Source: Mesodorylaimus sp. YZB2_4 | Lineage: Eukaryota > Nematoda > Enoplea > Dorylaimida > Dorylaimidae | Assembly (NCBI GenBank): GCA_030248295.1 | Contig: JASANH010001497.1 | Span: 1-64,000, forward strand | DNA: 64,000 nucleotides | Reading direction: 5' to 3' | Shown here: positions 1 through 64,000 of the stretch, in pieces | Layout of the letters: every line of letters begins with the position of its first letter | How positions within the stretch are numbered: position 1 is the stretch's first letter | The notes under the pieces: model-generated | Database searches by the model: none | What the model was told of the DNA's origin: nothing | What the model saw: only the letters and a program-made list of their open reading frames with translations | Position numbers and translations under genes: made by a program

Positions 1-190
1 GTTTTTATCAAATATACGAAATGCTGTTTGGATTTTGGGGGCTGTGTGCGTGTGTGTGAGTGGTTCGACCCTCGTGCATGTGTATCGCCGTAGAAATAGG
101 CTGGTTTCTTCAATGACTGGATCATCATCTGACCGCGATACAAGTAAGGATAAGCGCAAAAAAGAGGCTGAAAAGTCCTTGTTCATTCTG
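1..190 (+). repeat. Dispersed repeat R-A, copy 1
   Basis: About 160 bp (roughly 40-190) recurs in inverted orientation at about 6955-7145. Both copies carry a GT-rich start, a TGGTTCGACCCT-like core and a block encoding a similar Ser/Lys-rich reading frame. It is most likely part of a dispersed transposon or MITE. No protein family is recognised. Confidence 0.6.
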
Positions 191-204
191 ACTGTTTATC
201 AAAA

Positions 205-420
205 CTTTCAAATCGTCAATCAGATAACAGTTATTTCTGCTCATGGTATTCTTGCACTGATGCCAGAATTTTAACCTGCGGGAATTTAATTTTTTCATCA
301 GTGAGAAATATTTGGTTATCTGTCGTCAATGCCTCAGATTTTTTTATTATGATTTTCGTAAACAAACATTTCATACACTCAGTGATAGCGCCGCTGCCAT
401 GGAAACCTGCATCTTTCACT
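205..420 (+). repeat. Dispersed repeat R-C, copy 1
   Basis: About 170 bp here aligns by eye with 13083-13250 in the same orientation. Shared words include TTCATGGTATT, GGTTATCTG/AGTTATCTG and GATGCCTCA. It follows repeat R-A directly, so R-A and R-C may be parts of one element. Confidence 0.55.
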
Positions 421-3367
421 GTGCCGGGTCAAACATGATTTTTAAAAATGATAATTGGCTCTCATACATTTGATTGTTTTTGAAAATCGGGTTGCAAATA
501 GTGAAATGCGAAGTAGAGAGTGAAGAAAATTGAAAAAATGACAGAACTGCTAACAGGAAATTGAAATATCATAAAATAGTTACGGGAAGTGAGAAGTCTC
601 ATGCGTGGGCCACAAAATGTGAAAAAGAACCTCACTGTGAGGGTTTTGTAAAGTGAAGTATTGAAAATTAAAATATCTGTTATGATTAATGAAGTATACC
701 TAAAAGATGTAATGACACTGCTAAAAATGAATAGACCGAATAACTAACCACAAAACAGTAAGGCATCATATGTATTCCGTATGTACTGCATTCTTCTGCT
801 CTAGTAACAAGATATCCTTCACTATGCTAAATTCTGATTGAGCGAAAAACGCACGCAAATGTTGATTTTTGATTGGATGAGGGCACCCAGTGTCTCGAGG
901 GGCCACTTTTTAAATCGAGCTCGACTATCCAATTTATTCACAGTCTTTTGTTCACCTCCTTTTACTTTGTGAGGCCAATATGCCTGGCGTTTGACTTTCT
1001 TGGCCATGTTTTCTTGCTTAAAACATTATTCTGGGGATCCAGCTCGTGTGAAGTCTCGAAATTTCAACTATACGAAGGTGTCTCCAAATTCATACTATGC
1101 GCGTACTGTCGATATCAATATCTGCATCGTACCTATATCTAAGTGAAGGGCGAGGGCTCACAATCAGTGTCAATTAGATTGGTATCAAACGAGTCTTAAA
1201 AAGAACAAAATCATCTCTGTTGCAGCCACCTCCTTCTCGAGCCGCCGCGCGCGGTTTCTGGGTCATTGGAGAGCCCAGAAAAAATCTATTTTGAAGTGAT
1301 GCCAGCCAGTCCTCGGAATAAAAACTTGATTCCCCAGGTCCTAATCCTTCCACTCCTCGCACGCGCATACAGTATGCTATGTACAGTATTGCCCTCTGTA
1401 CTGACTGTGAGCACTGCGATTTCCACAGGCTTCCTGCTGTGGCTGTCATCCTGTTGAAGCAGCTAATAACACCGGCGATTATTGCATTAGACAGACTAGC
1501 CAGGGCATCTTGAAGCATCGTGTACATACTGTGCATTACCGCCTGCAAGATCAAGTGTACTGTATAATGTACTGTAAGCATGCACTGTAAGCAAGAACTG
1601 ATCGCTATTTCCAATGCGAACTAATCGTACCAGAATTTTATGTGACTTATTCGTCTGCCACCAGTGGGCAATAAACTCATCGTCAGCCTGCTGACCTTGG
1701 TTCAGACTCTCTGCTGCTGCGAATTTATGGTGTGCCATTCATGCACGGTTACACAATCGGAAGAGCGCGCGCTAAGTATTGTATTTTTCCCTGTATCGCA
1801 TCTCACTCGCCAGTAGTACTCTTATACTTCAAAGAAAAAAAAACAAAATTGATAGAACAGGAACAAAACAAACACATGAATTATTATAGAAATTGCAAGC
1901 AAAATTTGTTGTAGATACTGTCCTGCATGCCTTTTTCAATCTTCACGCGCGAGTGCAACCACCATTGGTCGTTCCAGCTGTGAGGGCTACGAACGCAGCG
2001 GCGCCTGGTGAACACAGCCTAAGCGAACCAGTGACTTACCTTCCTAGCTCGCCGTTCCTCCACGAGCTACCAGCAGACGAGCGACAGGCAGGCAGCTTTT
2101 GATAGCTAAAATCCCTCTCCTTCAAAATGTTCGCCAGCTTCCAACGTTCCGCGGTTCAATGGCGATTAGGGAAAGTTTAGTGTCCTCATAATGAGCTTCT
2201 TCATTTTAAGCTCTAAACAGTTCGAATACAGTATAATTAGTTGAAAGTTCCAGGTTTTGGTAGGGGTGATCTTAGCACATTCCTAAAACTCAAACACGAG
2301 AAAAGTTGTTAAACTTGTTTCTTGAATACCTCGGGCGGGGCTGAAACGATGTAAGGTGTAATCAATGACGATCGAGGCAGTCAGACCATCCTGGGCTGCT
2401 TGGAAATTTTCTTTGAGGATGAGGAATTTCAAGACACGCACCACGTTCTGGAACAGAGTAATTAGAAATACACAAATAGGCGGTAAGCTGAATTGAGCAG
2501 AGATCTCCTCCAAATGCGATTAGAGGTCAATAAGGCAGTGATCGTTTCGAAATTTGGCTTTGGTTCCATTTCCAGTAATTAGAGTCATTATTCATCGGCT
2601 ACATGGTAATATTTGATTCCGGGGGTTGCGATTCCGACCTGCCCAACAGAAATCCGATTGAAATACAAAGAGTCGAAGCTAATTCCCATGAAATCGAAGG
2701 AAGAGTATGAAGTCACAAAATCATATATAAATAAATCAAGCGAATAATGAGATGACGCCGTAGAACTATAAAAAACTTTCAGTGATCCTTCCTTTTTCTG
2801 CACCTGGGCATGTATCTGTATCAGCATAACCGACTCCCAAGTCTACATTTCTCGAGAAAAAATGGACTGCGAATGGCACAACAGAGAAGACTGTGCCCGA
2901 AAATCACCCTTCCATCCCTCCAGCTCTCAGTGAGTTATTGCCAGCCCTACTAGAACTGGAAGATGAACAAACAAAAGCCAGCTGCGTTTTCTTTGTTTTA
3001 TCGATTGCCTCGAGTCTCTAATGGGTGGGCCTCTCATTGTCAGTGAAAACGCTCGCCTAGGTGATATAGCACGTGTAGATATATACCTGTGTGTTGTAGA
3101 GTCGAGTTATTTAGGAGATATCCTGGCTTACGATTAGCGTGGCTGTGGTTTGTTTTATGATACATACTAAAGAATTTTCTGACAGAATATTTTAAATTTA
3201 CCGCTCACTTGTATAATATGAATTCAGTATGTGAGTTGATCAAGTGTGCGCACATTGATACATAGCTTTACACTTTTCTCTGTGAAGTCATCACGCGTTA
3301 TTGGACGGCGCGTGGTGTACCCCAGCGGAGCGTCTGGGTGGAAGCATGGTACACATGCAAGTATACT
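421..3367. other. Non-coding stretch, no gene seen
   Basis: AT-rich sequence with only short chance reading frames. I see no recognisable protein, RNA gene or strong tandem repeat. A short CTGTACTGTA-like motif recurs near 1365-1575. Confidence 0.5.
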
Positions 3368-4311
3368 TTAGTATTTATTTAACCAACTCGATTCACAAGT
3401 GGTACGAAGATGCTTCCGATGGCGGCAGCACCATTGTCGACAGACACTGCACTTTCTGATTACCCGATTGACCTCTGCTCGCCCTGTTGGAACCAAAAAT
3501 CGCATTCGAAGTTCAGCCAATGTGTGCAATATGCCGCTGAGCATCGTCTGTTCATGAGCTTCTTTGATCACCATGTGCGAGCCTTGACTTCTCCGGAAGG
3601 AGGATAGGATTCATCGCTTCAATTGAGATTTTTGCTTGCCTGATTCTCCTAGCGCATCGAATGGCGCCATCTTCATTAAACTAAAAAGGTATTGCATTGT
3701 TGAGGAGAACTGCCTTCTGATCGCCCTGCGTTTCTTCAGGTGAACCAGCTCATCTGGGAAATACTTCGCTTTCATCGCTTTGAGCCATAGCTTCTCTGCC
3801 ATATCGATCTCTCCCGGCGTCGATGGCTCCAACTCGCTCTCCTTGTCGTAGGACTGCCCCTTCTTCTTCCTCTTCATCTTGGCCACAAATTGAATTTACA
3901 GCATGGTGGTTCGTATCAGTTCTCTCCAACTTGAGTATTGGTTTTCGTCAAAGATTCGGTCGACTTCGTCTGAAGCTCTGCAGCGAAATTAGTCGTTCCT
4001 GTATAAATTGTCTGCTTGATGTTACTCTAGTTGATACCCGCCAGGTCATATTCAAATTCGTCCGAAATCCGCCACGTTTCCTCGGCTCGGCGCAGCCACT
4101 GCGGTCCATGCCACCATATCAATTTGTCTTTTAGGGTCATAGCCGCTGCTCCTCTGGGCAGAAGATTGGCTGGATTTTCCTTTGTGGTAACATAGCGAAA
4201 CTTGATTGACTTGATGCTTGTAATGTACCTACCTGACTCGGTTTGCCTCCAATGTCTCCTGACTCGAATCAGAGCCCATCCTCCCTGAATCAATTGAGGC
4301 AATGGGAACAC
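3368..4311 (-). pseudogene. BEL/Pao retrotransposon pol fragment (RNase H end and integrase start)
   Basis: The minus strand carries consecutive blocks in different frames that match BEL/Pao pol. At 4311-4027 is the region before the integrase, with a TTKENPANL motif (usual form T..NPAD..SRG) and LIWWHGPQWL. At 3886-3611 is a linker with AEKLWLKAMKAKYFPDE. At 3574-3368 is the integrase zinc-binding H2C2 region with EAHEQTMLSG and CSVCRQW. The frame shifts between blocks, the RT is absent upstream and the integrase core is absent downstream, so this is a dead fragment with no LTRs visible. Family assignment rests on motif order. Confidence 0.75.
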
Positions 4312-5149
4312 GAAAGGCGCTGATAGAACATTATGATGAATATGAATGAATATATGAATTTATGATATTCGATTAGATCGATGAAAGCAAATACGATCGT
4401 TTCAGTGGCTTACTCCTGCATAACTCTGACTAACTTATTTCCGACGAGCTGAGTAAGTCTTACAAAGAGAATAACTCGGATCTAGGTCACATATGGCGGA
4501 AGTTGTAAGTGCGGGCCCACACCGAACCTTGAAGGCTCATTTATGCTGGTCCTCATTCATAAATTCATGACATTATGAACATTCATTGAATATCTAAACC
4601 AATTCTGGACGATTTGGTCTAAGGAATAACTACTGGCCTTACGAGAGCGGCACCAATCAACCATCAAGCATCAGCGCTCAAGCCTTAATGCGACGCCAAA
4701 GGTTAGCGATGTGGTCCACGTGCGAGGGAAGAACCGACTACGAGGTAAGTGGCAACTGGGACGAAGCAAGAGCAACCCTGATCACCCAGCCCGAACTGCA
4801 ACCGTGCGTCTATCAAGCGGGCAATCAGTCAATCGATCAATCATCCACCTGTATCCGATTGAGATCCCCGAAGATCGTTCGATAAGCGGCGGAGTGTCGC
4901 GAACGCGAGCAAAGATCGAGGTTGTAATAGCACAGGAATGCTAGTGATGCAAAGTGGGAATGTAAAGGTGGTGATAGAGGATTCTGGAGATGATCAAATT
5001 AACATGTGATTCCGTCGTTGCAACATCAATTTCCACAGCGCGATTGATCGACGACAGAATTATTTGGTAGCAAAACGTAGTCAATCGACGACAAGCGCTA
5101 TTATTTTAGCTTGTCGAGCGATCGATCAACCGCACACAGGAGATTGAAT
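4312..5149. other. Non-coding, ATGAATAT-rich
   Basis: Contains a run rich in ATGAAT/ATTCAT words near 4330-4370 and 4555-4595. No gene is supported. Sequence approaching 5149 may be the degraded 5' part of the hAT transposase that follows. Confidence 0.35.
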
Positions 5150-6722
5150 TTACGAGCTTTTCATCAAGATCCGCGATGAACGGAATCTCGAAGACAGTCG
5201 ATTATTACGAATCATTACTGATAATGGATCGAACGTCGTGAAAACATTTAGGTCTAGGGTGAATTATTTATCAATCTCATCTTTTATTTATAAATGACAA
5301 TTTCTTTTGGGAATTATTTGGTCGTCCTGATAGGGCAACAAGGGCACGAATGGAACCACAACGGGCAGATCCGAATTTGGAGGAGGAGGACGATGATGAC
5401 GACGCGATCGATGAGGCTGAATTCGATGCAGCAGAAGGCGATGTCGATAGGCAGTTCTCGAGAAAACGTCGTATCAGTTGTGTTGATCATATCTTGATGT
5501 TGGCTGTCAGGAAGGTAAGTGACCGAGGAAAACATGAAATAAGGTTTCAGTTATTCTCAAGGAGGGGTATGTTCCAGTATAGATTTTTAATTTCAACCAA
5601 AACATGATATATTGGAATCGTCTTATGTTTGCAGTATAGTATATTGCAATTTAAGTAATTGAAAGGCGCTAAAACTCTTGTCTTATCGAGGCATGAACAG
5701 CGATGTGGAAGTCAAAGGTGCCACTTAAAAAACAGAAGACCTTATAAATCGAATCTCAAAAAGCATGAAGGCTACGGAATTGCTGGATCAACGATCTCGT
5801 AGAGTCGGATTGAGCGGCCGCCTATCGACTGGAAGATCAACACAGAAATCACTCCAGGTTATGAAGACTTTGCGCAGCAGTCAATCGACTGGAGGGAGAA
5901 CTGTACCCAACGATTTTGGAAGTTTTTTCGATAATTTTCAGCCTTGGGGCTAAAGTAGCTCGAGTAAAAAACATATAATTACAGTAGCCTTTTCCTAGCT
6001 TCCAATTTTAATTATTCAGTTACTCGATGCTCCCTTGCGGCTTACCGTCGCTCGTACGATTGAAGCCTTTCATCGAGGCATCGATCATCGATTTAAACGC
6101 TTGATGTGCCCAGCCAGTCAAAATTTTAATTCGATCCACGTTGTGGCCTCACTTTTGCATCCAGAGCACAGCCTTTTGTTAGAGAACGAGTTACTGGAAG
6201 TAGCATGACACGAATTGAAACTTATGTAGTTTTTGTTTTCGTGTTATTAGCAATAAAAGATCATTTATCAACTGTTTTGTTTTTGGTGAATACTGAGAAA
6301 GTACAACATCAAAACAACCAAGCCGATTTCGTCCCTCCTCCGCAAGTTCACACTGAACCGTATGCGTCTTCCTTATTTGCTAAGGCCCGAGAAGAAATTG
6401 AGGAGAGATGGCCACAAAATATTCTGGGAACCCTCAAAACGAGATCGATCGAGGAATCGAAACTTACGCTGCCATTATCTTCGAAGAGCTCAAGGGCGAA
6501 GACTGCGATCCATTCAAATTCTGGTCCAAACGATCAAAATTATTACCTTTATCATACAACGTTGCAGTGGATTTTTTGGCGACCCCAGCCACTCCTGCCC
6601 CATCGAAACGGGTCTTTAGTAGGGCGAGTTATATTTTGGATCAGAAACGGCACAATTTAGATGATTCAGAAGTTGAATTGGAGTTGATGTGCAAGATAAA
6701 TCGAGAATATCTGACCCAGTAG
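5150..6722 (+). pseudogene. hAT-family DNA transposase remnant
   Basis: Pieces in several frames follow the order of a hAT transposase. Near 5180-5260 is IITDNGSNVVKTF, the DNGsN..k.F block with the first catalytic Asp. At 5440-5520 is ISCVDHILMLAVRK, matching sC..H.LnL.v. At 6010-6200 is the mid-domain ending in a VASLLHPE-like block. At 6408-6722 is the C-terminal dimerisation domain, with VDFLATPATPAPSKRVFSRAS (family pattern LaiPatSapsERvFS.a) and RHNLDD. Frameshifts and stops separate the blocks. No terminal repeats or 8-bp duplication were identified. Confidence 0.78.
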
Positions 6723-6954
6723 CCACCTCCTGTAGTATGATTGTCAGGTTTTTCAAGTAGCATTTGTTGATCGTTGCAGAGTAAAAGACAGCCAATTCGT
6801 GGCAAAATTTTTTTAAAAATTTTTTGCCCCATTATCATTTTTATCAATTATTATTGATATCTTTCTCGAGATACAGATAAAGATATTTATATCGCTATCT
6901 ATATATATTTGAGATAAAGATATTGAAATAATATCTATATCTATCTCTTTTTTC

Positions 6955-7145
6955 CAAAGTCATATCTACAGTTATAAACACTTAGAATAAACAATGATTT
7001 TCCAGCCTTTTTCTTCTGATTGTCCTTTATCGTATCGCGATCAGAGAATGATCCAGTCATTGCAGAAACCTGCCTATTCCCACGTCGATAAACATCAACA
7101 AGGGTCGAACCACTCACACGCACAGAGCCGCTAAAATCCAAAGAG
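6955..7145 (-). repeat. Dispersed repeat R-A, copy 2 (inverted)
   Basis: Reverse complement of the repeat at 1-190. It joins directly onto repeat R-B at about 7120, so R-A and R-B belong to the same element. Confidence 0.6.
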
Positions 7146-7425
7146 TATTCCGCAAACTCGATAAAACGAAGTTTAGTTTCCTTCCTAAAATTTTAGGGTC
7201 AACGCTGATTTTTTACAATTGGCTCTCAGGGAGTAAATCTTTTTTGGGGGGAAAACAAGAGTTCAGCGATAATAAAATGCAAAGAGTCAAAGAGAAGATT
7301 ACGACTGAAATCTCCCACGGTTTTTTATTGCTCAGCTTATATTTTGCTGAATAAGCGATTGCACTAACTCGATCCAATGATGTGGGGAATGAAAAAAATA
7401 AAGATGCGGTTATAGCTTCGGTTAC
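7120..7425 (+). repeat. Dispersed repeat R-B, copy 1
   Basis: About 300 bp that recurs in direct orientation at 12576-12885 with high identity. Shared words include AAGAGAAGATTACGACTGAAAT and TTTTTTATTGCTCAGCTTAT. No coding potential is seen. Confidence 0.75.
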
Positions 7426-7499
7426 AACTTGGGCTGAACTCATCAGTTACTCGTTCTCTTGTCCCAAAAGAAAAGAACAATGAAAAAACCTTCGCCGAC

Positions 7500-7575
7500 C
7501 CAACCGCCCCCCCCGAAAAAGGGGAGGGGGGGGGGGGGGGGGAAAAAACACCAAAAAAAAAAAATACTCCCCCCC
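7500..7575. repeat. Poly-C / poly-G / poly-A low-complexity tract
   Basis: A C-run, a long uninterrupted G-run and A-runs follow each other closely. Such a tract is prone to sequencing and assembly error. Confidence 0.8.
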
Positions 7576-7994
7576 AAAACTCTGGCCCCTCTCCCAAATC
7601 GATACACCTGGCTCGCAGCAAGTAGATCTATCTTAAACAGGGACGGACGTCGAACGAATCGAAACGAATAGTCGATCGAAAGAGATACTGACATGGTATG
7701 ACTTTATGGGACTTTTTTTCCTCATGCTTGAGGTACATCACTGATGAACTGCTTGTGACCGACTGCACTGGCCTGGCAGACAATATTGCTTGAAGCATCT
7801 CCTCATAAGATGACCCTGCTGATTTGCTAGCACTACATCGGCTTGCCACTTTCTGAAAATTCCCACCTAGCCGTTCCAGCTAAACCTGATTCAATTGAAG
7901 TTCAATTAGGTTTCGCCATGTCTAAAGCGCATATCGTACGAACCATTTATTTTTGAGATCTTGGTTTAGTGAATTAGTGTTTCAATGACCAGAA

Positions 7995-8175
7995 TTTTTC
8001 ACAGTCTGACCTGACCCTGACTTTGACCGACCCTTCGAAAAATTTTCCGACCTGTTCCTGACCTTGACTGACCCCTCAAAAATTTTTCTGCCCGACCCTG
8101 ACCTTGACCGACCTTAAAAAAAAAATTTTGACGTGGCCCTGTCCTTGACCGACCCCTCAAAACTGACGGCTCAGT
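7995..8175. repeat. Degenerate tandem repeat, unit about 50 bp, CTGACC-rich
   Basis: Three to four imperfect units built on CCTGACCTTGACCGACC followed by an AAAATTTT-rich spacer. A related TCAAAGTCAA-rich stretch lies at 8825-8980. Confidence 0.65.
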
Positions 8176-9132
8176 GTAACTTACAGACACCAGACATCGA
8201 CGGTTCTGTGTATGAAAATGACTCCGTCGATAGAAAATTGCAGTACGTCGAACTGACACTGCTGCAGATGAGTCAGTCGCCTTTTCGCAACATGTGGCTT
8301 CAACTGTGCCACTTAGCCGAAAGCCACCCCATGGTTATTTGGCAGCTGTTACGGCTAGACCCGACACTTGGGGCTCGCGCTTTTTTACAACGCAATCATA
8401 TACTGTACATGTCAGTTTAGCGGGAGAGGCCTTGATGGTCTTGCAGTGTATGTACACAAGCTTATATTACAACTTTCTTCTGGGACTAAAAACTTGCGAA
8501 CACGTGTTAAACAAAGCTGCCAGTAAGGTCGACGGAGAAATCATGTTCGTAGTACCTGGGAGTAAGGACCTAACTGTGGAGGCTTTACCAGTTCCGGGTC
8601 ATCATCATATGGCTGCAATGCATAAAACAACATGACCTGGGTCAGTGCAGACGGCTCTTTGTTTTTATTATTGTTCAAGGTCTGAGGCCAAAATGGCCTA
8701 CAACCATCATTGTTCGATTAGCCAGCACTGTTTAAAAACGAATTAACGAATGTGGAGACATCCCTGCAGATGCTGCAGCACTACACCTATCGTACTATGC
8801 ATCTAGAAGTCAGACTGGATCAGTGTTGCGGTTGACGTCAATGTCAAAGTCAAAATCCTGTCAAAATCGTATTTTTTCGAAATAAAAGTCAGAGTCAACA
8901 TCTATGTCAAAAAAATTTTTGGCCTCAGTCAAAGTCAAGAATCTTTTTGAGGCCCTTGTCAAAATCAAAGTCAAAGTTACGTTACGATGGTACACTCGCC
9001 CCGAATGAATCGCGGGGAAATCTGAAAACTCACCACAAAAACGTGCAGCATATTTATTAAGTATATAATATTTACCATGATCCTGGTTTTTTAAATAGCA
9101 TTCCCTCTCATCGTCTACATCGTCATTGTAGG
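8176..9132. other. Non-coding, no gene supported
   Basis: Short open frames on the plus strand (8133-8420 and 8294-8635) match no family I recognise and overlap each other. The rest is AT-rich with TCAAAGTCAA repeats at 8825-8980. Confidence 0.35.
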
Positions 9133-10386
9133 CTATGGGTAAAAAGTTGTTGAGAAGACTTGACCAGTATCCTTCTTGACAGCGTAGATTTTGCTTCCTC
9201 CAATAGCAACACTTGAAGCGGCCCTATTGACGGCTATCTTGACCCAATTATCACCTTCAGGTGCGAAAATCTCGCCTGTCCAATTGCGCATGACCATTCT
9301 GCCAGCTGATACTGATATTTGGACTAGGTCGTTGCCCCCTGGTCGTTGCGTACAGGTCCGACTACTTCGACCGATATATGTTCGACGCCATATCGTATGC
9401 TTGGTAAATGGACAACTTTAAAAAAGGCAACAAGTTGCTGTGATTAGCTTTGCTTATTTGTGCTAGGAGTGAATGAAAATGAGCTGTTTGGAATCCGCTA
9501 GTGGCTGTTATTATGATACAACCACAAGGTATATTTTACCTTCCTGAAATACAAGGTTTTGGATTTAGCATAATCGCAACTTAGAGAAAGAGAGATTCAC
9601 AAAGCGTGTGTCAGTATATGACACAGTCACTGAGTGAGAAGCGTGATTTACCAGAAAGATATTCGTATTGGTAAAATAGTTCCACATACAAAAAACCAAA
9701 TGCTTTTTTAATGTCAGCGAGCCAACAAAAGATTTTTTGTTGCGTATTAGCATTAAAATGATTAGTTCGAACTTCCTCTTGTTAGTGTCAGGTTCTTATC
9801 AAAGAGGTGAATATTTGCTGTGTTTTTGGTGAAACGAAAAAACTTAAAATTCTATGTTCAGCCCAATATTCTCAGTTTGGAGCGATCCTGAGCTACTCAA
9901 GGTTGCCTGCAGAGCCTAGCAGATCAGATGCAGAGCCTGTGACTACTTGAATTAGAAGAGACACCGCGTTTCTTCCATTCCAATGATGCGAAACACAAAC
10001 TGATTAAGATCAGCAAGATTCGATCTACAGTAGCACTCCTATCAGATACTTAACCTCATGAGTCAAAAAAATTTGCAAGTGACGATGCGTTGCTTCCTCA
10101 TATGCACATGTACCCACTGCACAATGCTTACATCAGCTTGTGGCCCAGTTATCGCAAGCGCGCAAACGTAACCATTGGCCCATCCAGACACTTTGAAGCC
10201 CTGGCCGCCCAAGCTTTTATTCCAGTTTGTGCTGGTCTATCGGGCCAAATAGCCATTTCTGTCCAAGATCCACAGGCGATCCTCAATGGCGGATACTGAC
10301 GATGCAGTTTCTCCAGGGAGGAGTGTCATTTGTTGGGCCATTGATAAGGCGATTAACGCAATGACTAGAGGAAGACAAGCGAGCAT
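9133..10386 (-). pseudogene. Possible secreted tectonin (beta-propeller) lectin remnant
   Basis: The first exon runs from an ATG at 10386 to a GTAAG donor at about 10132. It starts with a hydrophobic signal peptide (MLACLPLVIALIALSMAQ) and continues with WILDRNGYLAR and WNKSLGGQGF. A second block (about 9415 to a TAG at 9133) has PGGNDLVQISVSAGRMV, NWVKIAV and SKIYAVKKDTGQVF. The W..I, V..G and YAV..dtG..f spacing is typical of tectonin repeats, as in fish-egg lectins. A TAG at 10237-10239 breaks exon 1, and the phase between the two blocks does not match, so an exon is missing or the gene is dead. Family assignment is tentative. Confidence 0.42.
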
Positions 10387-12575
10387 TGCGACGGCTTGAA
10401 GTGACAATATCGTGAATCGAGATAAATCCTGTTACTTGTGACCGACTTGTGCCACGCTCAGTCAGCTGGTCTTTCGCGGAAAAAAAAGATTTTCTAACAC
10501 TCCGTGACCTATATCATCCCTCGTGCAAGCTGTCAGGAGATCCGTCTAGGTGTCTCTATTACGCGCCTACTAACCAGGCTTTATCAAATTGGCTTCTTTC
10601 ACGATGCATCTTCATGTCGGCCAATTTCAACGATTTTTGAGCAGTCATTCAATGGAGAAACAATTTTGATTCAGCGTTCACTTATTTAGTTTTCGCTATT
10701 CGACAGATCGAAATATAATGCGCACTCACAGTCAACGAAACACGTCTTCTACATCGTCTGACTGTGATTCGAAAGAGCCCTAGTTTAGCTTGGCCATGCG
10801 CATTCTCAAAAGCTCTTCGACGAGACAGACGACATGACGCATGTCCAATATATATAAAGCTAGATGTACCAGAATCAGCGGTATAAAAATACTTCACTCA
10901 GCATTCGCAGTTTTCTCGAATCTAAGGATTCTACCTACACGTACTTTTTGAGATATCGCATAGAGTATCGTTTCGTGATAACATTACACAATAAAACTAA
11001 ACTTTTTCACCCATGCAAGGTCAAGGTTTGAGAGCTTTGTCTACTGATTAAATAGAAGATTAGAGAAAAACTGTGGCCTGGCTTGGCTTCTAACACACTT
11101 TGTAAAAAACAACAGCTCGAGAGTTTAGTTCAGGTCAAACCATCGAAGCAGTTACATAGTTTTGCCATCAATAGGCTGGAATTTCTTCACGATATAATAA
11201 CACGAAAGCAAAAACTCCCTTCTGATAGAAATTGGAAGCTGCTCAGCTTCAGAAGTGCAAAGAATAAGTTTTTAAGGAAGAGTGGATGTCCGCGAGTGCA
11301 CTTTCTACATATCGGAGCTGTTAAAAAGGAAAAAGCCTATAATTCTAAAGAGAATTTCTCACTTAGTGATCTAGAAATATACGATCAAGCTTCTATGTAT
11401 AACCGCAAAAATTTTGCGAGAAGCTACGGATAAACTGTGAAGTCGCCAATTTTTATGTTGTATAAACCGAATAAAAATGTTATATCAGGATGCACAAATA
11501 TTATGGAACATAGCCACGTTACAGATGTGCCAGAGGAGAAGCCACTTCGGTAGCGTCTGGCCAGTAGGCGAAACATCAGAGTTTCGAGACGCATTTGCTG
11601 ACAGCTTGTTCGACGGTCGATATGGGATTTCGGAAATTCATTATATTTCAAGGTCGTAAAATACGTGGAAATAGCTTCAAACTCTAAACACAAGCTGACG
11701 CAGTCCAGAGGCCCCAAGGTAACGCAGTATATTTCGATTTCAGCCTCTAGCCATAGCTTCTAACAGAGGTGGTGGCGCTTTTTTCACTACTTATTGTGTT
11801 TCTCGTTCCATGAGCAAAAACCATACTCATACTTCATTTGTACACAGTATCAAGTGCGCGCTGAGGGAGGTTTGCAACACAGAAACAAAGAACGCAGAGA
11901 AAGCATCACTACCTAAAGCAGCCCTGACAAACCATGCCGGAAATACGTCTTATCAGCAGCACTTCCTCGAGGCTAGTTTAGTATACTGGCCACTGATCGT
12001 GAGTTCTCTGTGACAAAGCTGCACACCGCTTGGAATGGTCCCAGATTTGTACTTCCTGGGGTTACTGTACAGTACTCTGTCTTTGATTTTTACTGGGTCA
12101 TAATAAATGCATCAACACCAGGAAAATGACTATAAAAGCGCCTATCAATATAAGATATTTGTAATGCATACTTTCTGCTGAACATGTAGAAGCATTTAGG
12201 ATGACTCACTTACCGTATCAAAATACAAAACCCGATCTTGCAATTTTATGGGAAAGCTGTAGAGTTAGAGTCTTGCTTGGGCTGTAGTATAAGCTGCTAT
12301 GACAACGTTAGTGTTTCCAAGCACTTCAACAAACTCATCGCCAACATCGCATGTCACTGCTGCCATTTAATCACTTTCCAAACGAACAGCCTTAGCATTT
12401 GTTGATAGATCGAAAACCAATTCGAAAAACTCTGCTGAATCAGCAAAATATTCTGTTTTTGTCTGCCGACTTCTTTGGCCGAATTTACCCCAGAAGTTGC
12501 AAAAAGACAGTAGATGCGTATCTATAATATCTCAGCGTACTTAGTTCGTTTATGTCTTATTCCTGCTCACATTCA
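10387..12575. other. Non-coding, with a TATA/initiator-like motif
   Basis: No convincing gene. At 10882 a TATAAAA is followed by TTCACTCAGCATTCG, which resembles a TATA plus initiator promoter on the plus strand, but no supported coding exon follows. The 11083-11433 open frame lacks an ATG and matches nothing known. Confidence 0.3.
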
Positions 12576-12885
12576 CACACACGCACAAAGCCCCTAAAAT
12601 CCAAACAGTATCTCGCAAGTTAGGTAGAACGGAGTTTAGTTTCCTTCCTAAAATTTCAGGGTCAACGCTGATTTAATACAAGTGGCTCTCAGGGAGTAGA
12701 TCTTTTTGGAAGAGAAAACAAAAGTACAGCGATTATAAAATGCAAAGAATCAAAGAGAAGATTACGACTGAAATCTCTCACGGTTTTTTATTGCTCAGCT
12801 TATATTTTGCTGGGTAAGCGATTGCCTTAAACTCGATCCAACGATGTGGCGAATGAGAAAAATAAAGATGCAGTTATAGCCTTGT
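12576..12885 (+). repeat. Dispersed repeat R-B, copy 2
   Basis: Direct copy of 7120-7425. It is preceded by an ACACACGCACAAAGCC-type end that also matches the end of repeat R-A. Confidence 0.75.
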
Positions 12886-13082
12886 TTTCGAATGGAATGA
12901 CCAAGTGGGATGCCACTCACATCAGGTGATAATTTTTTTCAAGCACAGAGCCCCCTACCACGCCACTTGTTTTATTTATTCCAGAAATCCAATTTAAGAA
13001 AATTAGTTTAAAGACCAATGACGCGCAGTTTATCGAAACTTCCAAATATTAATATATCGAAACTTTATATAGTTTATCGAAA

Positions 13083-13250
13083 CTTCCAAATCGTAAACCA
13101 AGTGATAGTAATATCCGTTCATGGTATTTTTGCATTGCTGCCAGGATTTTTTCCTGTGAGAATTTTAATTTCCAGAAATATTTAGTTATCTGTTGTTGAT
13201 GCCTCAAATTTTTATGTGTTGATTTTGGCAAGCAAGAATTTTAGAGAAAA
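13083..13250 (+). repeat. Dispersed repeat R-C, copy 2
   Basis: Same orientation as 205-375. It lies about 200 bp after an R-B copy, again linking the repeat pieces. Confidence 0.55.
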
Positions 13251-14459
13251 ATTTGCTGCAACAATTTTTAAAAAGAGTCGGCCGGTTTAACTTGACATTA
13301 AACTGCGAAAAAAATTTTTGTTTGATTTTATTGTATCGGAACGTAAGTAATATGAAAACTAAGATATTGTGACAAGTGATTTTGTCGTTTAGGAATGAAG
13401 TAAAAAGCGTGCGAGGAAAATAAGAGCTTCATGTTTTTAATTCAATTTCTGTTATAGTATTGTCAGCGTTGTCTTCTATCCCGTCACTTGGCATATTAGC
13501 ACACAATAAGTTTTGATTGGATCGACTGTAACTTTCCCCATCGCCCTGCGACTGGGCAATGAACGCAAAATATTTTCTGTTGAAGCAAAGTCCTTTGCCC
13601 CGATAGGTGGGTGCGTCGAAGTAACAATGAACTGTACTAGAAAAAACGACATCTTTTTAAACGACATTTTTTAAAAGGAACAAGAAGACCAATAAATTAC
13701 TAAAATTAGACATCATTCATTTTTTTGACGTTTTGTCTTATCTTAAAGGCATCGGAACGCAGTCTTTTTCCCCCAAAGGCGAAATAAATCCTTTAACACA
13801 CAAAGTTTACCTTTTCCACCTTGGTCTGACCCCCCCCTCTGGACCAGCCAAAAATTAGTGACCTTTCCTATGGGAAAGCCAAGAAAATATCACGATCACG
13901 TGTACAAGCATACGTACAGGATCAAACTATAAATTACAAGTCACATTCACGCAGTGAAGAAGAATCAGCGAACAGAGGCTGCTCTGTAACTTTAGGAGTC
14001 AGCTCCCTGATAGTAAAATATTTTTCTAATTTGCCACGCGTACTGATGCTCAGGTGCAATCGCCTTATGACAGTCGGGAGGTGAACTTAGCTAGCGCAGT
14101 TAAGGGTTTGCGCGAAACGCCTCTTATTGAGTTTTGCTTGCGCATAATAGCCGATACTAAAGGAGCTGTAACAACAATATCATAGAGGACTGAACTCCAG
14201 TGCCAGCCAGACTGCCAGACTTGAACCGTGTGCTCCTGCTAGAAAACGGGAACGCTGCAACCAACAGGCACCTTCCCTGTCAAATGAATATTGCTGCTTG
14301 CAAACTGTGTGTAACCTGTTTTCTTTGAGAATATTCACGCCCTCCACGTTAACGCATAGGCCGCGTGTACATTCCCAAAGAAAACAGATAGTACGCAAGC
14401 AATGGAATGCAGTACGATCACAGGGCTCAGGCTGACGATGAGCAGGGTTAGTACCGGTT
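13251..14459. other. Non-coding, no gene seen
   Basis: AT-rich with short open frames only. I see nothing recognisable on either strand. Confidence 0.4.
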
Positions 14460-14745
14460 TAAAAACCTGGAAAACAGTGTGAAAACTGTGCGAAAAACCT
14501 TCGAATATCAGGGAAAATGAGAATCTTTGAGCCAAAATCAGCAAAAACTAAAAAAATGCATTCCAGGTTTCAAGTCGTGAAAATTCAGAGAATAATTTTG
14601 ATTCTTGTCTAGAAAACATGCAAACATAGGGGGAAAAAAGAATCTTCCAGCTGAAATCAGGGAAAACTTAAAGGTTTGATTTCGAGGTTTCAAAGTGGAA
14701 AATTAAAAATTTAAATTTTTGCTTGGGATTTGGAAAAATCATTTT
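14460..14745 (+). repeat. Dispersed GGGAAAA / GAGGTTTCAAA repeat
   Basis: Two adjacent imperfect units share the words CAGGGAAAAT, GAATCTT, and GAGGTTTCAAA or its variants. A third copy lies at 33140-33250 inside Harbinger-2. This is a short mobile or satellite-like unit with no coding capacity. Confidence 0.6.
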
Positions 14746-14766
14746 ACGCGCCACGTGTGAATTTTG

Positions 14767-15060
14767 TTAATGTAAGATGTTTATAACGCATTGGTGAAAA
14801 ATTTGTGTTTTGCCTCCTGGAACCCCGGTTTTAAGGCCCCAAAAAAATTTAGGCACCTCCTCTGGCCTAGGGCTAGGTTTCGGATGCTGTCTGCGATAGA
14901 CCACTGAGGCGTAGCCCTTTGGGCAGTTTTGAAGCCTTGAGGTTTCATGATGAGCTAGAAAGATATTGGCGAAAACAGGACCGGAAGAATTGCCCATGGC
15001 CACCCTCCACCTGCAAAACAAGATTTCCCATCACATAAGAAAAAGCAGTGTTTTACTGCA
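14767..15060 (-). pseudogene. Penelope-like element reverse transcriptase fragment
   Basis: Minus-strand sequence contains VAMGNSSGPVFANIFLAHHE, the Penelope RT block usually written GvAMGSpLGPvlANIfl.hhE, followed by a degraded VVYRR segment where YRRYVDD is expected. Upstream, in another frame, is the preceding LCDGKSCF block (F.F.g..Y.Q). The catalytic YVDD is destroyed and only one short RT segment remains. Confidence 0.65.
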
Positions 15061-15365
15061 AACTCCGAAGTGATTTTAAGTGCGCCTGACTGACAACTTG
15101 TACTTGCTCTTGCTCACTTGGAAACAGCTCGTCGAGTGTGATATTGATCGTTTTGTCCGATGGGATATTTGTGAGAGGCTTTCCGAATCGACACTGGCCG
15201 TCATTGTGCTGTTTGCGACATCACAAGAGCAGATCTCCTGCGCAAAAGAAAAAACTAATCTTCACAGTAAATTCATTTATTTCCAGAGATGAGAGGATAG
15301 GGGCTAAAAGTTAGTAGTATAAGCGTACCCCCTCGCACTTGACCTTGTTGTGGCACAATGGTTAA
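15061..15365. other. Non-coding spacer
   Basis: Short spacer without a supported gene. A 70-codon open frame at 15080-15292 matches nothing I recognise. Confidence 0.3.
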
Positions 15366-15367
15366 GC

Positions 15368-15545
15368 ATAGGCAGTGTGAAGTGTAAAGTAAACAGCGCG
15401 CACGCAGTGTAAAGTGTAAAGTAAAAAGTGCGCGTGCAGTGTACAGTGTAAAGTTAAAAGTGCGCGTGCAGTGTAAAGTGTGGAGTGAAAAGCGCGCGTG
15501 CAGTGTAAAGTGTAGAGTGAAAAGCGCGCGTGCAGTGCGCCGTGT
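15368..15545. repeat. Minisatellite, unit about 31 bp
   Basis: About five tandem units of the form GCGCGTGCAGTGTAAAGTGT plus an AGTGAAAA tail. It lies just outside or at the edge of Polinton-1. Confidence 0.8.
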
Positions 15546-15829
15546 GAAGGTTGTGGAAAGGGCTGTTTTGTGGTAGACGGTTGGTCTTTTGACTGAGGGT
15601 GTCTTTTTAGGTTGCTGGACTGACTGTGAGTCCCTTTGTGAGACTGCTGCTGGCAGTGGGGTCTATCGGACAGTTTGAAGTTGAAAGTTAGTGAAAAGGG
15701 GTGGGTGGAAAGGCTGTCTGTGAGTGAGTTACTTCGTGTTCCCTGAGCTGTTGCCAAGCTGAGTGAAAAATGAGTACTGTGCATGGTCACTTTGTTGGTG
15801 TGGAAGTACATTAGAGTAGATTTTTGTTG

Positions 15830-16190
15830 ATGTGCAAGTTCATTACAGTAGGATTTTGTTGATGTGCAAGTTCATTACAGGAGGATATATTTTCTTGCCG
15901 AGTAGTACATTACACTAGTACATATTTTGTTGATGTCCAGGTACATTACAGTAGGATTTATTTTGTTGATATGCAGGTACATACAGTAGAATTTATTTTC
16001 TTGATGTGCAGGTACATTACAGTAGGATTTATTTTGTTGATGAGCAAGTACACTACAGTAGGATATATTTCGTTGATGCGCAAGTACATTACAGTGGGAT
16101 ATATTTCGATCTTTATTAAGGATATATTTTGTTGATGTGCATGTACATTGCAGTAGGGTTTATTATTTGTTAATGAGTAAGTACATTACA
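15830..16190. repeat. Minisatellite, unit about 40 bp
   Basis: Eight or so imperfect tandem units built on TACATTACAGTAGGATTTAT, then TTTGTTGATGTGCAAG. Confidence 0.8.
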
Positions 16191-16399
16191 GTAGGATCCA
16201 CTTCGTTTGTATTTGTTATTTTAGTATTTATATTTTTGTGTGACTTTATAGGCTCATATAATGCTGTATTTATTGTGTTTATGCACTTTTTCGTGGTGTG
16301 TCTTTTCAACGTAGCTAATGTATTTCTAGTAAATTGAACTCAGATGACACATACAGAGGAGACGCATGAATTTAACTAGTGTCCATGAACTCCTCGACA

Positions 16400-16890
16400 A
16401 ACCCTAACTTAATACCCAAATCGCAGAACATGTTCGTGAACGTTTCACGCCCAAACAGTACATCGATAGGCAGCACGTCAAAGCTTCTCGGATTGAAAAA
16501 GACTTAAACCATTTCTTCCGCTTTACAAACGGCCATCACTGACTGACAGCGATACCAAATGGGACAGTCTTTTCTCAATTGCACCATTCTGGCAGCGTCC
16601 CTTTGCAAAAAATAGTCTTCCTTTCAACCAACCAGTTCTTTGACTATCTTTGGTCTGGCGCTTGAATGCTGGTGAATGAACTTGACCAACACTGGCCATT
16701 TGTCGTCACCTTCACTGGCGATAGCATTGGGTTGACATTGTAGGAGATTGGCAGATTTCCATGGCAGTAGATCATGCGTTTTCACAGTGAGGCATTCTCC
16801 AAAATTGAACCGCATGTGTCGCACGTACATGGACAAGGCGTCTTGAATCGACATTATAGACTGCTTGAAATTTAGACAACTGATGAACAT
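16400..16890 (-). pseudogene. Unknown reading frame at the left end of Polinton-1
   Basis: A minus-strand frame opens at 16890 (88 codons to a TGA at 16624). Protein-like sequence continues below the stop, with segments such as DCPIWYRCQSVMAVCKAEE and NPRSFDVLPIDVLFG. It has no family I recognise. Its position beside the polymerase suggests a Polinton accessory gene that has lost its frame. Confidence 0.3.
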
Positions 16891-16964
16891 ATCCAGCCCA
16901 CCCCTTATTTATACCTTTTGGTTAAGCAGAAATGAGTAGTCCTGATCAATCACATCAGCTCGCC

Positions 16965-17265
16965 CGGTCTGCTCGTCCGCTCGCCCAGTCTGCTCGCCCG
17001 CTCGCCTGGTCTGCTCGCCCGCTCGCCCAGTCTGCTCGTCCGCTCGCCCAGTCTGCTCGCCCGCTCGCCTGGTCTGCTCGCCCGGTCGCCAGTCTGCTCG
17101 TTCGCCGGTCTGCTCGTCCGCTCGCCCGGTCTGCTCGCCCGCCCGATCTGCTCGCCCGCTCGCCTGGTCTGCTCGCCCGCTCGCCTGGTCTGCTCGCCCG
17201 CTCACCCGGTCTGCTCGCCCGCCCGATCTGCTCGCCCGCTCGCCCGATCTGCACGCCCGCTCCTG
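16965..17265. repeat. Minisatellite, unit about 21 bp, GCTCGCC-rich
   Basis: About 14 units of the type CTGCTCGCCCGCTCGCCTGGT. The array reads open in several frames, giving Arg/Ala/Gly-rich artefact proteins. It sits 120 bp upstream of the polymerase remnant. Confidence 0.88.
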
Positions 17266-17383
17266 AAAGCTATAAAAAGGAACGCTTTGGGAGTGAGAAG
17301 TCATTCTGGTCTCTGACCTCCCATTGAAATTAGAGTCTCTCTCCATCTCTGTTAACTTCTTAGTCTAATCGTACTTTTTCGCT

Positions 17384-19165
17384 TTGTCAAAATGCCCAAA
17401 AGAAGGGCCGTATCTTCTTCTGCACATTTTTTCTGCCCCACAATTTTTCAAGACACCTACTCATGATCACTTTAAACTGAATCCTGCCACTGGAAAATTG
17501 GAACGAAAATCCAAGACCATGGACGAAATTTTGAAAGAACGACGTTGTCATGGTGAAGTTGAGTACCTCAAGTTTCGTGCCTGGTTGGACAATGTCTACA
17601 TCCATCATGCGCAACATGGACCACAAACCAAACTTGGGCTGCATCAATGGCGAGTGGACGGATTTGCAAAGGACGCTAAACCCAAACCGAAAGTCTTTGA
17701 ATTCAATGGGTGCTTCTACCACAACCATGGTTCAGAATGCCTGAACAAGAATGTGCGCCCGACAGCAGCCAATCAACTGCAACAACAGCAAGATGCAGCC
17801 AAGTATGGGGAATTGACGAAATTGGGATTTGAATTGGACGTTTTTTGGGAATGTCAATGGTCAGCCGTCAAAAAAGTCGCTGTAGCCATCCAACAAGGGA
17901 AATCAGTGGATCCAACCTTGAAAACATTCACTGATTTGGCCGTCAAGTACAACCAGTACCTGCAACAGCATCCAATCAGGCCGTTTTCCAATATGGATCA
18001 AGTCGATGAAGAAGACATGTTTGCCGGCATGGAGGAGAAAGTGTTTAGTATCGCCAAAGTCGATCTCCACACTAGAGACGACAAGAAAGAACCGTACGAA
18101 GAATTCCCTCCAATCATCAAGCATGCCGATTTGGGGCCGGGAGATATTGGTCCATTTATGAAAAAATTGCCCGAAAAGAAGGGTGCACTAAAGAAGCCAA
18201 GGGACTGCCTGATCGGAAGCTATTTTGGTGAAGGCATATGGCTGATTACGCCACTGCTCAAATTCTATCAAATGCATGGCGTGGAGATAAAGAAAATTTA
18301 TGAAGTGGTGCAGTACGATCGGGAGAACGCCTTCAAGTGGTTTGGTCAAAAAGTGACGGAGAAGAGAATTTAAGGTGATATGAATAAAGCCGCATTGGGA
18401 ACAATGGCCGATGTCTACAAACTTTTGGGCCACAGCAGCTATGGCCAGACCATCACCAATTTGAAAAGGCATATGAATGTTGAGTTTGTGGATCGCCAAA
18501 AAATGACCACTGTCCATAACGATCCCTACCACCATCGGACAGATGAAGTAAGCAACAACTGTTTTGAAGTTTCTATGAAGAAGAAAGCAATCAACTTCAA
18601 TTTGCCCATGGTGATTGGATTGTGTGTGTATGCCTACGCCAAGTTGAAAGTGCTGGCTTTTATTTATGACGTCCTGTTAAAATATGTGGACAAGTCTGAT
18701 TTTATGTTTTTGGAATCTGACACTGATTCTATTTATATAGCTTTGGCCGCTGAGTCGCTTGATGAGTTGATTAGGCCGGAGTTAAGAGCTGAGTATGACA
18801 GTGTCAAGCATTTATGGTTTGTGGAGAATGAGTCGCAGAAGAGGGTGCCAGGTTTATTGAAAGTGGAGAAGACGGCTGATCGTTTTATTGGATTATGTTC
18901 CAAGTGCTATGTGTGTGACGGAAGTGTCAAGATCAAAGGAGTGCAGGCCAGAATTAAGGAAATCATGAATTTTGAGAATTTTCATAAAGTGTTGTTTGAT
19001 GAACCTGACGCATTATGTGAGGCAGTGAACGTTGGTATCCGCCCTGTGAAAAACAATGCATATACGTATGTGCAGTTCAAACAAGGGTTGACTAGTTTGT
19101 ACGTGAAACGTATTTGTTTGCCTGATAGTAGTACTAAGCCATTGTTACTGTTATGTCGTGTTTGA
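17384..19165 (+). pseudogene. Polinton-1 protein-primed type B DNA polymerase, C-terminal half
   Basis: This is the palm and thumb of the polymerase that would replicate the element. Visible are the pre-palm VFEFNGCFYHNHGSEC block (family E..GC.wHgc..C), DCLIGSYFG and TPLLKFYQMHG, motif B around KLLGHSSYGQT, motif C ESDTDSIY, and the thumb VPGLLKVEKTADRF...SKCYVC with LTSLYVKRICLPD near the end. A single in-frame TAA at 18371-18373 splits it; the frame is the same on both sides. The exonuclease domain and motif A are missing upstream, and the open frame at 17384 begins without an ATG. It is non-functional. Confidence 0.9.
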
Positions 19166-19253
19166 TGGAAATATAACGAGACTAGTTTAAAAAGTTGTTG
19201 TCTTCTCTAAAATACCAAGAAAGTACATAGAACAAAAAAGAACATAAACAAAA

Positions 19254-19580
19254 TCAAGGCGTGTAACGACCAGGCAATTTCCTTATACGGACACTACGAC
19301 ATGAGTTATGAGCTCCGTCTTCTTCTCCTCTCTCATTTTCAATTAGTTGAACTAAAAACATAAATGTTGTGGCTAGAAAAAAAGTCTTACTACACTCACT
19401 TCTCTTATGATCAGGTGGGTCTGGATTGTACACTGGATTGATCACGACCATTGGTTCCGCGTTTGCTTCTTCCAGCTTTGGGTTTACAAAGTATCTTGCA
19501 GGTGGGACGTTTGGTACTTGTTGCTGCCATCGGCTGAAAACATAATCCAAACATAGATGTCCCATGATAATTTCTTTCAT
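19254..19580 (-). CDS. Hypothetical Polinton-1 protein with one hydrophobic segment
   Basis: A 108-codon frame with an ATG inside (MGHLCLDYVFSRW). It has a Pro-rich middle (NPVYNPDPPDH) and a hydrophobic stretch FFLATTFMFLVQLI that could be membrane-spanning. It lies between the polymerase and the ATPase, in the orientation of the virion genes. No family is recognised, and it could be an element accessory protein or chance. Confidence 0.35.
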   Translation of the reverse strand: MKEIIMGHLCLDYVFSRWQQQVPNVPPARYFVNPKLEEANAEPMVVINPVYNPDPPDHKRSECSKTFFLATTFMFLVQLIENERGEEDGAHNSCRSVRIRKLPGRYTP

Positions 19581-19744
19581 CCTAGCATACCGTCGACCGT
19601 AAGGCCAACTCAGCTATGGCCAACACCAAATGATCAGAAGCTTGAAACAAAATTTGTTCTACCACTTTATTCGTACTGTAATTTTCAATTCAGGTAACGA
19701 CTTTTCCATTGCAAAATTGATATTTCCAACGGGCACACTCACAC

Positions 19745-20360
19745 TTATATAAAAACATAGAAATAATTATTCTCAGAAGGTAAGATATTAGAGAGCACGG
19801 CATGTAAATTCAAAAACGAGTAGCTGAACGGTTTATTCCTCGTGGCTTTGTTATAAGTATCGAGCAGGTAGTTGGGCTTTTGGGGCCAAATTTGACGGGA
19901 CAGTTGTTCGACTACGGCTGCCATCCTCGGCGACTTGAATAGAACCACATAGTGTGAATTTCTCGTCACACAACGCATAACTTTTGAATCGTAAAAAAAT
20001 GACTGAGTGATGTAAATCACATTTATATTCAATGGTGCGATTTGACGCAAAATAAATCCACCAGGTCTTTGTTCTGCGCCAGCTGCGGGAACAAATCGTC
20101 CAAGACCAAAAGTGAGTTAGGTTCAATTTCGTCCACACTTGGTAGACCTTCAGAAAACTTTACACCGGCGTCTTTTTCCATTTCTTCAAACACCGGTTGT
20201 CACATGGCGTAGTGATAATAGACATTCTTGAAAGATGTACTGAAAATTTCACTCCGACTTTTGATGAGCTGCATTACGAAATATGTTTTGCCGCACGATG
20301 TACTGCTGGCAATGGTCATGATGAAGGGGGCTCGGAGAGTGACCATGTTTAAAACTGGGA
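19745..20360 (-). pseudogene. Polinton-1 FtsK/HerA-type packaging ATPase
   Basis: This is the genome-packaging motor of Polinton-type virions. Reading down the minus strand: a Walker A block IASSTSCGKTYF at about 20320; a Walker B block SLLVLDDLF at about 20085; then INVIYITQSFF and HYVVLFKSPR, the sensor and family-specific QN.F..FKnPRD region; and finally YLLDTYNKATRNKPFSY. An in-frame TGA at about 20200 follows YHYAM, and a frameshift near 20040 separates the Walker B part from the sensor part. Length and order fit the family (about 200 residues). Confidence 0.85.
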
Positions 20361-20471
20361 GTGCTGGATTATGGTGCGTGCCCTTTTATATTTTTATCGA
20401 AACCACAAGATCAGAAAATGCAAGTTTATTGAGACACTAACATTCCGTGAGCATTCAGTTTGATTGTGCGT

Positions 20472-21727
20472 TTAATGCAACAGACACAAAATGACCAGTG
20501 GTCTAGCTAACATGGCGCTACCATCATACTCAATTTTCAGACGCAGGTTGCCATACTCGTTGGATGGTTGCAAAGTGCTACCACTGCATTCATCGAACCG
20601 ATCCAAGTTAAAGCTCATAATAGTATAGAAGCTACCATAGTTTTCATAATCAATTTCTGACATGCCGGCTTTCTCCAATGTACAACCAGAGTTTTGAAAA
20701 TAGTCCAAGTACATGCGCACAAAATCATTTCTCGCAAAGTCACACTGATAAGGAACACCAACCATCAAACCATTCTTTTCTAGCACCACACTTTTTATAA
20801 AATATGACTGAAACATGAAGGGATTGTTGGCGATCGGACCAGTGAAATCTCTCCGCAAAAGCTGAACAATTTCCAGGCGTGATGGTAAAGTGCCTTCGTA
20901 GATGCACACATCCACAGCCAACACATTCTCAGGCACAATGATGGGTTTCATAATAGTGTCGTTGAAACTGTAGGTGGCCGGTGTGGTCATCAGACGGCGC
21001 TCCATGGCTACAAAAGACGTATCATGCAGACGAATGCGTCGAATATGCAGGTAGGCACGCTCGATGGTCACTGTGAAGTTTTCTTTTTCCTCTGGATCAA
21101 GCATATACAAAATATAAGCCTTAGGGTCCCGTCGGAATAAACGAATAGTCATCTTGACGCCAGGAATAATATATTAACGCATTTAAAAAAAGTCGATTTG
21201 AATAGGGCCAATCAGATGACCAGTCCCATTTTCAAAGTATGGTTTGAATGAGTGTAGCAGTTGGGGCGACAGACCATCGAGGCCGTTGTCACACCATCCA
21301 CTAGAGCTCAGCCAGGACTTGCGATGATCATAAGAGTAATTGGTCAATACATCCTAGTACGCACTCCAAGGCAAGCAGTTATTATTTCGCAAAATCAGTT
21401 GATTATTCATGTACATTGTAATACCAGAAAACATAGACATCAATGTATTCGGGATAAGACCGATTTGCTTCGTTTTCGGGATACCCTTCTCACTTTCCTT
21501 GTCCGTAGCGTAATAAATTTTCATATGCAGTTCTAACAAAGTAGGTGATATATCAGTGAAACAATTGGGAATGCTTGGAATGCGAAATTATAGGGCCGTA
21601 TTCGGATCATCGTTAGGCAGGGGAATATTTACAGGAATAATTTCTTTACGATTTTCCGCCCCGCTGATCTCGGCTGGTGCTTTGGAGAAAACATCCAAGT
21701 CCACAGTCGAATCTAGTCGACTCATTT
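20472..21727 (-). pseudogene. Polinton-1 major capsid protein (double jelly-roll)
   Basis: The frame starts at an ATG at 21727 with MSRLDSTVDLDVFSKAP, the usual Polinton MCP start. It continues through PTLLELHMKIYYATDKE and ITMYMNNQLILRNNN (family vslN.k.is.s.n.YpyrA) to a long open C-terminal half from 21152. That half has NPFMFQSYF and, near the end, a GNLRLKIEY-type strand. In-frame stops lie at about 21586 (TAA) and 21354-21356 (TAG), and there is further damage near 21170. The 226-codon C-terminal block is still open. This is the gene that would form the icosahedral shell. Confidence 0.87.
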
Positions 21728-21952
21728 CTTTCGTCTGGTAGTTTTGGATTTCTCCAGTTTTTGATTCTTCGGTTTCAAGTTTCTTTTACGTACGACTGAT
21801 GCTTTGCTTGATTTTGTCTGTTTTTGCTTTCGACTTTTCTTTTTTTTGTTACTCGATTTTTTAGTGGTTTTACCGAACAAGGAAAATAATTGCAAGCGAT
21901 CAACAGCTTGGTTTGCTTTAGCACGCGGTTGCTCCGCCATGATAGTGAACAC
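21722..21952 (-). CDS. Small Lys/Arg-rich protein upstream of MCP
   Basis: 76 codons starting MFTIMAEQPRAKANQAVD, then a highly basic tail (KKSSNKKKKSRKQKQTKSS...). It ends a few bases inside the MCP start on the same strand, so the two genes overlap slightly as in compact viral gene sets. Composition suggests nucleic-acid binding, for instance a core or condensing protein, but no family match is claimed. An internal ATG at codon 5 (MAEQ) is an equally good start. Confidence 0.5.
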   Translation of the reverse strand: MFTIMAEQPRAKANQAVDRLQLFSLFGKTTKKSSNKKKKSRKQKQTKSSKASVVRKRNLKPKNQKLEKSKTTRRKK

Positions 21953-22107
21953 TAATGTTCCGTCTTTTTATTTTCTACACTGGACTTTTCTCCTCCAAAC
22001 TTACGAGTTAGGGAGTAAGACAGCTGCTGATGGCACGACACAAAAGATGATTTGTTGGCTTTTTATTTTGTACACCTCACACATGTACTCAGTGCTTTTG
22101 AGAAACA

Positions 22108-22524
22108 GAGTAATTACACTTTTTCACGGAAATTCAAAACAACCAACGAAGTAGCAGCTAGTGTCAACTCCTTTCCAGCGATATCAGTGATACGACACGC
22201 AATCGTGAAAATTGTGTCAGTGAGCAGTGGCAAATAAGTACAATGGACAGTGTTATATGAACTGGATCACACTCCTACAACAGGCAGTTCCCTGTCATTG
22301 TGGAACGTAGGCTCAACAATATCGGTACACACTAGCGCAGGAGTGCGCGGCAATGGTGCTACTAGATGACAGGCAACTGAGGTGCATTCATACTTGCGCA
22401 TGTTCGCCAATGGTCTATATAGAAAATTGCTAAAGGCACTAGGCCTATTATCAGGAAAGAAATTTTTGCTTCCGTCACTAGACAAGTACACAGTTATAGA
22501 TTTCATATTATTTTCAATATTCAA
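22108..22524 (-). pseudogene. Polinton-1 second virion protein (conserved late minor-capsid-type family)
   Basis: Starts MNIENNMKSITVYLSSDGSKNFFPDNRPSAF, matching the conserved Polinton/adintovirus start (short beta strand, then FP.N.p..F...L..PL). It continues with LVCTDIVEPTFHND..LPVVGV. An in-frame TGA at about 22267 interrupts it, and the family C-terminus follows in the same frame (TYLPLLTDTIFTI...LNFREKV). The gene overlaps the integrase end by about 10 bp. A homologue in Polinton-2 lies at 49713-50195. The exact virion role is unproven; this family is often placed with minor capsid or penton proteins. Confidence 0.7.
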
Positions 22525-23615
22525 TCTCGTCTTCTGTTTCCTCCTGACTGTCTAAAAGATCCTTTTCTTTCATCCAAGTATTTTCTTTATGTCCTTGCCA
22601 CTTGACGAGCACTTCCCGCTCTCCGTCTTTTGTTGTTCGTCGACGCAAAATTTTTTCAATCCGATAAATTCCAGTAGGTGTCATTTTTTGTAATTCTTCT
22701 GCATAAAATGTCCCCTCAATCGGTCCGGTGTCTGATTCCAGCTTGTACACAATCGGTTCACGTCGAACAATAGCCTTGACATTGAATATTCCGTCTGACC
22801 AGGTAGATAAATAGCTTTTATGGAAAGTAAGTCTCTCTTAGGCGATGCGAACTGAGTCACCGACTGCGAATTTTGGTTTTTCTTTTCGCTGAGCATACGT
22901 AAATGTGCCAATTCTCGGGATACAAATTTTTAAATATCACATCTCGGGTGTGACTTTGTTTGGCGCCATTTCAGTAACTCGACTGACACTGTTATTGTAT
23001 GACTCCACCAACTCAGGCAAGGCCTCAATGTATCGTCGGCTTGGATTGTGGAGTAAGAATTTAAATATTTTTTCTTTTCAAGGTTCGGATAGCACGCTCG
23101 GCCATGTTAGCTTCAATTTCGCTGGACGTAGAGTACATGGTTATGCTAATTTTTTTGAAAAGGTCTTTGACAGGTTTATTGTAGAATTCAATGCCGCGAT
23201 CGACTTGTGACCATCGAGGTCGCTTTGTCTCATCAGCGTACAGTTTGACAAATGCCTCATGCATGGTTTGTGCACTTTCGTTTTTCACTGCCACCACATA
23301 CCATTTTTTGCTTAAGGCATCCACCACGACAAGTGAGTATCTGTAACCGTCATTCCACTGCGCCAATTTCTGCATGTCGGCCAAGTCGACCATGTGCAGT
23401 TGATTAATCTTTGACGTGAACACACGATTACGTCGGAAGTGTTGTCGTTTAGGTTTGACTAGAGTATAAGAGTCAGCACCAGACAAAAATTTACGTACAT
23501 CATTACGTGTTACAGTAAGATCAGCACTAATAGCAGCAGCATATAATTTTTTTACACTACTGAAACCAGAAACACCACTGGGATCAGTGTACAACTTGAG
23601 TAGCTGAGCATCCAT
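22514..23615 (-). pseudogene. Polinton-1 retroviral-type integrase with chromodomain
   Basis: An open N-terminal part (23615-23061) has the helical N-domain and the rve core: HMVDLADMQKLAQ (first Asp), WSQVDRGIEFYN (second Asp) and EIEANMAERAIRTLK (catalytic Glu). Downstream, across frameshifts near 23060 and 22840, come the SH3-like region (KFAVGDSVRIA) and a C-terminal chromodomain at 22660-22550 (YRIEKILRRR...VLVKWQGHKENTW). The chromodomain may direct insertion into marked chromatin. All three catalytic acids are present, but the gene is frame-broken. Confidence 0.88.
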
Positions 23616-24071
23616 TGTACACTGACAGAAAAATCTTAGATGGCCAGATAATTTCTACAAAACACGCCATCACATCTTTTGAGAATCGAAGCCGGCTCTT
23701 CTTTTTTCTCCTTAGCCTCAGTTACAGTGGGAGCTACTTCTAGTGCAATGCCCAATACCTGGGCCAGGTTTCACCAAGTCACAAGCAATACAAGTCACAC
23801 GTTCACAAGTTACAAGCTCACAAGTTACAAGTCTACAAGCGACTCTAGTTTCACCAGAGCGAATAATCCATTGACAGCTCCTAGAGTTACAAGACTTGTT
23901 ACAAGAGCACATAGGACGACTACGAGCAGTCCGGTTTCATGAACTTACAAGCTATCAGAAAAAGTGGGCGGAGACTCGTAACTTGTAGAGAATTTTCTAC
24001 GAGTCAGAGCGAGACTCGTAGGACTTGTAGCATCACTTGCTGTTATCCGCGGTTTGCTCACTTATTTTTCG

Positions 24072-25148
24072 ATGGAATTTGACAGCTCTAGTAGCGATAG
24101 TAGCAGCGATGAAAGCGATAATGACCAAGGCCAAAGGCGGAGACGACAGAAAACATTTAGGCCAAGAATAAATTTTGCATTGGATGATTTTATTCCTCGT
24201 TTTCGATTATCGCGTGCTAGCGTCCAAGGAATTATTGACACGATTGGTCGTGACATTGCCCATGACACTAACAGAAACATGGCGCTATCACCAACTCAAC
24301 AACTCTTACTAACATTACGCTATTTGGCTGGTGGAGGATTTATGTTGACGATTGGCGATGCGCATGGTCCATCAAAAGCTACTGTCTCCCGGGCAGTCCA
24401 TCGAGTGGTCGAATCGATAAACAGGCATTATTTCGATCAAGTGATTGATTGGCCTCATGATGCCACGGAATGTGCCGTCAAATTTTATAAGATCGGAAGC
24501 ATGCCTAGCGTGGTGGGTGCAATAGACGGAACGCATATACCTATAAAAAAGCCATCAATTGACGAGAATCAGTATATCAATCGCCATAATGAAGCGTCGA
24601 TAAATGCAATGGTGGTTTGTGGACCTGACTACAAGTTTTATTACGTTAGTGCTAGGTGGCCAGGCTCAATTAATGATGCTAGAATACTTCGTCGTAGTTC
24701 GTTAGCTCAACGATTCAGTAACGGGTGGCGGCCAAATGGTGCACCCAGATCAGTGATCCTTGGAGACTCTGCTTACGGTCTATGTGATTGGCTGATCACA
24801 CCCATACCCGATCCAGGCACGAATGTTCAAGTACGGTTCAACAATTCGCATCGAAAGACGAGGCAAGTGGTCGAATGTGCTTTTGGTATTTTAAAAAGGC
24901 GATATGCGTCCCTTAACAAATTGCGTCTTGAGCCAGTTTTCGCAGCTGAGGTTATAAAGGCGTGCACCATTTTGCATAATTTATCCGTTACTGAAAACCC
25001 ACTCCGTGAAGAAGAGATCCAGGAAATAATGCAGATAATTAATGAGCATAATCTGGTACCTTTTAACCTAAATGGTAATCCGCCTGCTGGTGGTCAGGAT
25101 CCAGCGGGCATTCAACGCAGAATGCAATTGGTTAATAGCTTTGCTTAG
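24072..25148 (+). CDS. PIF/Harbinger DDE nuclease (transposase), intact
   Basis: A 358-codon open frame; the ATG at 24072 (MEFDSSSSD) is preferred. It cuts and joins the transposon ends. An acidic Ser/Asp start is followed by a helix-turn-helix-like region (DAHGPSKATVSRAVHRVV). The DDE fold has VVGAIDGTHIPIKKP (first Asp), WPGSINDARIL, VILGDSAYGLCDWLITPI (second Asp) and RKTRQVVECAFGILKRR (Glu). The length is normal for the family and no stop interrupts it. It needs the Myb-like partner encoded on the other strand. Confidence 0.93.
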   Translation: MEFDSSSSDSSSDESDNDQGQRRRRQKTFRPRINFALDDFIPRFRLSRASVQGIIDTIGRDIAHDTNRNMALSPTQQLLLTLRYLAGGGFMLTIGDAHGPSKATVSRAVHRVVESINRHYFDQVIDWPHDATECAVKFYKIGSMPSVVGAIDGTHIPIKKPSIDENQYINRHNEASINAMVVCGPDYKFYYVSARWPGSINDARILRRSSLAQRFSNGWRPNGAPRSVILGDSAYGLCDWLITPIPDPGTNVQVRFNNSHRKTRQVVECAFGILKRRYASLNKLRLEPVFAAEVIKACTILHNLSVTENPLREEEIQEIMQIINEHNLVPFNLNGNPPAGGQDPAGIQRRMQLVNSFA

Positions 25149-25439
25149 CGAGCCATCTAAGAGCACGCTTATTCGAGATTTGAGAGTTATTCCATAATGT
25201 TAGTCCTGTTGCACATCACTCCCACTTTGGCCATATTATGTGTTAGTTTTTTGGAATGCTATGTTATCTGCAGTTTTTTCATGTGAAGTTATGTGCTCAA
25301 AAAAGTATCTTTTTTTCGATATCCCAAGACACGCTCAACAGTCAAAAAAATCAACGCATGTAGCATCAAAGCACATACCCCAGCACTCTCCATCAAATCT
25401 TATCTGCAACCACCGACATGCACATGCTGTGACTGAAAA

Positions 25440-26989
25440 TTAGCTGAACATATCGTCTTGTGACTGGCTACTACAAATAACTTCATTTTCTAATGGAAAA
25501 CGGTGAGGGAAAATGTTCATGGCTAGCTCCTTTTCCCTGATTTCTAATTTTAATTTGTAATTTTCAAGTTCCACTTGTTCTTGTTGATGTCTCATTAGCT
25601 CAATTTGGCTCTTCACTTTCTCGAATTTGATCATCGTCAATCTCTCCTTTTGCACTTCTAAGCTGCTGCTAGTGGAAATAGGCTTCTGTGAGGCACCCAT
25701 AAGCCTAGCTTGCATCTGATTAGATCGTCGCGATTCATCTTGCCTTTCATCATTGCCAGTCGAATCGTAATGTGACACAGTTGATGTTATTGGCAGATTC
25801 GATTGTGATAATGACGACACGGTCATCAGTGCTCCGACAGCAACCGATTCGGCAGTCACTGAACGATCATCCAAACCAGAGTCTCCAGCCAGACCTGCAT
25901 TGAGAATAAAGTTACTACATAGATAATGTATTCCCCGTAAATGTGTACCTACCATAAGTCCTTAAGCAACTTTATTTATATGTATATATGCGTGTACACA
26001 TATATATATATATATATAGTTATATATATATATATATAGTTATATATATATATATATATAGTTATATATATATGCGTGTGAATTTACTTATATTTATTTA
26101 TTTATATATATACTGTATGCCTGCATATGGATATACGTATATTAATATAAGGATATACAAGAATTCATATTCAAATATGTATTTATTTGAAATATGTATG
26201 TTTCATATTTATGAAATGCGAATATATATATACATATGTACTGTATACAGTATATTTGCATATGTGTATGCATACTATATATATACATATGCTGTACTTT
26301 TACATATACTGTATATATACATACGCACGCATACATGCGCACATGCACATATACATGCACATGTACATGTGCATGTACATGCATATAATGCACAGATGAA
26401 ATCAATGCAATCGTCGCATGTATTATGGCTTAGCAATCAGATAGCCGTCCAAAATGACCACATCCAATTTTTGATTTGGTGAGATGCTATGCCATGAACA
26501 CTTTGTGCATATCCTATGCTTACCTTGTGCCTCAGAGGGCGCAGTAGGCGCTTCGGATTGTAATCCCCACGTTTCTCGTACTGGCAACCCATCGATAGCA
26601 GCCGACTCCCTTCCAATGATATCTAATACCGTATTTTCCACCTCGTTCAAATCGGCATCGCTATCAATGCCAGCACCCGTTCGCTTTAATCGATCGACCT
26701 TGTCAGTGACGGCTCGTTTTATATTTGACCAAACTGTATCACGAACGTAGTCCCATTCAACACCTTCAGGAAACGGATATTCGATACTTTTGCCGTATTC
26801 GAATATATCGATCCAGGCTTCTCTCCTTCGTTCCTTCGTATAAAACGGAGTAAAGTCGCCAAATAGGAAACGTTTCTTTTCTTCTACTTTCTTTAAAAGC
26901 AGTACTTTCCTTCCAAACGTTAAAGCGGATTTTGACGGTTTTTTAAGATGACCTTGATAGCCAATTTCCTTCTCCTTCCTTTTCGGCAT
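25440..26989 (-). CDS. Harbinger-1 Myb/SANT-like DNA-binding partner, two exons
   Basis: Exon 1 runs from an ATG at 26989 (MPKRKEKEIG) to a GTAAGC donor at 26524. It encodes a basic start and a Myb/MADF-like helical region (YTKERRREAWIDIFEYG, RDTVWSNIKRAVTDKVDRL). Exon 2 (25894-25440) joins in phase (EAQ|GLAGDSG) and encodes a Ser-rich linker and a C-terminal coiled coil (KSQIELMRHQQEQVELENYK). The 629-bp intron holds a TA microsatellite. Such proteins bring the Harbinger nuclease to the nucleus and to the ends. Both exons are open. Confidence 0.78.
25985..26395. repeat. TATATA microsatellite block in the Harbinger-1 intron
   Basis: Long runs of TA, then ATATAC and ACATGCACAT-type repeats. 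It reads open by chance in several frames (Tyr/Ile- or His-rich), which should not be taken as genes. Confidence 0.9.
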
Positions 26990-27410
26990 CTTGCAGGTAG
27001 AATAATGATGACAATAAATCAGAACCTCCGCCCTAAGCAAGGGGCCTAAGTGAAACGCACCTTGCGCCTCCACCTTCCAAAAAATCAATGCGCTGCTGCC
27101 TTCTGAATTTGGGCTCCTATACAAGTGCTGCCCCGATCTTTCACAAGTAGCTCTCTACAAATCCACTTTTTTACAAGGTCTGGAAAAGTCGTGGTGAAAC
27201 GCTCGTCCGTGGGGCTTGTGACTTGTTGCCTGTATTTCTCTATACTTGCAACGTGTTTCTACTAAACGGCTCACAGGCTCCTTGTAACCAGGCATCTCTC
27301 ACGCTTGCATGTCTAACTTGTGAGTTTGTTTGTGGTGAAACGCGGATACTTGTAAAATAGTCACTTGTGGCGCTTGTAACACTTGGAACTGCCTCGGTGA
27401 AACTGGGCCC

Positions 27411-27454
27411 AAATAAAAGAATCAAAAGAATACAAAAAAAAAAAAAAAAAAAAC
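27411..27454. repeat. Poly-A tract at a transposon junction
   Basis: An A-run of about 20 sits between the Harbinger-1 end and the gypsy fragment. Confidence 0.7.
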
Positions 27455-28856
27455 CAGATGCTTTTGCTAAGCATGAAGGTGATATCGGAAAGACGACGTT
27501 GCTAGAACACAAAATCGTGTTGACAGGGGCGCCTCCGCCCAAGATGAGAGCTCGGAGAATACCAGAGGCAGTGAAGCCAGAGGTTGAGCGGCAATTGAAG
27601 GTGATGCAAACGCACGGTTGGATCAAACCGTCGTGCAGCCCAGTATCGGCTCCGCTAGTTATAGTGCCAAAGAAGGATGGAGGCACTAGGATTTGTATTG
27701 ACTTCCGGGCATTGAATGCTGTAACAAAGAAGGACTTGTACCCCATGCCACGCGTAGACGAAGCGTTGGATGCATTGGGAGGTGCGAAGTGGTTCACAAG
27801 TTTGGACCTCCAGAGTGGGTACTGGCAGGTACCACTGAGCCCAGAGTCACAAGAATTGACGGCATTTTCAGCGCCAGGTGGACAATTCGAGTTCACAGTA
27901 ATGCCATTTGGGTTAGTGAATGCGGGAGCGACATGTGAACGACTACTGGAGATGGTCCTATCGGGACTGCAGTGGGATCACTGTTTGGTGTATATCGATG
28001 ATATACTGATCTACAGTAAAACGTTTGACGATCACCTGCGGCATATCGGCAATGTGTTTGATCGGTTTGTGAAAGCGGGCTTGAAGGTTAAGCCATCAAA
28101 ATGTCACTTCGCGAGGGCTGAAGTACCTTTCCTGGGTCATGTGGTCTCGAAGGCTGGAATTCACATGGACGAGAAGAAGGTTATCGCAGTGCAGAAGTTC
28201 TCAGGGCCACAGAATGTCAAAGATGTGTGGCGGTTTCTGGGCATGTGCAATTTCTATCGAGATTTCATTCTTCGATTCGCCATGATAGCAGCACCTTTGT
28301 ACAAGCTGCTATGCAAGGATCAGAGGTACGCCTGGGATAGCCAGTGCGAAGACGCGAGAAGGAATGCTTAGCGGTTGTTGCATATGTTAAGCACTTTCGA
28401 CCATACCTGTATGGGGCAAAGTTCCTGTTGAGGACCGACCATCAACCGCTGAAGTGGCTGATGGCACACAAGGAACCTACAGGTCAGATTGCACGGTGGG
28501 TATACCAGTTGTCGGAATACACGTTTGATGTAGAGCATGTGCCGGGGAAGACCAATGTTGTGGCAGATGCACTTTCTCGAAGCCCGATGTGCATGGTTTG
28601 CCCAGTGGCTGTAGAGACAGTCGGACAAAAAGCAGTGGAGTTGTCGGACCAGACACTTAAGGACGCACAAAGGGCAGATCAGTTCTGTCGGGCGCTAATT
28701 GACTATTTGGAACAAAGAATGTTGCCTAAAGATCCGCGGGATGCGAGGCGGCTAAAAAAGCTTGCGCAGAGCTTTAGTCTTTCGGAAATGGGCGTATTGG
28801 TACATTTTCCATTGGGGCAAGAACGGAGAAAAGTTTCGACAGTTTCTCGATTTTAA
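27455..28856 (+). pseudogene. Ty3/gypsy retrotransposon RT and RNase H fragment
   Basis: Open RT with the gypsy signatures GTRICIDFRALNAVTKKD, SLDLQSGYWQVPL, FEFTVMPFGLVNAGAT and YIDDILIYSKTFDDH, then LGHVVSKAGI and the connection region. At about 28340-28350 the frame changes and the RNase H start (DAS.. block) is missing, so an internal deletion joins the connection to the RNase H end (EKECLAVV, FLLRTDHQPLKWL, NVVADALSR). The integrase is absent; the sequence ends where the LINE fragment begins. No LTR is seen. Confidence 0.9.
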
Positions 28857-30521
28857 ATGGTCATGAATATATTGTGTCGCACCAATAAGAGCAGAGTTTG
28901 TACCGCGACGCTTGCAAAATCCATGCTGCTCAGGTGACAGAATGATGCGCGACCTGAGAAGCTGGTCAATGTGCCGCTCGAAGACTTTTGACATTATCGA
29001 CAGTAGAGAAATTGGTCGCCATGATTTGATGCCAGTTTTGTCCCCGGGTTTTGGAATTGGGACGATCTTTGCTAGCTTCCAGCAAGTTGGAAATTGTCCA
29101 TCGTCGAGTGATCGATTGAAAAGGAGGGTGAGTGGTGGAGCGATAGTAGTTGCCAGGTTTTTGAGAACAGGAGCAGTTAAATTATCTTCCCCTGGCGCGC
29201 TCTTAGATCTAAGCTGACGAAGTTCCCTGAGAACGAAGACTTCTGTGACAGAATAATCGCTCATGTAATCTGGATCCAGATCTGGCAGACGAAATTCACC
29301 ATAATCGGCACGGTTGAAATTACTCGCAAAATGAGTATTCAAGGCATTGGCTTTTTCTCCATTCCCAAAAATCGGGCGATCAAAATCATCCAGTAAGGCA
29401 GGAATTTTACGACAGTTAGGCGCCAGACTACGATATGCGGACCAGAACTCTGCGACTGAACTACAGTTCGAGAAGTTTGCAGACACGAAGGCAATTTTGG
29501 CGGATCGTATTCCCTTTCTGCATTGACGCCGAAGAGTCAAAAATAAATTACGATCCAGATCTGAACCATTCCGCTTCCACAGCTTGTAGGCCATGTTTTT
29601 CTGACGAATCAGAGACAGTAATTCTAAATGCATCCAAGATTTCCGACGATCACATCGAACTAGTTTTCGAGGAACGAATTCATCTAATGCCTTTCTAATC
29701 GCAGCCATGAGCGATGAGCAGGCGACGTCAACTGAACTCGAAGATCGAACCAAATTTGAGAGATCCTGTTGTTGAAGGTGACTGTTGACTAGAACCCAAT
29801 TGGCCCGTTTCAAAAGCCAAATTCGTCGACAGTCGGGTGGGTTCTTTACAAAAAACCCTGACATTTCGACAGCGATCGAATTATGATCAGAAATAGGATC
29901 CAGAACTTCAGTCGAGCGATGGCGCCCTGGGTCACTAAAAATGACGACATCCAGCAGAGTACGATCTTTACGTGTAGGGGAAGTCACAGGCTGAGTTCCT
30001 CCAATAGAAGACACCAAGTGCACTAGGTGCCGATGGGCAGGAGAATCAGTTAACATGTTAGCATTGAAGTCGCCAAAAATTACTAATCGTTGAAAATTTC
30101 GCCCAAAAGCCAAGCACAAGTGATCGTAAAGGGCATCAATAGCTGCAGGGGAAGTTTTAGGGATATAAACAACCACTGCAATGATATAATGACGGAGATT
30201 CCCAATTCGAACTGCTAGTGTTTCCAGACCCGTTTGAGTGATACCGAATTCCACATGATTTTTGAAGCGTATGCAAGGGAGAGCATTACTGCAGTAGAGG
30301 GCAAGACCACCGCCTCCATGTTTTCGATCTCGCCAAAAAAGATCGTATCCAAGAATATGAAATTCAGTGTCCAAGATCGACGAATCAATTTTGGTCTCAG
30401 CAACGCCATAAAAATCGAAGTGCTCGGCCTTGATTTCATCTCGAAGTATACTAAACTTCCCAATTATGCTGTTGATGTTCCCAAAACCGAATCTCCAAAC
30501 AGGAGTCATAGTGAAACACAA
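28852..30521 (-). pseudogene. CR1/Jockey-type LINE ORF2: endonuclease and start of RT, 3' truncated
   Basis: About 550 open codons. The apurinic endonuclease has FGNINSIIGK, GVAETKID, GGGGLALYCS, VIFGDFNANM and ISDHNSIAV near its end. The RT start has SKSAPGEDNLTAPVLK, GQFPTCWKLAKIVPIPKPGDK, WRPISLLSIMSKVFE and EQHGFCKRRGTNSAL. It stops before the FSKAFD and YADD blocks, at the junction with the gypsy fragment near 28852. LINEs normally lose their 5' end; losing the 3' end here points to a deletion or recombination between the two elements. The frame itself has no stop. Confidence 0.85.
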
Positions 30522-30619
30522 AAAAATTGAGAAAAATACGAAAAAGCGTGATATGAAGGCAAAAACATTTTCATAGGTAGTCGAAAACTGGTTCGTCCCA
30601 TGGAAAACATAGGCCGCAG

Positions 30620-30835
30620 CAGAAACAGAAACCGACTAGACCACACGCCATGTCATTTTCCACACGTACATAGCCAAGCACTATACACCGCACTCGGGGG
30701 CCAAGGAACACACATTTGACTTTCATTTTTTACCGAGGCGGGAGTCGAACACACCCCTGTGAGTGTGCACCCAGCGTGAGAGAAGGCCTGGTCAGATGAC
30801 CTGGTCAATATCCTTGTCACTTATTTGATCAATGA
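30620..30835 (-). repeat. tRNA-derived SINE-like repeat, copy 1
   Basis: Read on the minus strand there is a GTGTTCGACTCCC block (Pol III B-box) about 40-60 bp after a possible A-box region, then a conserved body (TGTGTTCCTTGGCCC, TATAGTGCTTGG). A second, more diverged copy lies at 34880-35020 in the same orientation. It abuts the LINE 5' end, so it could instead be LINE 5' leader. Confidence 0.5.
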
Positions 30836-31945
30836 GTTTGATGTATTCTCTAACGATCCAACGCGTGAACGACCAAATGCCTAAAAAGTTATGCGTGGAC
30901 ATTAGAATACAGTAGGAAAGTCATTGGCTGAAGACACCGTTTATCTTCCACCTCCACCAATTAGCTTGGACATTAGCTTGGAAGCCACTAAGGAAGGCCC
31001 CAATAAGAGCAAAAGACTTCTACCAAAATTCTCGTCTATGACTGGGTATTCATAAATATCGTTAAAACCATGATAACCCGGGTCTAGAAGAAGATTTTTG
31101 AGCCTACGACTCTAAATCTAGCAATTCTTCATCTAAAACTTCGAGTCTAAACTTTGCAAAGTAGCTTTTCTTCTAAGCCAACATCGCCTAAGCGACGGCA
31201 AAAAATACTCTTCAAAAATACGAAAATTTGTATACTCACGTGTGCTGAAAAATTTTTTAATGTAGAAATTCGTAATCTCCGATATTTAAAGCCCTCAAAT
31301 GCAACAAGTAAGAATTTTTGATGTTCAGATCGATTCGAAATGAATTCTTGAAACATCGACGGCGAAAGCGGAGAAAAGTTTTTTTTTTCTCCGACTTCGC
31401 CGCGATGGCGCGCCGTCGACTCGCCCTACGATGGCGAAAAGTTGCTCGCCGCCAATTCTTTTTTGACAATTTACACTTCGCCGCTGCCGTCGCCATCAAG
31501 AAAAACCGTCGACGGCCCAAGAACCGCTACAGTTTACCTGAAACTTACTTTTACCCTATGTGCGCCGTAGCCGTCGCCGTCGCCGTCGTTAGTATAAATC
31601 GGCCTTTACGCGAAAGGGTTGTGCGAACCGCCCTTTCGCGCGTTTTCGATACTACGAATATTTCAGCAGTTGTCTTTTGGCTTTTCCGTTGGTTGTTTTT
31701 ACCCCGAATCATTCAGATAGAAGGAATCAAGACAAAGCTTTTATGAAGTGAGTAAATATTTTTGCAAACATATGATAATAATTGCTTTGATTTCTTATGT
31801 GAAGATTTTTTGTTAAAATTTCAATTTACTAGCAGTAGCTGGCTTATACGTTAATTTTGGCTTTAATTTTATGGTCTAATTTTTCTCTTTACTCAGTTTA
31901 GTTTTTATTTGGTTCGTTTTTCATCTGATCTCATGTTCCAGATAT
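30836..31945. other. Non-coding with a GC-rich island
   Basis: No gene is recognised. At 31340-31660 there is a GC-rich stretch with many GCCGTCGCC/CGACGGCG words and reading frames rich in Arg. It may be the left terminal region of Harbinger-2. Confidence 0.35.
31350..31412. repeat. Perfect-looking hairpin (inverted repeat)
   Basis: GGCGAAAGCGGAGAAAA is followed, after a T-run, by TTTTCTCCGACTTCGCC: arms of about 17 bp with one mismatch, and a loop of only a few bases. It could be a cruciform or a transposon end. The same GGCGA.. words recur to 31500. Confidence 0.6.
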
Positions 31946-34242
31946 GTCTCGATGGTACATACGTGAACTAATGGAGGACGACAGTAGCGTCGACAAAGAT
32001 CATCCGCCGAAAATTTGAATATTTGAAAAACCTACTCGACCCATTTTATAGATTATCGGAAAGCGTGATTTACAAGCAATCCCGTTTCGGAAAAACCATC
32101 ATTCTTGAACTGACGGAGTTGTTAAAAGGTAGCTGGCGCTGCAGTTTATTTTACGGCGTTCTGTTCGTCATACTGTACTGTAGGTAATACCAAGAAAGCT
32201 GCTGGCTTATAAACAAGTAAATTAAATAGCGTGAAAAGACTTGGATTTCATGTTATACAGTAGCTTCATCTTTCCCAAAATTATTGCTTATATTTTGTAT
32301 TTCCGATTAGATTTCTCTTTAGGCCAAACATCCTCCTTGCCAGGCCTGGCAATCTCACCATTTTCTTAGTGTGTCTGAGCACCAACAGACTGGCACTCTT
32401 GTACTTCGCAGGATCTGTCAAACAGTAAATCCTGCATGAATTCATTTATGGCATTATCAGACCGATCGATCATCAATCAATATTGAAGTTTAATTTCTAT
32501 TCACACTTTTTTTAGAACAACTGGAGCATGGAACCAGTCGTAGTCGTGCTCTCCTAGCGCTCCATCAAGTTATCATTGGTCTACGCTACCTGGCAACAAA
32601 CTCTTTTCAAGTGGTTATCAGTGACACGGTTGGAATTAGTCAGTCGTCGGCGTGCAGGGCCGTTCATCGCTTTTTGAAAGCATTGATCGTCTATGTGAAC
32701 CAGTTTATAAAGTTTCCAGCAGCAGCTACCGTCGACAGGATTGAGCGCGGACTTTATAATGTGGCGGAATTCTCAAATGTGGTTGGCTCAGTCGACGGAA
32801 CACGTCGTTGGCTTAGTCAGAATTTCGTCGCCAGCGGAGATTAAAGAAGCCTTTATTAATCGAAAAGGATTTTAGAGCATAAACGTGCAAGGAATTTGCG
32901 ACAGTGAAGGTGCTTTCATCCATATTTACGCTAACTGGCCAGGAAGCACCAACGACTCACGCGTTTTCAAAGAATCGAATGTGGGAAGGAAATTTCTTTG
33001 ATCTGATGAGTGCGATGAGAAGGGAGAGCTAAAAGTTTTGATCAGACCTGGGTAGCTTGTAGGAATGATCACTCTATCAAGGTGCACTCGTGGGCTTGTA
33101 CGAGTTGAAGGGGGTTAAGCGATAGGCTTATATTTTGGGATCCTAGAAGGCTAAAAAATATTAAAAAAGCCTCGGAAAATCAGGGAAAATGCGAATTTTT
33201 TGGAGCTATAAACAGGGAAAACTGAGTTTGCATTTTGAGGTTTCAAATTCCGAATCACCTCCCTTTTCGGCGTGTCTGTTAATCATGCTTTATATCAGTA
33301 ATCACTTAAAATTGATTTAGTGAGACAGTGTAAAAAAATTAAGCAAAAATTCTTGTTCGGTAAATCTTGGAAAATGATTTCCAGTCCTTGAATGAGCCCT
33401 GTTTTGAGAGGCTGTCAGATTTCTATGCCCATCAAAAACAGCATTGGCCAATAGAAAATACTGCTCTAAATATTCAACCTTTGTTGAAGACATTCTTCAA
33501 AGTCTTCTATCGTCCCAGGGGAACACTTTATTTGTATCTATCTGTATGCAAATGACTAAGCCGACTGTGGAATGTTCACGAAAAATATGCCCATTTATTA
33601 GAGTGCTGCATATTGCGATCAGTTTTTCGTTCGAGAGTCCTCTGATATGGAACGGCAGTGATTCAAATTGACTGCACGCGTAGCCTTTCAACCAAACATC
33701 ACAAAACTCTTCCTGCCCTAATTAGGAAATGCTGCCCTAATTCCTGCATGCATACTCTGCATGCAAAGATTGGTAAATGCTGTTTTTCTTCGCAGCGGCC
33801 TCTAATAGAGCCACTGCCGGATGAGAGTTGGCTTTTAGGCGACTCCAGTTACGCCTGCACCCCGTATTTGTTGACGCCATTTCCAAACGCCGATGTTCGT
33901 TATAAGCGAAATTTCAAGAAAGCTCATCGGAAGACGAGGGTTCTGATCGAGCAAGTTTTTGGTCGGTGGAAAAGAAGGCTTGCCATTTTGCGCAGCGAAA
34001 TGCGATTCCAGCAACTTACTGTTACCTCGATGGCCATTGTTTGTTGTGCGATGTTACACAATCTTTCCGTCTCGAAGAATCTGCCTGATTTTGAAGACGA
34101 AGGCGATGTTATCGATGGTGACATGATGGAAGCCTTTGTGTCAGATCAGCCAAACGGAACAGGGTCTCGATTTCGTGAATTAATTGCCGTTCTTTTTTTT
34201 GATGATTGTAACACATCTTATTTCTTTGCGAGCATACAGTAA
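31945..34242 (+). pseudogene. Harbinger-2 DDE nuclease, multi-exon relic
   Basis: Blocks in order: YKQSRFGKTIILELTELLK near 32060-32130; HQVIIGLRYLATNSFQ and VGISQSSACRAVHRFLK at 32560-32690 (helix-turn-helix); FSNVVGSVDGTRRW at about 32775-32815 (first Asp); [13 protein letters not shown] near 32935-32970; then, after about 800 bp of unrelated sequence, WLLGDSSYACTPYLLTPF at 33830-33880 (second Asp) and HRKTRVLIEQVFGRWKRR at 33925-33980 (Glu). Segments are separated by intron-like gaps and stops. It is clearly a different lineage from Harbinger-1. Confidence 0.8.
33140..33250 (+). repeat. Dispersed GGGAAAA / GAGGTTTCAAA repeat, third copy
   Basis: Same unit as at 14460-14745. It sits inside the gap that splits the Harbinger-2 nuclease, so it or a larger carrier inserted after the nuclease did. 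Confidence 0.6.
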
Positions 34243-34304
34243 ACATCAGGAATAACATGAAAATGAAGAAAAACTCTCAAACGAGAACACATGGGAATGG
34301 TACA

Positions 34305-34590
34305 TAGATTATTTCAGAAAGCATCGTCATCGTCATCGATACGGCCATTGGCGCGTGACAAAGCCTGCATCTCAAATCGTAGCTTCTTGGCTGCAAGTTT
34401 ATGGTATTCCGTTTTTGCAGCCAAATCAGCTTTTTCACTTTCCAACTTCTCAGCCTCTAATTATAAGACTTTGCACATCAGGCTGTCTTTTTTTTCACGA
34501 GCTGTGCTGGAAGGGACCATTGTGGATACGGCCCCGGGTCAGAAAGTGAAAATAGTCAGGGCCAGGTGAGACAGTGACAATGAGAAGTGA
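34305..34590 (-). pseudogene. Harbinger-2 Myb-like partner, C-terminal coiled-coil remnant
   Basis: The minus strand encodes a charged helical segment (LEAEKLESEKADLAAKTEYH, then KKLRFEMQALSRANG) with one in-frame stop, ending in an Asp-rich tail. It resembles the C-terminal coiled coil of the Harbinger-1 partner and lies at the same place, convergent with the nuclease. The N-terminal DNA-binding part is not identified. A basic frame at 35432-35094 (-) might be a distant part of it, but that is weak. Confidence 0.5.
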
Positions 34591-34799
34591 TTGGCTTGAA
34601 CACATGAAAATCATTTTTCCTGTCGTGTGGCTTTTTGCAATACGAACGTGTTGAAATGACCGCAGAGAACATTGAAGGATTTACTAGCCTCCTGTGCGGT
34701 CAGCGGTCAAAATTCCAACTGCGAGTGTTGCTGGTTCAAAGTCTTTCTCCAGTTTCGTCAACTCTCTGGTTTCGTACCCATAAACCACAGTTTACATAA

Positions 34800-35030
34800 T
34801 GTACCGATTTTTATCTTTATCTTTTTCATTCGAAGTTGAAGGGTGGATAATTTTCAGCAGACTTGTTTGCTTTCTGGGTCATGTCGTGCCATGTCATACT
34901 TTATCCAAGCACTATAAAGCGCACTCGAGGGCAAAGGAACACATATTTGACAATCATTTTTGTACCGAGGCGGAAGTCAAAACCTCCCCTGTAAATGCGC
35001 TTTGTGTTTCACTCGTGTCTATCCAAGCAA
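34800..35030 (-). repeat. tRNA-derived SINE-like repeat, copy 2
   Basis: A diverged copy of 30620-30835 sharing ACCGAGGCGG, CCAAGCACTATA and GGAACACA. Its B-box is degenerate. Confidence 0.5.
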
Positions 35031-35996
35031 GTTGCCCTTAAAAATGTGAGCTCATGCACCCGTATCATCACGAACTGTGTATTTTCATATGGTTCAGTCC
35101 GACCTTTGGGCAGGGTCCATGCTTCTCCGCTCTTTTCCCCTTTTTTGAGGTTGTTGCTTTTCGTAGATTCGCATTAACTTCGCCCACGTCTTTTCTGAGA
35201 GTGTCCATGCACGATTCTTTGGTCGATCAAGCGGTCGTTTTCTTGTGCGACCGACTTCCATCGCTGTACTGTACGCGATACTGAATCCTGGTTCCCGCAA
35301 ATCACATGTCCATACAGTACGCATTTTTGCGAGCCCATTACTTCCCACGATTAGCAGACAACGATTCCGTCGTAAAGTGTGCTTGCCAGCCTTCACTGGC
35401 GCCAGCCTGTCGAGGGAATCTTTCGCTGACACTCATGATAAAGAAAGATTTAGTGTTTTTGAGCGTTGTGTGATCACCAAGTCCACTTACATGGGGTCTT
35501 TGTCTGTCGTATTGCTAGGCTGTATTATTAGATAGAACAACTGAAAATTTCAAAATAACTGGCTAACCAAAATTCATTTTCGTCAATGTCAGCGTCAGTA
35601 GCAAATTGAACCTTTTTAGCCCTCTTTCTGAGAACTTATCAGAAAATTTACTAATCAAAGTCAGTCGCAGCAGCATAGTACATACCAAAATCGGTGGCAT
35701 TTTAACGTGGCAACTTTAGGAATGCACCCCCTAAAAAGTTTAAGTCCAACGATGTCTGCTAGATGGCGGCGTCCCCCTAGCGGCGGTGGCGCGTGGCTGG
35801 GTGTCGCGTGGCTGGGTGGTGCGTCAGCTGTCTGGCGCCCCCAAGCCGGTTTGCGAGCTTGTCAGCAGCTGTCTGGCGGCTCCCCCCCCTAAGCGGTGGG
35901 TGTCTGGTTTTAGGGGGTTGGTCCTTGGAGACTGGTTATAGCCCGAGGGGGGAGGGTCGGTCTCGAATATTGCGCAAAAAAACTGATAGAAAAAAG
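35031..35996. other. Non-coding, left edge of Polinton-2
   Basis: No supported gene. A short GC-rich direct repeat (GTGGCTGGGTGTCGC / GTGGCTGGGTGGTGC) lies at 35790-35835. The left terminus of Polinton-2 should be here, but I could not identify an inverted repeat. Confidence 0.35.
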
Positions 35997-37525
35997 ATGA
36001 CTATAATTGACAAGAAAAATTTTTTATCATTCAAGTTGAGCCGTAAACAGTATTTGATAGGTGGAGGAACGAGCGTGGGCATATTTGGTCCGACTGGTAG
36101 GAGCCTTAAATTTTAGAAAGCTTTTGAAATAAAAAATTTATATTTTTTGAGGTTCTGGCAAAACTTCGTTGCTATGTTGGCTATTAGTGGATTCGGCCAG
36201 ATATTTTGAAAACAAATTTTCGAAAATATATTTCTTTTATTCATTCCATCAAACTTTATACGATTATTTGAAAAAGAATTTGGGGGAAAAGATTATATTT
36301 TATCGAGGATTCTCGGACCGTCAATTTTTCGAGGGTTACATCGAACCATTTTCGTGCGTCGTATCTGACGACCTGGACGACCAAGCTTACGCATCGGCTT
36401 TAATGAACGATTTTGTCAAAGGCGGTGTGCATCATAGCAACACGAATTAAATTTTGATAAGTCAATCGATTTATAACAAGTCCAAATTTGGAAGTTCGAT
36501 TCTGAAAAATCTCAAAGTAAGCACCCCCCACGCCTTTCAAATCCTACTGTAGAACGGGCACACTCGACGCGTTCAGCGGGAATTTGAATTTTTCCAAAAA
36601 GTTCTGCTACCTTCTAAACATGTGTGTTGTTTCGTTTCAGGCTTTCGTATTCACTCGTTTGGCTCGCGATATTCATTCTTTGCATACATTTTCGTATCAA
36701 TCGAATTTTCCCAAAAGTTTTCTCTTGGAAGCTTACACGAGAGCGGTCGAGCGAGCCAGCGTGGACGAGTCAATGGAGGAGGCAAACCCAAAAATTGGAC
36801 ATCTTTTTCTCAATTATTCGCCCAGATTAGCTCCCTTTCTCGTGGTCAATGCTAATGTGATTAAGCCGCAATTTGAACGACAACAATCGGTCGATATTAG
36901 TGATAAGAAGGAAGAGGAGAATTACGTTCTTCGGCGGCAAAGAATTATTTCCGCATTGACTGTAGTTTATCCGCCTCCTGGAACCCTCAACGACTTTACT
37001 AATAATATGGCTAAAGACGATGTCAGCAATGCCGCCGATAACAAGGCCGGCTCCGCAGTTGGAAAATTGGGACTGAAAACATTTTATCTTTTGAGTCAAC
37101 GAGATTTAAAGATGCTCACAAAATCGCCGTTGCCGATCACTTCTGGCGCTGCCAATATCGACAAGGTCAAACGGCGATACGAGGACGAGGCTGAATCAAT
37201 GGATCCCCGCATTGGTACCGGCCCAGTAAAAAAGCGAAAGCTGGTGATGGAAAGACGAGATTCGACTAGCCCCGATCCTCCTCCTAAGCTCTATCCCGTT
37301 TCTCATCGAGCAACCGTCAATGGTAATGGTATTGGTCAGGCGAAAAATGATGCTCATCAAGAGCTTATGAATTCAACCATTCCTTCCATGATTTCCCTGC
37401 CAGCCGCTGTAAGAATTCGCATGTTAGAATTGGCCAAAATTTTTCGCAAACTCAAAATTCGACTGCATCCAGAGATCGGCATTTTATCGTTTCCTCCTCT
37501 GCGCCCTCATTCTCCGGGGAAATGA
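35997..37525 (+). pseudogene. Polinton-2 packaging ATPase, three exons, C-terminal extension
   Basis: Exon 1 (35997-36096) begins MTIIDKKNF and ends inside the Walker A loop (GIFGPTG). Exon 2 (36152-36516) supplies SGKTS, a Walker B block SCVVSDDLDD and the ISQSIYNKSKFG segment. Exon 3 (from 36641) begins AFVFTRLARDIHSL, the family FK.pRD region, then FLLEAYTRAVERA and IGHLFLNYSP. Introns are 55 and 124 bp with GTAGG and GTAAGC donors. An in-frame TAA at 36448-36450 breaks exon 2. Exon 3 runs about 220 residues beyond the usual end, with a basic Pro-rich tail (KRKLVMERRDSTSPDPPPK) of unknown role. Confidence 0.85.
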
Positions 37526-37728
37526 TTATGGGAAGTACCCCGATCGTCGATGTTTTACTGTATTTTAGCGTCGATTCGAGAAGCCACGCGTTCAGACCGC
37601 GAGAGTTGTATAATTTGTGCACATTTTTCGTGAAATCCAGTCTCGATCATAGCCCCGCTTTTCACCCATCAAAAAGGCCTAGCGTGCTTTTAAGGCAGAT
37701 GCAAAAGTCGCTTTTGAATAAACTTTAG
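37522..37728 (+). CDS. Small hypothetical protein overlapping the ATPase stop
   Basis: 68 codons starting MIMGSTPIVDVLLYFSVDS. Its ATG overlaps the ATPase stop codon (ATGA arrangement). No family is recognised. It may be a separate gene or a last segment of the ATPase reached by frameshift or splicing. Confidence 0.35.
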   Translation: MIMGSTPIVDVLLYFSVDSRSHAFRPRELYNLCTFFVKSSLDHSPAFHPSKRPSVLLRQMQKSLLNKL

Positions 37729-38118
37729 TCTGTTACGCACTGGCCACAAAATTTCAGAATATGCAGCACAGTCTTAGGTGACGAGAAAAGAACTGATGGT
37801 GAGACGTGTGAGCATACTGTAACATATAGGCATGATACAGTGCGGCCTGTTTTCGTTATTTATGTTGCTAGAATGTTGACTTGTGAACGTGATGAATGGC
37901 GAGCATATTCGTACGCGTCAACCTCGCCCTGTAAACGTGTTGATCGATGAGGATGCGCGATTCAATGTTCAATGCGGTTTATTTCAATCAATTTAAATAA
38001 TTATTTCTTTAACATACGCACTTATGATGATGACTTATGAAAAATACGGTTTTTTGTAAGAACGAATTGCGCATTAGACATATGAGCAAACATCTTTTAA
38101 AGGCAGCGGCAATAAATG
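37729..38118. other. Non-coding spacer
   Basis: Nothing supported. Confidence 0.35.
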
Positions 38119-38440
38119 TCAATCATTCTTTGCTTTGTCTTGTTCGCTATCCTGGGGCTTGGGCTGTTTCGCTTCGTCGTTTTGATCGCAGTGGCGCCAT
38201 TTGGGCGAGCCGCATTGAACGCATATGCTCTCTTCGTCTCCCCAAGGCTGAAAAAAGGCATGAAAATATTTTTGAAGATTTGAATGCACTTTGTGTATGG
38301 ATTTTTTTAAGCTTAGTTGCTTTGGCTTGGCTTTGAGCGGGAACAAAGGCTCGACACGGAAAGTCGAAATCGGGCTCTTGAGTTTCGGGCCAGTCGAACG
38401 GTGACTGTGGTGTCGGGGGCGAGTCTTTTCGATCGGCCAT
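38119..38440 (-). CDS. Small protein with a CxxC..C zinc-binding-like tail, two frames or spliced
   Basis: Starts MADRKDSPPTPQSPFDWPE at 38440. A second frame ends ESICVQCGSPKWRHCDQND...KAKND at 38119. A TTTTTTCAG acceptor at about 38270 precedes the Cys-containing part, so a small intron may link the two; alternatively there is a frameshift. The C..C...W..C spacing suggests a zinc knuckle. No family is recognised. Confidence 0.4.
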
Positions 38441-38540
38441 TTTTTTCTGTTTGTTTGTTAGCTGCGAGTCTGCTCACAGTATACTCATAAGGTAACAGTA
38501 ACATTGAAAAATACGCATCCAAGTAAAATTTAACGCACAT

Positions 38541-38869
38541 TTGCGTTGTCGGACATACAATTCTGACAAAACCAAGTTTTTTAGAGTTTTTTACTTTTTT
38601 GGCCCATCGTCGATGAATTTGAGCTTACACACAACGCCGAATACACAAAAGGTGAATAGCAAGTATATAGTGCAGTACAGTACAATGCACATTAATATGT
38701 TTTACATACAAATAAGAAACAATAATTTTAAATACCTTTTTTTAGTCATCACCCTTCCTACCTACTCCCAGCTATGAAGTTGTGGGCCATTTTATAAACT
38801 GAAACCGAATTGCAAGAGTGAGCCTGGGTCGGAGGACATTGACGCAAAATTTTTAAGCGCAGGACATTG
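38541..38869. other. Non-coding spacer
   Basis: AT-rich; no gene supported. Confidence 0.35.
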
Positions 38870-40405
38870 CTAAGCGGAAGTGAAAGATTGGGGGGAAGAT
38901 GGCGCTGAGGCCAGACTCGTGGGAATGGAGGAGGAGGAGAAGGAGGGAGAGGGGAGCAGCACGGAGGTCGTGGACGGCATCGAGGCCGGATTTATGGGGG
39001 TGACAGAGTACGAGGAAGACGGCGCAGAGGCCGGATTCGTGGGAGCGGATGAGCAAGCAGGCTCATTGTGCATACCCTGAAATAGGCGCTGCCTAAGGTT
39101 TGCAAAAAGAAAAAGCTTCCTCGGCCTGCGCATTTTTAGCTTAGCTCGACGATGGTCTGAACTACCAGAAAAACGAGGCAGTTCTGCAGGGCTATCTTCA
39201 TCTTCTTCTTGCTCGTTTTGAATTATTATTTGCGTTTTATCTTGTCTTTGAGTACTAAGCTCGTAAATGAAGGTGTGTTGGGAAAATAAAGCGCGCTCCT
39301 CTTGTATTAGAAATGGAAGCAGGCAGCCTGGATTCAAATCTTTTGACCCCGAATCGTCAAAAAATTCTATCCCCGTAAACCAATAACACGCATTTTTGAC
39401 ATCTTGCGTCGAGAACCCGTGAGGAGCGAAATTACATCCATCAAAAAATTTGTTTTTCAATTCATCTAAATTAAATGTCATAAACACAAACGGATCCTCT
39501 GGTTTGGGGTTAAAAAGTGAATCAGTCAAGGCCTTGCATGCGTCCACAGTCGGCTGAAGGTCGTAGAGCGGAATTGCATTGAAATTTTCCCTCTTTACCA
39601 TGTCCCAGGATGAAGATGTGAAGAAAAAACCGAAACTTGTGTAGTGTACCAACAGCTTGGCTAGAAGCCTGCCAAACATTAAAGCCCCAGATCCAACAAA
39701 AACTAGACACCGCTTGCTCGATGCTCCTCGATCGAAAAAAGTCACAAAGGCACTAAAAAACGACCTTACTGATGCGGGTCCTGCTGCTCCGGAATCGAGA
39801 AAAAGCTTATTTAGCATGCTTAACGATTGCGAGGCATTGTAACAGTTCCAAAAATCGATATTAAATTTCTCAGAAAAATTTGCATTTTTAAGTAAATTTA
39901 AAAAACCAAATCGTTTCATACTATTTAACGATTTCTTGACGGCATTTTCGAGGACTTCCTTTTTTTCAAAAAAACGAAGGCTAGCAAAAAAAGCGATTAC
40001 CGGAAGAAAGTGAGCTTTGAAGGCGTGGGATTTCAGTTGATCGACGCTGGTGACTAATAAGTATTTTTGCCACTCCGCCACTGCTTTTTGCTCGTTGAGC
40101 AATTCGATTCGATCCATTTCGCTGTTCGATCCTGGCTGGGATCGTTGACCACATCCGACACTTGCAAACGGTTGGGATACTTCTTTTGCACTTCTTGAGC
40201 ATTCACGCTCGTTGCAATGCCCCTGGCTCTCATCTATAAACTGCTTGCGGAACGAAGTAAATCCTAAAAAGGAGGATGCTTGTTGAATGATGAGAATATT
40301 TTTTTCTATTTTATAAGGTGTTACAGTATACAGACCCGACTTGACCCTGTAGATTGCGTGGTGTACTGGCAACTGCGCATCATACCTGTCAGGAATGTTC
40401 TCCAT
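38870..40405 (-). CDS. Large protein with degenerate superfamily-3 helicase-like motifs
   Basis: Open for 511 codons. I favour the ATG at 40117 (MDRIELLNEQKAVAEW; 416 residues), because the 5' part contains intron-like GTATG...AG signals. Visible in order: an aromatic helical region; KRCLVFVGSGALMFGRLLAKL, which has Walker A spacing GxxxxGRL where GxxxxGK(S/T) is expected; IPLYDLQ at the Walker B position; and PFVFMTFNLDE at the motif C position (hydrophobics, T-x-N). The C-terminus is Ser/Pro-rich and disordered. The pattern resembles parvovirus/bidnavirus-type SF3 ATPases, but the key Lys is Arg and the Walker B acidic pair is reduced, so it may be catalytically dead or a false match. Function unknown. 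Confidence 0.55.
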   Translation of the reverse strand: MENIPDRYDAQLPVHHAIYRVKSGLYTVTPYKIEKNILIIQQASSFLGFTSFRKQFIDESQGHCNERECSRSAKEVSQPFASVGCGQRSQPGSNSEMDRIELLNEQKAVAEWQKYLLVTSVDQLKSHAFKAHFLPVIAFFASLRFFEKKEVLENAVKKSLNSMKRFGFLNLLKNANFSEKFNIDFWNCYNASQSLSMLNKLFLDSGAAGPASVRSFFSAFVTFFDRGASSKRCLVFVGSGALMFGRLLAKLLVHYTSFGFFFTSSSWDMVKRENFNAIPLYDLQPTVDACKALTDSLFNPKPEDPFVFMTFNLDELKNKFFDGCNFAPHGFSTQDVKNACYWFTGIEFFDDSGSKDLNPGCLLPFLIQEERALFSQHTFIYELSTQRQDKTQIIIQNEQEEDEDSPAELPRFSGSSDHRRAKLKMRRPRKLFLFANLRQRLFQGMHNEPACSSAPTNPASAPSSSYSVTPINPASMPSTTSVLLPSPSFSSSSIPTSLASAPSSPQSFTSA

Positions 40406-41222
40406 CTGACGGCATCACAGTCATTTCCGAATAGACGGTCGACGATGTGCAGGGCTGATGGACGGTCACGGTTTTGGCATACGCTCCAATCGGTAGTGTC
40501 ACATTCTTCCATTCTCGACGTTCCCATACCCCGTCCTGCTTCCTTACAAAAATGTGCCTAAAAAAGCGGGAAATCAAAATAGCATACACTGTGTGGCATC
40601 TGATTTTTATGATTATATGTATGCCGAAGTATGCTTACTCGTTCATCCTGGGAGTTGCGTCCACTTGCCCAGTTGCCGAATCGGCTTCGGTAGAGGACAT
40701 AAACGCCTCCAAAGCGCTCAAGGATGGCTTCGATGTTTTTTTGACTGGTTCCTGTTCTCTGATTTCCAGATCCCGCTCCTCTTCCTCCTCCTCCTCCATC
40801 TCTTCCTCGTCCATCTGTTCCGACATCTTGTCCACTTTGCCCACTTTCTCGTCTTTCGCTTCCTTCAGTCTCTTCTGAGCTCCAGATGCAGCAATGGAGG
40901 AAGAATCGGCGAGGGAGACAAAGATGGCCTTTTCGATTTCAGCTGAGGGTTGCTCGACATGTTTTTGGTCAATTGGGCGGACTGTTGTTCCGGGCTGATA
41001 AATGCGGGATCGAGTAATGGTTCGTTCGGATGTAATTATAGTGATTTCAGCAGTGGGTTCGATTAATCTTACCTCCAACACAGCGATCAGATACTCTTTT
41101 TTTTGCTTGCTAGCCGCAGTCGGACGTAAAGATGTTGTTAGTTCGCGGTGGAAAGATGCCAAAGTCCAGCTTTGTTCAATTTTTTCTCCAATCAGTGGAT
41201 AGAGGGATGATGCTAGGTTTTT
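40389..41222 (-). CDS. Two-exon acidic-linker protein, unknown
   Basis: The upstream exon (about 41222-40639) encodes a structured part (KKEYLIAVLEVRLIEPTAE, ITIITSERTITRSRIYQPG), a charged helix and a Glu-rich run (MDEEEMEEEEEEERD). A GTAAGC donor at 40638 and TTTTTTAG acceptor at 40558 define an 81-bp intron. The second exon (40557-40389) continues in phase with IFVRKQDGVWERREWKNVTL and AYAKTVTVHQPC, ending in TGA. No initiating ATG is seen near 41222, where the frame is closed upstream, so a first exon is probably missing. It lies head-on with the helicase-like gene on the same strand, spacing near zero. No family is recognised. Confidence 0.5.
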
Positions 41223-41862
41223 TCCTCCTTAAAATCGTCTAGCTTTTGACGTTGATTCATGGGCGTGGGGCGTTGCGAAGACACAATGATTAAGTGCTCG
41301 TAAGTTAGACAAAGATGGCCTCGGATAAGTGACTCGATGTCCTCGTCTGCGCCACAGCTGGACATACGGCGTTGAAATGGGATAGGGAGTACAGTATGTA
41401 GCCAAAAAAGCGACGGATGGTTGGGTCAATGGGGTATACACGCAGCAGCAGTACTCCTACGACTACAGACAATAAGGCTGAGTATAAAAATTAAAACTAA
41501 GGCAATAATCGCAATAGTTAGAGACGATAGAGGAAACAGGGGGGGGGTGGGAATGGAAGCAATGGATCGCATCGATTTTAAGCACTACAAACTAGCTGTA
41601 GAAAACAGCTTCTTATATAGACCGAGTCGGATCAAAGACGCAATCAGTTATTTTTTAAAATAAACGAGTTCTAAACCTACAAAGGATAATTTCTAGTTTT
41701 TTCCATTGTCTCGAGAAAACTATATGCCATCTGTCGTTTGCTGGTCACGTGGAAACCTCAACTTCTTGCATGTGTGTAATATACGCTTTTCCTTTTTTTG
41801 AAAAAAATACCCATGTTCTCGAGTATCAATTCACGTGCATGATCTGTCGCGCGACGCAAGTT
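41223..41862. other. Spacer with short unassigned frames
   Basis: Short frames at 41421-41663 (+) and 41441-41229 (-) match nothing known. The minus-strand one could hold the missing first exon of the neighbouring gene. A G-run lies near 41540. Confidence 0.3.
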
Positions 41863-42300
41863 ATTAGTCGACCAGGTGGTACCAGGGATTAACGCATTAA
41901 TCGATCACTTACTGAAACTGTCAAAGTTAATAGCCAGTCAAAAATGTTGTTTGAACATAATTTATCAGGCCCGACCTACATAGAAATGACGTGTTCTAGT
42001 TGCACTCGCATTTTGCTCTTGTACGCCCGAGGAAAGACCACTGTACAGTAAGAAGATTAGAAAAAATATAGTACAAGCATAGGTACAGTTTAAGTCGAGC
42101 GGGTGGCAATAGAGATTGTCGCATTAATCGATCAGTTACCAAATGTCGAATTCAATGACTGGTCAAAAATGTTGTTTAAACACAATAAATCATGCCCAAC
42201 CTACATAGAAATGACGTGTTCCGGCTGCACTCGCATTTTGCTCTTGTACGCCCTAAGGGGGGCTACTGTAAAAAGATTTGAAAAAAAAGTGAAGTATGCA
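41863..42300 (+). repeat. Tandem duplication of a 200-bp zinc-ribbon-like coding cassette
   Basis: Two direct copies, about 41863-42055 and 42090-42295, with strong identity (for example CCTACATAGAAATGACGTGTTC and CACTCGCATTTTGCTCTTGTAC). The second copy is open and encodes TYIEMTCSGCTRILLLYALRGATVK. This resembles the CxxC....L.Yp.GA..V half of an LSD1-type zinc ribbon, with only one Cys pair. The first copy is frameshifted. It is probably a duplicated exon. Confidence 0.65.
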
Positions 42301-42523
42301 TAAACGCCGAACACTACCCCGAAAGCCTATCCATCAGTACCCCCCTACTTTCCCCCCATCCCGAAGCGTCAATTTTTCAGCTAAGGTTATATCAGCTTTT
42401 TTCGAGTTTTCTTTGTGCTGACCAAGTATCGACTGTTATCGATACAGTAAATGCATACTTTTTTGCAGTTTCTAGCTTTTCTTCGCAGTAAGGGCAGCAA
42501 ATTTTTTCGATTTCAAAACAGCG

Positions 42524-42733
42524 ATGGCTAACTTCCTGGGGCTCGGCGACTCTTCGTTGATTTTTTCCTCCTCCACTGCGCCTAAAACCGATTATCGCCC
42601 GGATGAGAATTCGAATTCAGACTGGGATTCAGACTTGGATTCGAACCAATCATCCAGAGAACTTAGCTGGGAAAGTTTTTTTAATAAAATCAGCCTAGAA
42701 TCTTTCGTCGAGTCGCAGCAAGAATTAACCTAA
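42524..42733 (+). CDS. Small acidic Ser/Asp-rich protein
   Basis: 69 codons from MANFLGLGDSSLIFSSS, with a run of Asp/Ser (SNSDWDSDLDSNQ) and a final SWESFFNKISLESFVES segment. It lies just upstream of the exonuclease frame on the same strand and could be its first exon or a separate gene. No family is recognised. Confidence 0.35.
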   Translation: MANFLGLGDSSLIFSSSTAPKTDYRPDENSNSDWDSDLDSNQSSRELSWESFFNKISLESFVESQQELT

Positions 42734-42844
42734 CGGCAGCAGAACTGTAGGCCCCGTCAGACACTCGATGGCCGAGCCGCTTTCGACTCATGAAAATATT
42801 CATCCTCGACCCCGTCTGCAGCATTTTCATCGATATTCAATCGC

Positions 42845-44578
42845 ATGCCTGGCACGTCCACGCGATTAGCCTACGTCCGCACACGCAACGCATGTGATGA
42901 TTACTGTTCCCAGCTCAGATCATCATCAATTTTTCCAGGCATTCTCGGCTTTGATGCTGAGATGGAAAGTGATTCCGTTCTGTTCAAGAACTGGGCTGGC
43001 CGTTGGCGCACGATAACACCCCACAATCGATGCGCAAAAGGTATGTTCGCTCGTCTGCTTCAAATCTCGAATTGCGACGGGCTTGTAGCCATTTCTGATT
43101 TATACGCCTTAGCCGAACCTCATTCTTGGGTTGGTAAAATGCTGACCAATCCCTCGATCCCAAACTCTCAACTGCCCGACTCCCTTCTTCGCTTACTATT
43201 CGAACCTTCCTTGGTTCATTTTGGCTGGGCATTGCACTGCGATTGCTCCGCTCTTCACAACAGCTTCGGCTTGATTTTACCGGAAAGCATGTATCTCGAC
43301 GGTCAGAAGGTCTAGCGTTATCAGCTTAAGAGCTCTCTCGACCGACATGATGGGAACGGGCTCGCCGATGCGGCTAAAACGCTTTTTTCGCTCGATTTAG
43401 ACAAGTCCAATCAGGGACAGAGCCATTCTTGGCACAGGGCATCATCCGATGGTTTCCTTCCTTCCTACCTGCTTCAATACGCGTCTCAGGATGCCCAAGC
43501 GTCCCTGGCCATCATTTTAGTAATCCTAGTCCTCATAGTTTCATTTAATCGACGCCTGGATTGCGTTCGAAGACGGATCTGCCATTGGTTCGGCGTCTTA
43601 GAAGCCCCCCCACCCGATTTTTCGCCATTAACCTCGTCATCATCATTATGGACGTGTGCTTCTAACACTCCTAACCCTAAACACCCTCGAACCGAGGTCA
43701 CTCCCCAAGTTCATTCGGCCTGTGCTGCCGCCACCCCTGATGCTACAGTAGGGTGCTCCTTTAATCGGGCTTCGATTGCCGCTATTGCGACTGCTTCAGC
43801 AGCTAGTCGACCCCGTTGCATCGACAACAGTTCTAGCGCAACAGGAAGCTCTCCTTCTCTTTTTCTTAATCGGGCTTGCATTGCCGCTATTGCGACTGGT
43901 GCTCACCGCACTGATTGCGATAAAACTGCTACTGCCGCTGCTACTGCGAGACCTTCCCTTAATTTCTCGCCGTCGTGCACCACTCATATCCCCTCTCTCC
44001 TATCCTTGAATGTCAATTCTCCCATAATATTTCTATCCACCTTAGCGCAGCTTCCCCGCGTCGCCCCAATTCTATTACCTCCACCCATACACGCCGAATT
44101 TTGCCACTGGCGTCGCGCCTGGCTTCACGCTTATCGCCGTTGGTTAGGCTTAGTGCGTAATGCCCGCGATCTGGTCCTGTTACCTCGCCTTATCCTTGCA
44201 TTTTTGCATTGGTTCGAATCTTTAGTGCATAGCGGTCAGCTATACACCTCGTGGACGTCCGATGATGTTCGCCGTTTGCATCAGCGTTTACAACATACTG
44301 TAGCCCTAGGTCTTCGTCGTCCACACTCTGTCTCGGAAGTTCTCCGCCTGGCCAACATTCGACGGCGTAGGTTCATTCTCCACCCCCGGCGCCCTACCAC
44401 GACCCGCCCTGTCGCTAGTGCTGGTGCTAGTGCTAATGCTGTAAACCAACGCCCTTTTCCTAGACTGGGGGGGGGGGGGATTCCACCTTCTGCAGAGCTT
44501 TTTTTCGATAAACAAATCCCAGGAACAAAGAGAACTAGTGCAGCAGGCACCAGAGGCCGTACCACAGAAAGCAGGTAG
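42845..44578 (+). pseudogene. EXD2/WRN-like DEDDy 3'-5' exonuclease with a long tail
   Basis: One reading frame stays open for about 578 codons except for a single TAG at 43313-43315. Exonuclease motifs: ILGFDAEME (ExoI D-x-E) near 42950; VHFGWALHCDCSALHNSFGL (ExoII Asp) near 43220-43275; then past the stop NGLADAAKTLFSLDLDKS and YASQDAQASLA (ExoIII Y-x3-D) near 43370-43500. The GL..LA...L...LDKS.Q.S.W and L.YA..DA order is that of the EXD2/WRN family, which trims 3' ends of DNA or RNA. After the domain come a hydrophobic helix (LAIILVILVLIVSF), a Ser/Thr/Pro-rich linker and an Arg-rich region. The last codons lie inside a MITE. Confidence 0.72.
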
Positions 44579-45139
44579 GGGGTACCCTTTGGCAAAGATA
44601 GGCCTACCTGGAGGTAGAGACAGGGCTATCCCAACCATTACCAGTACCACAGAAGGAGCAGATAGAGGGAGCCAACTGGTAGAGGTAGGTGTCTACCCCT
44701 ATCATTTGGCTACCCTGCTCTAGAGGAGGGTAGCCAACGGGTAGGGAAAGAAATCAATACGAAAGAGCGCGCAAAAGATGGGAACGCTGCACAGGATGAT
44801 GGACAATCTGTAGTATAAGGTAGTCAACCTATCTAAATGCGGAAGAATGTCAGCCTTTCTCCCCGGCAGCCATGGCTATTTTTTGTGTTGCCGCCACTGA
44901 TAATGGGTAGAAAACCTGTTTCCTTCCAAGTGCAGACTTATGAGCGGAGTTAAACAGAAAAACGTAATGGATTGCTGGCAGCAAAGATCAGGTAGTTCTA
45001 TCTTTTCCCTACCCACATTCAGTGGTAGCGGTAGGCCTATCTCTACCTCTACCCATTACCAATTGGTAATCCTATCTTTTGGCACCCCTACCTCTACCAA
45101 ACGTTAGTGCCCTACCTCTATCTGCTTTCTGTGGTACGG
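44557..45139. mobile_element. MITE of about 583 bp with 18-bp or longer terminal inverted repeats
   Basis: The left end CCGTACCACAGAAAGCAG is mirrored by CTGCTTTCTGTGGTACGG at the right. Inside, both halves are rich in TACCTCTACC/GGTAGAGGTAGG words that mirror each other (imperfect fold-back). Flanks look related (CCAGGAACAAAGAGAA on the left, CCAGGAGCGAAGAGAA on the right), which may be a long, imperfect target duplication or an older repeat. It ends the exonuclease frame. Confidence 0.75.
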
Positions 45140-45269
45140 GTCCAGGAGCGAAGAGAAATATGTAGTGGAACAGACTCGAGCGCCTGCCATTACCCTTGGG
45201 CGAGGCTGAACTGCTGGGTCAAGTAAAAGCGCGCGGTTCTAAATGTTTATGCAGATGCAATTAAATGCG

Positions 45270-45420
45270 GTTTCCACGAATTCGGTTAATACCAGGTTGA
45301 CGCATGTGTGGGTCTTTATATATATATCGAATAAAGGGATTGCGGTGATAATCGGCGTACGAACCTGACCACGAATTCGGTGAATACCAGGTTGCCGCAT
45401 GTGTGGGTCTTTTCAAAGGC
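45270..45420 (+). repeat. Direct repeat pair of about 50 bp
   Basis: Two copies about 95 bp apart begin CCACGAATTCGGT(T/G)AATACC and end GCATGTGTGGGTCTTT. No coding potential. Confidence 0.75.
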
Positions 45421-45539
45421 CCACACATTAATTTAATTTTTACAATTTCTTTGTAAATATTGTATGTAAATTTGAGTGGATATTTTTTAAAAAATGTAAA
45501 TAAAATCTTGTTGGACTGCAAATCTTGTTTTGCGTTTTA

Positions 45540-45740
45540 GCGCGCGAGAGCGAGGCGGGAAAGATGTTCAGGTACATCATGCTAGAGGTAAATTCAAAAA
45601 AACGCGAGCAGAGGCGGGAAAGATGTTCAGGTACATCGCGCTTGAGGGAAATTCAAAAAACGCGAGCAGAGGCGGGAAAGATGTTCAGGTACATCATGCT
45701 GGTAAGAAATTCAGAAAAAAGTGCGAGCAGAGGCGAGCCG
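45540..45740 (+). repeat. Tandem repeat, three units of about 64 bp
   Basis: Each unit contains GCGGGAAAGATGTTCAGGTA followed by an AAATTCAAAAAA-type tail and CGCGAGCAGAG. Two frames read through it by chance. Confidence 0.85.
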
Positions 45741-45906
45741 ACGGGTGGGGAAACCGTTTTTTCCGCGCGCGCGTTTTCCATTTTAGATTGCTTCGACCAG
45801 TTTATGTACATAAACTAGTCAAAGCGATAATAAGGACTCTCGAGAAGGCTTTTTTGGTGAAAAAATTAATAAAATGGACTTCGCCTCGCGACCTCATTCG
45901 GCGACC

Positions 45907-45995
45907 ATCATCCAGGTTGGCCTAGTGGTTAAGGCGTTGGACATACGATCCGATGGAAAAAATTCCGCGGGGGTTCGAATCACTCCCCCGGTAGC
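45907..45995 (+). tRNA. Class II tRNA-like pseudogene or SINE head
   Basis: A-box TGGCCTAGTGG with GGTTAAGGCG, a five-pair anticodon stem (TTGGA with TCCGA), a long variable arm (TGGAA with TTCC) and B-box GGGTTCGAATC are in the right order and spacing for a Ser/Leu-type tRNA. The acceptor arms do not pair, the T-stem is disturbed and position 33 is not T. It is therefore a decayed copy, possibly the head of a SINE that ends at the T-run near 46005. Confidence 0.5.
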
Positions 45996-46009
45996 ATAGT
46001 GTCATTTTT

Positions 46010-46285
46010 TGTTTTTTAGAGACTTTGGAACCCCCATAAGCAACCTAGCAGCCTTGCCGCAACAATAACCCATCGTGAGAGTTCCTGCTGCTGCTAATAC
46101 TATACTGCACATTTCAAAAACACGAGGAGGCAAAGTTATACAAAATGACAATATGATAGCATATATATCACTCGACGAGGCTCGACGTGCAAAAAGAGAA
46201 AACGAGCAAAATAAACACCCTATAAGATTCGAATGCACGATTTGCTAGCAGATAGAAAACGCATAATAATAAAGCAGTGAAATCG
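46010..46285. other. Spacer downstream of MCP
   Basis: Plus-strand fragments such as SKTRGGKVIQNDN hint at a FLYWCH/MULE-type zinc finger start but are too short and broken to call. A minus-strand 78-codon frame matches nothing. Confidence 0.25.
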
Positions 46286-46289
46286 AAAA

Positions 46290-48960
46290 TCATATCGAGC
46301 AGCTAATTCTTCTGTCCCCGTGGAGCGTGAGAGCGACCGGATATTCGGCTACAATAAAAAAAGCATTCAGGTGAAAGAGTTTCGAGGAGAAACCTAGCAT
46401 CTTTCTGGCGCGTATGCTTACCTATAGCCACCATCGCCAATGGTTCTTTAGCCCTTTTTTGAAATGTGGCGCGTAGCATAAGCGAGCCTTCTTCGTTCGA
46501 TGATAAATACCTGGGAAAACGAAACATTTTTTCACATCATTTCAATGGTGTTAGAAAATGGGACATTACTGATAGCACATCAGAAAATAACATTTTCTAT
46601 GATAACATATCAAAAATGGCGTATTCGTGATAACATAACATTAGGAAGAGCATATCAATGATGACGCATTTAGTGATAGCATACCAGAAAAGACGTATCA
46701 GAGATAACATATCGGGCGAGGCATATCAGTGATAGCGCATCACAAAATGACATATCAGCGATAACAAATCAGAAATATCATATCAGTTGTGGCGTATCAG
46801 TGATAGCATATCAGAAAATGTTGCATCAGTAATGAAATATCAGAAGACACACCAGTGATGACGCATTAGAAAATGCCACATCCGTTGATGACGTATTAGA
46901 AAAAAATGGTTAATCCTTCGACTGAGTTAAAGCGAGAAAAATTGGAAAAATAAATAGATAAAATCAATCGACTTACGAGGCGCGCATGCCGCTCGAATGA
47001 TCCCGCGACAAATCAATGACGAGGAAGAATAAGCTATTGGTATAGTCTCGGAGCGAAATGCTGAACGTTGATAAAAGATTCAGTTCGCGCATTAGTAGAA
47101 AATAAGCCGAATCCGCTTTGACCACATCGAGAACATCGTCGGTCGATACGCGATACGGAATACTGTGGTTTGGAGTCTGATTCAAGAAAACCTGAAAAAA
47201 AACATTATTGATTTTGCTGCAAATGCGACAAAAAGCGTAAAGAGAGCAAAAAAAGAAACAAAACGCACCTGAAGCTCGCTGAGATAATGCGGTTTGAAGT
47301 GAAATGGATTCATTTTCATTTCTTCCGCAACGATAGCCCGCTGCGGGATCAAAAACAGAGTCAGCCTATTGGGGCAACGACCTATCGAAAAAAGCCAATA
47401 TCAATCGGTAAAAAAAGGTGGCCCTTCCAAAAAATACAAAAAGAGCTCACCTCTGGAAATTTCTGCATTATCTGCAGCCGTATCATCCTTGAGTTTAAGA
47501 ATTATTCTGGTGTCCAACCTCGGGAAGTGATAATGCAAGCCGGTCGTGCTCAGCAAATGATGTTGTCGAGCGAGGGCTTGCGGACGATGCCGATAACGAG
47601 ACACCATCATCCTGGAACCCGTAAAAAGAGCAATTATGCGAAGCCACGATGAACAAAATGGGGCAACTCATTGGAAAATATCCCACAAAGGACCGACAGA
47701 AGTTGCTTGGCTTATTTAAACAGTGGTAAGGAGAAGTACAACCTACTTTGCTTCCACGACTTGAAACTGATAGTTATCAACCGAGCTATCAGCTATTAGG
47801 ATAAAATTGCTGGAATTGAGCGCTAGCTGATATCTGGGAGAAATGAGAGATGGTATCATATGATTTGCCGTGCAGACACAAGAAAACGAACCTGAACGAA
47901 GTGGAAGGTGGAAAGAATCTGGGCGCCAGCGAAGTCTCGTCGATCAAACGTCCCAACAATGTGACTACATTCGACGAGGCGAACATGCTCGCGCGTTGAC
48001 GTAAATTAGAACTTACACCCAAGCCGTCCCAGTTGTCGATAGTGTTGGCGTCAATCTCGACGTCGGGAAGAAATAAATTAGTGGACAACAGAAAACGCTT
48101 CGTCGAATCGCTGAAATGACGCATCTTATTTTGCTATTATTTTTTAAAACCGACGACGAAATTGGCTTTTTTCTCGCACCTACCTCAAGTTACAGACGGC
48201 TTGAAAGAAACTTTGATAATGATGATTGTTGGATGTTGAAGCTAGAAAAGGGAGGGACGTAAAATGATTTTTTCGCTTTTACAAAATAAGCTCGAGGATG
48301 CTAAGCTCACCCGTTAGCAGCTGCTCGTTTACGTAAAGGGCGCACCATTTAATCATGATGTTTAGCAAAAACGGAATAGTGCTAACCTAAAAATAAAAAT
48401 TGGCGTAGAATTTGGGGGAAAATTATTAAAATCTCCTCACCTTATCAGTAGGTAAAAGCTTGCTTCCGTCGCTTCGAACAATTTGCACTTTAAACATGAA
48501 AAAACTGTCAAACAGACTAACTGATAAATTTGAACTGCCGGCGGGTTCAAAATAGAAATCAATCGTCCCGGAACCCTAAAAACGCCAATTTTCTTGGCAC
48601 ATTAGATTAGCGAACAAATTTAAATTGAATCATACTTTGACGGGAAATACCGAGGACGAAGACCTCGATTCGAAAGACTGAGATTCGACATCCTGCTCCT
48701 TGGGTGGTGCGCTGTAGAAAAAGTGAACAGTCATTCCCCCCCTAAAAAAGCAGACCACTTAATAAAAGCTTACCTGTAGATTAGCTGATTCGAACTAGCC
48801 ACAGTTCCAGTATAATTAGTAGCCAAAGTTGCAAATTCCTCAGCTTCTTTAGCAGCCACTCGAGCTTGAACGCCTTGACCGCTTGATTTCGCACTAGCAT
48901 TTTTGACGCTTTGTTTTTTCAGTCTTCTTTTCAATGTCGTCTTCAACAGCTAGCTACTCA
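46290..48960 (-). CDS. Polinton-2 major capsid protein, 12 exons, open
   Basis: Exons (high to low): about 48960-48774, 48741-48636, 48575-48441, 48386-48311, 48241-48184, 48110-47892, 47833-47747, 47611-47451, 47381-47269, 47191-46977, 46510-46422, 46348-46290. With these borders the phase is kept and no stop occurs in exons 2-12. MCP signatures in order: GSGTIDFYFEP with FKVQIVRSDGSKLLPTDK; STIPFLLNIMIKWCALYVNE; NHHYQSFFQAVCNL; NVVTLLGRLIDE; MKMNPFHFKPHYL (NPF.F); LRDYTNSLFFLVIDLS; EEGSLMLRATFQ; and a final AEYPVAL strand. The start is uncertain: exon 1 has no in-frame ATG. It forms the double-jelly-roll capsid. Introns are mostly 50-135 bp; one of about 466 bp holds a minisatellite. Confidence 0.85.
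46555..46905. repeat. Degenerate minisatellite inside an MCP intron
   Basis: About ten imperfect units of 30-38 bp built on CATATCAGTGATAGCATATCAG and AAAATG. It lies wholly within the intron between MCP exons 10 and 11 and explains that intron's unusual length. Confidence 0.8.
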
Positions 48961-49712
48961 TGTTCGTCGTATTCTTCTTCTTCTTCTTCCCCCACTCGAT
49001 CTCGTTCCTCTTTGTCGAGTACAGTCAAACGATGCCTGCCACTGCTAATTCTCGCAGTTTGTCGCTCCTCTTCGTCTTCAGACTCGGAATCAGACTCGTA
49101 ATCACCTTCGTAATCTAGCGGATAATCTTTCTGCCCCTTTGTTTCGCGCTTTTGCACCAGTTTCCGCGTTTGCCGTCCACTAGTAGATGCAAGAGGCTTA
49201 CGATCTTGATGATGATGATAATTAGTATATTCGTCCTTGTTGGATAATAAATCGGCACAAAACTTGTCAATCGGAAGACGCCTTCTAATCGCTGCAGAAG
49301 GGGTAGAAGTAGTGGAATCACCAACAACAACAACGGGTCTTTTCTTTCCACGCCTGCTGATCGGCCGTTGATGATGTCGTTGCTGATATTGAGAATCTAA
49401 ACCACAACTGGAAGCTTGATCACTTCGACGACGATTATAAGTATTTTCTATTCGGTCGCGTTGAGGATACTGAATAGCTAATCGATTCGGTAGTGGTCTA
49501 GGCTTACGTTGGGGGTCGAGATGGGGAGAGACGGCTCTTCTATCTTGCAACGCGCACGTCGAAGTCTCTACCGTCGAGGCTTGCTTTTTCACAGGCTGAG
49601 AACGTTTCCTTTTAGTCGGCGCCTTCTTGTTAGACGTAGCAGCTAATGGTTGCAAAGCGTCGTCAAGAACTTCTACCAAACCAGACTTGAAAGTTTCAAT
49701 AATTGCTGCCAT
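48954..49712 (-). CDS. Basic, disordered protein with acidic tail, upstream of MCP
   Basis: 252 codons from an ATG at 49712 (MAAIIETFKSGLVEVLDDAL). A short amphipathic start is followed by Lys/Arg-rich low-complexity sequence (KKAPTKRKRSQPVKKQ, SRRGKKRPVVVVG), a Gln/His/Arg-rich middle and a strongly acidic C-terminus (ESDSESEDEEE and EEEEEEYDEHE). It sits directly after the virion protein and before the MCP on the same strand, which is where Polinton-1 has its Lys-rich protein. A DNA-condensing core or scaffold role is plausible but inferred from composition and position only. The end overlaps MCP exon 1 by a few bases. Confidence 0.6.
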   Translation of the reverse strand: MAAIIETFKSGLVEVLDDALQPLAATSNKKAPTKRKRSQPVKKQASTVETSTCALQDRRAVSPHLDPQRKPRPLPNRLAIQYPQRDRIENTYNRRRSDQASSCGLDSQYQQRHHQRPISRRGKKRPVVVVGDSTTSTPSAAIRRRLPIDKFCADLLSNKDEYTNYHHHQDRKPLASTSGRQTRKLVQKRETKGQKDYPLDYEGDYESDSESEDEEERQTARISSGRHRLTVLDKEERDRVGEEEEEEYDEHE

Positions 49713-50195
49713 TCAGTTTTGAACTTTGCCATAAGAGAGAGAGCTCGCCGCTGTAAATGTCAGTTCCAAACTCCCGTATTCAATCGCATCAGTCGGAAAC
49801 GGATCAATATTGATCGACGACGATGGATCAGCCAAACGCAACAACGAGTCTAGTCTGAAATGTAAAAATTCCAATACAGTCGATCCCGTGTAAAGAGCAG
49901 AGTTCGATCCCGGAATGACTGGGGGTGAAGCCTGATACGAATATGTGAAAATAATGGGGTCGAAGGGTGGTTTCAAAATGGCTACGTCGAGTATAGGCTG
50001 CGCGACCCTGTTACCACCAACTAGCCGCGTCTTGACCTGATCGCATAGGACAGCCACCAGCTGAAGATAGATACGTTCCAAAATGTTCGAGGGATTAGTA
50101 GGAATGGCCCTGACAATTAATCGTTTCAGATTAATAAACCACCACGGATTTATACTCGAAGAAGGGTTAAAATTTGAAATGGGTGAAAATTTCAA
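49713..50195 (-). CDS. Polinton-2 second virion protein (homologue of the one in Polinton-1)
   Basis: The open frame has LQLVAVLCDQVKTRLVGGNR, PILDVAILKPPFDPIIF, then TGSTVLEFLHFRLDSL and a final EYGSLELTFTAA strand. The L.CD.V....vg...pvL..v and v..LHFR pattern is that of the late virion protein found in Polinton-1 at 22524-22108 and in adintoviruses. The family N-terminus (FP.N.) would lie just upstream, where an FPKSVIAIWQAK segment follows a stop; the first exon may thus be upstream or damaged. Its stop abuts the start of the basic protein gene. Confidence 0.62.
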   Translation of the reverse strand: MKFSPISNFNPSSSINPWWFINLKRLIVRAIPTNPSNILERIYLQLVAVLCDQVKTRLVGGNRVAQPILDVAILKPPFDPIIFTYSYQASPPVIPGSNSALYTGSTVLEFLHFRLDSLLRLADPSSSINIDPFPTDAIEYGSLELTFTAASSLSYGKVQN

Positions 50196-50199
50196 CTCG

Positions 50200-50776
50200 A
50201 ATGCTTTAATTTTAGCTTGCCAAATGGCTATGACCGACTTTGGAAATCAGGATGTCAGTCCGACAAAAAGTGGTACGGACAAGGTGAGGTGTTTCTCAAA
50301 AATACCTTCCGAACGAGCTTTGTCTTTTTTCCCAGACACTGCAGCCATTCAACAAAAAACCACCAGAAACATAAACAACGCACAGCTGACTTACCTCGAT
50401 TACGCCGAGCCCAATGATCCCGACCACCCGACTGATCCAGAAAAACGAGTTTGGCGACCAGACGCTTGTTTGACGAAATTCAAACGCCAGACGGCGGGGG
50501 GGCATGGCCCTGGCTTGGAAATCCGACATATCGGGGAGCAGCGCAAGCAGCTGGTGCCACCCTAGGCTCGCTAGCTAATCAACGGTCAAATAAGCGAGCC
50601 TGACTCGAAGAAGCTCGGGTGAATAAATTGGTTGACTTAAATTTCTGGGGAAAAAAAATAAATTTTTAAAGATGGTAAGATCTCACGAACTACATTCTTA
50701 CATATCATACATTTACCAAACAATTTTTTTTAAAAAGTGCCTCAGGTTTTTTAATGTCATTTTTACTCAAAAGCGT
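50200..50776. other. Spacer with unassigned frames on both strands
   Basis: A plus-strand frame (50083-50565) and a minus-strand frame (50529-50296) overlap here. Neither matches a family. The minus one may contain the missing first exon of the virion protein. Confidence 0.3.
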
Positions 50777-51181
50777 CTAAACGTCTAAAACGTATTCGCC
50801 ATTCATATTGTATCCTCTCCTTAATTCAAGACATCTGGCAGCACTTTCTGTAGAACACAGTTTGCAAAAGAAGTCAATATCCCAATCATCGCAAGGCAAT
50901 GATGCAAAATCCGCACGATTCAAATGCTCGACACACCACACTTCCTCACGCATTCGCATCAGTAGGTTCCGTATTCTGGGAATCCAAGCTGGCCAATTAG
51001 ACGCTTTGAAACGAGCATCAGCTATTCGCGCAATATCACCGAGCAAACTGGGTTCATTTATGACGACTCTCAAAATAAGATCGCTATCAGTCCTTTCGTT
51101 GAAAATGACGTCATAATTCATGGGCTGATGGAAAAAAGCCTTGATAACTTCTAGCCCGGCCAACTGCGATAATCTTAGCAT
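50777..51181 (-). CDS. Hypothetical 134-residue protein
   Basis: Starts MLRLSQLAGLEVIKAFFHQP at 51181 and ends MNGEYVLDV. It contains several Cys/His residues (EEVWCVEHLNRADF, DIDFFCKLCSTESAARC) that could bind zinc, and Trp-rich SNWPAWIPRI. It lies between the integrase and the virion genes on the same strand. In other Polintons a cysteine protease often lies in this part of the element, but I do not see its His/Asp/Cys pattern here, so no function is proposed. Confidence 0.5.
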   Translation of the reverse strand: MLRLSQLAGLEVIKAFFHQPMNYDVIFNERTDSDLILRVVINEPSLLGDIARIADARFKASNWPAWIPRIRNLLMRMREEVWCVEHLNRADFASLPCDDWDIDFFCKLCSTESAARCLELRRGYNMNGEYVLDV

Positions 51182-51529
51182 TTTCGCCGAGACAAATTAA
51201 CGCAGAATCATACTGTTTCTCATTTTGTATCTCGATCGAAATTTAAAAAAGGATCCTGCTTTTTCTCGATGCATCGCTCCATTAGTTTTGCCTCGGAATT
51301 TTGGCCCACCCAAAACCGACTTGACTACCATCTGCCATTTTCTAACGAGAAGAAACAACGAGGCCGCGCGAGAAAACTGGCGAGCCTTACCTCAACCCCC
51401 TTCCTACAGTAGGCCATTCTATGAGAGCTGGCGGGCGGGCCGCCATTAAAGGATCCATTTTAACCCGATTCATTTCGAAAAATCATTTTTCCCCCAACAA
51501 AAAACGGGCAATGAAAAAAGGCTACTTAC

Positions 51530-52760
51530 TGGCCAGCGGAATCTTGAAGCTTATAAGTGTGAGGAATGGTTGGCAGGCGCTCAACTACTGTCTAAAGTTC
51601 GGGCCCGTAAACTTGTCCTTGAGAGCTTTTTGTGCCTAATTTTCCAGCAAATTGATCTTGCTGCCATTTAACAACATCGTGGAGTTGGAAAGAGAAATTT
51701 TTAGGGTATCCTAATTTTCCAGATTTGGCTTGTCGCTTCTGGAATCGGAACTGAGCGACTAAACGACCTTTGCATTCCGGTTTGGACCACACTTGAGCGG
51801 GAGACCAATTTTGAGGAAGAACTCTACTCGGAGTCTCGTTGATCAATCGCTGAATGTTGGGCAAAAGTTTTCGTATATTGCCCCGCGTATGCGTGCTTAG
51901 ATATCTAAAAAATTTAAGAAAATGAATGAAAAATGCGTCAGCACGCGTCTGGCGGAACACTTACTTGTGAATTAGTCTTTTTGACTGAAGAACCTTGGCC
52001 TCGGCCAGCGGAGCGCCAATGCCTCCGGTCGAGAGAAAATGTAAAATGCCTCTCTTCTGAAGCATGGAATCGAAAGCGCATCTGCAAAACTCCCCTCCTG
52101 AAATACGTGGAAAAAAATGAAAACGTTCTTTAACGAAAAATAATAAAACGAGCATGAACTGTGAATCAAAAATCGATATTCTTTGTCTCACCTTTGTCTG
52201 ACAAAATAATCTTTACACGTTTTCGTTTATCTCGCGCAATTTCGTCTAGGATCGATTCCACAGCATTAGCAGCGGCTTCGACAGTTTTCGAAGCAAGTGG
52301 TCGGAGAAATGTGAACGTTGAGAGGGTGCACGAGCATACCAACATATAAGGCGAGCTTTGAGCGCGACTTAAATCATTCATAAAAGCGAGATCAAGCTGT
52401 AAAATCTAAAAAAATCAAGTTGAGCGAAATATACAAGAAACTATGAACAAAAAAACCGCTCCACTAACCTCAGCCACTTTGTAGGCAACAACTGGACGAC
52501 GGGGAAATTTCCAATCGGGCAATCTGAACCGATTGTAGGCCGCGCTATCTCGTAACACGCGATCCACTGTCCGTTTCTTCACATGGCCAAAACGTTATTT
52601 CACGGCCTCGTAAAATGTCCTTTTCGCGCCTAAAGGCCCCGGAACAGGCCTATCACCATCGTCGAAATATAGCGCAGTGTAAAGATGACGAATCTCGTCG
52701 TCTTTGGCTCGACGATTTTCCAGCCACTTTTCCTTTTTAAAAAAATGACATAATTTCAAC
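51530..52760 (-). pseudogene. Polinton-2 rve integrase, four exons
   Basis: Exon 1 (about 52760-52469) has the N-domain: RHLYTALYFDDGDRPVPGPL, FYEAVK, then DRVLRDSAAYNRFRLPDWKF. Exon 2 (52405-52192) has ILQLDLAFMNDLSR (first Asp), YMLVCSCTLSTFTFLRPLAS and ILSDKG (second Asp at the end). Exon 3 (52097-51965) starts GEF and has GAPLAEAKVLQSKRL (Glu). Exon 4 (51904-51530) has LPNIQRLINETPSRVLPQNW and the SH3-like tail ending TYKLQDSAGQ at a GTAAGT donor. Lesions: TAA at 52595-52597 and TAG at 51592-51594. All three catalytic acids remain. No chromodomain was found, unlike in Polinton-1. Introns are 60-95 bp. Confidence 0.83.
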
Positions 52761-52934
52761 GAGGGCGCCAGATGGGTTACGTGCGTTTTTTTTACAATCT
52801 TCCGCCAACAGCGATAACCGGCTACATTGCCTGCCTGCCCACCTACTGACCACCCAACACAGTCAGTACGTACTGTACAAACGAGCGTACTTGGGCACCC
52901 GCCGGCGCGCCAGTCATTTATTGAATTTTCTAAC
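52761..52934. promoter_or_regulatory. Probable divergent promoter region, integrase / polymerase
   Basis: The integrase (-) and polymerase (+) start on either side of about 170 bp. No clear TATA box is seen. The inference rests only on gene orientation. Confidence 0.3.
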
Positions 52935-55900
52935 ATGGCGGATGCGATTCAAAATCCAGCTAACAATCGTGGCGACGGTGGGCGAGAGAATGATGAAGAA
53001 GCATTCGATCCCGACAACCCGGGATTTTGGGGCCTCGAGGCGATTCCCTATGTTGTGCAAACTAGATCTGACAGCTTTCAGTCGACTTGGCAAATGGCTC
53101 GAGACATCGGCATGCCGCCCGGAGATCAAATTATGTGCCCAGAACCAGAAGAATTTGGACTAGGCTGGTCGTCCCAGGACCAGGAAATTTATAACGCGTT
53201 AGTGGAGAATTACCACTCGAGGAGAACTCATACGACCGATTTAAAAATTATGAAAATTTACACCATACGTCTTCCGCTCTCCGATTATTCTCGAAAGAGT
53301 TAAGCATTATTTTCGAGCGGTAAGTTGTGTTCAAGGCCAAAAGCTTCAACACAAAACCTAAATATTCTGCCCTAACTTTTTTTAGATATTTCTCGAACAA
53401 AATTCTGCATTCAAGCTGAATTTTGCTTTTTCATTTTTACTGAGCAGATTGGAAAATGAGGCCGAAAAATCTGATGACGCTTGGCTCAAAAAGAACCTTT
53501 ATCGGAAATTCGAAATTTCCTTCGTTTATTACGACCGTGATCAGCCGCCTTTAATTTTCGATCAATCGTCTATGGATTTGGCGATTGATGCATTGAACGA
53601 AACTGATCTCGTGGCGCAATGTAGCCTTCAGAGAGAAGACACAAAAGTGAGCCATTTATTTCGCTCGATCAAAATCAGCTGAAAGTTTCAAACATGTCCT
53701 TTTTTTAGTGGCAATTTTTGAGCTTTTTGTCTTATGTCGTTTTTGTCAACTTCGTGGGCGACTTGCCCATTGGTTCTCCAAATTTTCGCACCCAATACCT
53801 ACCACCCTATATCGCCAACAGCAAGCACATTCACGCATTTCTAAAGAATAATAAACGCAACGCGAAGGAAAACGGGAAAAACATTTGTTTTTTTCGTTGT
53901 CTCGCCACCCATAGAGTTCAAAAATTTAGAGAAATCGAACGGAAAACGAAAAATCTTTATCACACTTACCAGGACTATTTGGTGAAAAACAAATTCACGA
54001 CGAAGCGCACAACAATCAGTAAATTCCCAGGAATGATGTTGGCCGATTTACACTGAGCCGAAGCGTGTTTCCAAATTTCGATCCAAGTCTGGACTTTCGA
54101 CGGGGATGGTTCGAACGATGATTGTGTCCGGGTTAAAGTGATCAGAAGATCAGTGGACGCTTATCCGAACTGCAAAACTCTTCACTTGATGCAATGGTCA
54201 AACCATTTTTTCCTAATTTCTAATCATCGGCGACTAGCCAGAAGGTAAGCCAACCCCCCAAAACAGCCCCTTTTCGAGCCGCCATCTTGCGCATAGTTGT
54301 TGCAACTGCCTTAAAAGTCTACTGTGACCGCTTCATTTAATTTTAATCCCAACCTCACTTTTACCGCAACCGTGTGCACACGGCAAAAAAAGTAACAATG
54401 ACGTTTGGAGTCAGATTGGTAGTATTACTGTAACTGCTGTTTTAGTCTCAATTTCACCATATTTAAGTGTTCTTGGCGCAAGACGTGGCGCATTCTTGGC
54501 GAGACGCCAATGTCGCCCGTAATTTTGTGTAATTTTCATTTGTATGTAATTTTATTGTAGCAAACTTTTTTTTCCAATTTTTAGTTTTATGTGTACATCG
54601 TGCAACTCAGTTTTCAAGTCTCATCGCGATTTGAATCGTCATTTATTCGGTCTGAAAAATGGAGAGCCATGCAAAAAGGGTGAAACTCGAGAAATATTTA
54701 ACAGAGGATGCGTTGGGCCGCGTGTTACTTTATTTCATAAAATTTCGGCAAACTGCGGGATCAATATTCCGCCTTCTCTCCAATTTTTTCCTTTTCGTTA
54801 CGTATACGACATTGAAACAATTACACCATCTCGGCAGTCAAATTTCGACGACAATTTTCCTGCTCCCGATGCCGATCGATACGTTCTAAGAGATTTAAAT
54901 AGCGAAAATAATGACGTTGGAAACGATTTGAAATTATGCCGCAAGTATAGGCCGCCTGCTTGGACGTCTGATCACGAGTCAAAAGCCGATTATCAACCAA
55001 GAAATGTGGGGGATGAGTTGAGTAAATTTTCGTAATTAAAATTTACTGCTTTTTCATCGAATCGTTCGAGCTACAAAAAGATCAGGGTTCGAACATGTTT
55101 TCCACCAAAATCCGAAAACGATGTGCGACTAGTTCAAACGAAGAGTGGGCGAAATTTCATCGAAAATGAGGATAAAACAATTTTTAAAATGACAAATTCA
55201 GAAATGAGGGAGAACATTATTTGCGCCTTAACACTGGTGTCCAGAGAGACCAAAGCCGATGTGAAACCGATGGATTTTTGGCTCCTGCTTTGCGTTGAAA
55301 ATTGAGAGACCCTAGAGTACGAAATTGTCAAAACTTGTTATTTTTTTAACGATTTTTCCACCCCTGGATCACCGATGACCATTTTAGACTATGCTGACGC
55401 GTACGCCCGAGTAGAAGCAGCCTCGCCTTCGGGTGACGACGATGACTCGTTCGGTTAAACTATGACAGCCTGGATGACGCCCATTTTGCATAAGTCGAAA
55501 TCCGATTTGATTGGAATTTTGGGCTTCGAATGCAGGTACGAGTGTCAACGCTCTGTATTTTTATACGAACTGTCTCCTATTGCGATTTGTGTCCAAGCAA
55601 ATTTTAAAAACTTTAACGAGGTGCTTTTTTTCTGCAATGAAGATGAAGAGGATTGCGAACGAGGGGCCGAAGACATCATCGCGCGCTTCGTCGATTTCGT
55701 TTTTGCGGCTTCGGCTGAAGCGAAAAGACTAATGTCGGCCAGACTAAAACCTTATTTGGATCAAATGCGTTCAAAAATGAATTTTTATAAAACTCTTTAC
55801 AAGCCGTACGAAAGGGTGCTAAAAGCTGTTCGGTGCAATAATAATGGTGCGAAGTTAAGCAAACGGGCGGCCGAATCGGAAGCGCAAGTTCGACTATTGG

Positions 55901-57359
55901 CCAATGGCTTTAGTTTAGTGGAGATCGAGAATATGCGATTGGCCGGGAAAACCTTCGCGTTGATTTCAAAATTATGGTTAGAACTCGATCAGTATTTGAG
56001 CCAAATGCCGTGTTTGGGATACGCATCGAGATCGTTCGATATTCAGGTCATGAAACGATTTCTACTGCCAGCCTTGTGTCGTCGATGCGGAGAATTGGGC
56101 AAAGATTCTTCTTGTATCAGCGCCATTACTAAGCATCAGCGCTATTCAGCAATTTATACGCCGAATCTGGTCTTTTTCGATGCCTTCAATTACACGTCCC
56201 CCATGCCCCTGAAGGTGAGTGCTTTTTGTTGGGGAAAAGGAAATAGGCTTTTAGCGGGTAGGAAATACGTCGTGTTTTTTTAGCTGGTGATAAATACGTA
56301 GGGTAGCAACAACATGAACGGTAGATGATAGTTGCAATGGGCAGGCTATCGGCGCCACAATTCAAAAATTTTTATTGTTTAGACTTTTCTGAAAACTTGG
56401 AACGTGAGCGACGAAGACGGGAAACTGGACAGCATATTTCCATACGATTATATTACTATACCGAGATTGAAAGAAACTCAACTGCCGCCGATGAAATGCT
56501 CCAATAATTGGCTGCGGAACGAGATCATGACTCCCGAAAAGTATGAAAAAGTGGAAAATTTTTGGGCTCATAATAATGTGCGGGATTTGAAAATGCTGTT
56601 GAGACTTTACAACGAGGTGAGGATAGCGACTGCAATGCACGACCAGTTTTTTTTGTTATGTGAATTTTTTTCAGGCTGATGTTACATCATTAATGTTGGC
56701 GTTGAAAAATTTGTACGACTACTAGACGATGGAAAATGGGATCGATCCTTTCAAAGGCTTTTTATCTCTCAGCGGTAACTTTTTATGTGTTGTTTTTTCC
56801 ATCAATCGCCTTTAAAAGGTTCATTTTGTATCCAGGATTAAGTTGGGAAAACTTTATGAGGTTCCTCGCAAAGACGCGGCCATTTAGCATGATTCAAACT
56901 TATAACCGAAAACATCGAGATTTATATGATCTTCTAAGGAAGAACCTTGTAGCTGGGTAAGATGCGTAGGCTGATACGAGACGGGCAGAACCGAGTCAAA
57001 CTTTTGCTCCTCGTTTTTTTTCTTGTTTTAGACCGAGCATCGTTTTAAATCGTTATCAGAGGCCGTATTCATGAACGCTCGCTGTAATTACGGTGAGGTG
57101 ACCAGAGAGTTTAGTGTGAGGTGACTATAAATACAGTGAACTTAAATGCAAAAAACCCAGTGAGCTCACCATAGTTTCTCGTGAGGTGACTCGAGCAAGG
57201 CCTAAAATTTTACTCCCATTCATGAAAGTCACCGCAATAAAATAAGGTCACTAGAATTCAAGGTGACTGCAACGAGCTTCAACAGCGCGCAAACCGTGGT
57301 CTAATGCCCTCAAACCCATAAGATTTATTTTGGAAAATCCTTTCTTATTTTGGAAAATG

Positions 57360-57983
57360 GGTAATTTCACTGATGAGGAAGAAAATGAAATCGCTGATTT
57401 TTTTTTGCGTCATAAAGATATCTTTAAATCGGCTAGTCGGTCAGCAAATTCGAACCAAAAGCGAAATCGATTGTATCAGCGTCTGCTCAGTCAATTAAAC
57501 GCGAGTAGCCCTGGCGATCCTCGTACGATAGATCAATTAACCTCAAAAATTCAATATTTGCAAGGAACGACGAAACAGAAAGTGTCCGAAATCAAGAAGT
57601 CGCAAAACAAGACTGGGAGCGGTAAGTCAAAAATATCAAAACTGTCCAACGCTGAAGAAAAAATTGCGGCTGCATTTGGAGAAACGCCAGGATACGCTGG
57701 CATACTAGGTGGAGTGGAAAGTGGTGGGGAGAACCCATACGAAGACAAGGGTATCGATAAAGACTCCATGGATGACCAGGATGACCAGGATCTCGCGTAT
57801 TTGGATACGTCGACCCACATCCACAGTGGCAGTGTCTCGCCAGCGTTGCAGTCCGAGGGCAACAACTTGCCAGTGGCCAGTTTGAAAACGAAGAGATTGG
57901 CATCAGGGCTCAGTGATGACGAGGACCGGGAGGACAGGCCACTGTGTCCAGCAAGACATTCTTCAGTGCTCGGCGTCGATTGA
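57360..57983 (+). CDS. Harbinger-3 Myb/SANT-like partner protein
   Basis: 208 codons from MGNFTDEEENEIADFFLRHK, a Myb/SANT-like three-helix start (KRNRLYQRLLSQLNAS, IDQLTSKIQYLQGTT), followed by a Lys-rich linker and an acidic, Ser-rich tail (KDSMDDQDDQDLAY). The final codons overlap the truncated nuclease on the other strand, so the natural C-terminus has probably been replaced by the deletion junction near 57960. Confidence 0.6.
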   Translation, partial: GNFTDEEENEIADFFLRHKDIFKSASRSANSNQKRNRLYQRLLSQLNASSPGDPRTIDQLTSKIQYLQGTTKQKVSEIKKSQNKTGSGKSKISKLSNAEEKIAAAFGETPGYAGILGGVESGGENPYEDKGIDKDSMDDQDDQDLAYLDTSTHIHSGSVSPALQSEGNNLPVASLKTKRLASGLSDDEDREDRPLCPARHSSVLGVD

Positions 57984-58629
57984 CATTTTCGTAGCTATTC
58001 CAAAAGGCACTTTGTCGCAAAATGAAAGAGTCGTGTGTTGATCCAGGCCACTTTGCCACGATATTCGTGAATTTTAGTCGATAATCGCACACAACTTGAA
58101 CATTGATCGAGTAAAAATTCTTCCTGTTCAAATATTGCTCAGGATGTTCGAATGGTGGCAAAACTGCAATATGCGTACCGTCAATACATCCAAGCACTCC
58201 AGGAAATTTCGCAATATTGTAGAACTGGCGTACGCATTCTTGTGCATGGTCCCCTCCAGGAATTTTGACATAACCATTCAATCGTCGACATAACGCTGTT
58301 GACACCGAAGTGAGGACACGAGAAACGCTTGGTTGAGACAGTCTCAAGCTATCACCGTCCAACAACTGATATGGCCCGCCACTGCCATAAAAGCGGAGAG
58401 CCGCTAAAACTTGATGTTGAACACTTAAGGAATGTCGACGATGTGTGTTTCTTCTGAAATCGGCTCGCAAAAGCGTGCACAGATCATTTACACCATCTTT
58501 AGTGAAGCAGTATCGTTGTAAAAAGTCCTTGTCGTCATATTTGTTGAATGCATCGAAGCGAGGTCGAAATATACTTGGGCGTCGTTGCTCAATTAGCCCC
58601 AAATCTCCGTCGAGGTCCAGAAAATCCAT
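57910..58629 (-). pseudogene. Harbinger-3 DDE nuclease, C-terminally truncated
   Basis: Starts MDFLDLDGDLGLIEQRRP. It shows LSVQHQVLAALRFYGSGG and SLRLSQPSVSRVLTSV (helix-turn-helix), then FPGVLGCIDGTHIAVLPP (first Asp) and AKWPGSTHDSFILR. The frame runs into unrelated codons after LKNVLLD, exactly where the second Asp block (LGDSgYp) is expected; the Glu block is also gone. An internal deletion has fused the gene tail to the partner gene. It cannot mobilise itself. Confidence 0.82.
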
Positions 58630-59097
58630 TTTCGCTTGTTCGCAGCTTATTTAATCACAACTTAAAAGAAACAGTTCGACGATAAAATTTTTGAGGTGGT
58701 CTAGACCACCTCAGGATTTTTTCTTGACCTTATAGAGTTGGCTTTATTTTCTTACGACTGAAGTTTCATGAATGCCGTTTTTAAGTCAAGCTTGATTTTT
58801 CTGAGCAGTGACATCAACTTGGTCACCTTAAAAGTTTCATGAATGACAAGGTTTTGTCACCTCACTGTAAGATGGTCACCTCATCAGAAAGCTCACGAGG
58901 AAACGCTTCATGAATACGGCCTCAGGAGGTGGATGTGACGCGAGTGCCTTCCGGGTCCTTGGTCAAAAACATTTTCGGGTTCGACGTCAATTCTTTGTAA
59001 GCAAACAGTCTGTTTTTTGTAGAGGGAGGGGAGAATATGAAAAAAGGAGTGTGCGGCCTAATTTCATGCTTTCTTTTTTTTAGATACCCTTCAGCCT

Positions 59098-59529
59098 TCA
59101 TGTTGGACTTGCCTCACGGTCTGGGCGTACGTTATCAAGCAGTCGAGTCGTCATGGCCGCAGCAGCACCAACTGCAAAACGATCCAAATCCAGTGGCTGA
59201 AAACGACAACAGAGCGGGTGACAAAATTGGCGGCGAGTCCACGATCGAGGATACTGCATCTGACATGTTGGACGTGCTCATCGACTGCCTTGATGCTGCT
59301 GAGGAAAGGTCTTCAACCTCCATGTCGGACTCTCCTCGCAGTCCTGGCCCATGTTATCGAGCGGTCGAGTCGCCATCGCCGCAGCAGCTGCAACTGCAAA
59401 ACGATCCAAATCCAGCGGCTGAAAACGACAACGGAGCGGGTGACGAAACTGGCGGCGAGTCCACGATCGAGGATACTGCATCCGACATGTTGGACGCGCT
59501 CATCGACTGCCTGGACGATGCTGAGAAAC
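59098..59529 (+). repeat. In-frame tandem duplication (two units of about 216 bp) inside the polymerase
   Basis: Two adjacent units of about 72 codons with high identity, each containing QNDPNP(V/A)AENDN, GGESTIEDTASDMLD and LIDCLD. They follow polymerase motif A directly. Related polymerases have no such acidic segment there, so it is an insertion that later duplicated. The frame stays open through both units. Confidence 0.8.
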
Positions 59530-62280
59530 AGTGGGGCGAGGACGAGGAGGAGAAGGACGAGGAGAATGTTCAATACCCGTTGGAATCGACCATTTTGAAA
59601 AGTTGCCAAACTGAACTGTATTAGAGACGCGTGGTCGAATGGTTGAGCTTCTCCTGCCACCTTCATCGCACGCTCGGCACCTGTCACAATCACCAGCCCA
59701 TTTCGCGTTATTATTGCGGTAAGTGAAATTGCTTAGTTTTATTTTGTGTTGCTAATCTAACAATCGCTTATGGTATCATTTTTTCAGGTATGGAGCTGCG
59801 GCTGGGCCCATTGTCCATCCTAGTGGATGCTTATTGCCCCAATTGCAAGCTAATTGAACAATTTCTCGGGGTAAGGCAATTTTAACTATTGTTTCCTTCC
59901 ATTATAAAACGAAAACCCTTTTTTATTTTGTTTCAGTGCTTTTGGCACGCTCACGCCCTCGATCAGTGTCGAGATCCGGCTCATGAACGTCGATACCACA
60001 CCCTCTCGGAATCTGATCAAATTCAATGGGCGGAACGACAAGAACGGACCGCTCGAATCGATGAACTTCTGCAAAAGTATTCGCTCTCCAGCAATCACAA
60101 GGTCGTCATAATCTACGAGTGCGAATTCCTCCTTCAACAGGGCATGATTCGCGATTCCAAGGCCAATGATATTGATTTTTCCCGAATTCCGCGCGAACCG
60201 GATTTGATTGCATTTTGTCGAAAGGAATTCCCCTATTATAATATTCCAAATAAACTGACTGGACAGCAACTGTTGAACTTGGTCTTGGCTGGCTGATTTA
60301 CGGGTTTTGTGATTTGCGATTTGGAAATTGAGGGACAAGAGGAACGCGCTCATTTTCAACGTTTCCCTCCCAATTTTGTGAACCGTGAAATAGGTAAAGT
60401 GCGGATAATCGATTCGTGTGAATATTTTTTAAATATTTCTATCCTTTTTATTATAAGCAGGAACAACTTGAAGGGAGTCATGAAGGATTACGCTGAAAAA
60501 CATAATCTATTAAAACGACCGCAAAGATTACTCGTTAGCACTTTGGGCGCCAAACAAGTCACGATTCTGACCACCTATTTGAAGCATTTGGTGGAAGAAT
60601 TTGGCGTTTCGGTAAAGAAACTTGCCTCAAGCCATCTATTATCGCTTGAAGCCGATTTATAAGGAGTATTTTATGAATAATCTGAATGCTAGGATTCTCA
60701 GTAAGTTGGGCGCACCTAAGATAGTGGGAAAAGTGGGGATTTTTTAAACCAATTTGCGGTGAGACCAAACGAAACTACAAGTTTTTGAGGTTTTTAAATT
60801 ACCCGCCTTTTTGTGTAAATATCGACCGCGCCTCTACCTGGTGAATGCTCGAAAAAACCAGTTTCCAGTATTGTATCTAGATGCGCATGCTGTCGTTGGA
60901 ATAATGCGGAGAGACGGCGGCAGCAAAAAAAATAAAATTCTATATGCTTTTGTTTTCAGCTCAAGAACAAGGCCAATCGGCGAGAAGCAACGCCAAGAAA
61001 TTGGAAAGTGAGTACCTTTTATAATATGAGATTCACTCGCCCCTTATACCCCCGCCCCGACTGTAGCTCAGGAATCGGAAATAGGGGCGGGCACTCAAAA
61101 AAGGAGCCAAGCTTGACTAGTTAAAACACTTAATTCGCACGCTGTCTATTTCAAAAATGTGAACCTTTTTCAGGCAACTGTATTTACGGCTATACTTGCA
61201 TCGACCGCAAAAAGCATAGCGAAGTAGTTATCGTGTCGTGCGAGGAGGCGCTAAAACTGGCCGCCCAGCCGCGTTTTCGACACGCAACTGCGATCGTGCC
61301 GAACAAGTGCTATCAAGTAACGATGGCTAAACGTGCATCGCGCATGAATGTGCCTATCCACTTGGCCGTCGCTGTCCTGAACTTGGCGAGTAAGTGAACA
61401 TTGTTTTCTTTTTTCAGATTCCCTTTAGTATCACTTCCCGTGCTTTTTTTCGCAGAAATCGAGCTAAACAAGTTCATGTGGAATTTTCTATTCCAATTTT
61501 TTGGGACAAGGTCGACCTTAGCATTATCGATACAGGTAATACAATACGCTCATTGAACTAAAAGCCCGAAAAACATAAACGGCATTTTAGACTCTGCCTT
61601 TTTCTCTGGTTGTCACGAGAATCTGGATGATCACGTCGCACCCAAGGATCGAGCGGAATATGAAAAGGCGGAGGACGAGATTCTGGCTTTGACGTCTGAA
61701 CATAAATTGTAAGTGCATTTTTTAAATGCGCGGTAGAATTATTGTCCGCACAGTTTAGTCTAGCCTAGCCTAGTCGAGGAAACAATATTTGAGTGCACTG
61801 TTCTCCTTCCAGCACGCCCATGAGATGGAAGCCTGAATTGCTGGACGGAGAATCGATCGTGGCGCCAGCCAGCAAACTCTATCACGTAATCAGGAAAAAT
61901 AAGAAAGGAGTCATCTGGAAGGCCAAAGGGGTTCAAAAGATCAATCAACTACGCAAGGACAATTATCTGAAAGCCGTTCTGTGCAACGAAGAGACAATCA
62001 CCGAAAACAGAGGCTTCAAGCTTTGCAAGAAAACCTCGCGAGTGTTCTCGACTGAAATTGTGAAAGTTGGGGTCACTGGGTTTTACGTGAAACGAGTGGT
62101 TTCGCCCTCCGGCGTACATACAACCGCCCTCGATTTGTAAGTGCACATTTTTTTCTTCCCGCCAAAACACGATTTTTGATTAAAAAATGAGACCCAAGTC
62201 GTTTGATATGGTTCATTTTTCTTGTGTACAATGGCCTTCACGCTTCCTCTGTCGCGCCTGACTTGTTGGGATGGAGGAGG

Positions 62281-63990
62281 TCAGTGAGAAGGACCAGTTC
62301 GTTCCCGTTCTTCATTTTCTCTATCTTCTATTGAAGAAATTTGTTCATCTGGTCGGGGAGACGGCGTTCGATTACGATCCAACAAATGGCTCATCACGAC
62401 TGGGGGCACGTTGATCGAGTGCCGCCCACGGGGCAGCGAACATTTCTTATAGGCTAGGAATCCGATCGAAGCAGCGATGATCAAAACGATTAGTAGGCTC
62501 ACTAAAACGATCGATACGTAATCCTTGACGCCGAATCGTTGGTCGTCATTGCGTGTATCCTTTTTCTGCACGCCAGTTTCAAATGTCGTCGACTCTGGAT
62601 TGGTTTGCGCTGTCGACGACCAGGTGTTTGGGGTGCGGGTCGTGCTGGTCCCTCTTGTAGCAGTTGAAGCACCAGGCGCGTCTATTCTCTCCGCACCATT
62701 GCTACTGGAAGCCGAAAGTCGCGAAACATCTAAAAAGTAGGTAACATTCTAGTTGATCACACGCACTACGCGGGTCCTCTCTCTCCCCCCACCCACCTAC
62801 CGTTTTGAGCTCCTGTTTGATAGCAGTCGGCTAGCTGTTTTGTTGGCTGGAAGGCAGCTTCTATTTCCAAAATTGACGGAGTTTCGGATTGACATAGACA
62901 CCATTTCGCGTAGGCCAGGTGTTGAGTGGCTAGCGACGTCGGCCCGCTCAGAGGGAAACGTTCTTGAGGCTTGCTAAAATGAAAAAAACATGCATTCTAC
63001 AAGGTGTTTTGCAAACAAAACGACAATAGTTCAGTAAGCACTGACCTGGATCGAGAAGTTTCTCGTTTCGTTCTCACATTCGTCATCGTGGATGGGGATC
63101 CACGCGTTCTGTTGACTGCTGTTGTTGCTGCTACCGCCAACGAGGAATTTATGGCCGATAGCTCGGCCGTTGTAGAATCGATCGTCGTTGTCATCGTCGT
63201 TGCGTTTCTTGTCCTCGGCGTAGCGTTGCTCATACTTTTAGTACTAGGCTCCTCAAAGCGCCGGGTCGAGGACGAGGAAGCGACCACCCTTGGTGCGCTG
63301 GTGATGACGGCTGCGACGGAGGGCGTGGAAGCGGCCCTGGTGGATGTCTTGGTGGTGGTGGCTGCGATAAAGGACCTGGTCGTGGAAGCGGTCCTGGTGG
63401 ATGTCCTGGTGGTGGTGGCTGCAATAAGGGACCTGGTCGTGGAAGCAGCCCTGGTAGATGTCTTGGTGGTGGTGACTACGATGAAGGGCCTGGTCGTGGA
63501 AGCTTCGACTAATTGGGCGGCTAGGACAAAATGGTCGGATGCGGGCCTAGTAGTGCCCCATTCTGTCCGCGGCCGAGCGACCTTTTTTCCAGAGATCCCA
63601 CAAGTTACAGGTAAAACTAACAAATCTCGCTTAGTGTTCTTACACGCCATTATATATAGTCCACTCGCTCCGTATATAGTTAGTACAATTACACTTTCTC
63701 CTCGCATCGGCAATTGGTTTTAGCACGACCTTGAAAACTTTTCAACAACCTGCTTTGGCAGAATAGGCGACAGTTGTCATCCGAAAATGTGCCCTCCAAT
63801 CTAGTTGCCCGAGGCGCCACATCTCGAATATCCAATGACGCCCAGACGTTGTGCGGGTCGGAGATTCGATAAAGGTAAATCGTCGAGGCTGCCTGGCACT
63901 TTTTGTATTCGTCGACCAAGTAGATGGGCCCCCCTTCGCATCGAAGCATCAGGGTGGTGGTGATTGAACCGGGCGATGATGAGGGCTGGG
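62281..63990 (-). CDS. Mucin-like transmembrane glycoprotein with Cys-rich (WSC-like) head, partial
   Basis: Read on the minus strand. A Cys-rich segment at 63949-63720 (YKKCQAASTIYLYRI, NCRLFCQSRLL, CRCEEKV) resembles the end of a WSC carbohydrate-binding domain. A Thr/Ser-rich stalk follows at about 63590-63000, including three 20-residue repeats (TRTSTRTASTTRSFIAATTT type). Then comes a Ser/Thr region (about 62735-62570) and a single membrane helix SIVLVSLLIVLIIAASIGFLAY with a short cytoplasmic tail ending at 62281. Exon borders between the parts are not certain, and the start is beyond the window. It could be a host surface receptor or an element gene. Confidence 0.5.
63310..63505. repeat. 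Tandem repeat, three units of 60 bp, in the mucin stalk
   Basis: Units of the form GTGGATGTCTTGGTGGTGGT plus GGCTGCGATAAAGGACCTGG, each ending CGTGGAAGC. On the coding (minus) strand they give Thr/Arg/Ser repeats that would be O-glycosylated. Confidence 0.85.
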
Positions 63991-64000
63991 ATAAGCAAGG

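What the first reader, a model, noticed from the sequence alone, without database searches (positions are those of the whole stretch)
35997..62140. Polinton/adintovirus-like element whose core genes are all split by small introns
ATPase (3 exons), MCP (12 exons), integrase (4 exons) and polymerase B (a dozen or more exons) have canonical GT-AG introns of mostly 50-135 bp, some cutting through catalytic motifs (Walker A, ExoIII, motif A, motif C). Neighbouring Polinton-1 has the same genes without introns. Packaging size and virion biology make dense introns surprising. They imply long residence as a nuclear element, or a lineage that relies on host splicing.
Basis: partly seen in the sequence, partly recalled or inferred. 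Interest (0 to 1): 0.9.

Follow-up and report, generated by a model that had tools for sequence, protein, structure and literature searches.

The report
Decayed Polinton with dense introns
A virus-like giant transposon in a eukaryotic genome has its polymerase and packaging genes (and probably its capsid and integrase genes) cut up by more than two dozen ordinary-looking small introns, although such elements are usually described as intron-free, and this copy is now dead.

Summary
The introns look real. A profile of 57 related polymerase proteins, run against all open frames of the window, hits ten pieces between 55.4 and 62.1 kb, one strand, in profile order. The extra DNA between blocks equals the marked GT-AG introns (plus one inserted transposon) within 4 nt in six of nine gaps. 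A search over all canonical splice-site pairs returns the marked introns in five of six chosen gaps (Fisher P 2e-4; site definition loosened after a strict run gave two of six). I mark 28 introns, at Walker A, ExoIII and motifs A, B, C among others. ATPase is confirmed (E 4e-6); integrase and capsid are only probable. Neighbouring Polinton-1 and locus L001 are intron-free.

Best reading: a Polinton lineage that gained spliceosomal introns while functional and used host splicing, then decayed here. Intact vertebrate Mavericks are reported intron-free (PMC8097293). Host, other copies and transcripts could not be examined (genome search busy in 15 of 15 tries), and two papers on nematode elements were not held, so novelty is provisional.

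The parts
35997..37525 (+). packaging ATPase gene, 3 exons; the third (long frame, no known domain) assigned by eye
   Evidence: profile of L001 ATPase + Polinton-1 ATPase pieces hits 36151-36447, E 4e-6, positions 19-108; 36451-36549 follows at 111-130 (E about 20 alone)
36097..36151 (+). intron in Walker A of ATPase (55 nt; acceptor is the unusual GAG)
   Evidence: homology begins one residue behind it
36517..36640 (+). ATPase intron 2 (124 nt)
   Evidence: read by eye
36448..36450 (+). in-frame TAA inside an ATPase exon
46286..48760 (-). probable major capsid protein gene, 11 exons marked (5' limit approximate); no in-frame stop before the end seen in the ten 3' exons
   Evidence: homology weak
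46349..46421 (-). MCP intron (73 nt)
46511..46976 (-). MCP intron (466 nt, holds tandem repeats)
47192..47268 (-). MCP intron (77 nt)
47382..47450 (-). MCP intron (69 nt)
47612..47746 (-). MCP intron (135 nt)
47834..47891 (-). MCP intron (58 nt)
48111..48183 (-). MCP intron (73 nt)
48242..48310 (-). MCP intron (69 nt)
48387..48440 (-). MCP intron (54 nt)
48576..48635 (-). MCP intron (60 nt)
48957..49712 (-). open 252-aa frame between MCP and integrase, no Pfam match
51595..52760 (-). probable retroviral-type integrase gene, 4 exons (5' limit approximate)
   Evidence: exon 2: rve E 0.12; exons 2 and 4 in order in a profile, E 3.9 and 0.46
51905..51964 (-). integrase intron 3 (60 nt)
52098..52191 (-). 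integrase intron 2 (94 nt), at the second catalytic D motif (motif recalled)
52406..52468 (-). integrase intron 1 (63 nt)
52595..52597 (-). in-frame TAA in integrase exon 1 (collinearity by eye only)
53386..62140 (+). [quoted passage not shown]
   Evidence: ordered homology blocks
53647..53708 (+). PolB intron (62 nt)
54054..54056 (+). in-frame TGA in a PolB exon
56215..56382 (+). PolB intron (168 nt)
56617..56674 (+). PolB intron at ExoIII (58 nt)
56723..56725 (+). in-frame TAG in a PolB exon
56775..56835 (+). PolB intron (61 nt)
56957..57031 (+). PolB intron (75 nt)
57059..58923 (.). Harbinger-type DNA transposon (17-nt inverted match at its ends, CAG on both sides; the outermost base at each end may belong to the duplication) inserted in a PolB exon
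   Evidence: Myb/SANT and DDE_Tnp_4 domains
58997..59083 (+). PolB intron in motif A (87 nt)
59719..59787 (+). PolB intron (69 nt)
59871..59936 (+). PolB intron (66 nt)
60294..60296 (+). in-frame TGA in a PolB exon
60701..60959 (+). PolB intron (259 nt; one of two solutions for its gap)
61008..61173 (+). PolB intron in motif B (166 nt)
61390..61455 (+). PolB intron (66 nt; its gap had no solution)
61536..61590 (+). PolB intron in motif C (55 nt; its gap had no solution)
61709..61812 (+). PolB intron (104 nt; length not matched by the profile gap)

Best explanation
This is the wreck of a Polinton (Maverick, adintovirus-like) whose genes carried real spliceosomal introns while they still worked. 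Shown here: polymerase and ATPase pieces are homologous to Polinton proteins, and the DNA between polymerase blocks has intron length, position and GT-AG ends. Inferred: the lineage lived in host nuclei, was transcribed there and spliced by the host. Because a Polinton copies itself as DNA with its own polymerase, introns that arise in it are copied along and are not purged as they would be through an RNA intermediate; so they pile up during long nuclear residence. Later this copy lost selection: nonsense codons and probable frameshifts accumulated, a Harbinger-type transposon landed in a polymerase exon, and the terminal repeats were lost or lie outside.
For: Ten PolB pieces in profile order on one strand in a six-frame search of the whole window, with L001 polymerase supporting the N-terminal part. 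Excess DNA equals intron sums within 4 nt in 6 of 9 gaps. Search over all canonical pairs returns the marked introns in 5 of 6 chosen gaps, Fisher P 2.4e-4, frame required in four of them. ATPase homology starts one residue behind the Walker A intron. 21 of 27 donors GTRRG and 21 of 27 acceptors YYYYAG (sites chosen by eye, so biased). Lesions. Relatives without introns at DNA level: L001 and Polinton-1 PolB.
Against: No transcript, no second copy, host unknown. MCP and integrase identity is statistically weak. Three of nine PolB gaps do not fit the intron sums; one of six fails, the strict version gave 2 of 6, and the looser site definition was set knowing the sites. One acceptor is GAG. In-frame stops seem to outnumber frameshifts, which I would not expect of plain neutral decay (recalled expectation, not tested) and did not explain. 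ATPase is about 9 kb away from the rest.
Confidence: 0.72

Rival explanations
1. The genes were co-opted by the host at one locus and gained introns as ordinary host genes over a long time, then decayed; the element never moved with its introns.
For: No terminal repeats found; the capsid-like gene shows no premature in-frame stop in its ten 3' exons while PolB and ATPase do.
Against: Polymerase and ATPase, and probably integrase and capsid, all carry introns, more than a domesticated function would usually keep; absence of lesions in the capsid gene is within chance by my own rough arithmetic (no call).
Confidence: 0.13
2. The gaps are random insertions and decay in a fossil Polinton that look like introns to an aligner, as gene models of vertebrate Maverick fossils can show (PMC8097293, passages).
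For: The copy is decayed; the transposon at 57059-58923 is such an insertion; three of nine gaps do not fit.
Against: The 27 marked gaps are 54-466 nt long, 26 of them under 260 nt, with GT and AG ends (a condition of marking); frames are kept in four tested gaps, and the dinucleotide-shuffle control gives Fisher P 2.4e-4, with the reservation stated.
Confidence: 0.05
3. The introns came from a burst of intron-making transposable elements (introners) rather than slow gain.
For: Introners were found in 5% of species searched (PMC9860276, start of abstract in a listing), and candidate introners occur in mirusvirus capsid genes (PMC12768974, passages).
Against: No intron family: among 27 introns the longest mutual match reported is 24 nt, and only matches of 16 and 21 nt lie elsewhere in the window. 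Old introners would have diverged.
Confidence: 0.06
4. The element is alive and the nonsense codons and frameshifts are assembly errors.
For: Few lesions relative to length; capsid-like exons open.
Against: A transposon flanked by a 3-base duplication sits in a polymerase exon; in-frame stops of all three kinds in separate genes; no terminal repeats found.
Confidence: 0.04

Closest known systems
Intact Maverick/Polinton elements of animals (L001; vertebrate Mavericks, PMC8097293)
   Same: Protein-primed PolB with the same ordered blocks; packaging ATPase; probably RVE integrase and capsid protein
   Different: [quoted passage not shown] nine L001 frames open); intact vertebrate elements have terminal repeats and 6-bp duplications, not found here
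Intron-rich mirusviruses (PMC12768974, passages)
   Same: DNA virus genes, virion genes above all, with GT-AG introns peaking near 80 bp; interpreted as nuclear reproduction
   Different: Another virus phylum, of protists; densities in the passages seen reach 0.65 introns per kb, here about 28 in 26 kb
Endogenous giant virus genes with introns (mentioned in PMC12768974 as a sign of decay)
   Same: Viral genes in a nuclear genome with introns and decay
   Different: Different viruses; here introns interrupt each recognised core gene and lie between still recognisable exons
Ginger1 DNA transposons (PMC2836005, passages)
   Same: Gypsy-like integrase gene in a DNA transposon, some with 1-4 introns, nearly all GT-AG
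   Different: Small transposons with a transposase gene; far fewer introns
Polinton-1 of the same window (17.4-23.7 kb)
   Same: Same core genes
   Different: No introns seen; groups with P0001/P0002, while element 2 sits on a long branch without supported neighbour in a one-exon tree

Membership tests
[quoted passage not shown]
Polinton/Maverick | FtsK/A32-type packaging ATPase | tested here: met
   E 4e-6; about 9 kb from the other genes
Polinton/Maverick | retroviral-type integrase | tested here: inconclusive
   rve E 0.12, next family 0.14; profile E 0.46 and 3.9, another locus better; chain test z 2.6 but reversed order scored higher
Polinton/Maverick | double jelly-roll major capsid protein | tested here: inconclusive
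   three exons in order but E 0.9, 12 and 29; P 0.024 and 0.026 for two of 7 exons; chain z 1.8
Polinton/Maverick | adenain-type protease and penton | tested here: inconclusive
   L001 PRO and penton find only chance-level rows in the window, also none convincing in Polinton-1, so the probes may be too distant
[quoted passage not shown]
   no inverted pair at the element's ends; so filed as a Polinton-derived wreck, not as an intact Polinton
Polinton/Maverick | intron-free genes (usual, not defining) | tested here: not met
Spliceosomal introns (U2 type) | GT-AG ends, pyrimidine-rich acceptors, frame-keeping removal | tested here: met
   with the reservation; splicing itself not observed
Introner elements | introns similar to one another | tested here: not met
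Spliced in vivo | spliced transcripts | not testable with these tools
   no RNA data

The most novel reading that the evidence does not exclude
A whole lineage of Polinton-type viruses in this host group depends on host splicing for polymerase, packaging and capsid genes, a counterpart of the intron-rich mirusviruses, with several copies sharing intron positions and some still intact.
Probability: 0.25. Interest if true: 0.82.

Novelty: new variant of a known kind. Interest (0 to 1): 0.56.

Why it matters
One survey of endogenous viruses in protists predicted genes with an intron-blind tool on the ground that such elements lack introns (PMC10120064 methods, passage), and intact vertebrate Mavericks are reported intron-free (PMC8097293). 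An intron-dense lineage would be missed or scored as junk by such methods. It would also show that a DNA-replicating virus-like transposon can stay functional while carrying about one intron per kilobase, and make it testable whether introns mark the loss of a free virus stage.

Tried and rejected
Genome-wide search for other copies: the genome search answered 'busy' in all 15 calls (5, 7, 11, 18, 30, 37, 44, 52, 58, 69, 80, 90, 93, 108, 110); the same request was repeated, no other form. Host identity: only transposon domains among Pfam matches in 1-9900, no Rfam match at gathering score; the T-rich TTTTCAG acceptors recall nematodes, but that is recall, not a test. Pfam on whole frames of the PolB, ATPase and integrase regions: no Polinton family. 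First protein search with one PolB exon: nothing. Viral-contig scans: nothing confirmed. Tests of MCP and integrase exons against Polinton-1 inconclusive: best-frame P below 0.05 for 2 of 7 MCP and 1 of 4 integrase exons, the latter at a wrong place; ordered chains z 1.8 and 2.6, each exceeded by at least one of 60 shuffles, integrase also by its reversed order. CpG decay as the cause of the stops rejected: CpG ratio in two PolB stretches 1.51 and 1.34. The three stops at 55033, 55303, 55456 are not counted as nonsense: they lie in a stretch where relatives have little counterpart. A possible further PolB intron near 54245-54585 was seen but not tested. Folds of two window frames without alignment gave pLDDT 33 and 39, unusable. 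Exon trees: one exon, 47 rows, shown; the second tree was built but its display failed, the third did not run.

Papers: passages by term search in PMC12768974 (12 of 30 places), PMC8097293, PMC10120064, PMC12220804, PMC11071296, PMC11071308, PMC11244446, PMC12721341, PMC2836005, PMC3671162, PMC6431247, PMC12210455, PMC12747079; PMC4028283 searched, no occurrence; PMC9860276 listing only. 10.1093/molbev/msad274 (nematode Polintons, title seen in a reference list) and 10.1126/science.ade0705 (nematode Mavericks, recalled) are not held; whether they describe introns I cannot say. 'Not seen in print' rests on the listings of eight searches, some of them capped, and these 14 papers' passages.
Full report
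What was checked. The finding claims a Polinton-like element at 35997-62140 whose genes are split by small GT-AG introns, next to an intron-free Polinton-1. I tested it piece by piece, without splicing the exons together.

Polinton-1 as control. A 602-aa metagenomic polymerase, P0001 (PF03175, 61% identical to one Polinton-1 piece), aligns to Polinton-1 at 17489-19150 in one frame over 560 columns with one in-frame stop at 18371. A locus found by profile search, L001 (11.8 kb contig filed under an Escarpia laminata endosymbiont MAG, presumably host contamination), carries open frames for PolB, ATPase, integrase, penton, capsid and protease; penton and protease are named from recall. With L001 proteins, Polinton-1 shows ATPase (19748-20385), capsid (20475-21587) and integrase (22517-23654) pieces without intron-like gaps, but broken: neighbouring capsid pieces lie in one frame (in-frame stops), ATPase and integrase pieces change frame.

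Polymerase of the second element. P0001 retrieved 60 further proteins at E below 0.1, from a candidate list that was capped. Most are unnamed; five of the 57 used come from named animals (Patiria, Littorina, Nucella, Porites, Plakobranchus). Whether all of them come from uninterrupted genes I did not check. A profile of the 57 was run against every stop-to-stop frame of 12 aa or more in the window. Fifteen domain rows came back at E up to 10: two in Polinton-1 PolB, eleven rows in ten pieces between 55459 and 62137, one chance match in the Polinton-1 integrase, and one, 53386-53679, whose profile position (84-138, E 7.7) is out of order. The ten pieces run 29-186, 193-271, 292-338, 345-376, 430-459, 459-516, 559-641, 685-756, 785-820, 853-959. 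Single E-values range from 2e-16 to 3.7; order and strand carry the weight. L001 polymerase adds the N-terminal part: 53386-53679 (130-204, E 0.25), 53709-54053 (213-289, E 5e-7), 54550-55032 (372-445, E 3e-5), again in order, with one out-of-order chance hit at 60539. Blastp of nine pieces against the relatives gave each at least one hit at E below 1e-3 in that small set.

Introns. Reading the DNA I marked 27 introns in four genes: 54-466 nt, median 69. Their splice sites are far better than background, but I chose them by eye, so that number is biased. Two further tests were made. First, the excess of genomic over profile length between blocks against the sum of marked introns: 165/168, 122/119, 66/66, 423/425, 117/121, and 1941 against 75 plus the inserted transposon and its duplication (1941-1943); disagreements are 624/156, 36/0, 17/104. 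Second, for six gaps that I chose, a search for any canonical donor-acceptor pair or pairs of the expected length, in frame where no frameshift intervenes, against 3000 dinucleotide shuffles each: solutions in 5 of 6, the only one or one of two being the marked introns, P 0.057, 0.033, 0.009, 0.007, 0.081, and none for the sixth; Fisher P 2.4e-4. A first, stricter definition, with one block end off by one, gave solutions in 2 of 6; I corrected the end and loosened the definition knowing the sites, so the P value is indicative. The intron 53647-53708 was read and returned by this test. Introns fall at ExoIII, motif A, motif B and motif C; the family alignment shows these motifs as conserved, motif names are recalled.

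Other genes. ATPase: a profile of L001 and Polinton-1 pieces hits 36151-36447 at E 4e-6; the match begins at the second residue of the piece, in the middle of Walker A, whose first half ends the preceding exon at 36096; 36451-36549 continues at position 111 across an in-frame TAA (E about 20 alone). Integrase: exon 2 matches rve at E 0.12 with an unrelated family at 0.14; exons 2 and 4 appear in order at E 3.9 and 0.46, behind another locus at 9136-9417 (E 0.06 for the whole piece). Capsid: exon 47185-47400 is the best match outside Polinton-1 (E 0.9), exons at 48282-48386 and 47792-48133 lie in the right order at E 12 and 29, among chance rows; two of seven exons reach P near 0.025 against Polinton-1; the ordered-chain test gives z 1.8 for capsid and 2.6 for integrase, but at least one of 60 shuffles scored higher in both and the reversed integrase order scored higher. 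I therefore call these two genes probable. Their marked introns look as canonical as those of PolB.

The copy is dead. In-frame stops at 54054, 56723 and 60294 lie between collinear PolB blocks; ATPase has 36448, integrase 52595 (for integrase the collinearity is by eye). Two frame changes inside exons near 60.63 and 61.49 kb are probable, by eye. A transposon with inverted ends (17-nt match, 57059-57075 and 58907-58923), flanked by CAG on both sides, with Myb/SANT and DDE_Tnp_4 domains, sits inside a PolB exon between an intron end at 57031 and the block at 58917. No inverted repeats bounding the element were found.

Origin of the introns. No two introns share a reported match longer than 24 nt, and only matches of 16 and 21 nt lie elsewhere in the window, so there is no sign of introners. 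The two window elements are different lineages: Polinton-1 groups with P0001 and P0002 (SH-aLRT 100), element 2 sits on a branch of 2.6 changes per site with no supported neighbour, in a one-exon tree of 47 rows, 107 columns.

Comparison. Intact vertebrate Mavericks are described as intron-free, and large insertions in fossils as detected as introns by the annotation program (PMC8097293); a protist survey used intron-blind gene calling on the ground that endogenous viruses lack introns (PMC10120064). Mirusviruses are a published case of intron-rich DNA viruses with GT-AG introns near 80 bp, enriched in virion genes (PMC12768974). Some Ginger1 transposons, with a related integrase, carry 1-4 introns (PMC2836005). 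In eight searches of the held library, listings and passages only, I saw no intron-rich Polinton, but two papers on nematode elements could not be opened.

Conclusion. The best account is a Polinton lineage that gained spliceosomal introns while alive in host nuclei and relied on host splicing; this copy later decayed. Whether a live lineage exists is open.

Noticed in passing
17369-23654: Polinton-1 is itself broken: in-frame stop at 18371 in PolB, at least two in the capsid frame, frame changes in ATPase and integrase; its integrase ends in a chromodomain (22520-22837, Pfam Chromo E 2.5e-8).
   Followed up: partly
57059-58923: Harbinger-type transposon with matching inverted ends inside the PolB exon; its DDE_Tnp_4 frame matches only the first 67 of 158 profile positions.
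   Followed up: partly
23982-25145 and 33646-34239: Two further DDE_Tnp_4 transposase frames, the first covering the whole profile.
   Followed up: no
38873-40414 (-): 514-aa open frame inside the element without convincing Pfam, PHROGs or PDB relative; fold without alignment unusable.
   Followed up: partly
59089-59528: 218-nt tandem duplication (87% identical) of a Q/E/D-rich stretch in a PolB exon behind motif A.
   Followed up: no
54826-55543: About 700 nt in one frame with three stops where relatives have few residues: a diverged linker, insertion or unrecognised intron.
   Followed up: partly
both window Polintons: In-frame stops seem more frequent than frameshifts, unlike what I would expect of plain neutral decay; not tested.
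   Followed up: no
L001: An intron-free animal-type Polinton is filed in a bacterial endosymbiont MAG (QGON01000029.1), probably host contamination.
   Followed up: no
1-9900: Only transposon domains recognised: DUF5641, hAT dimerisation domain, Integrase_H2C2.
   Followed up: no
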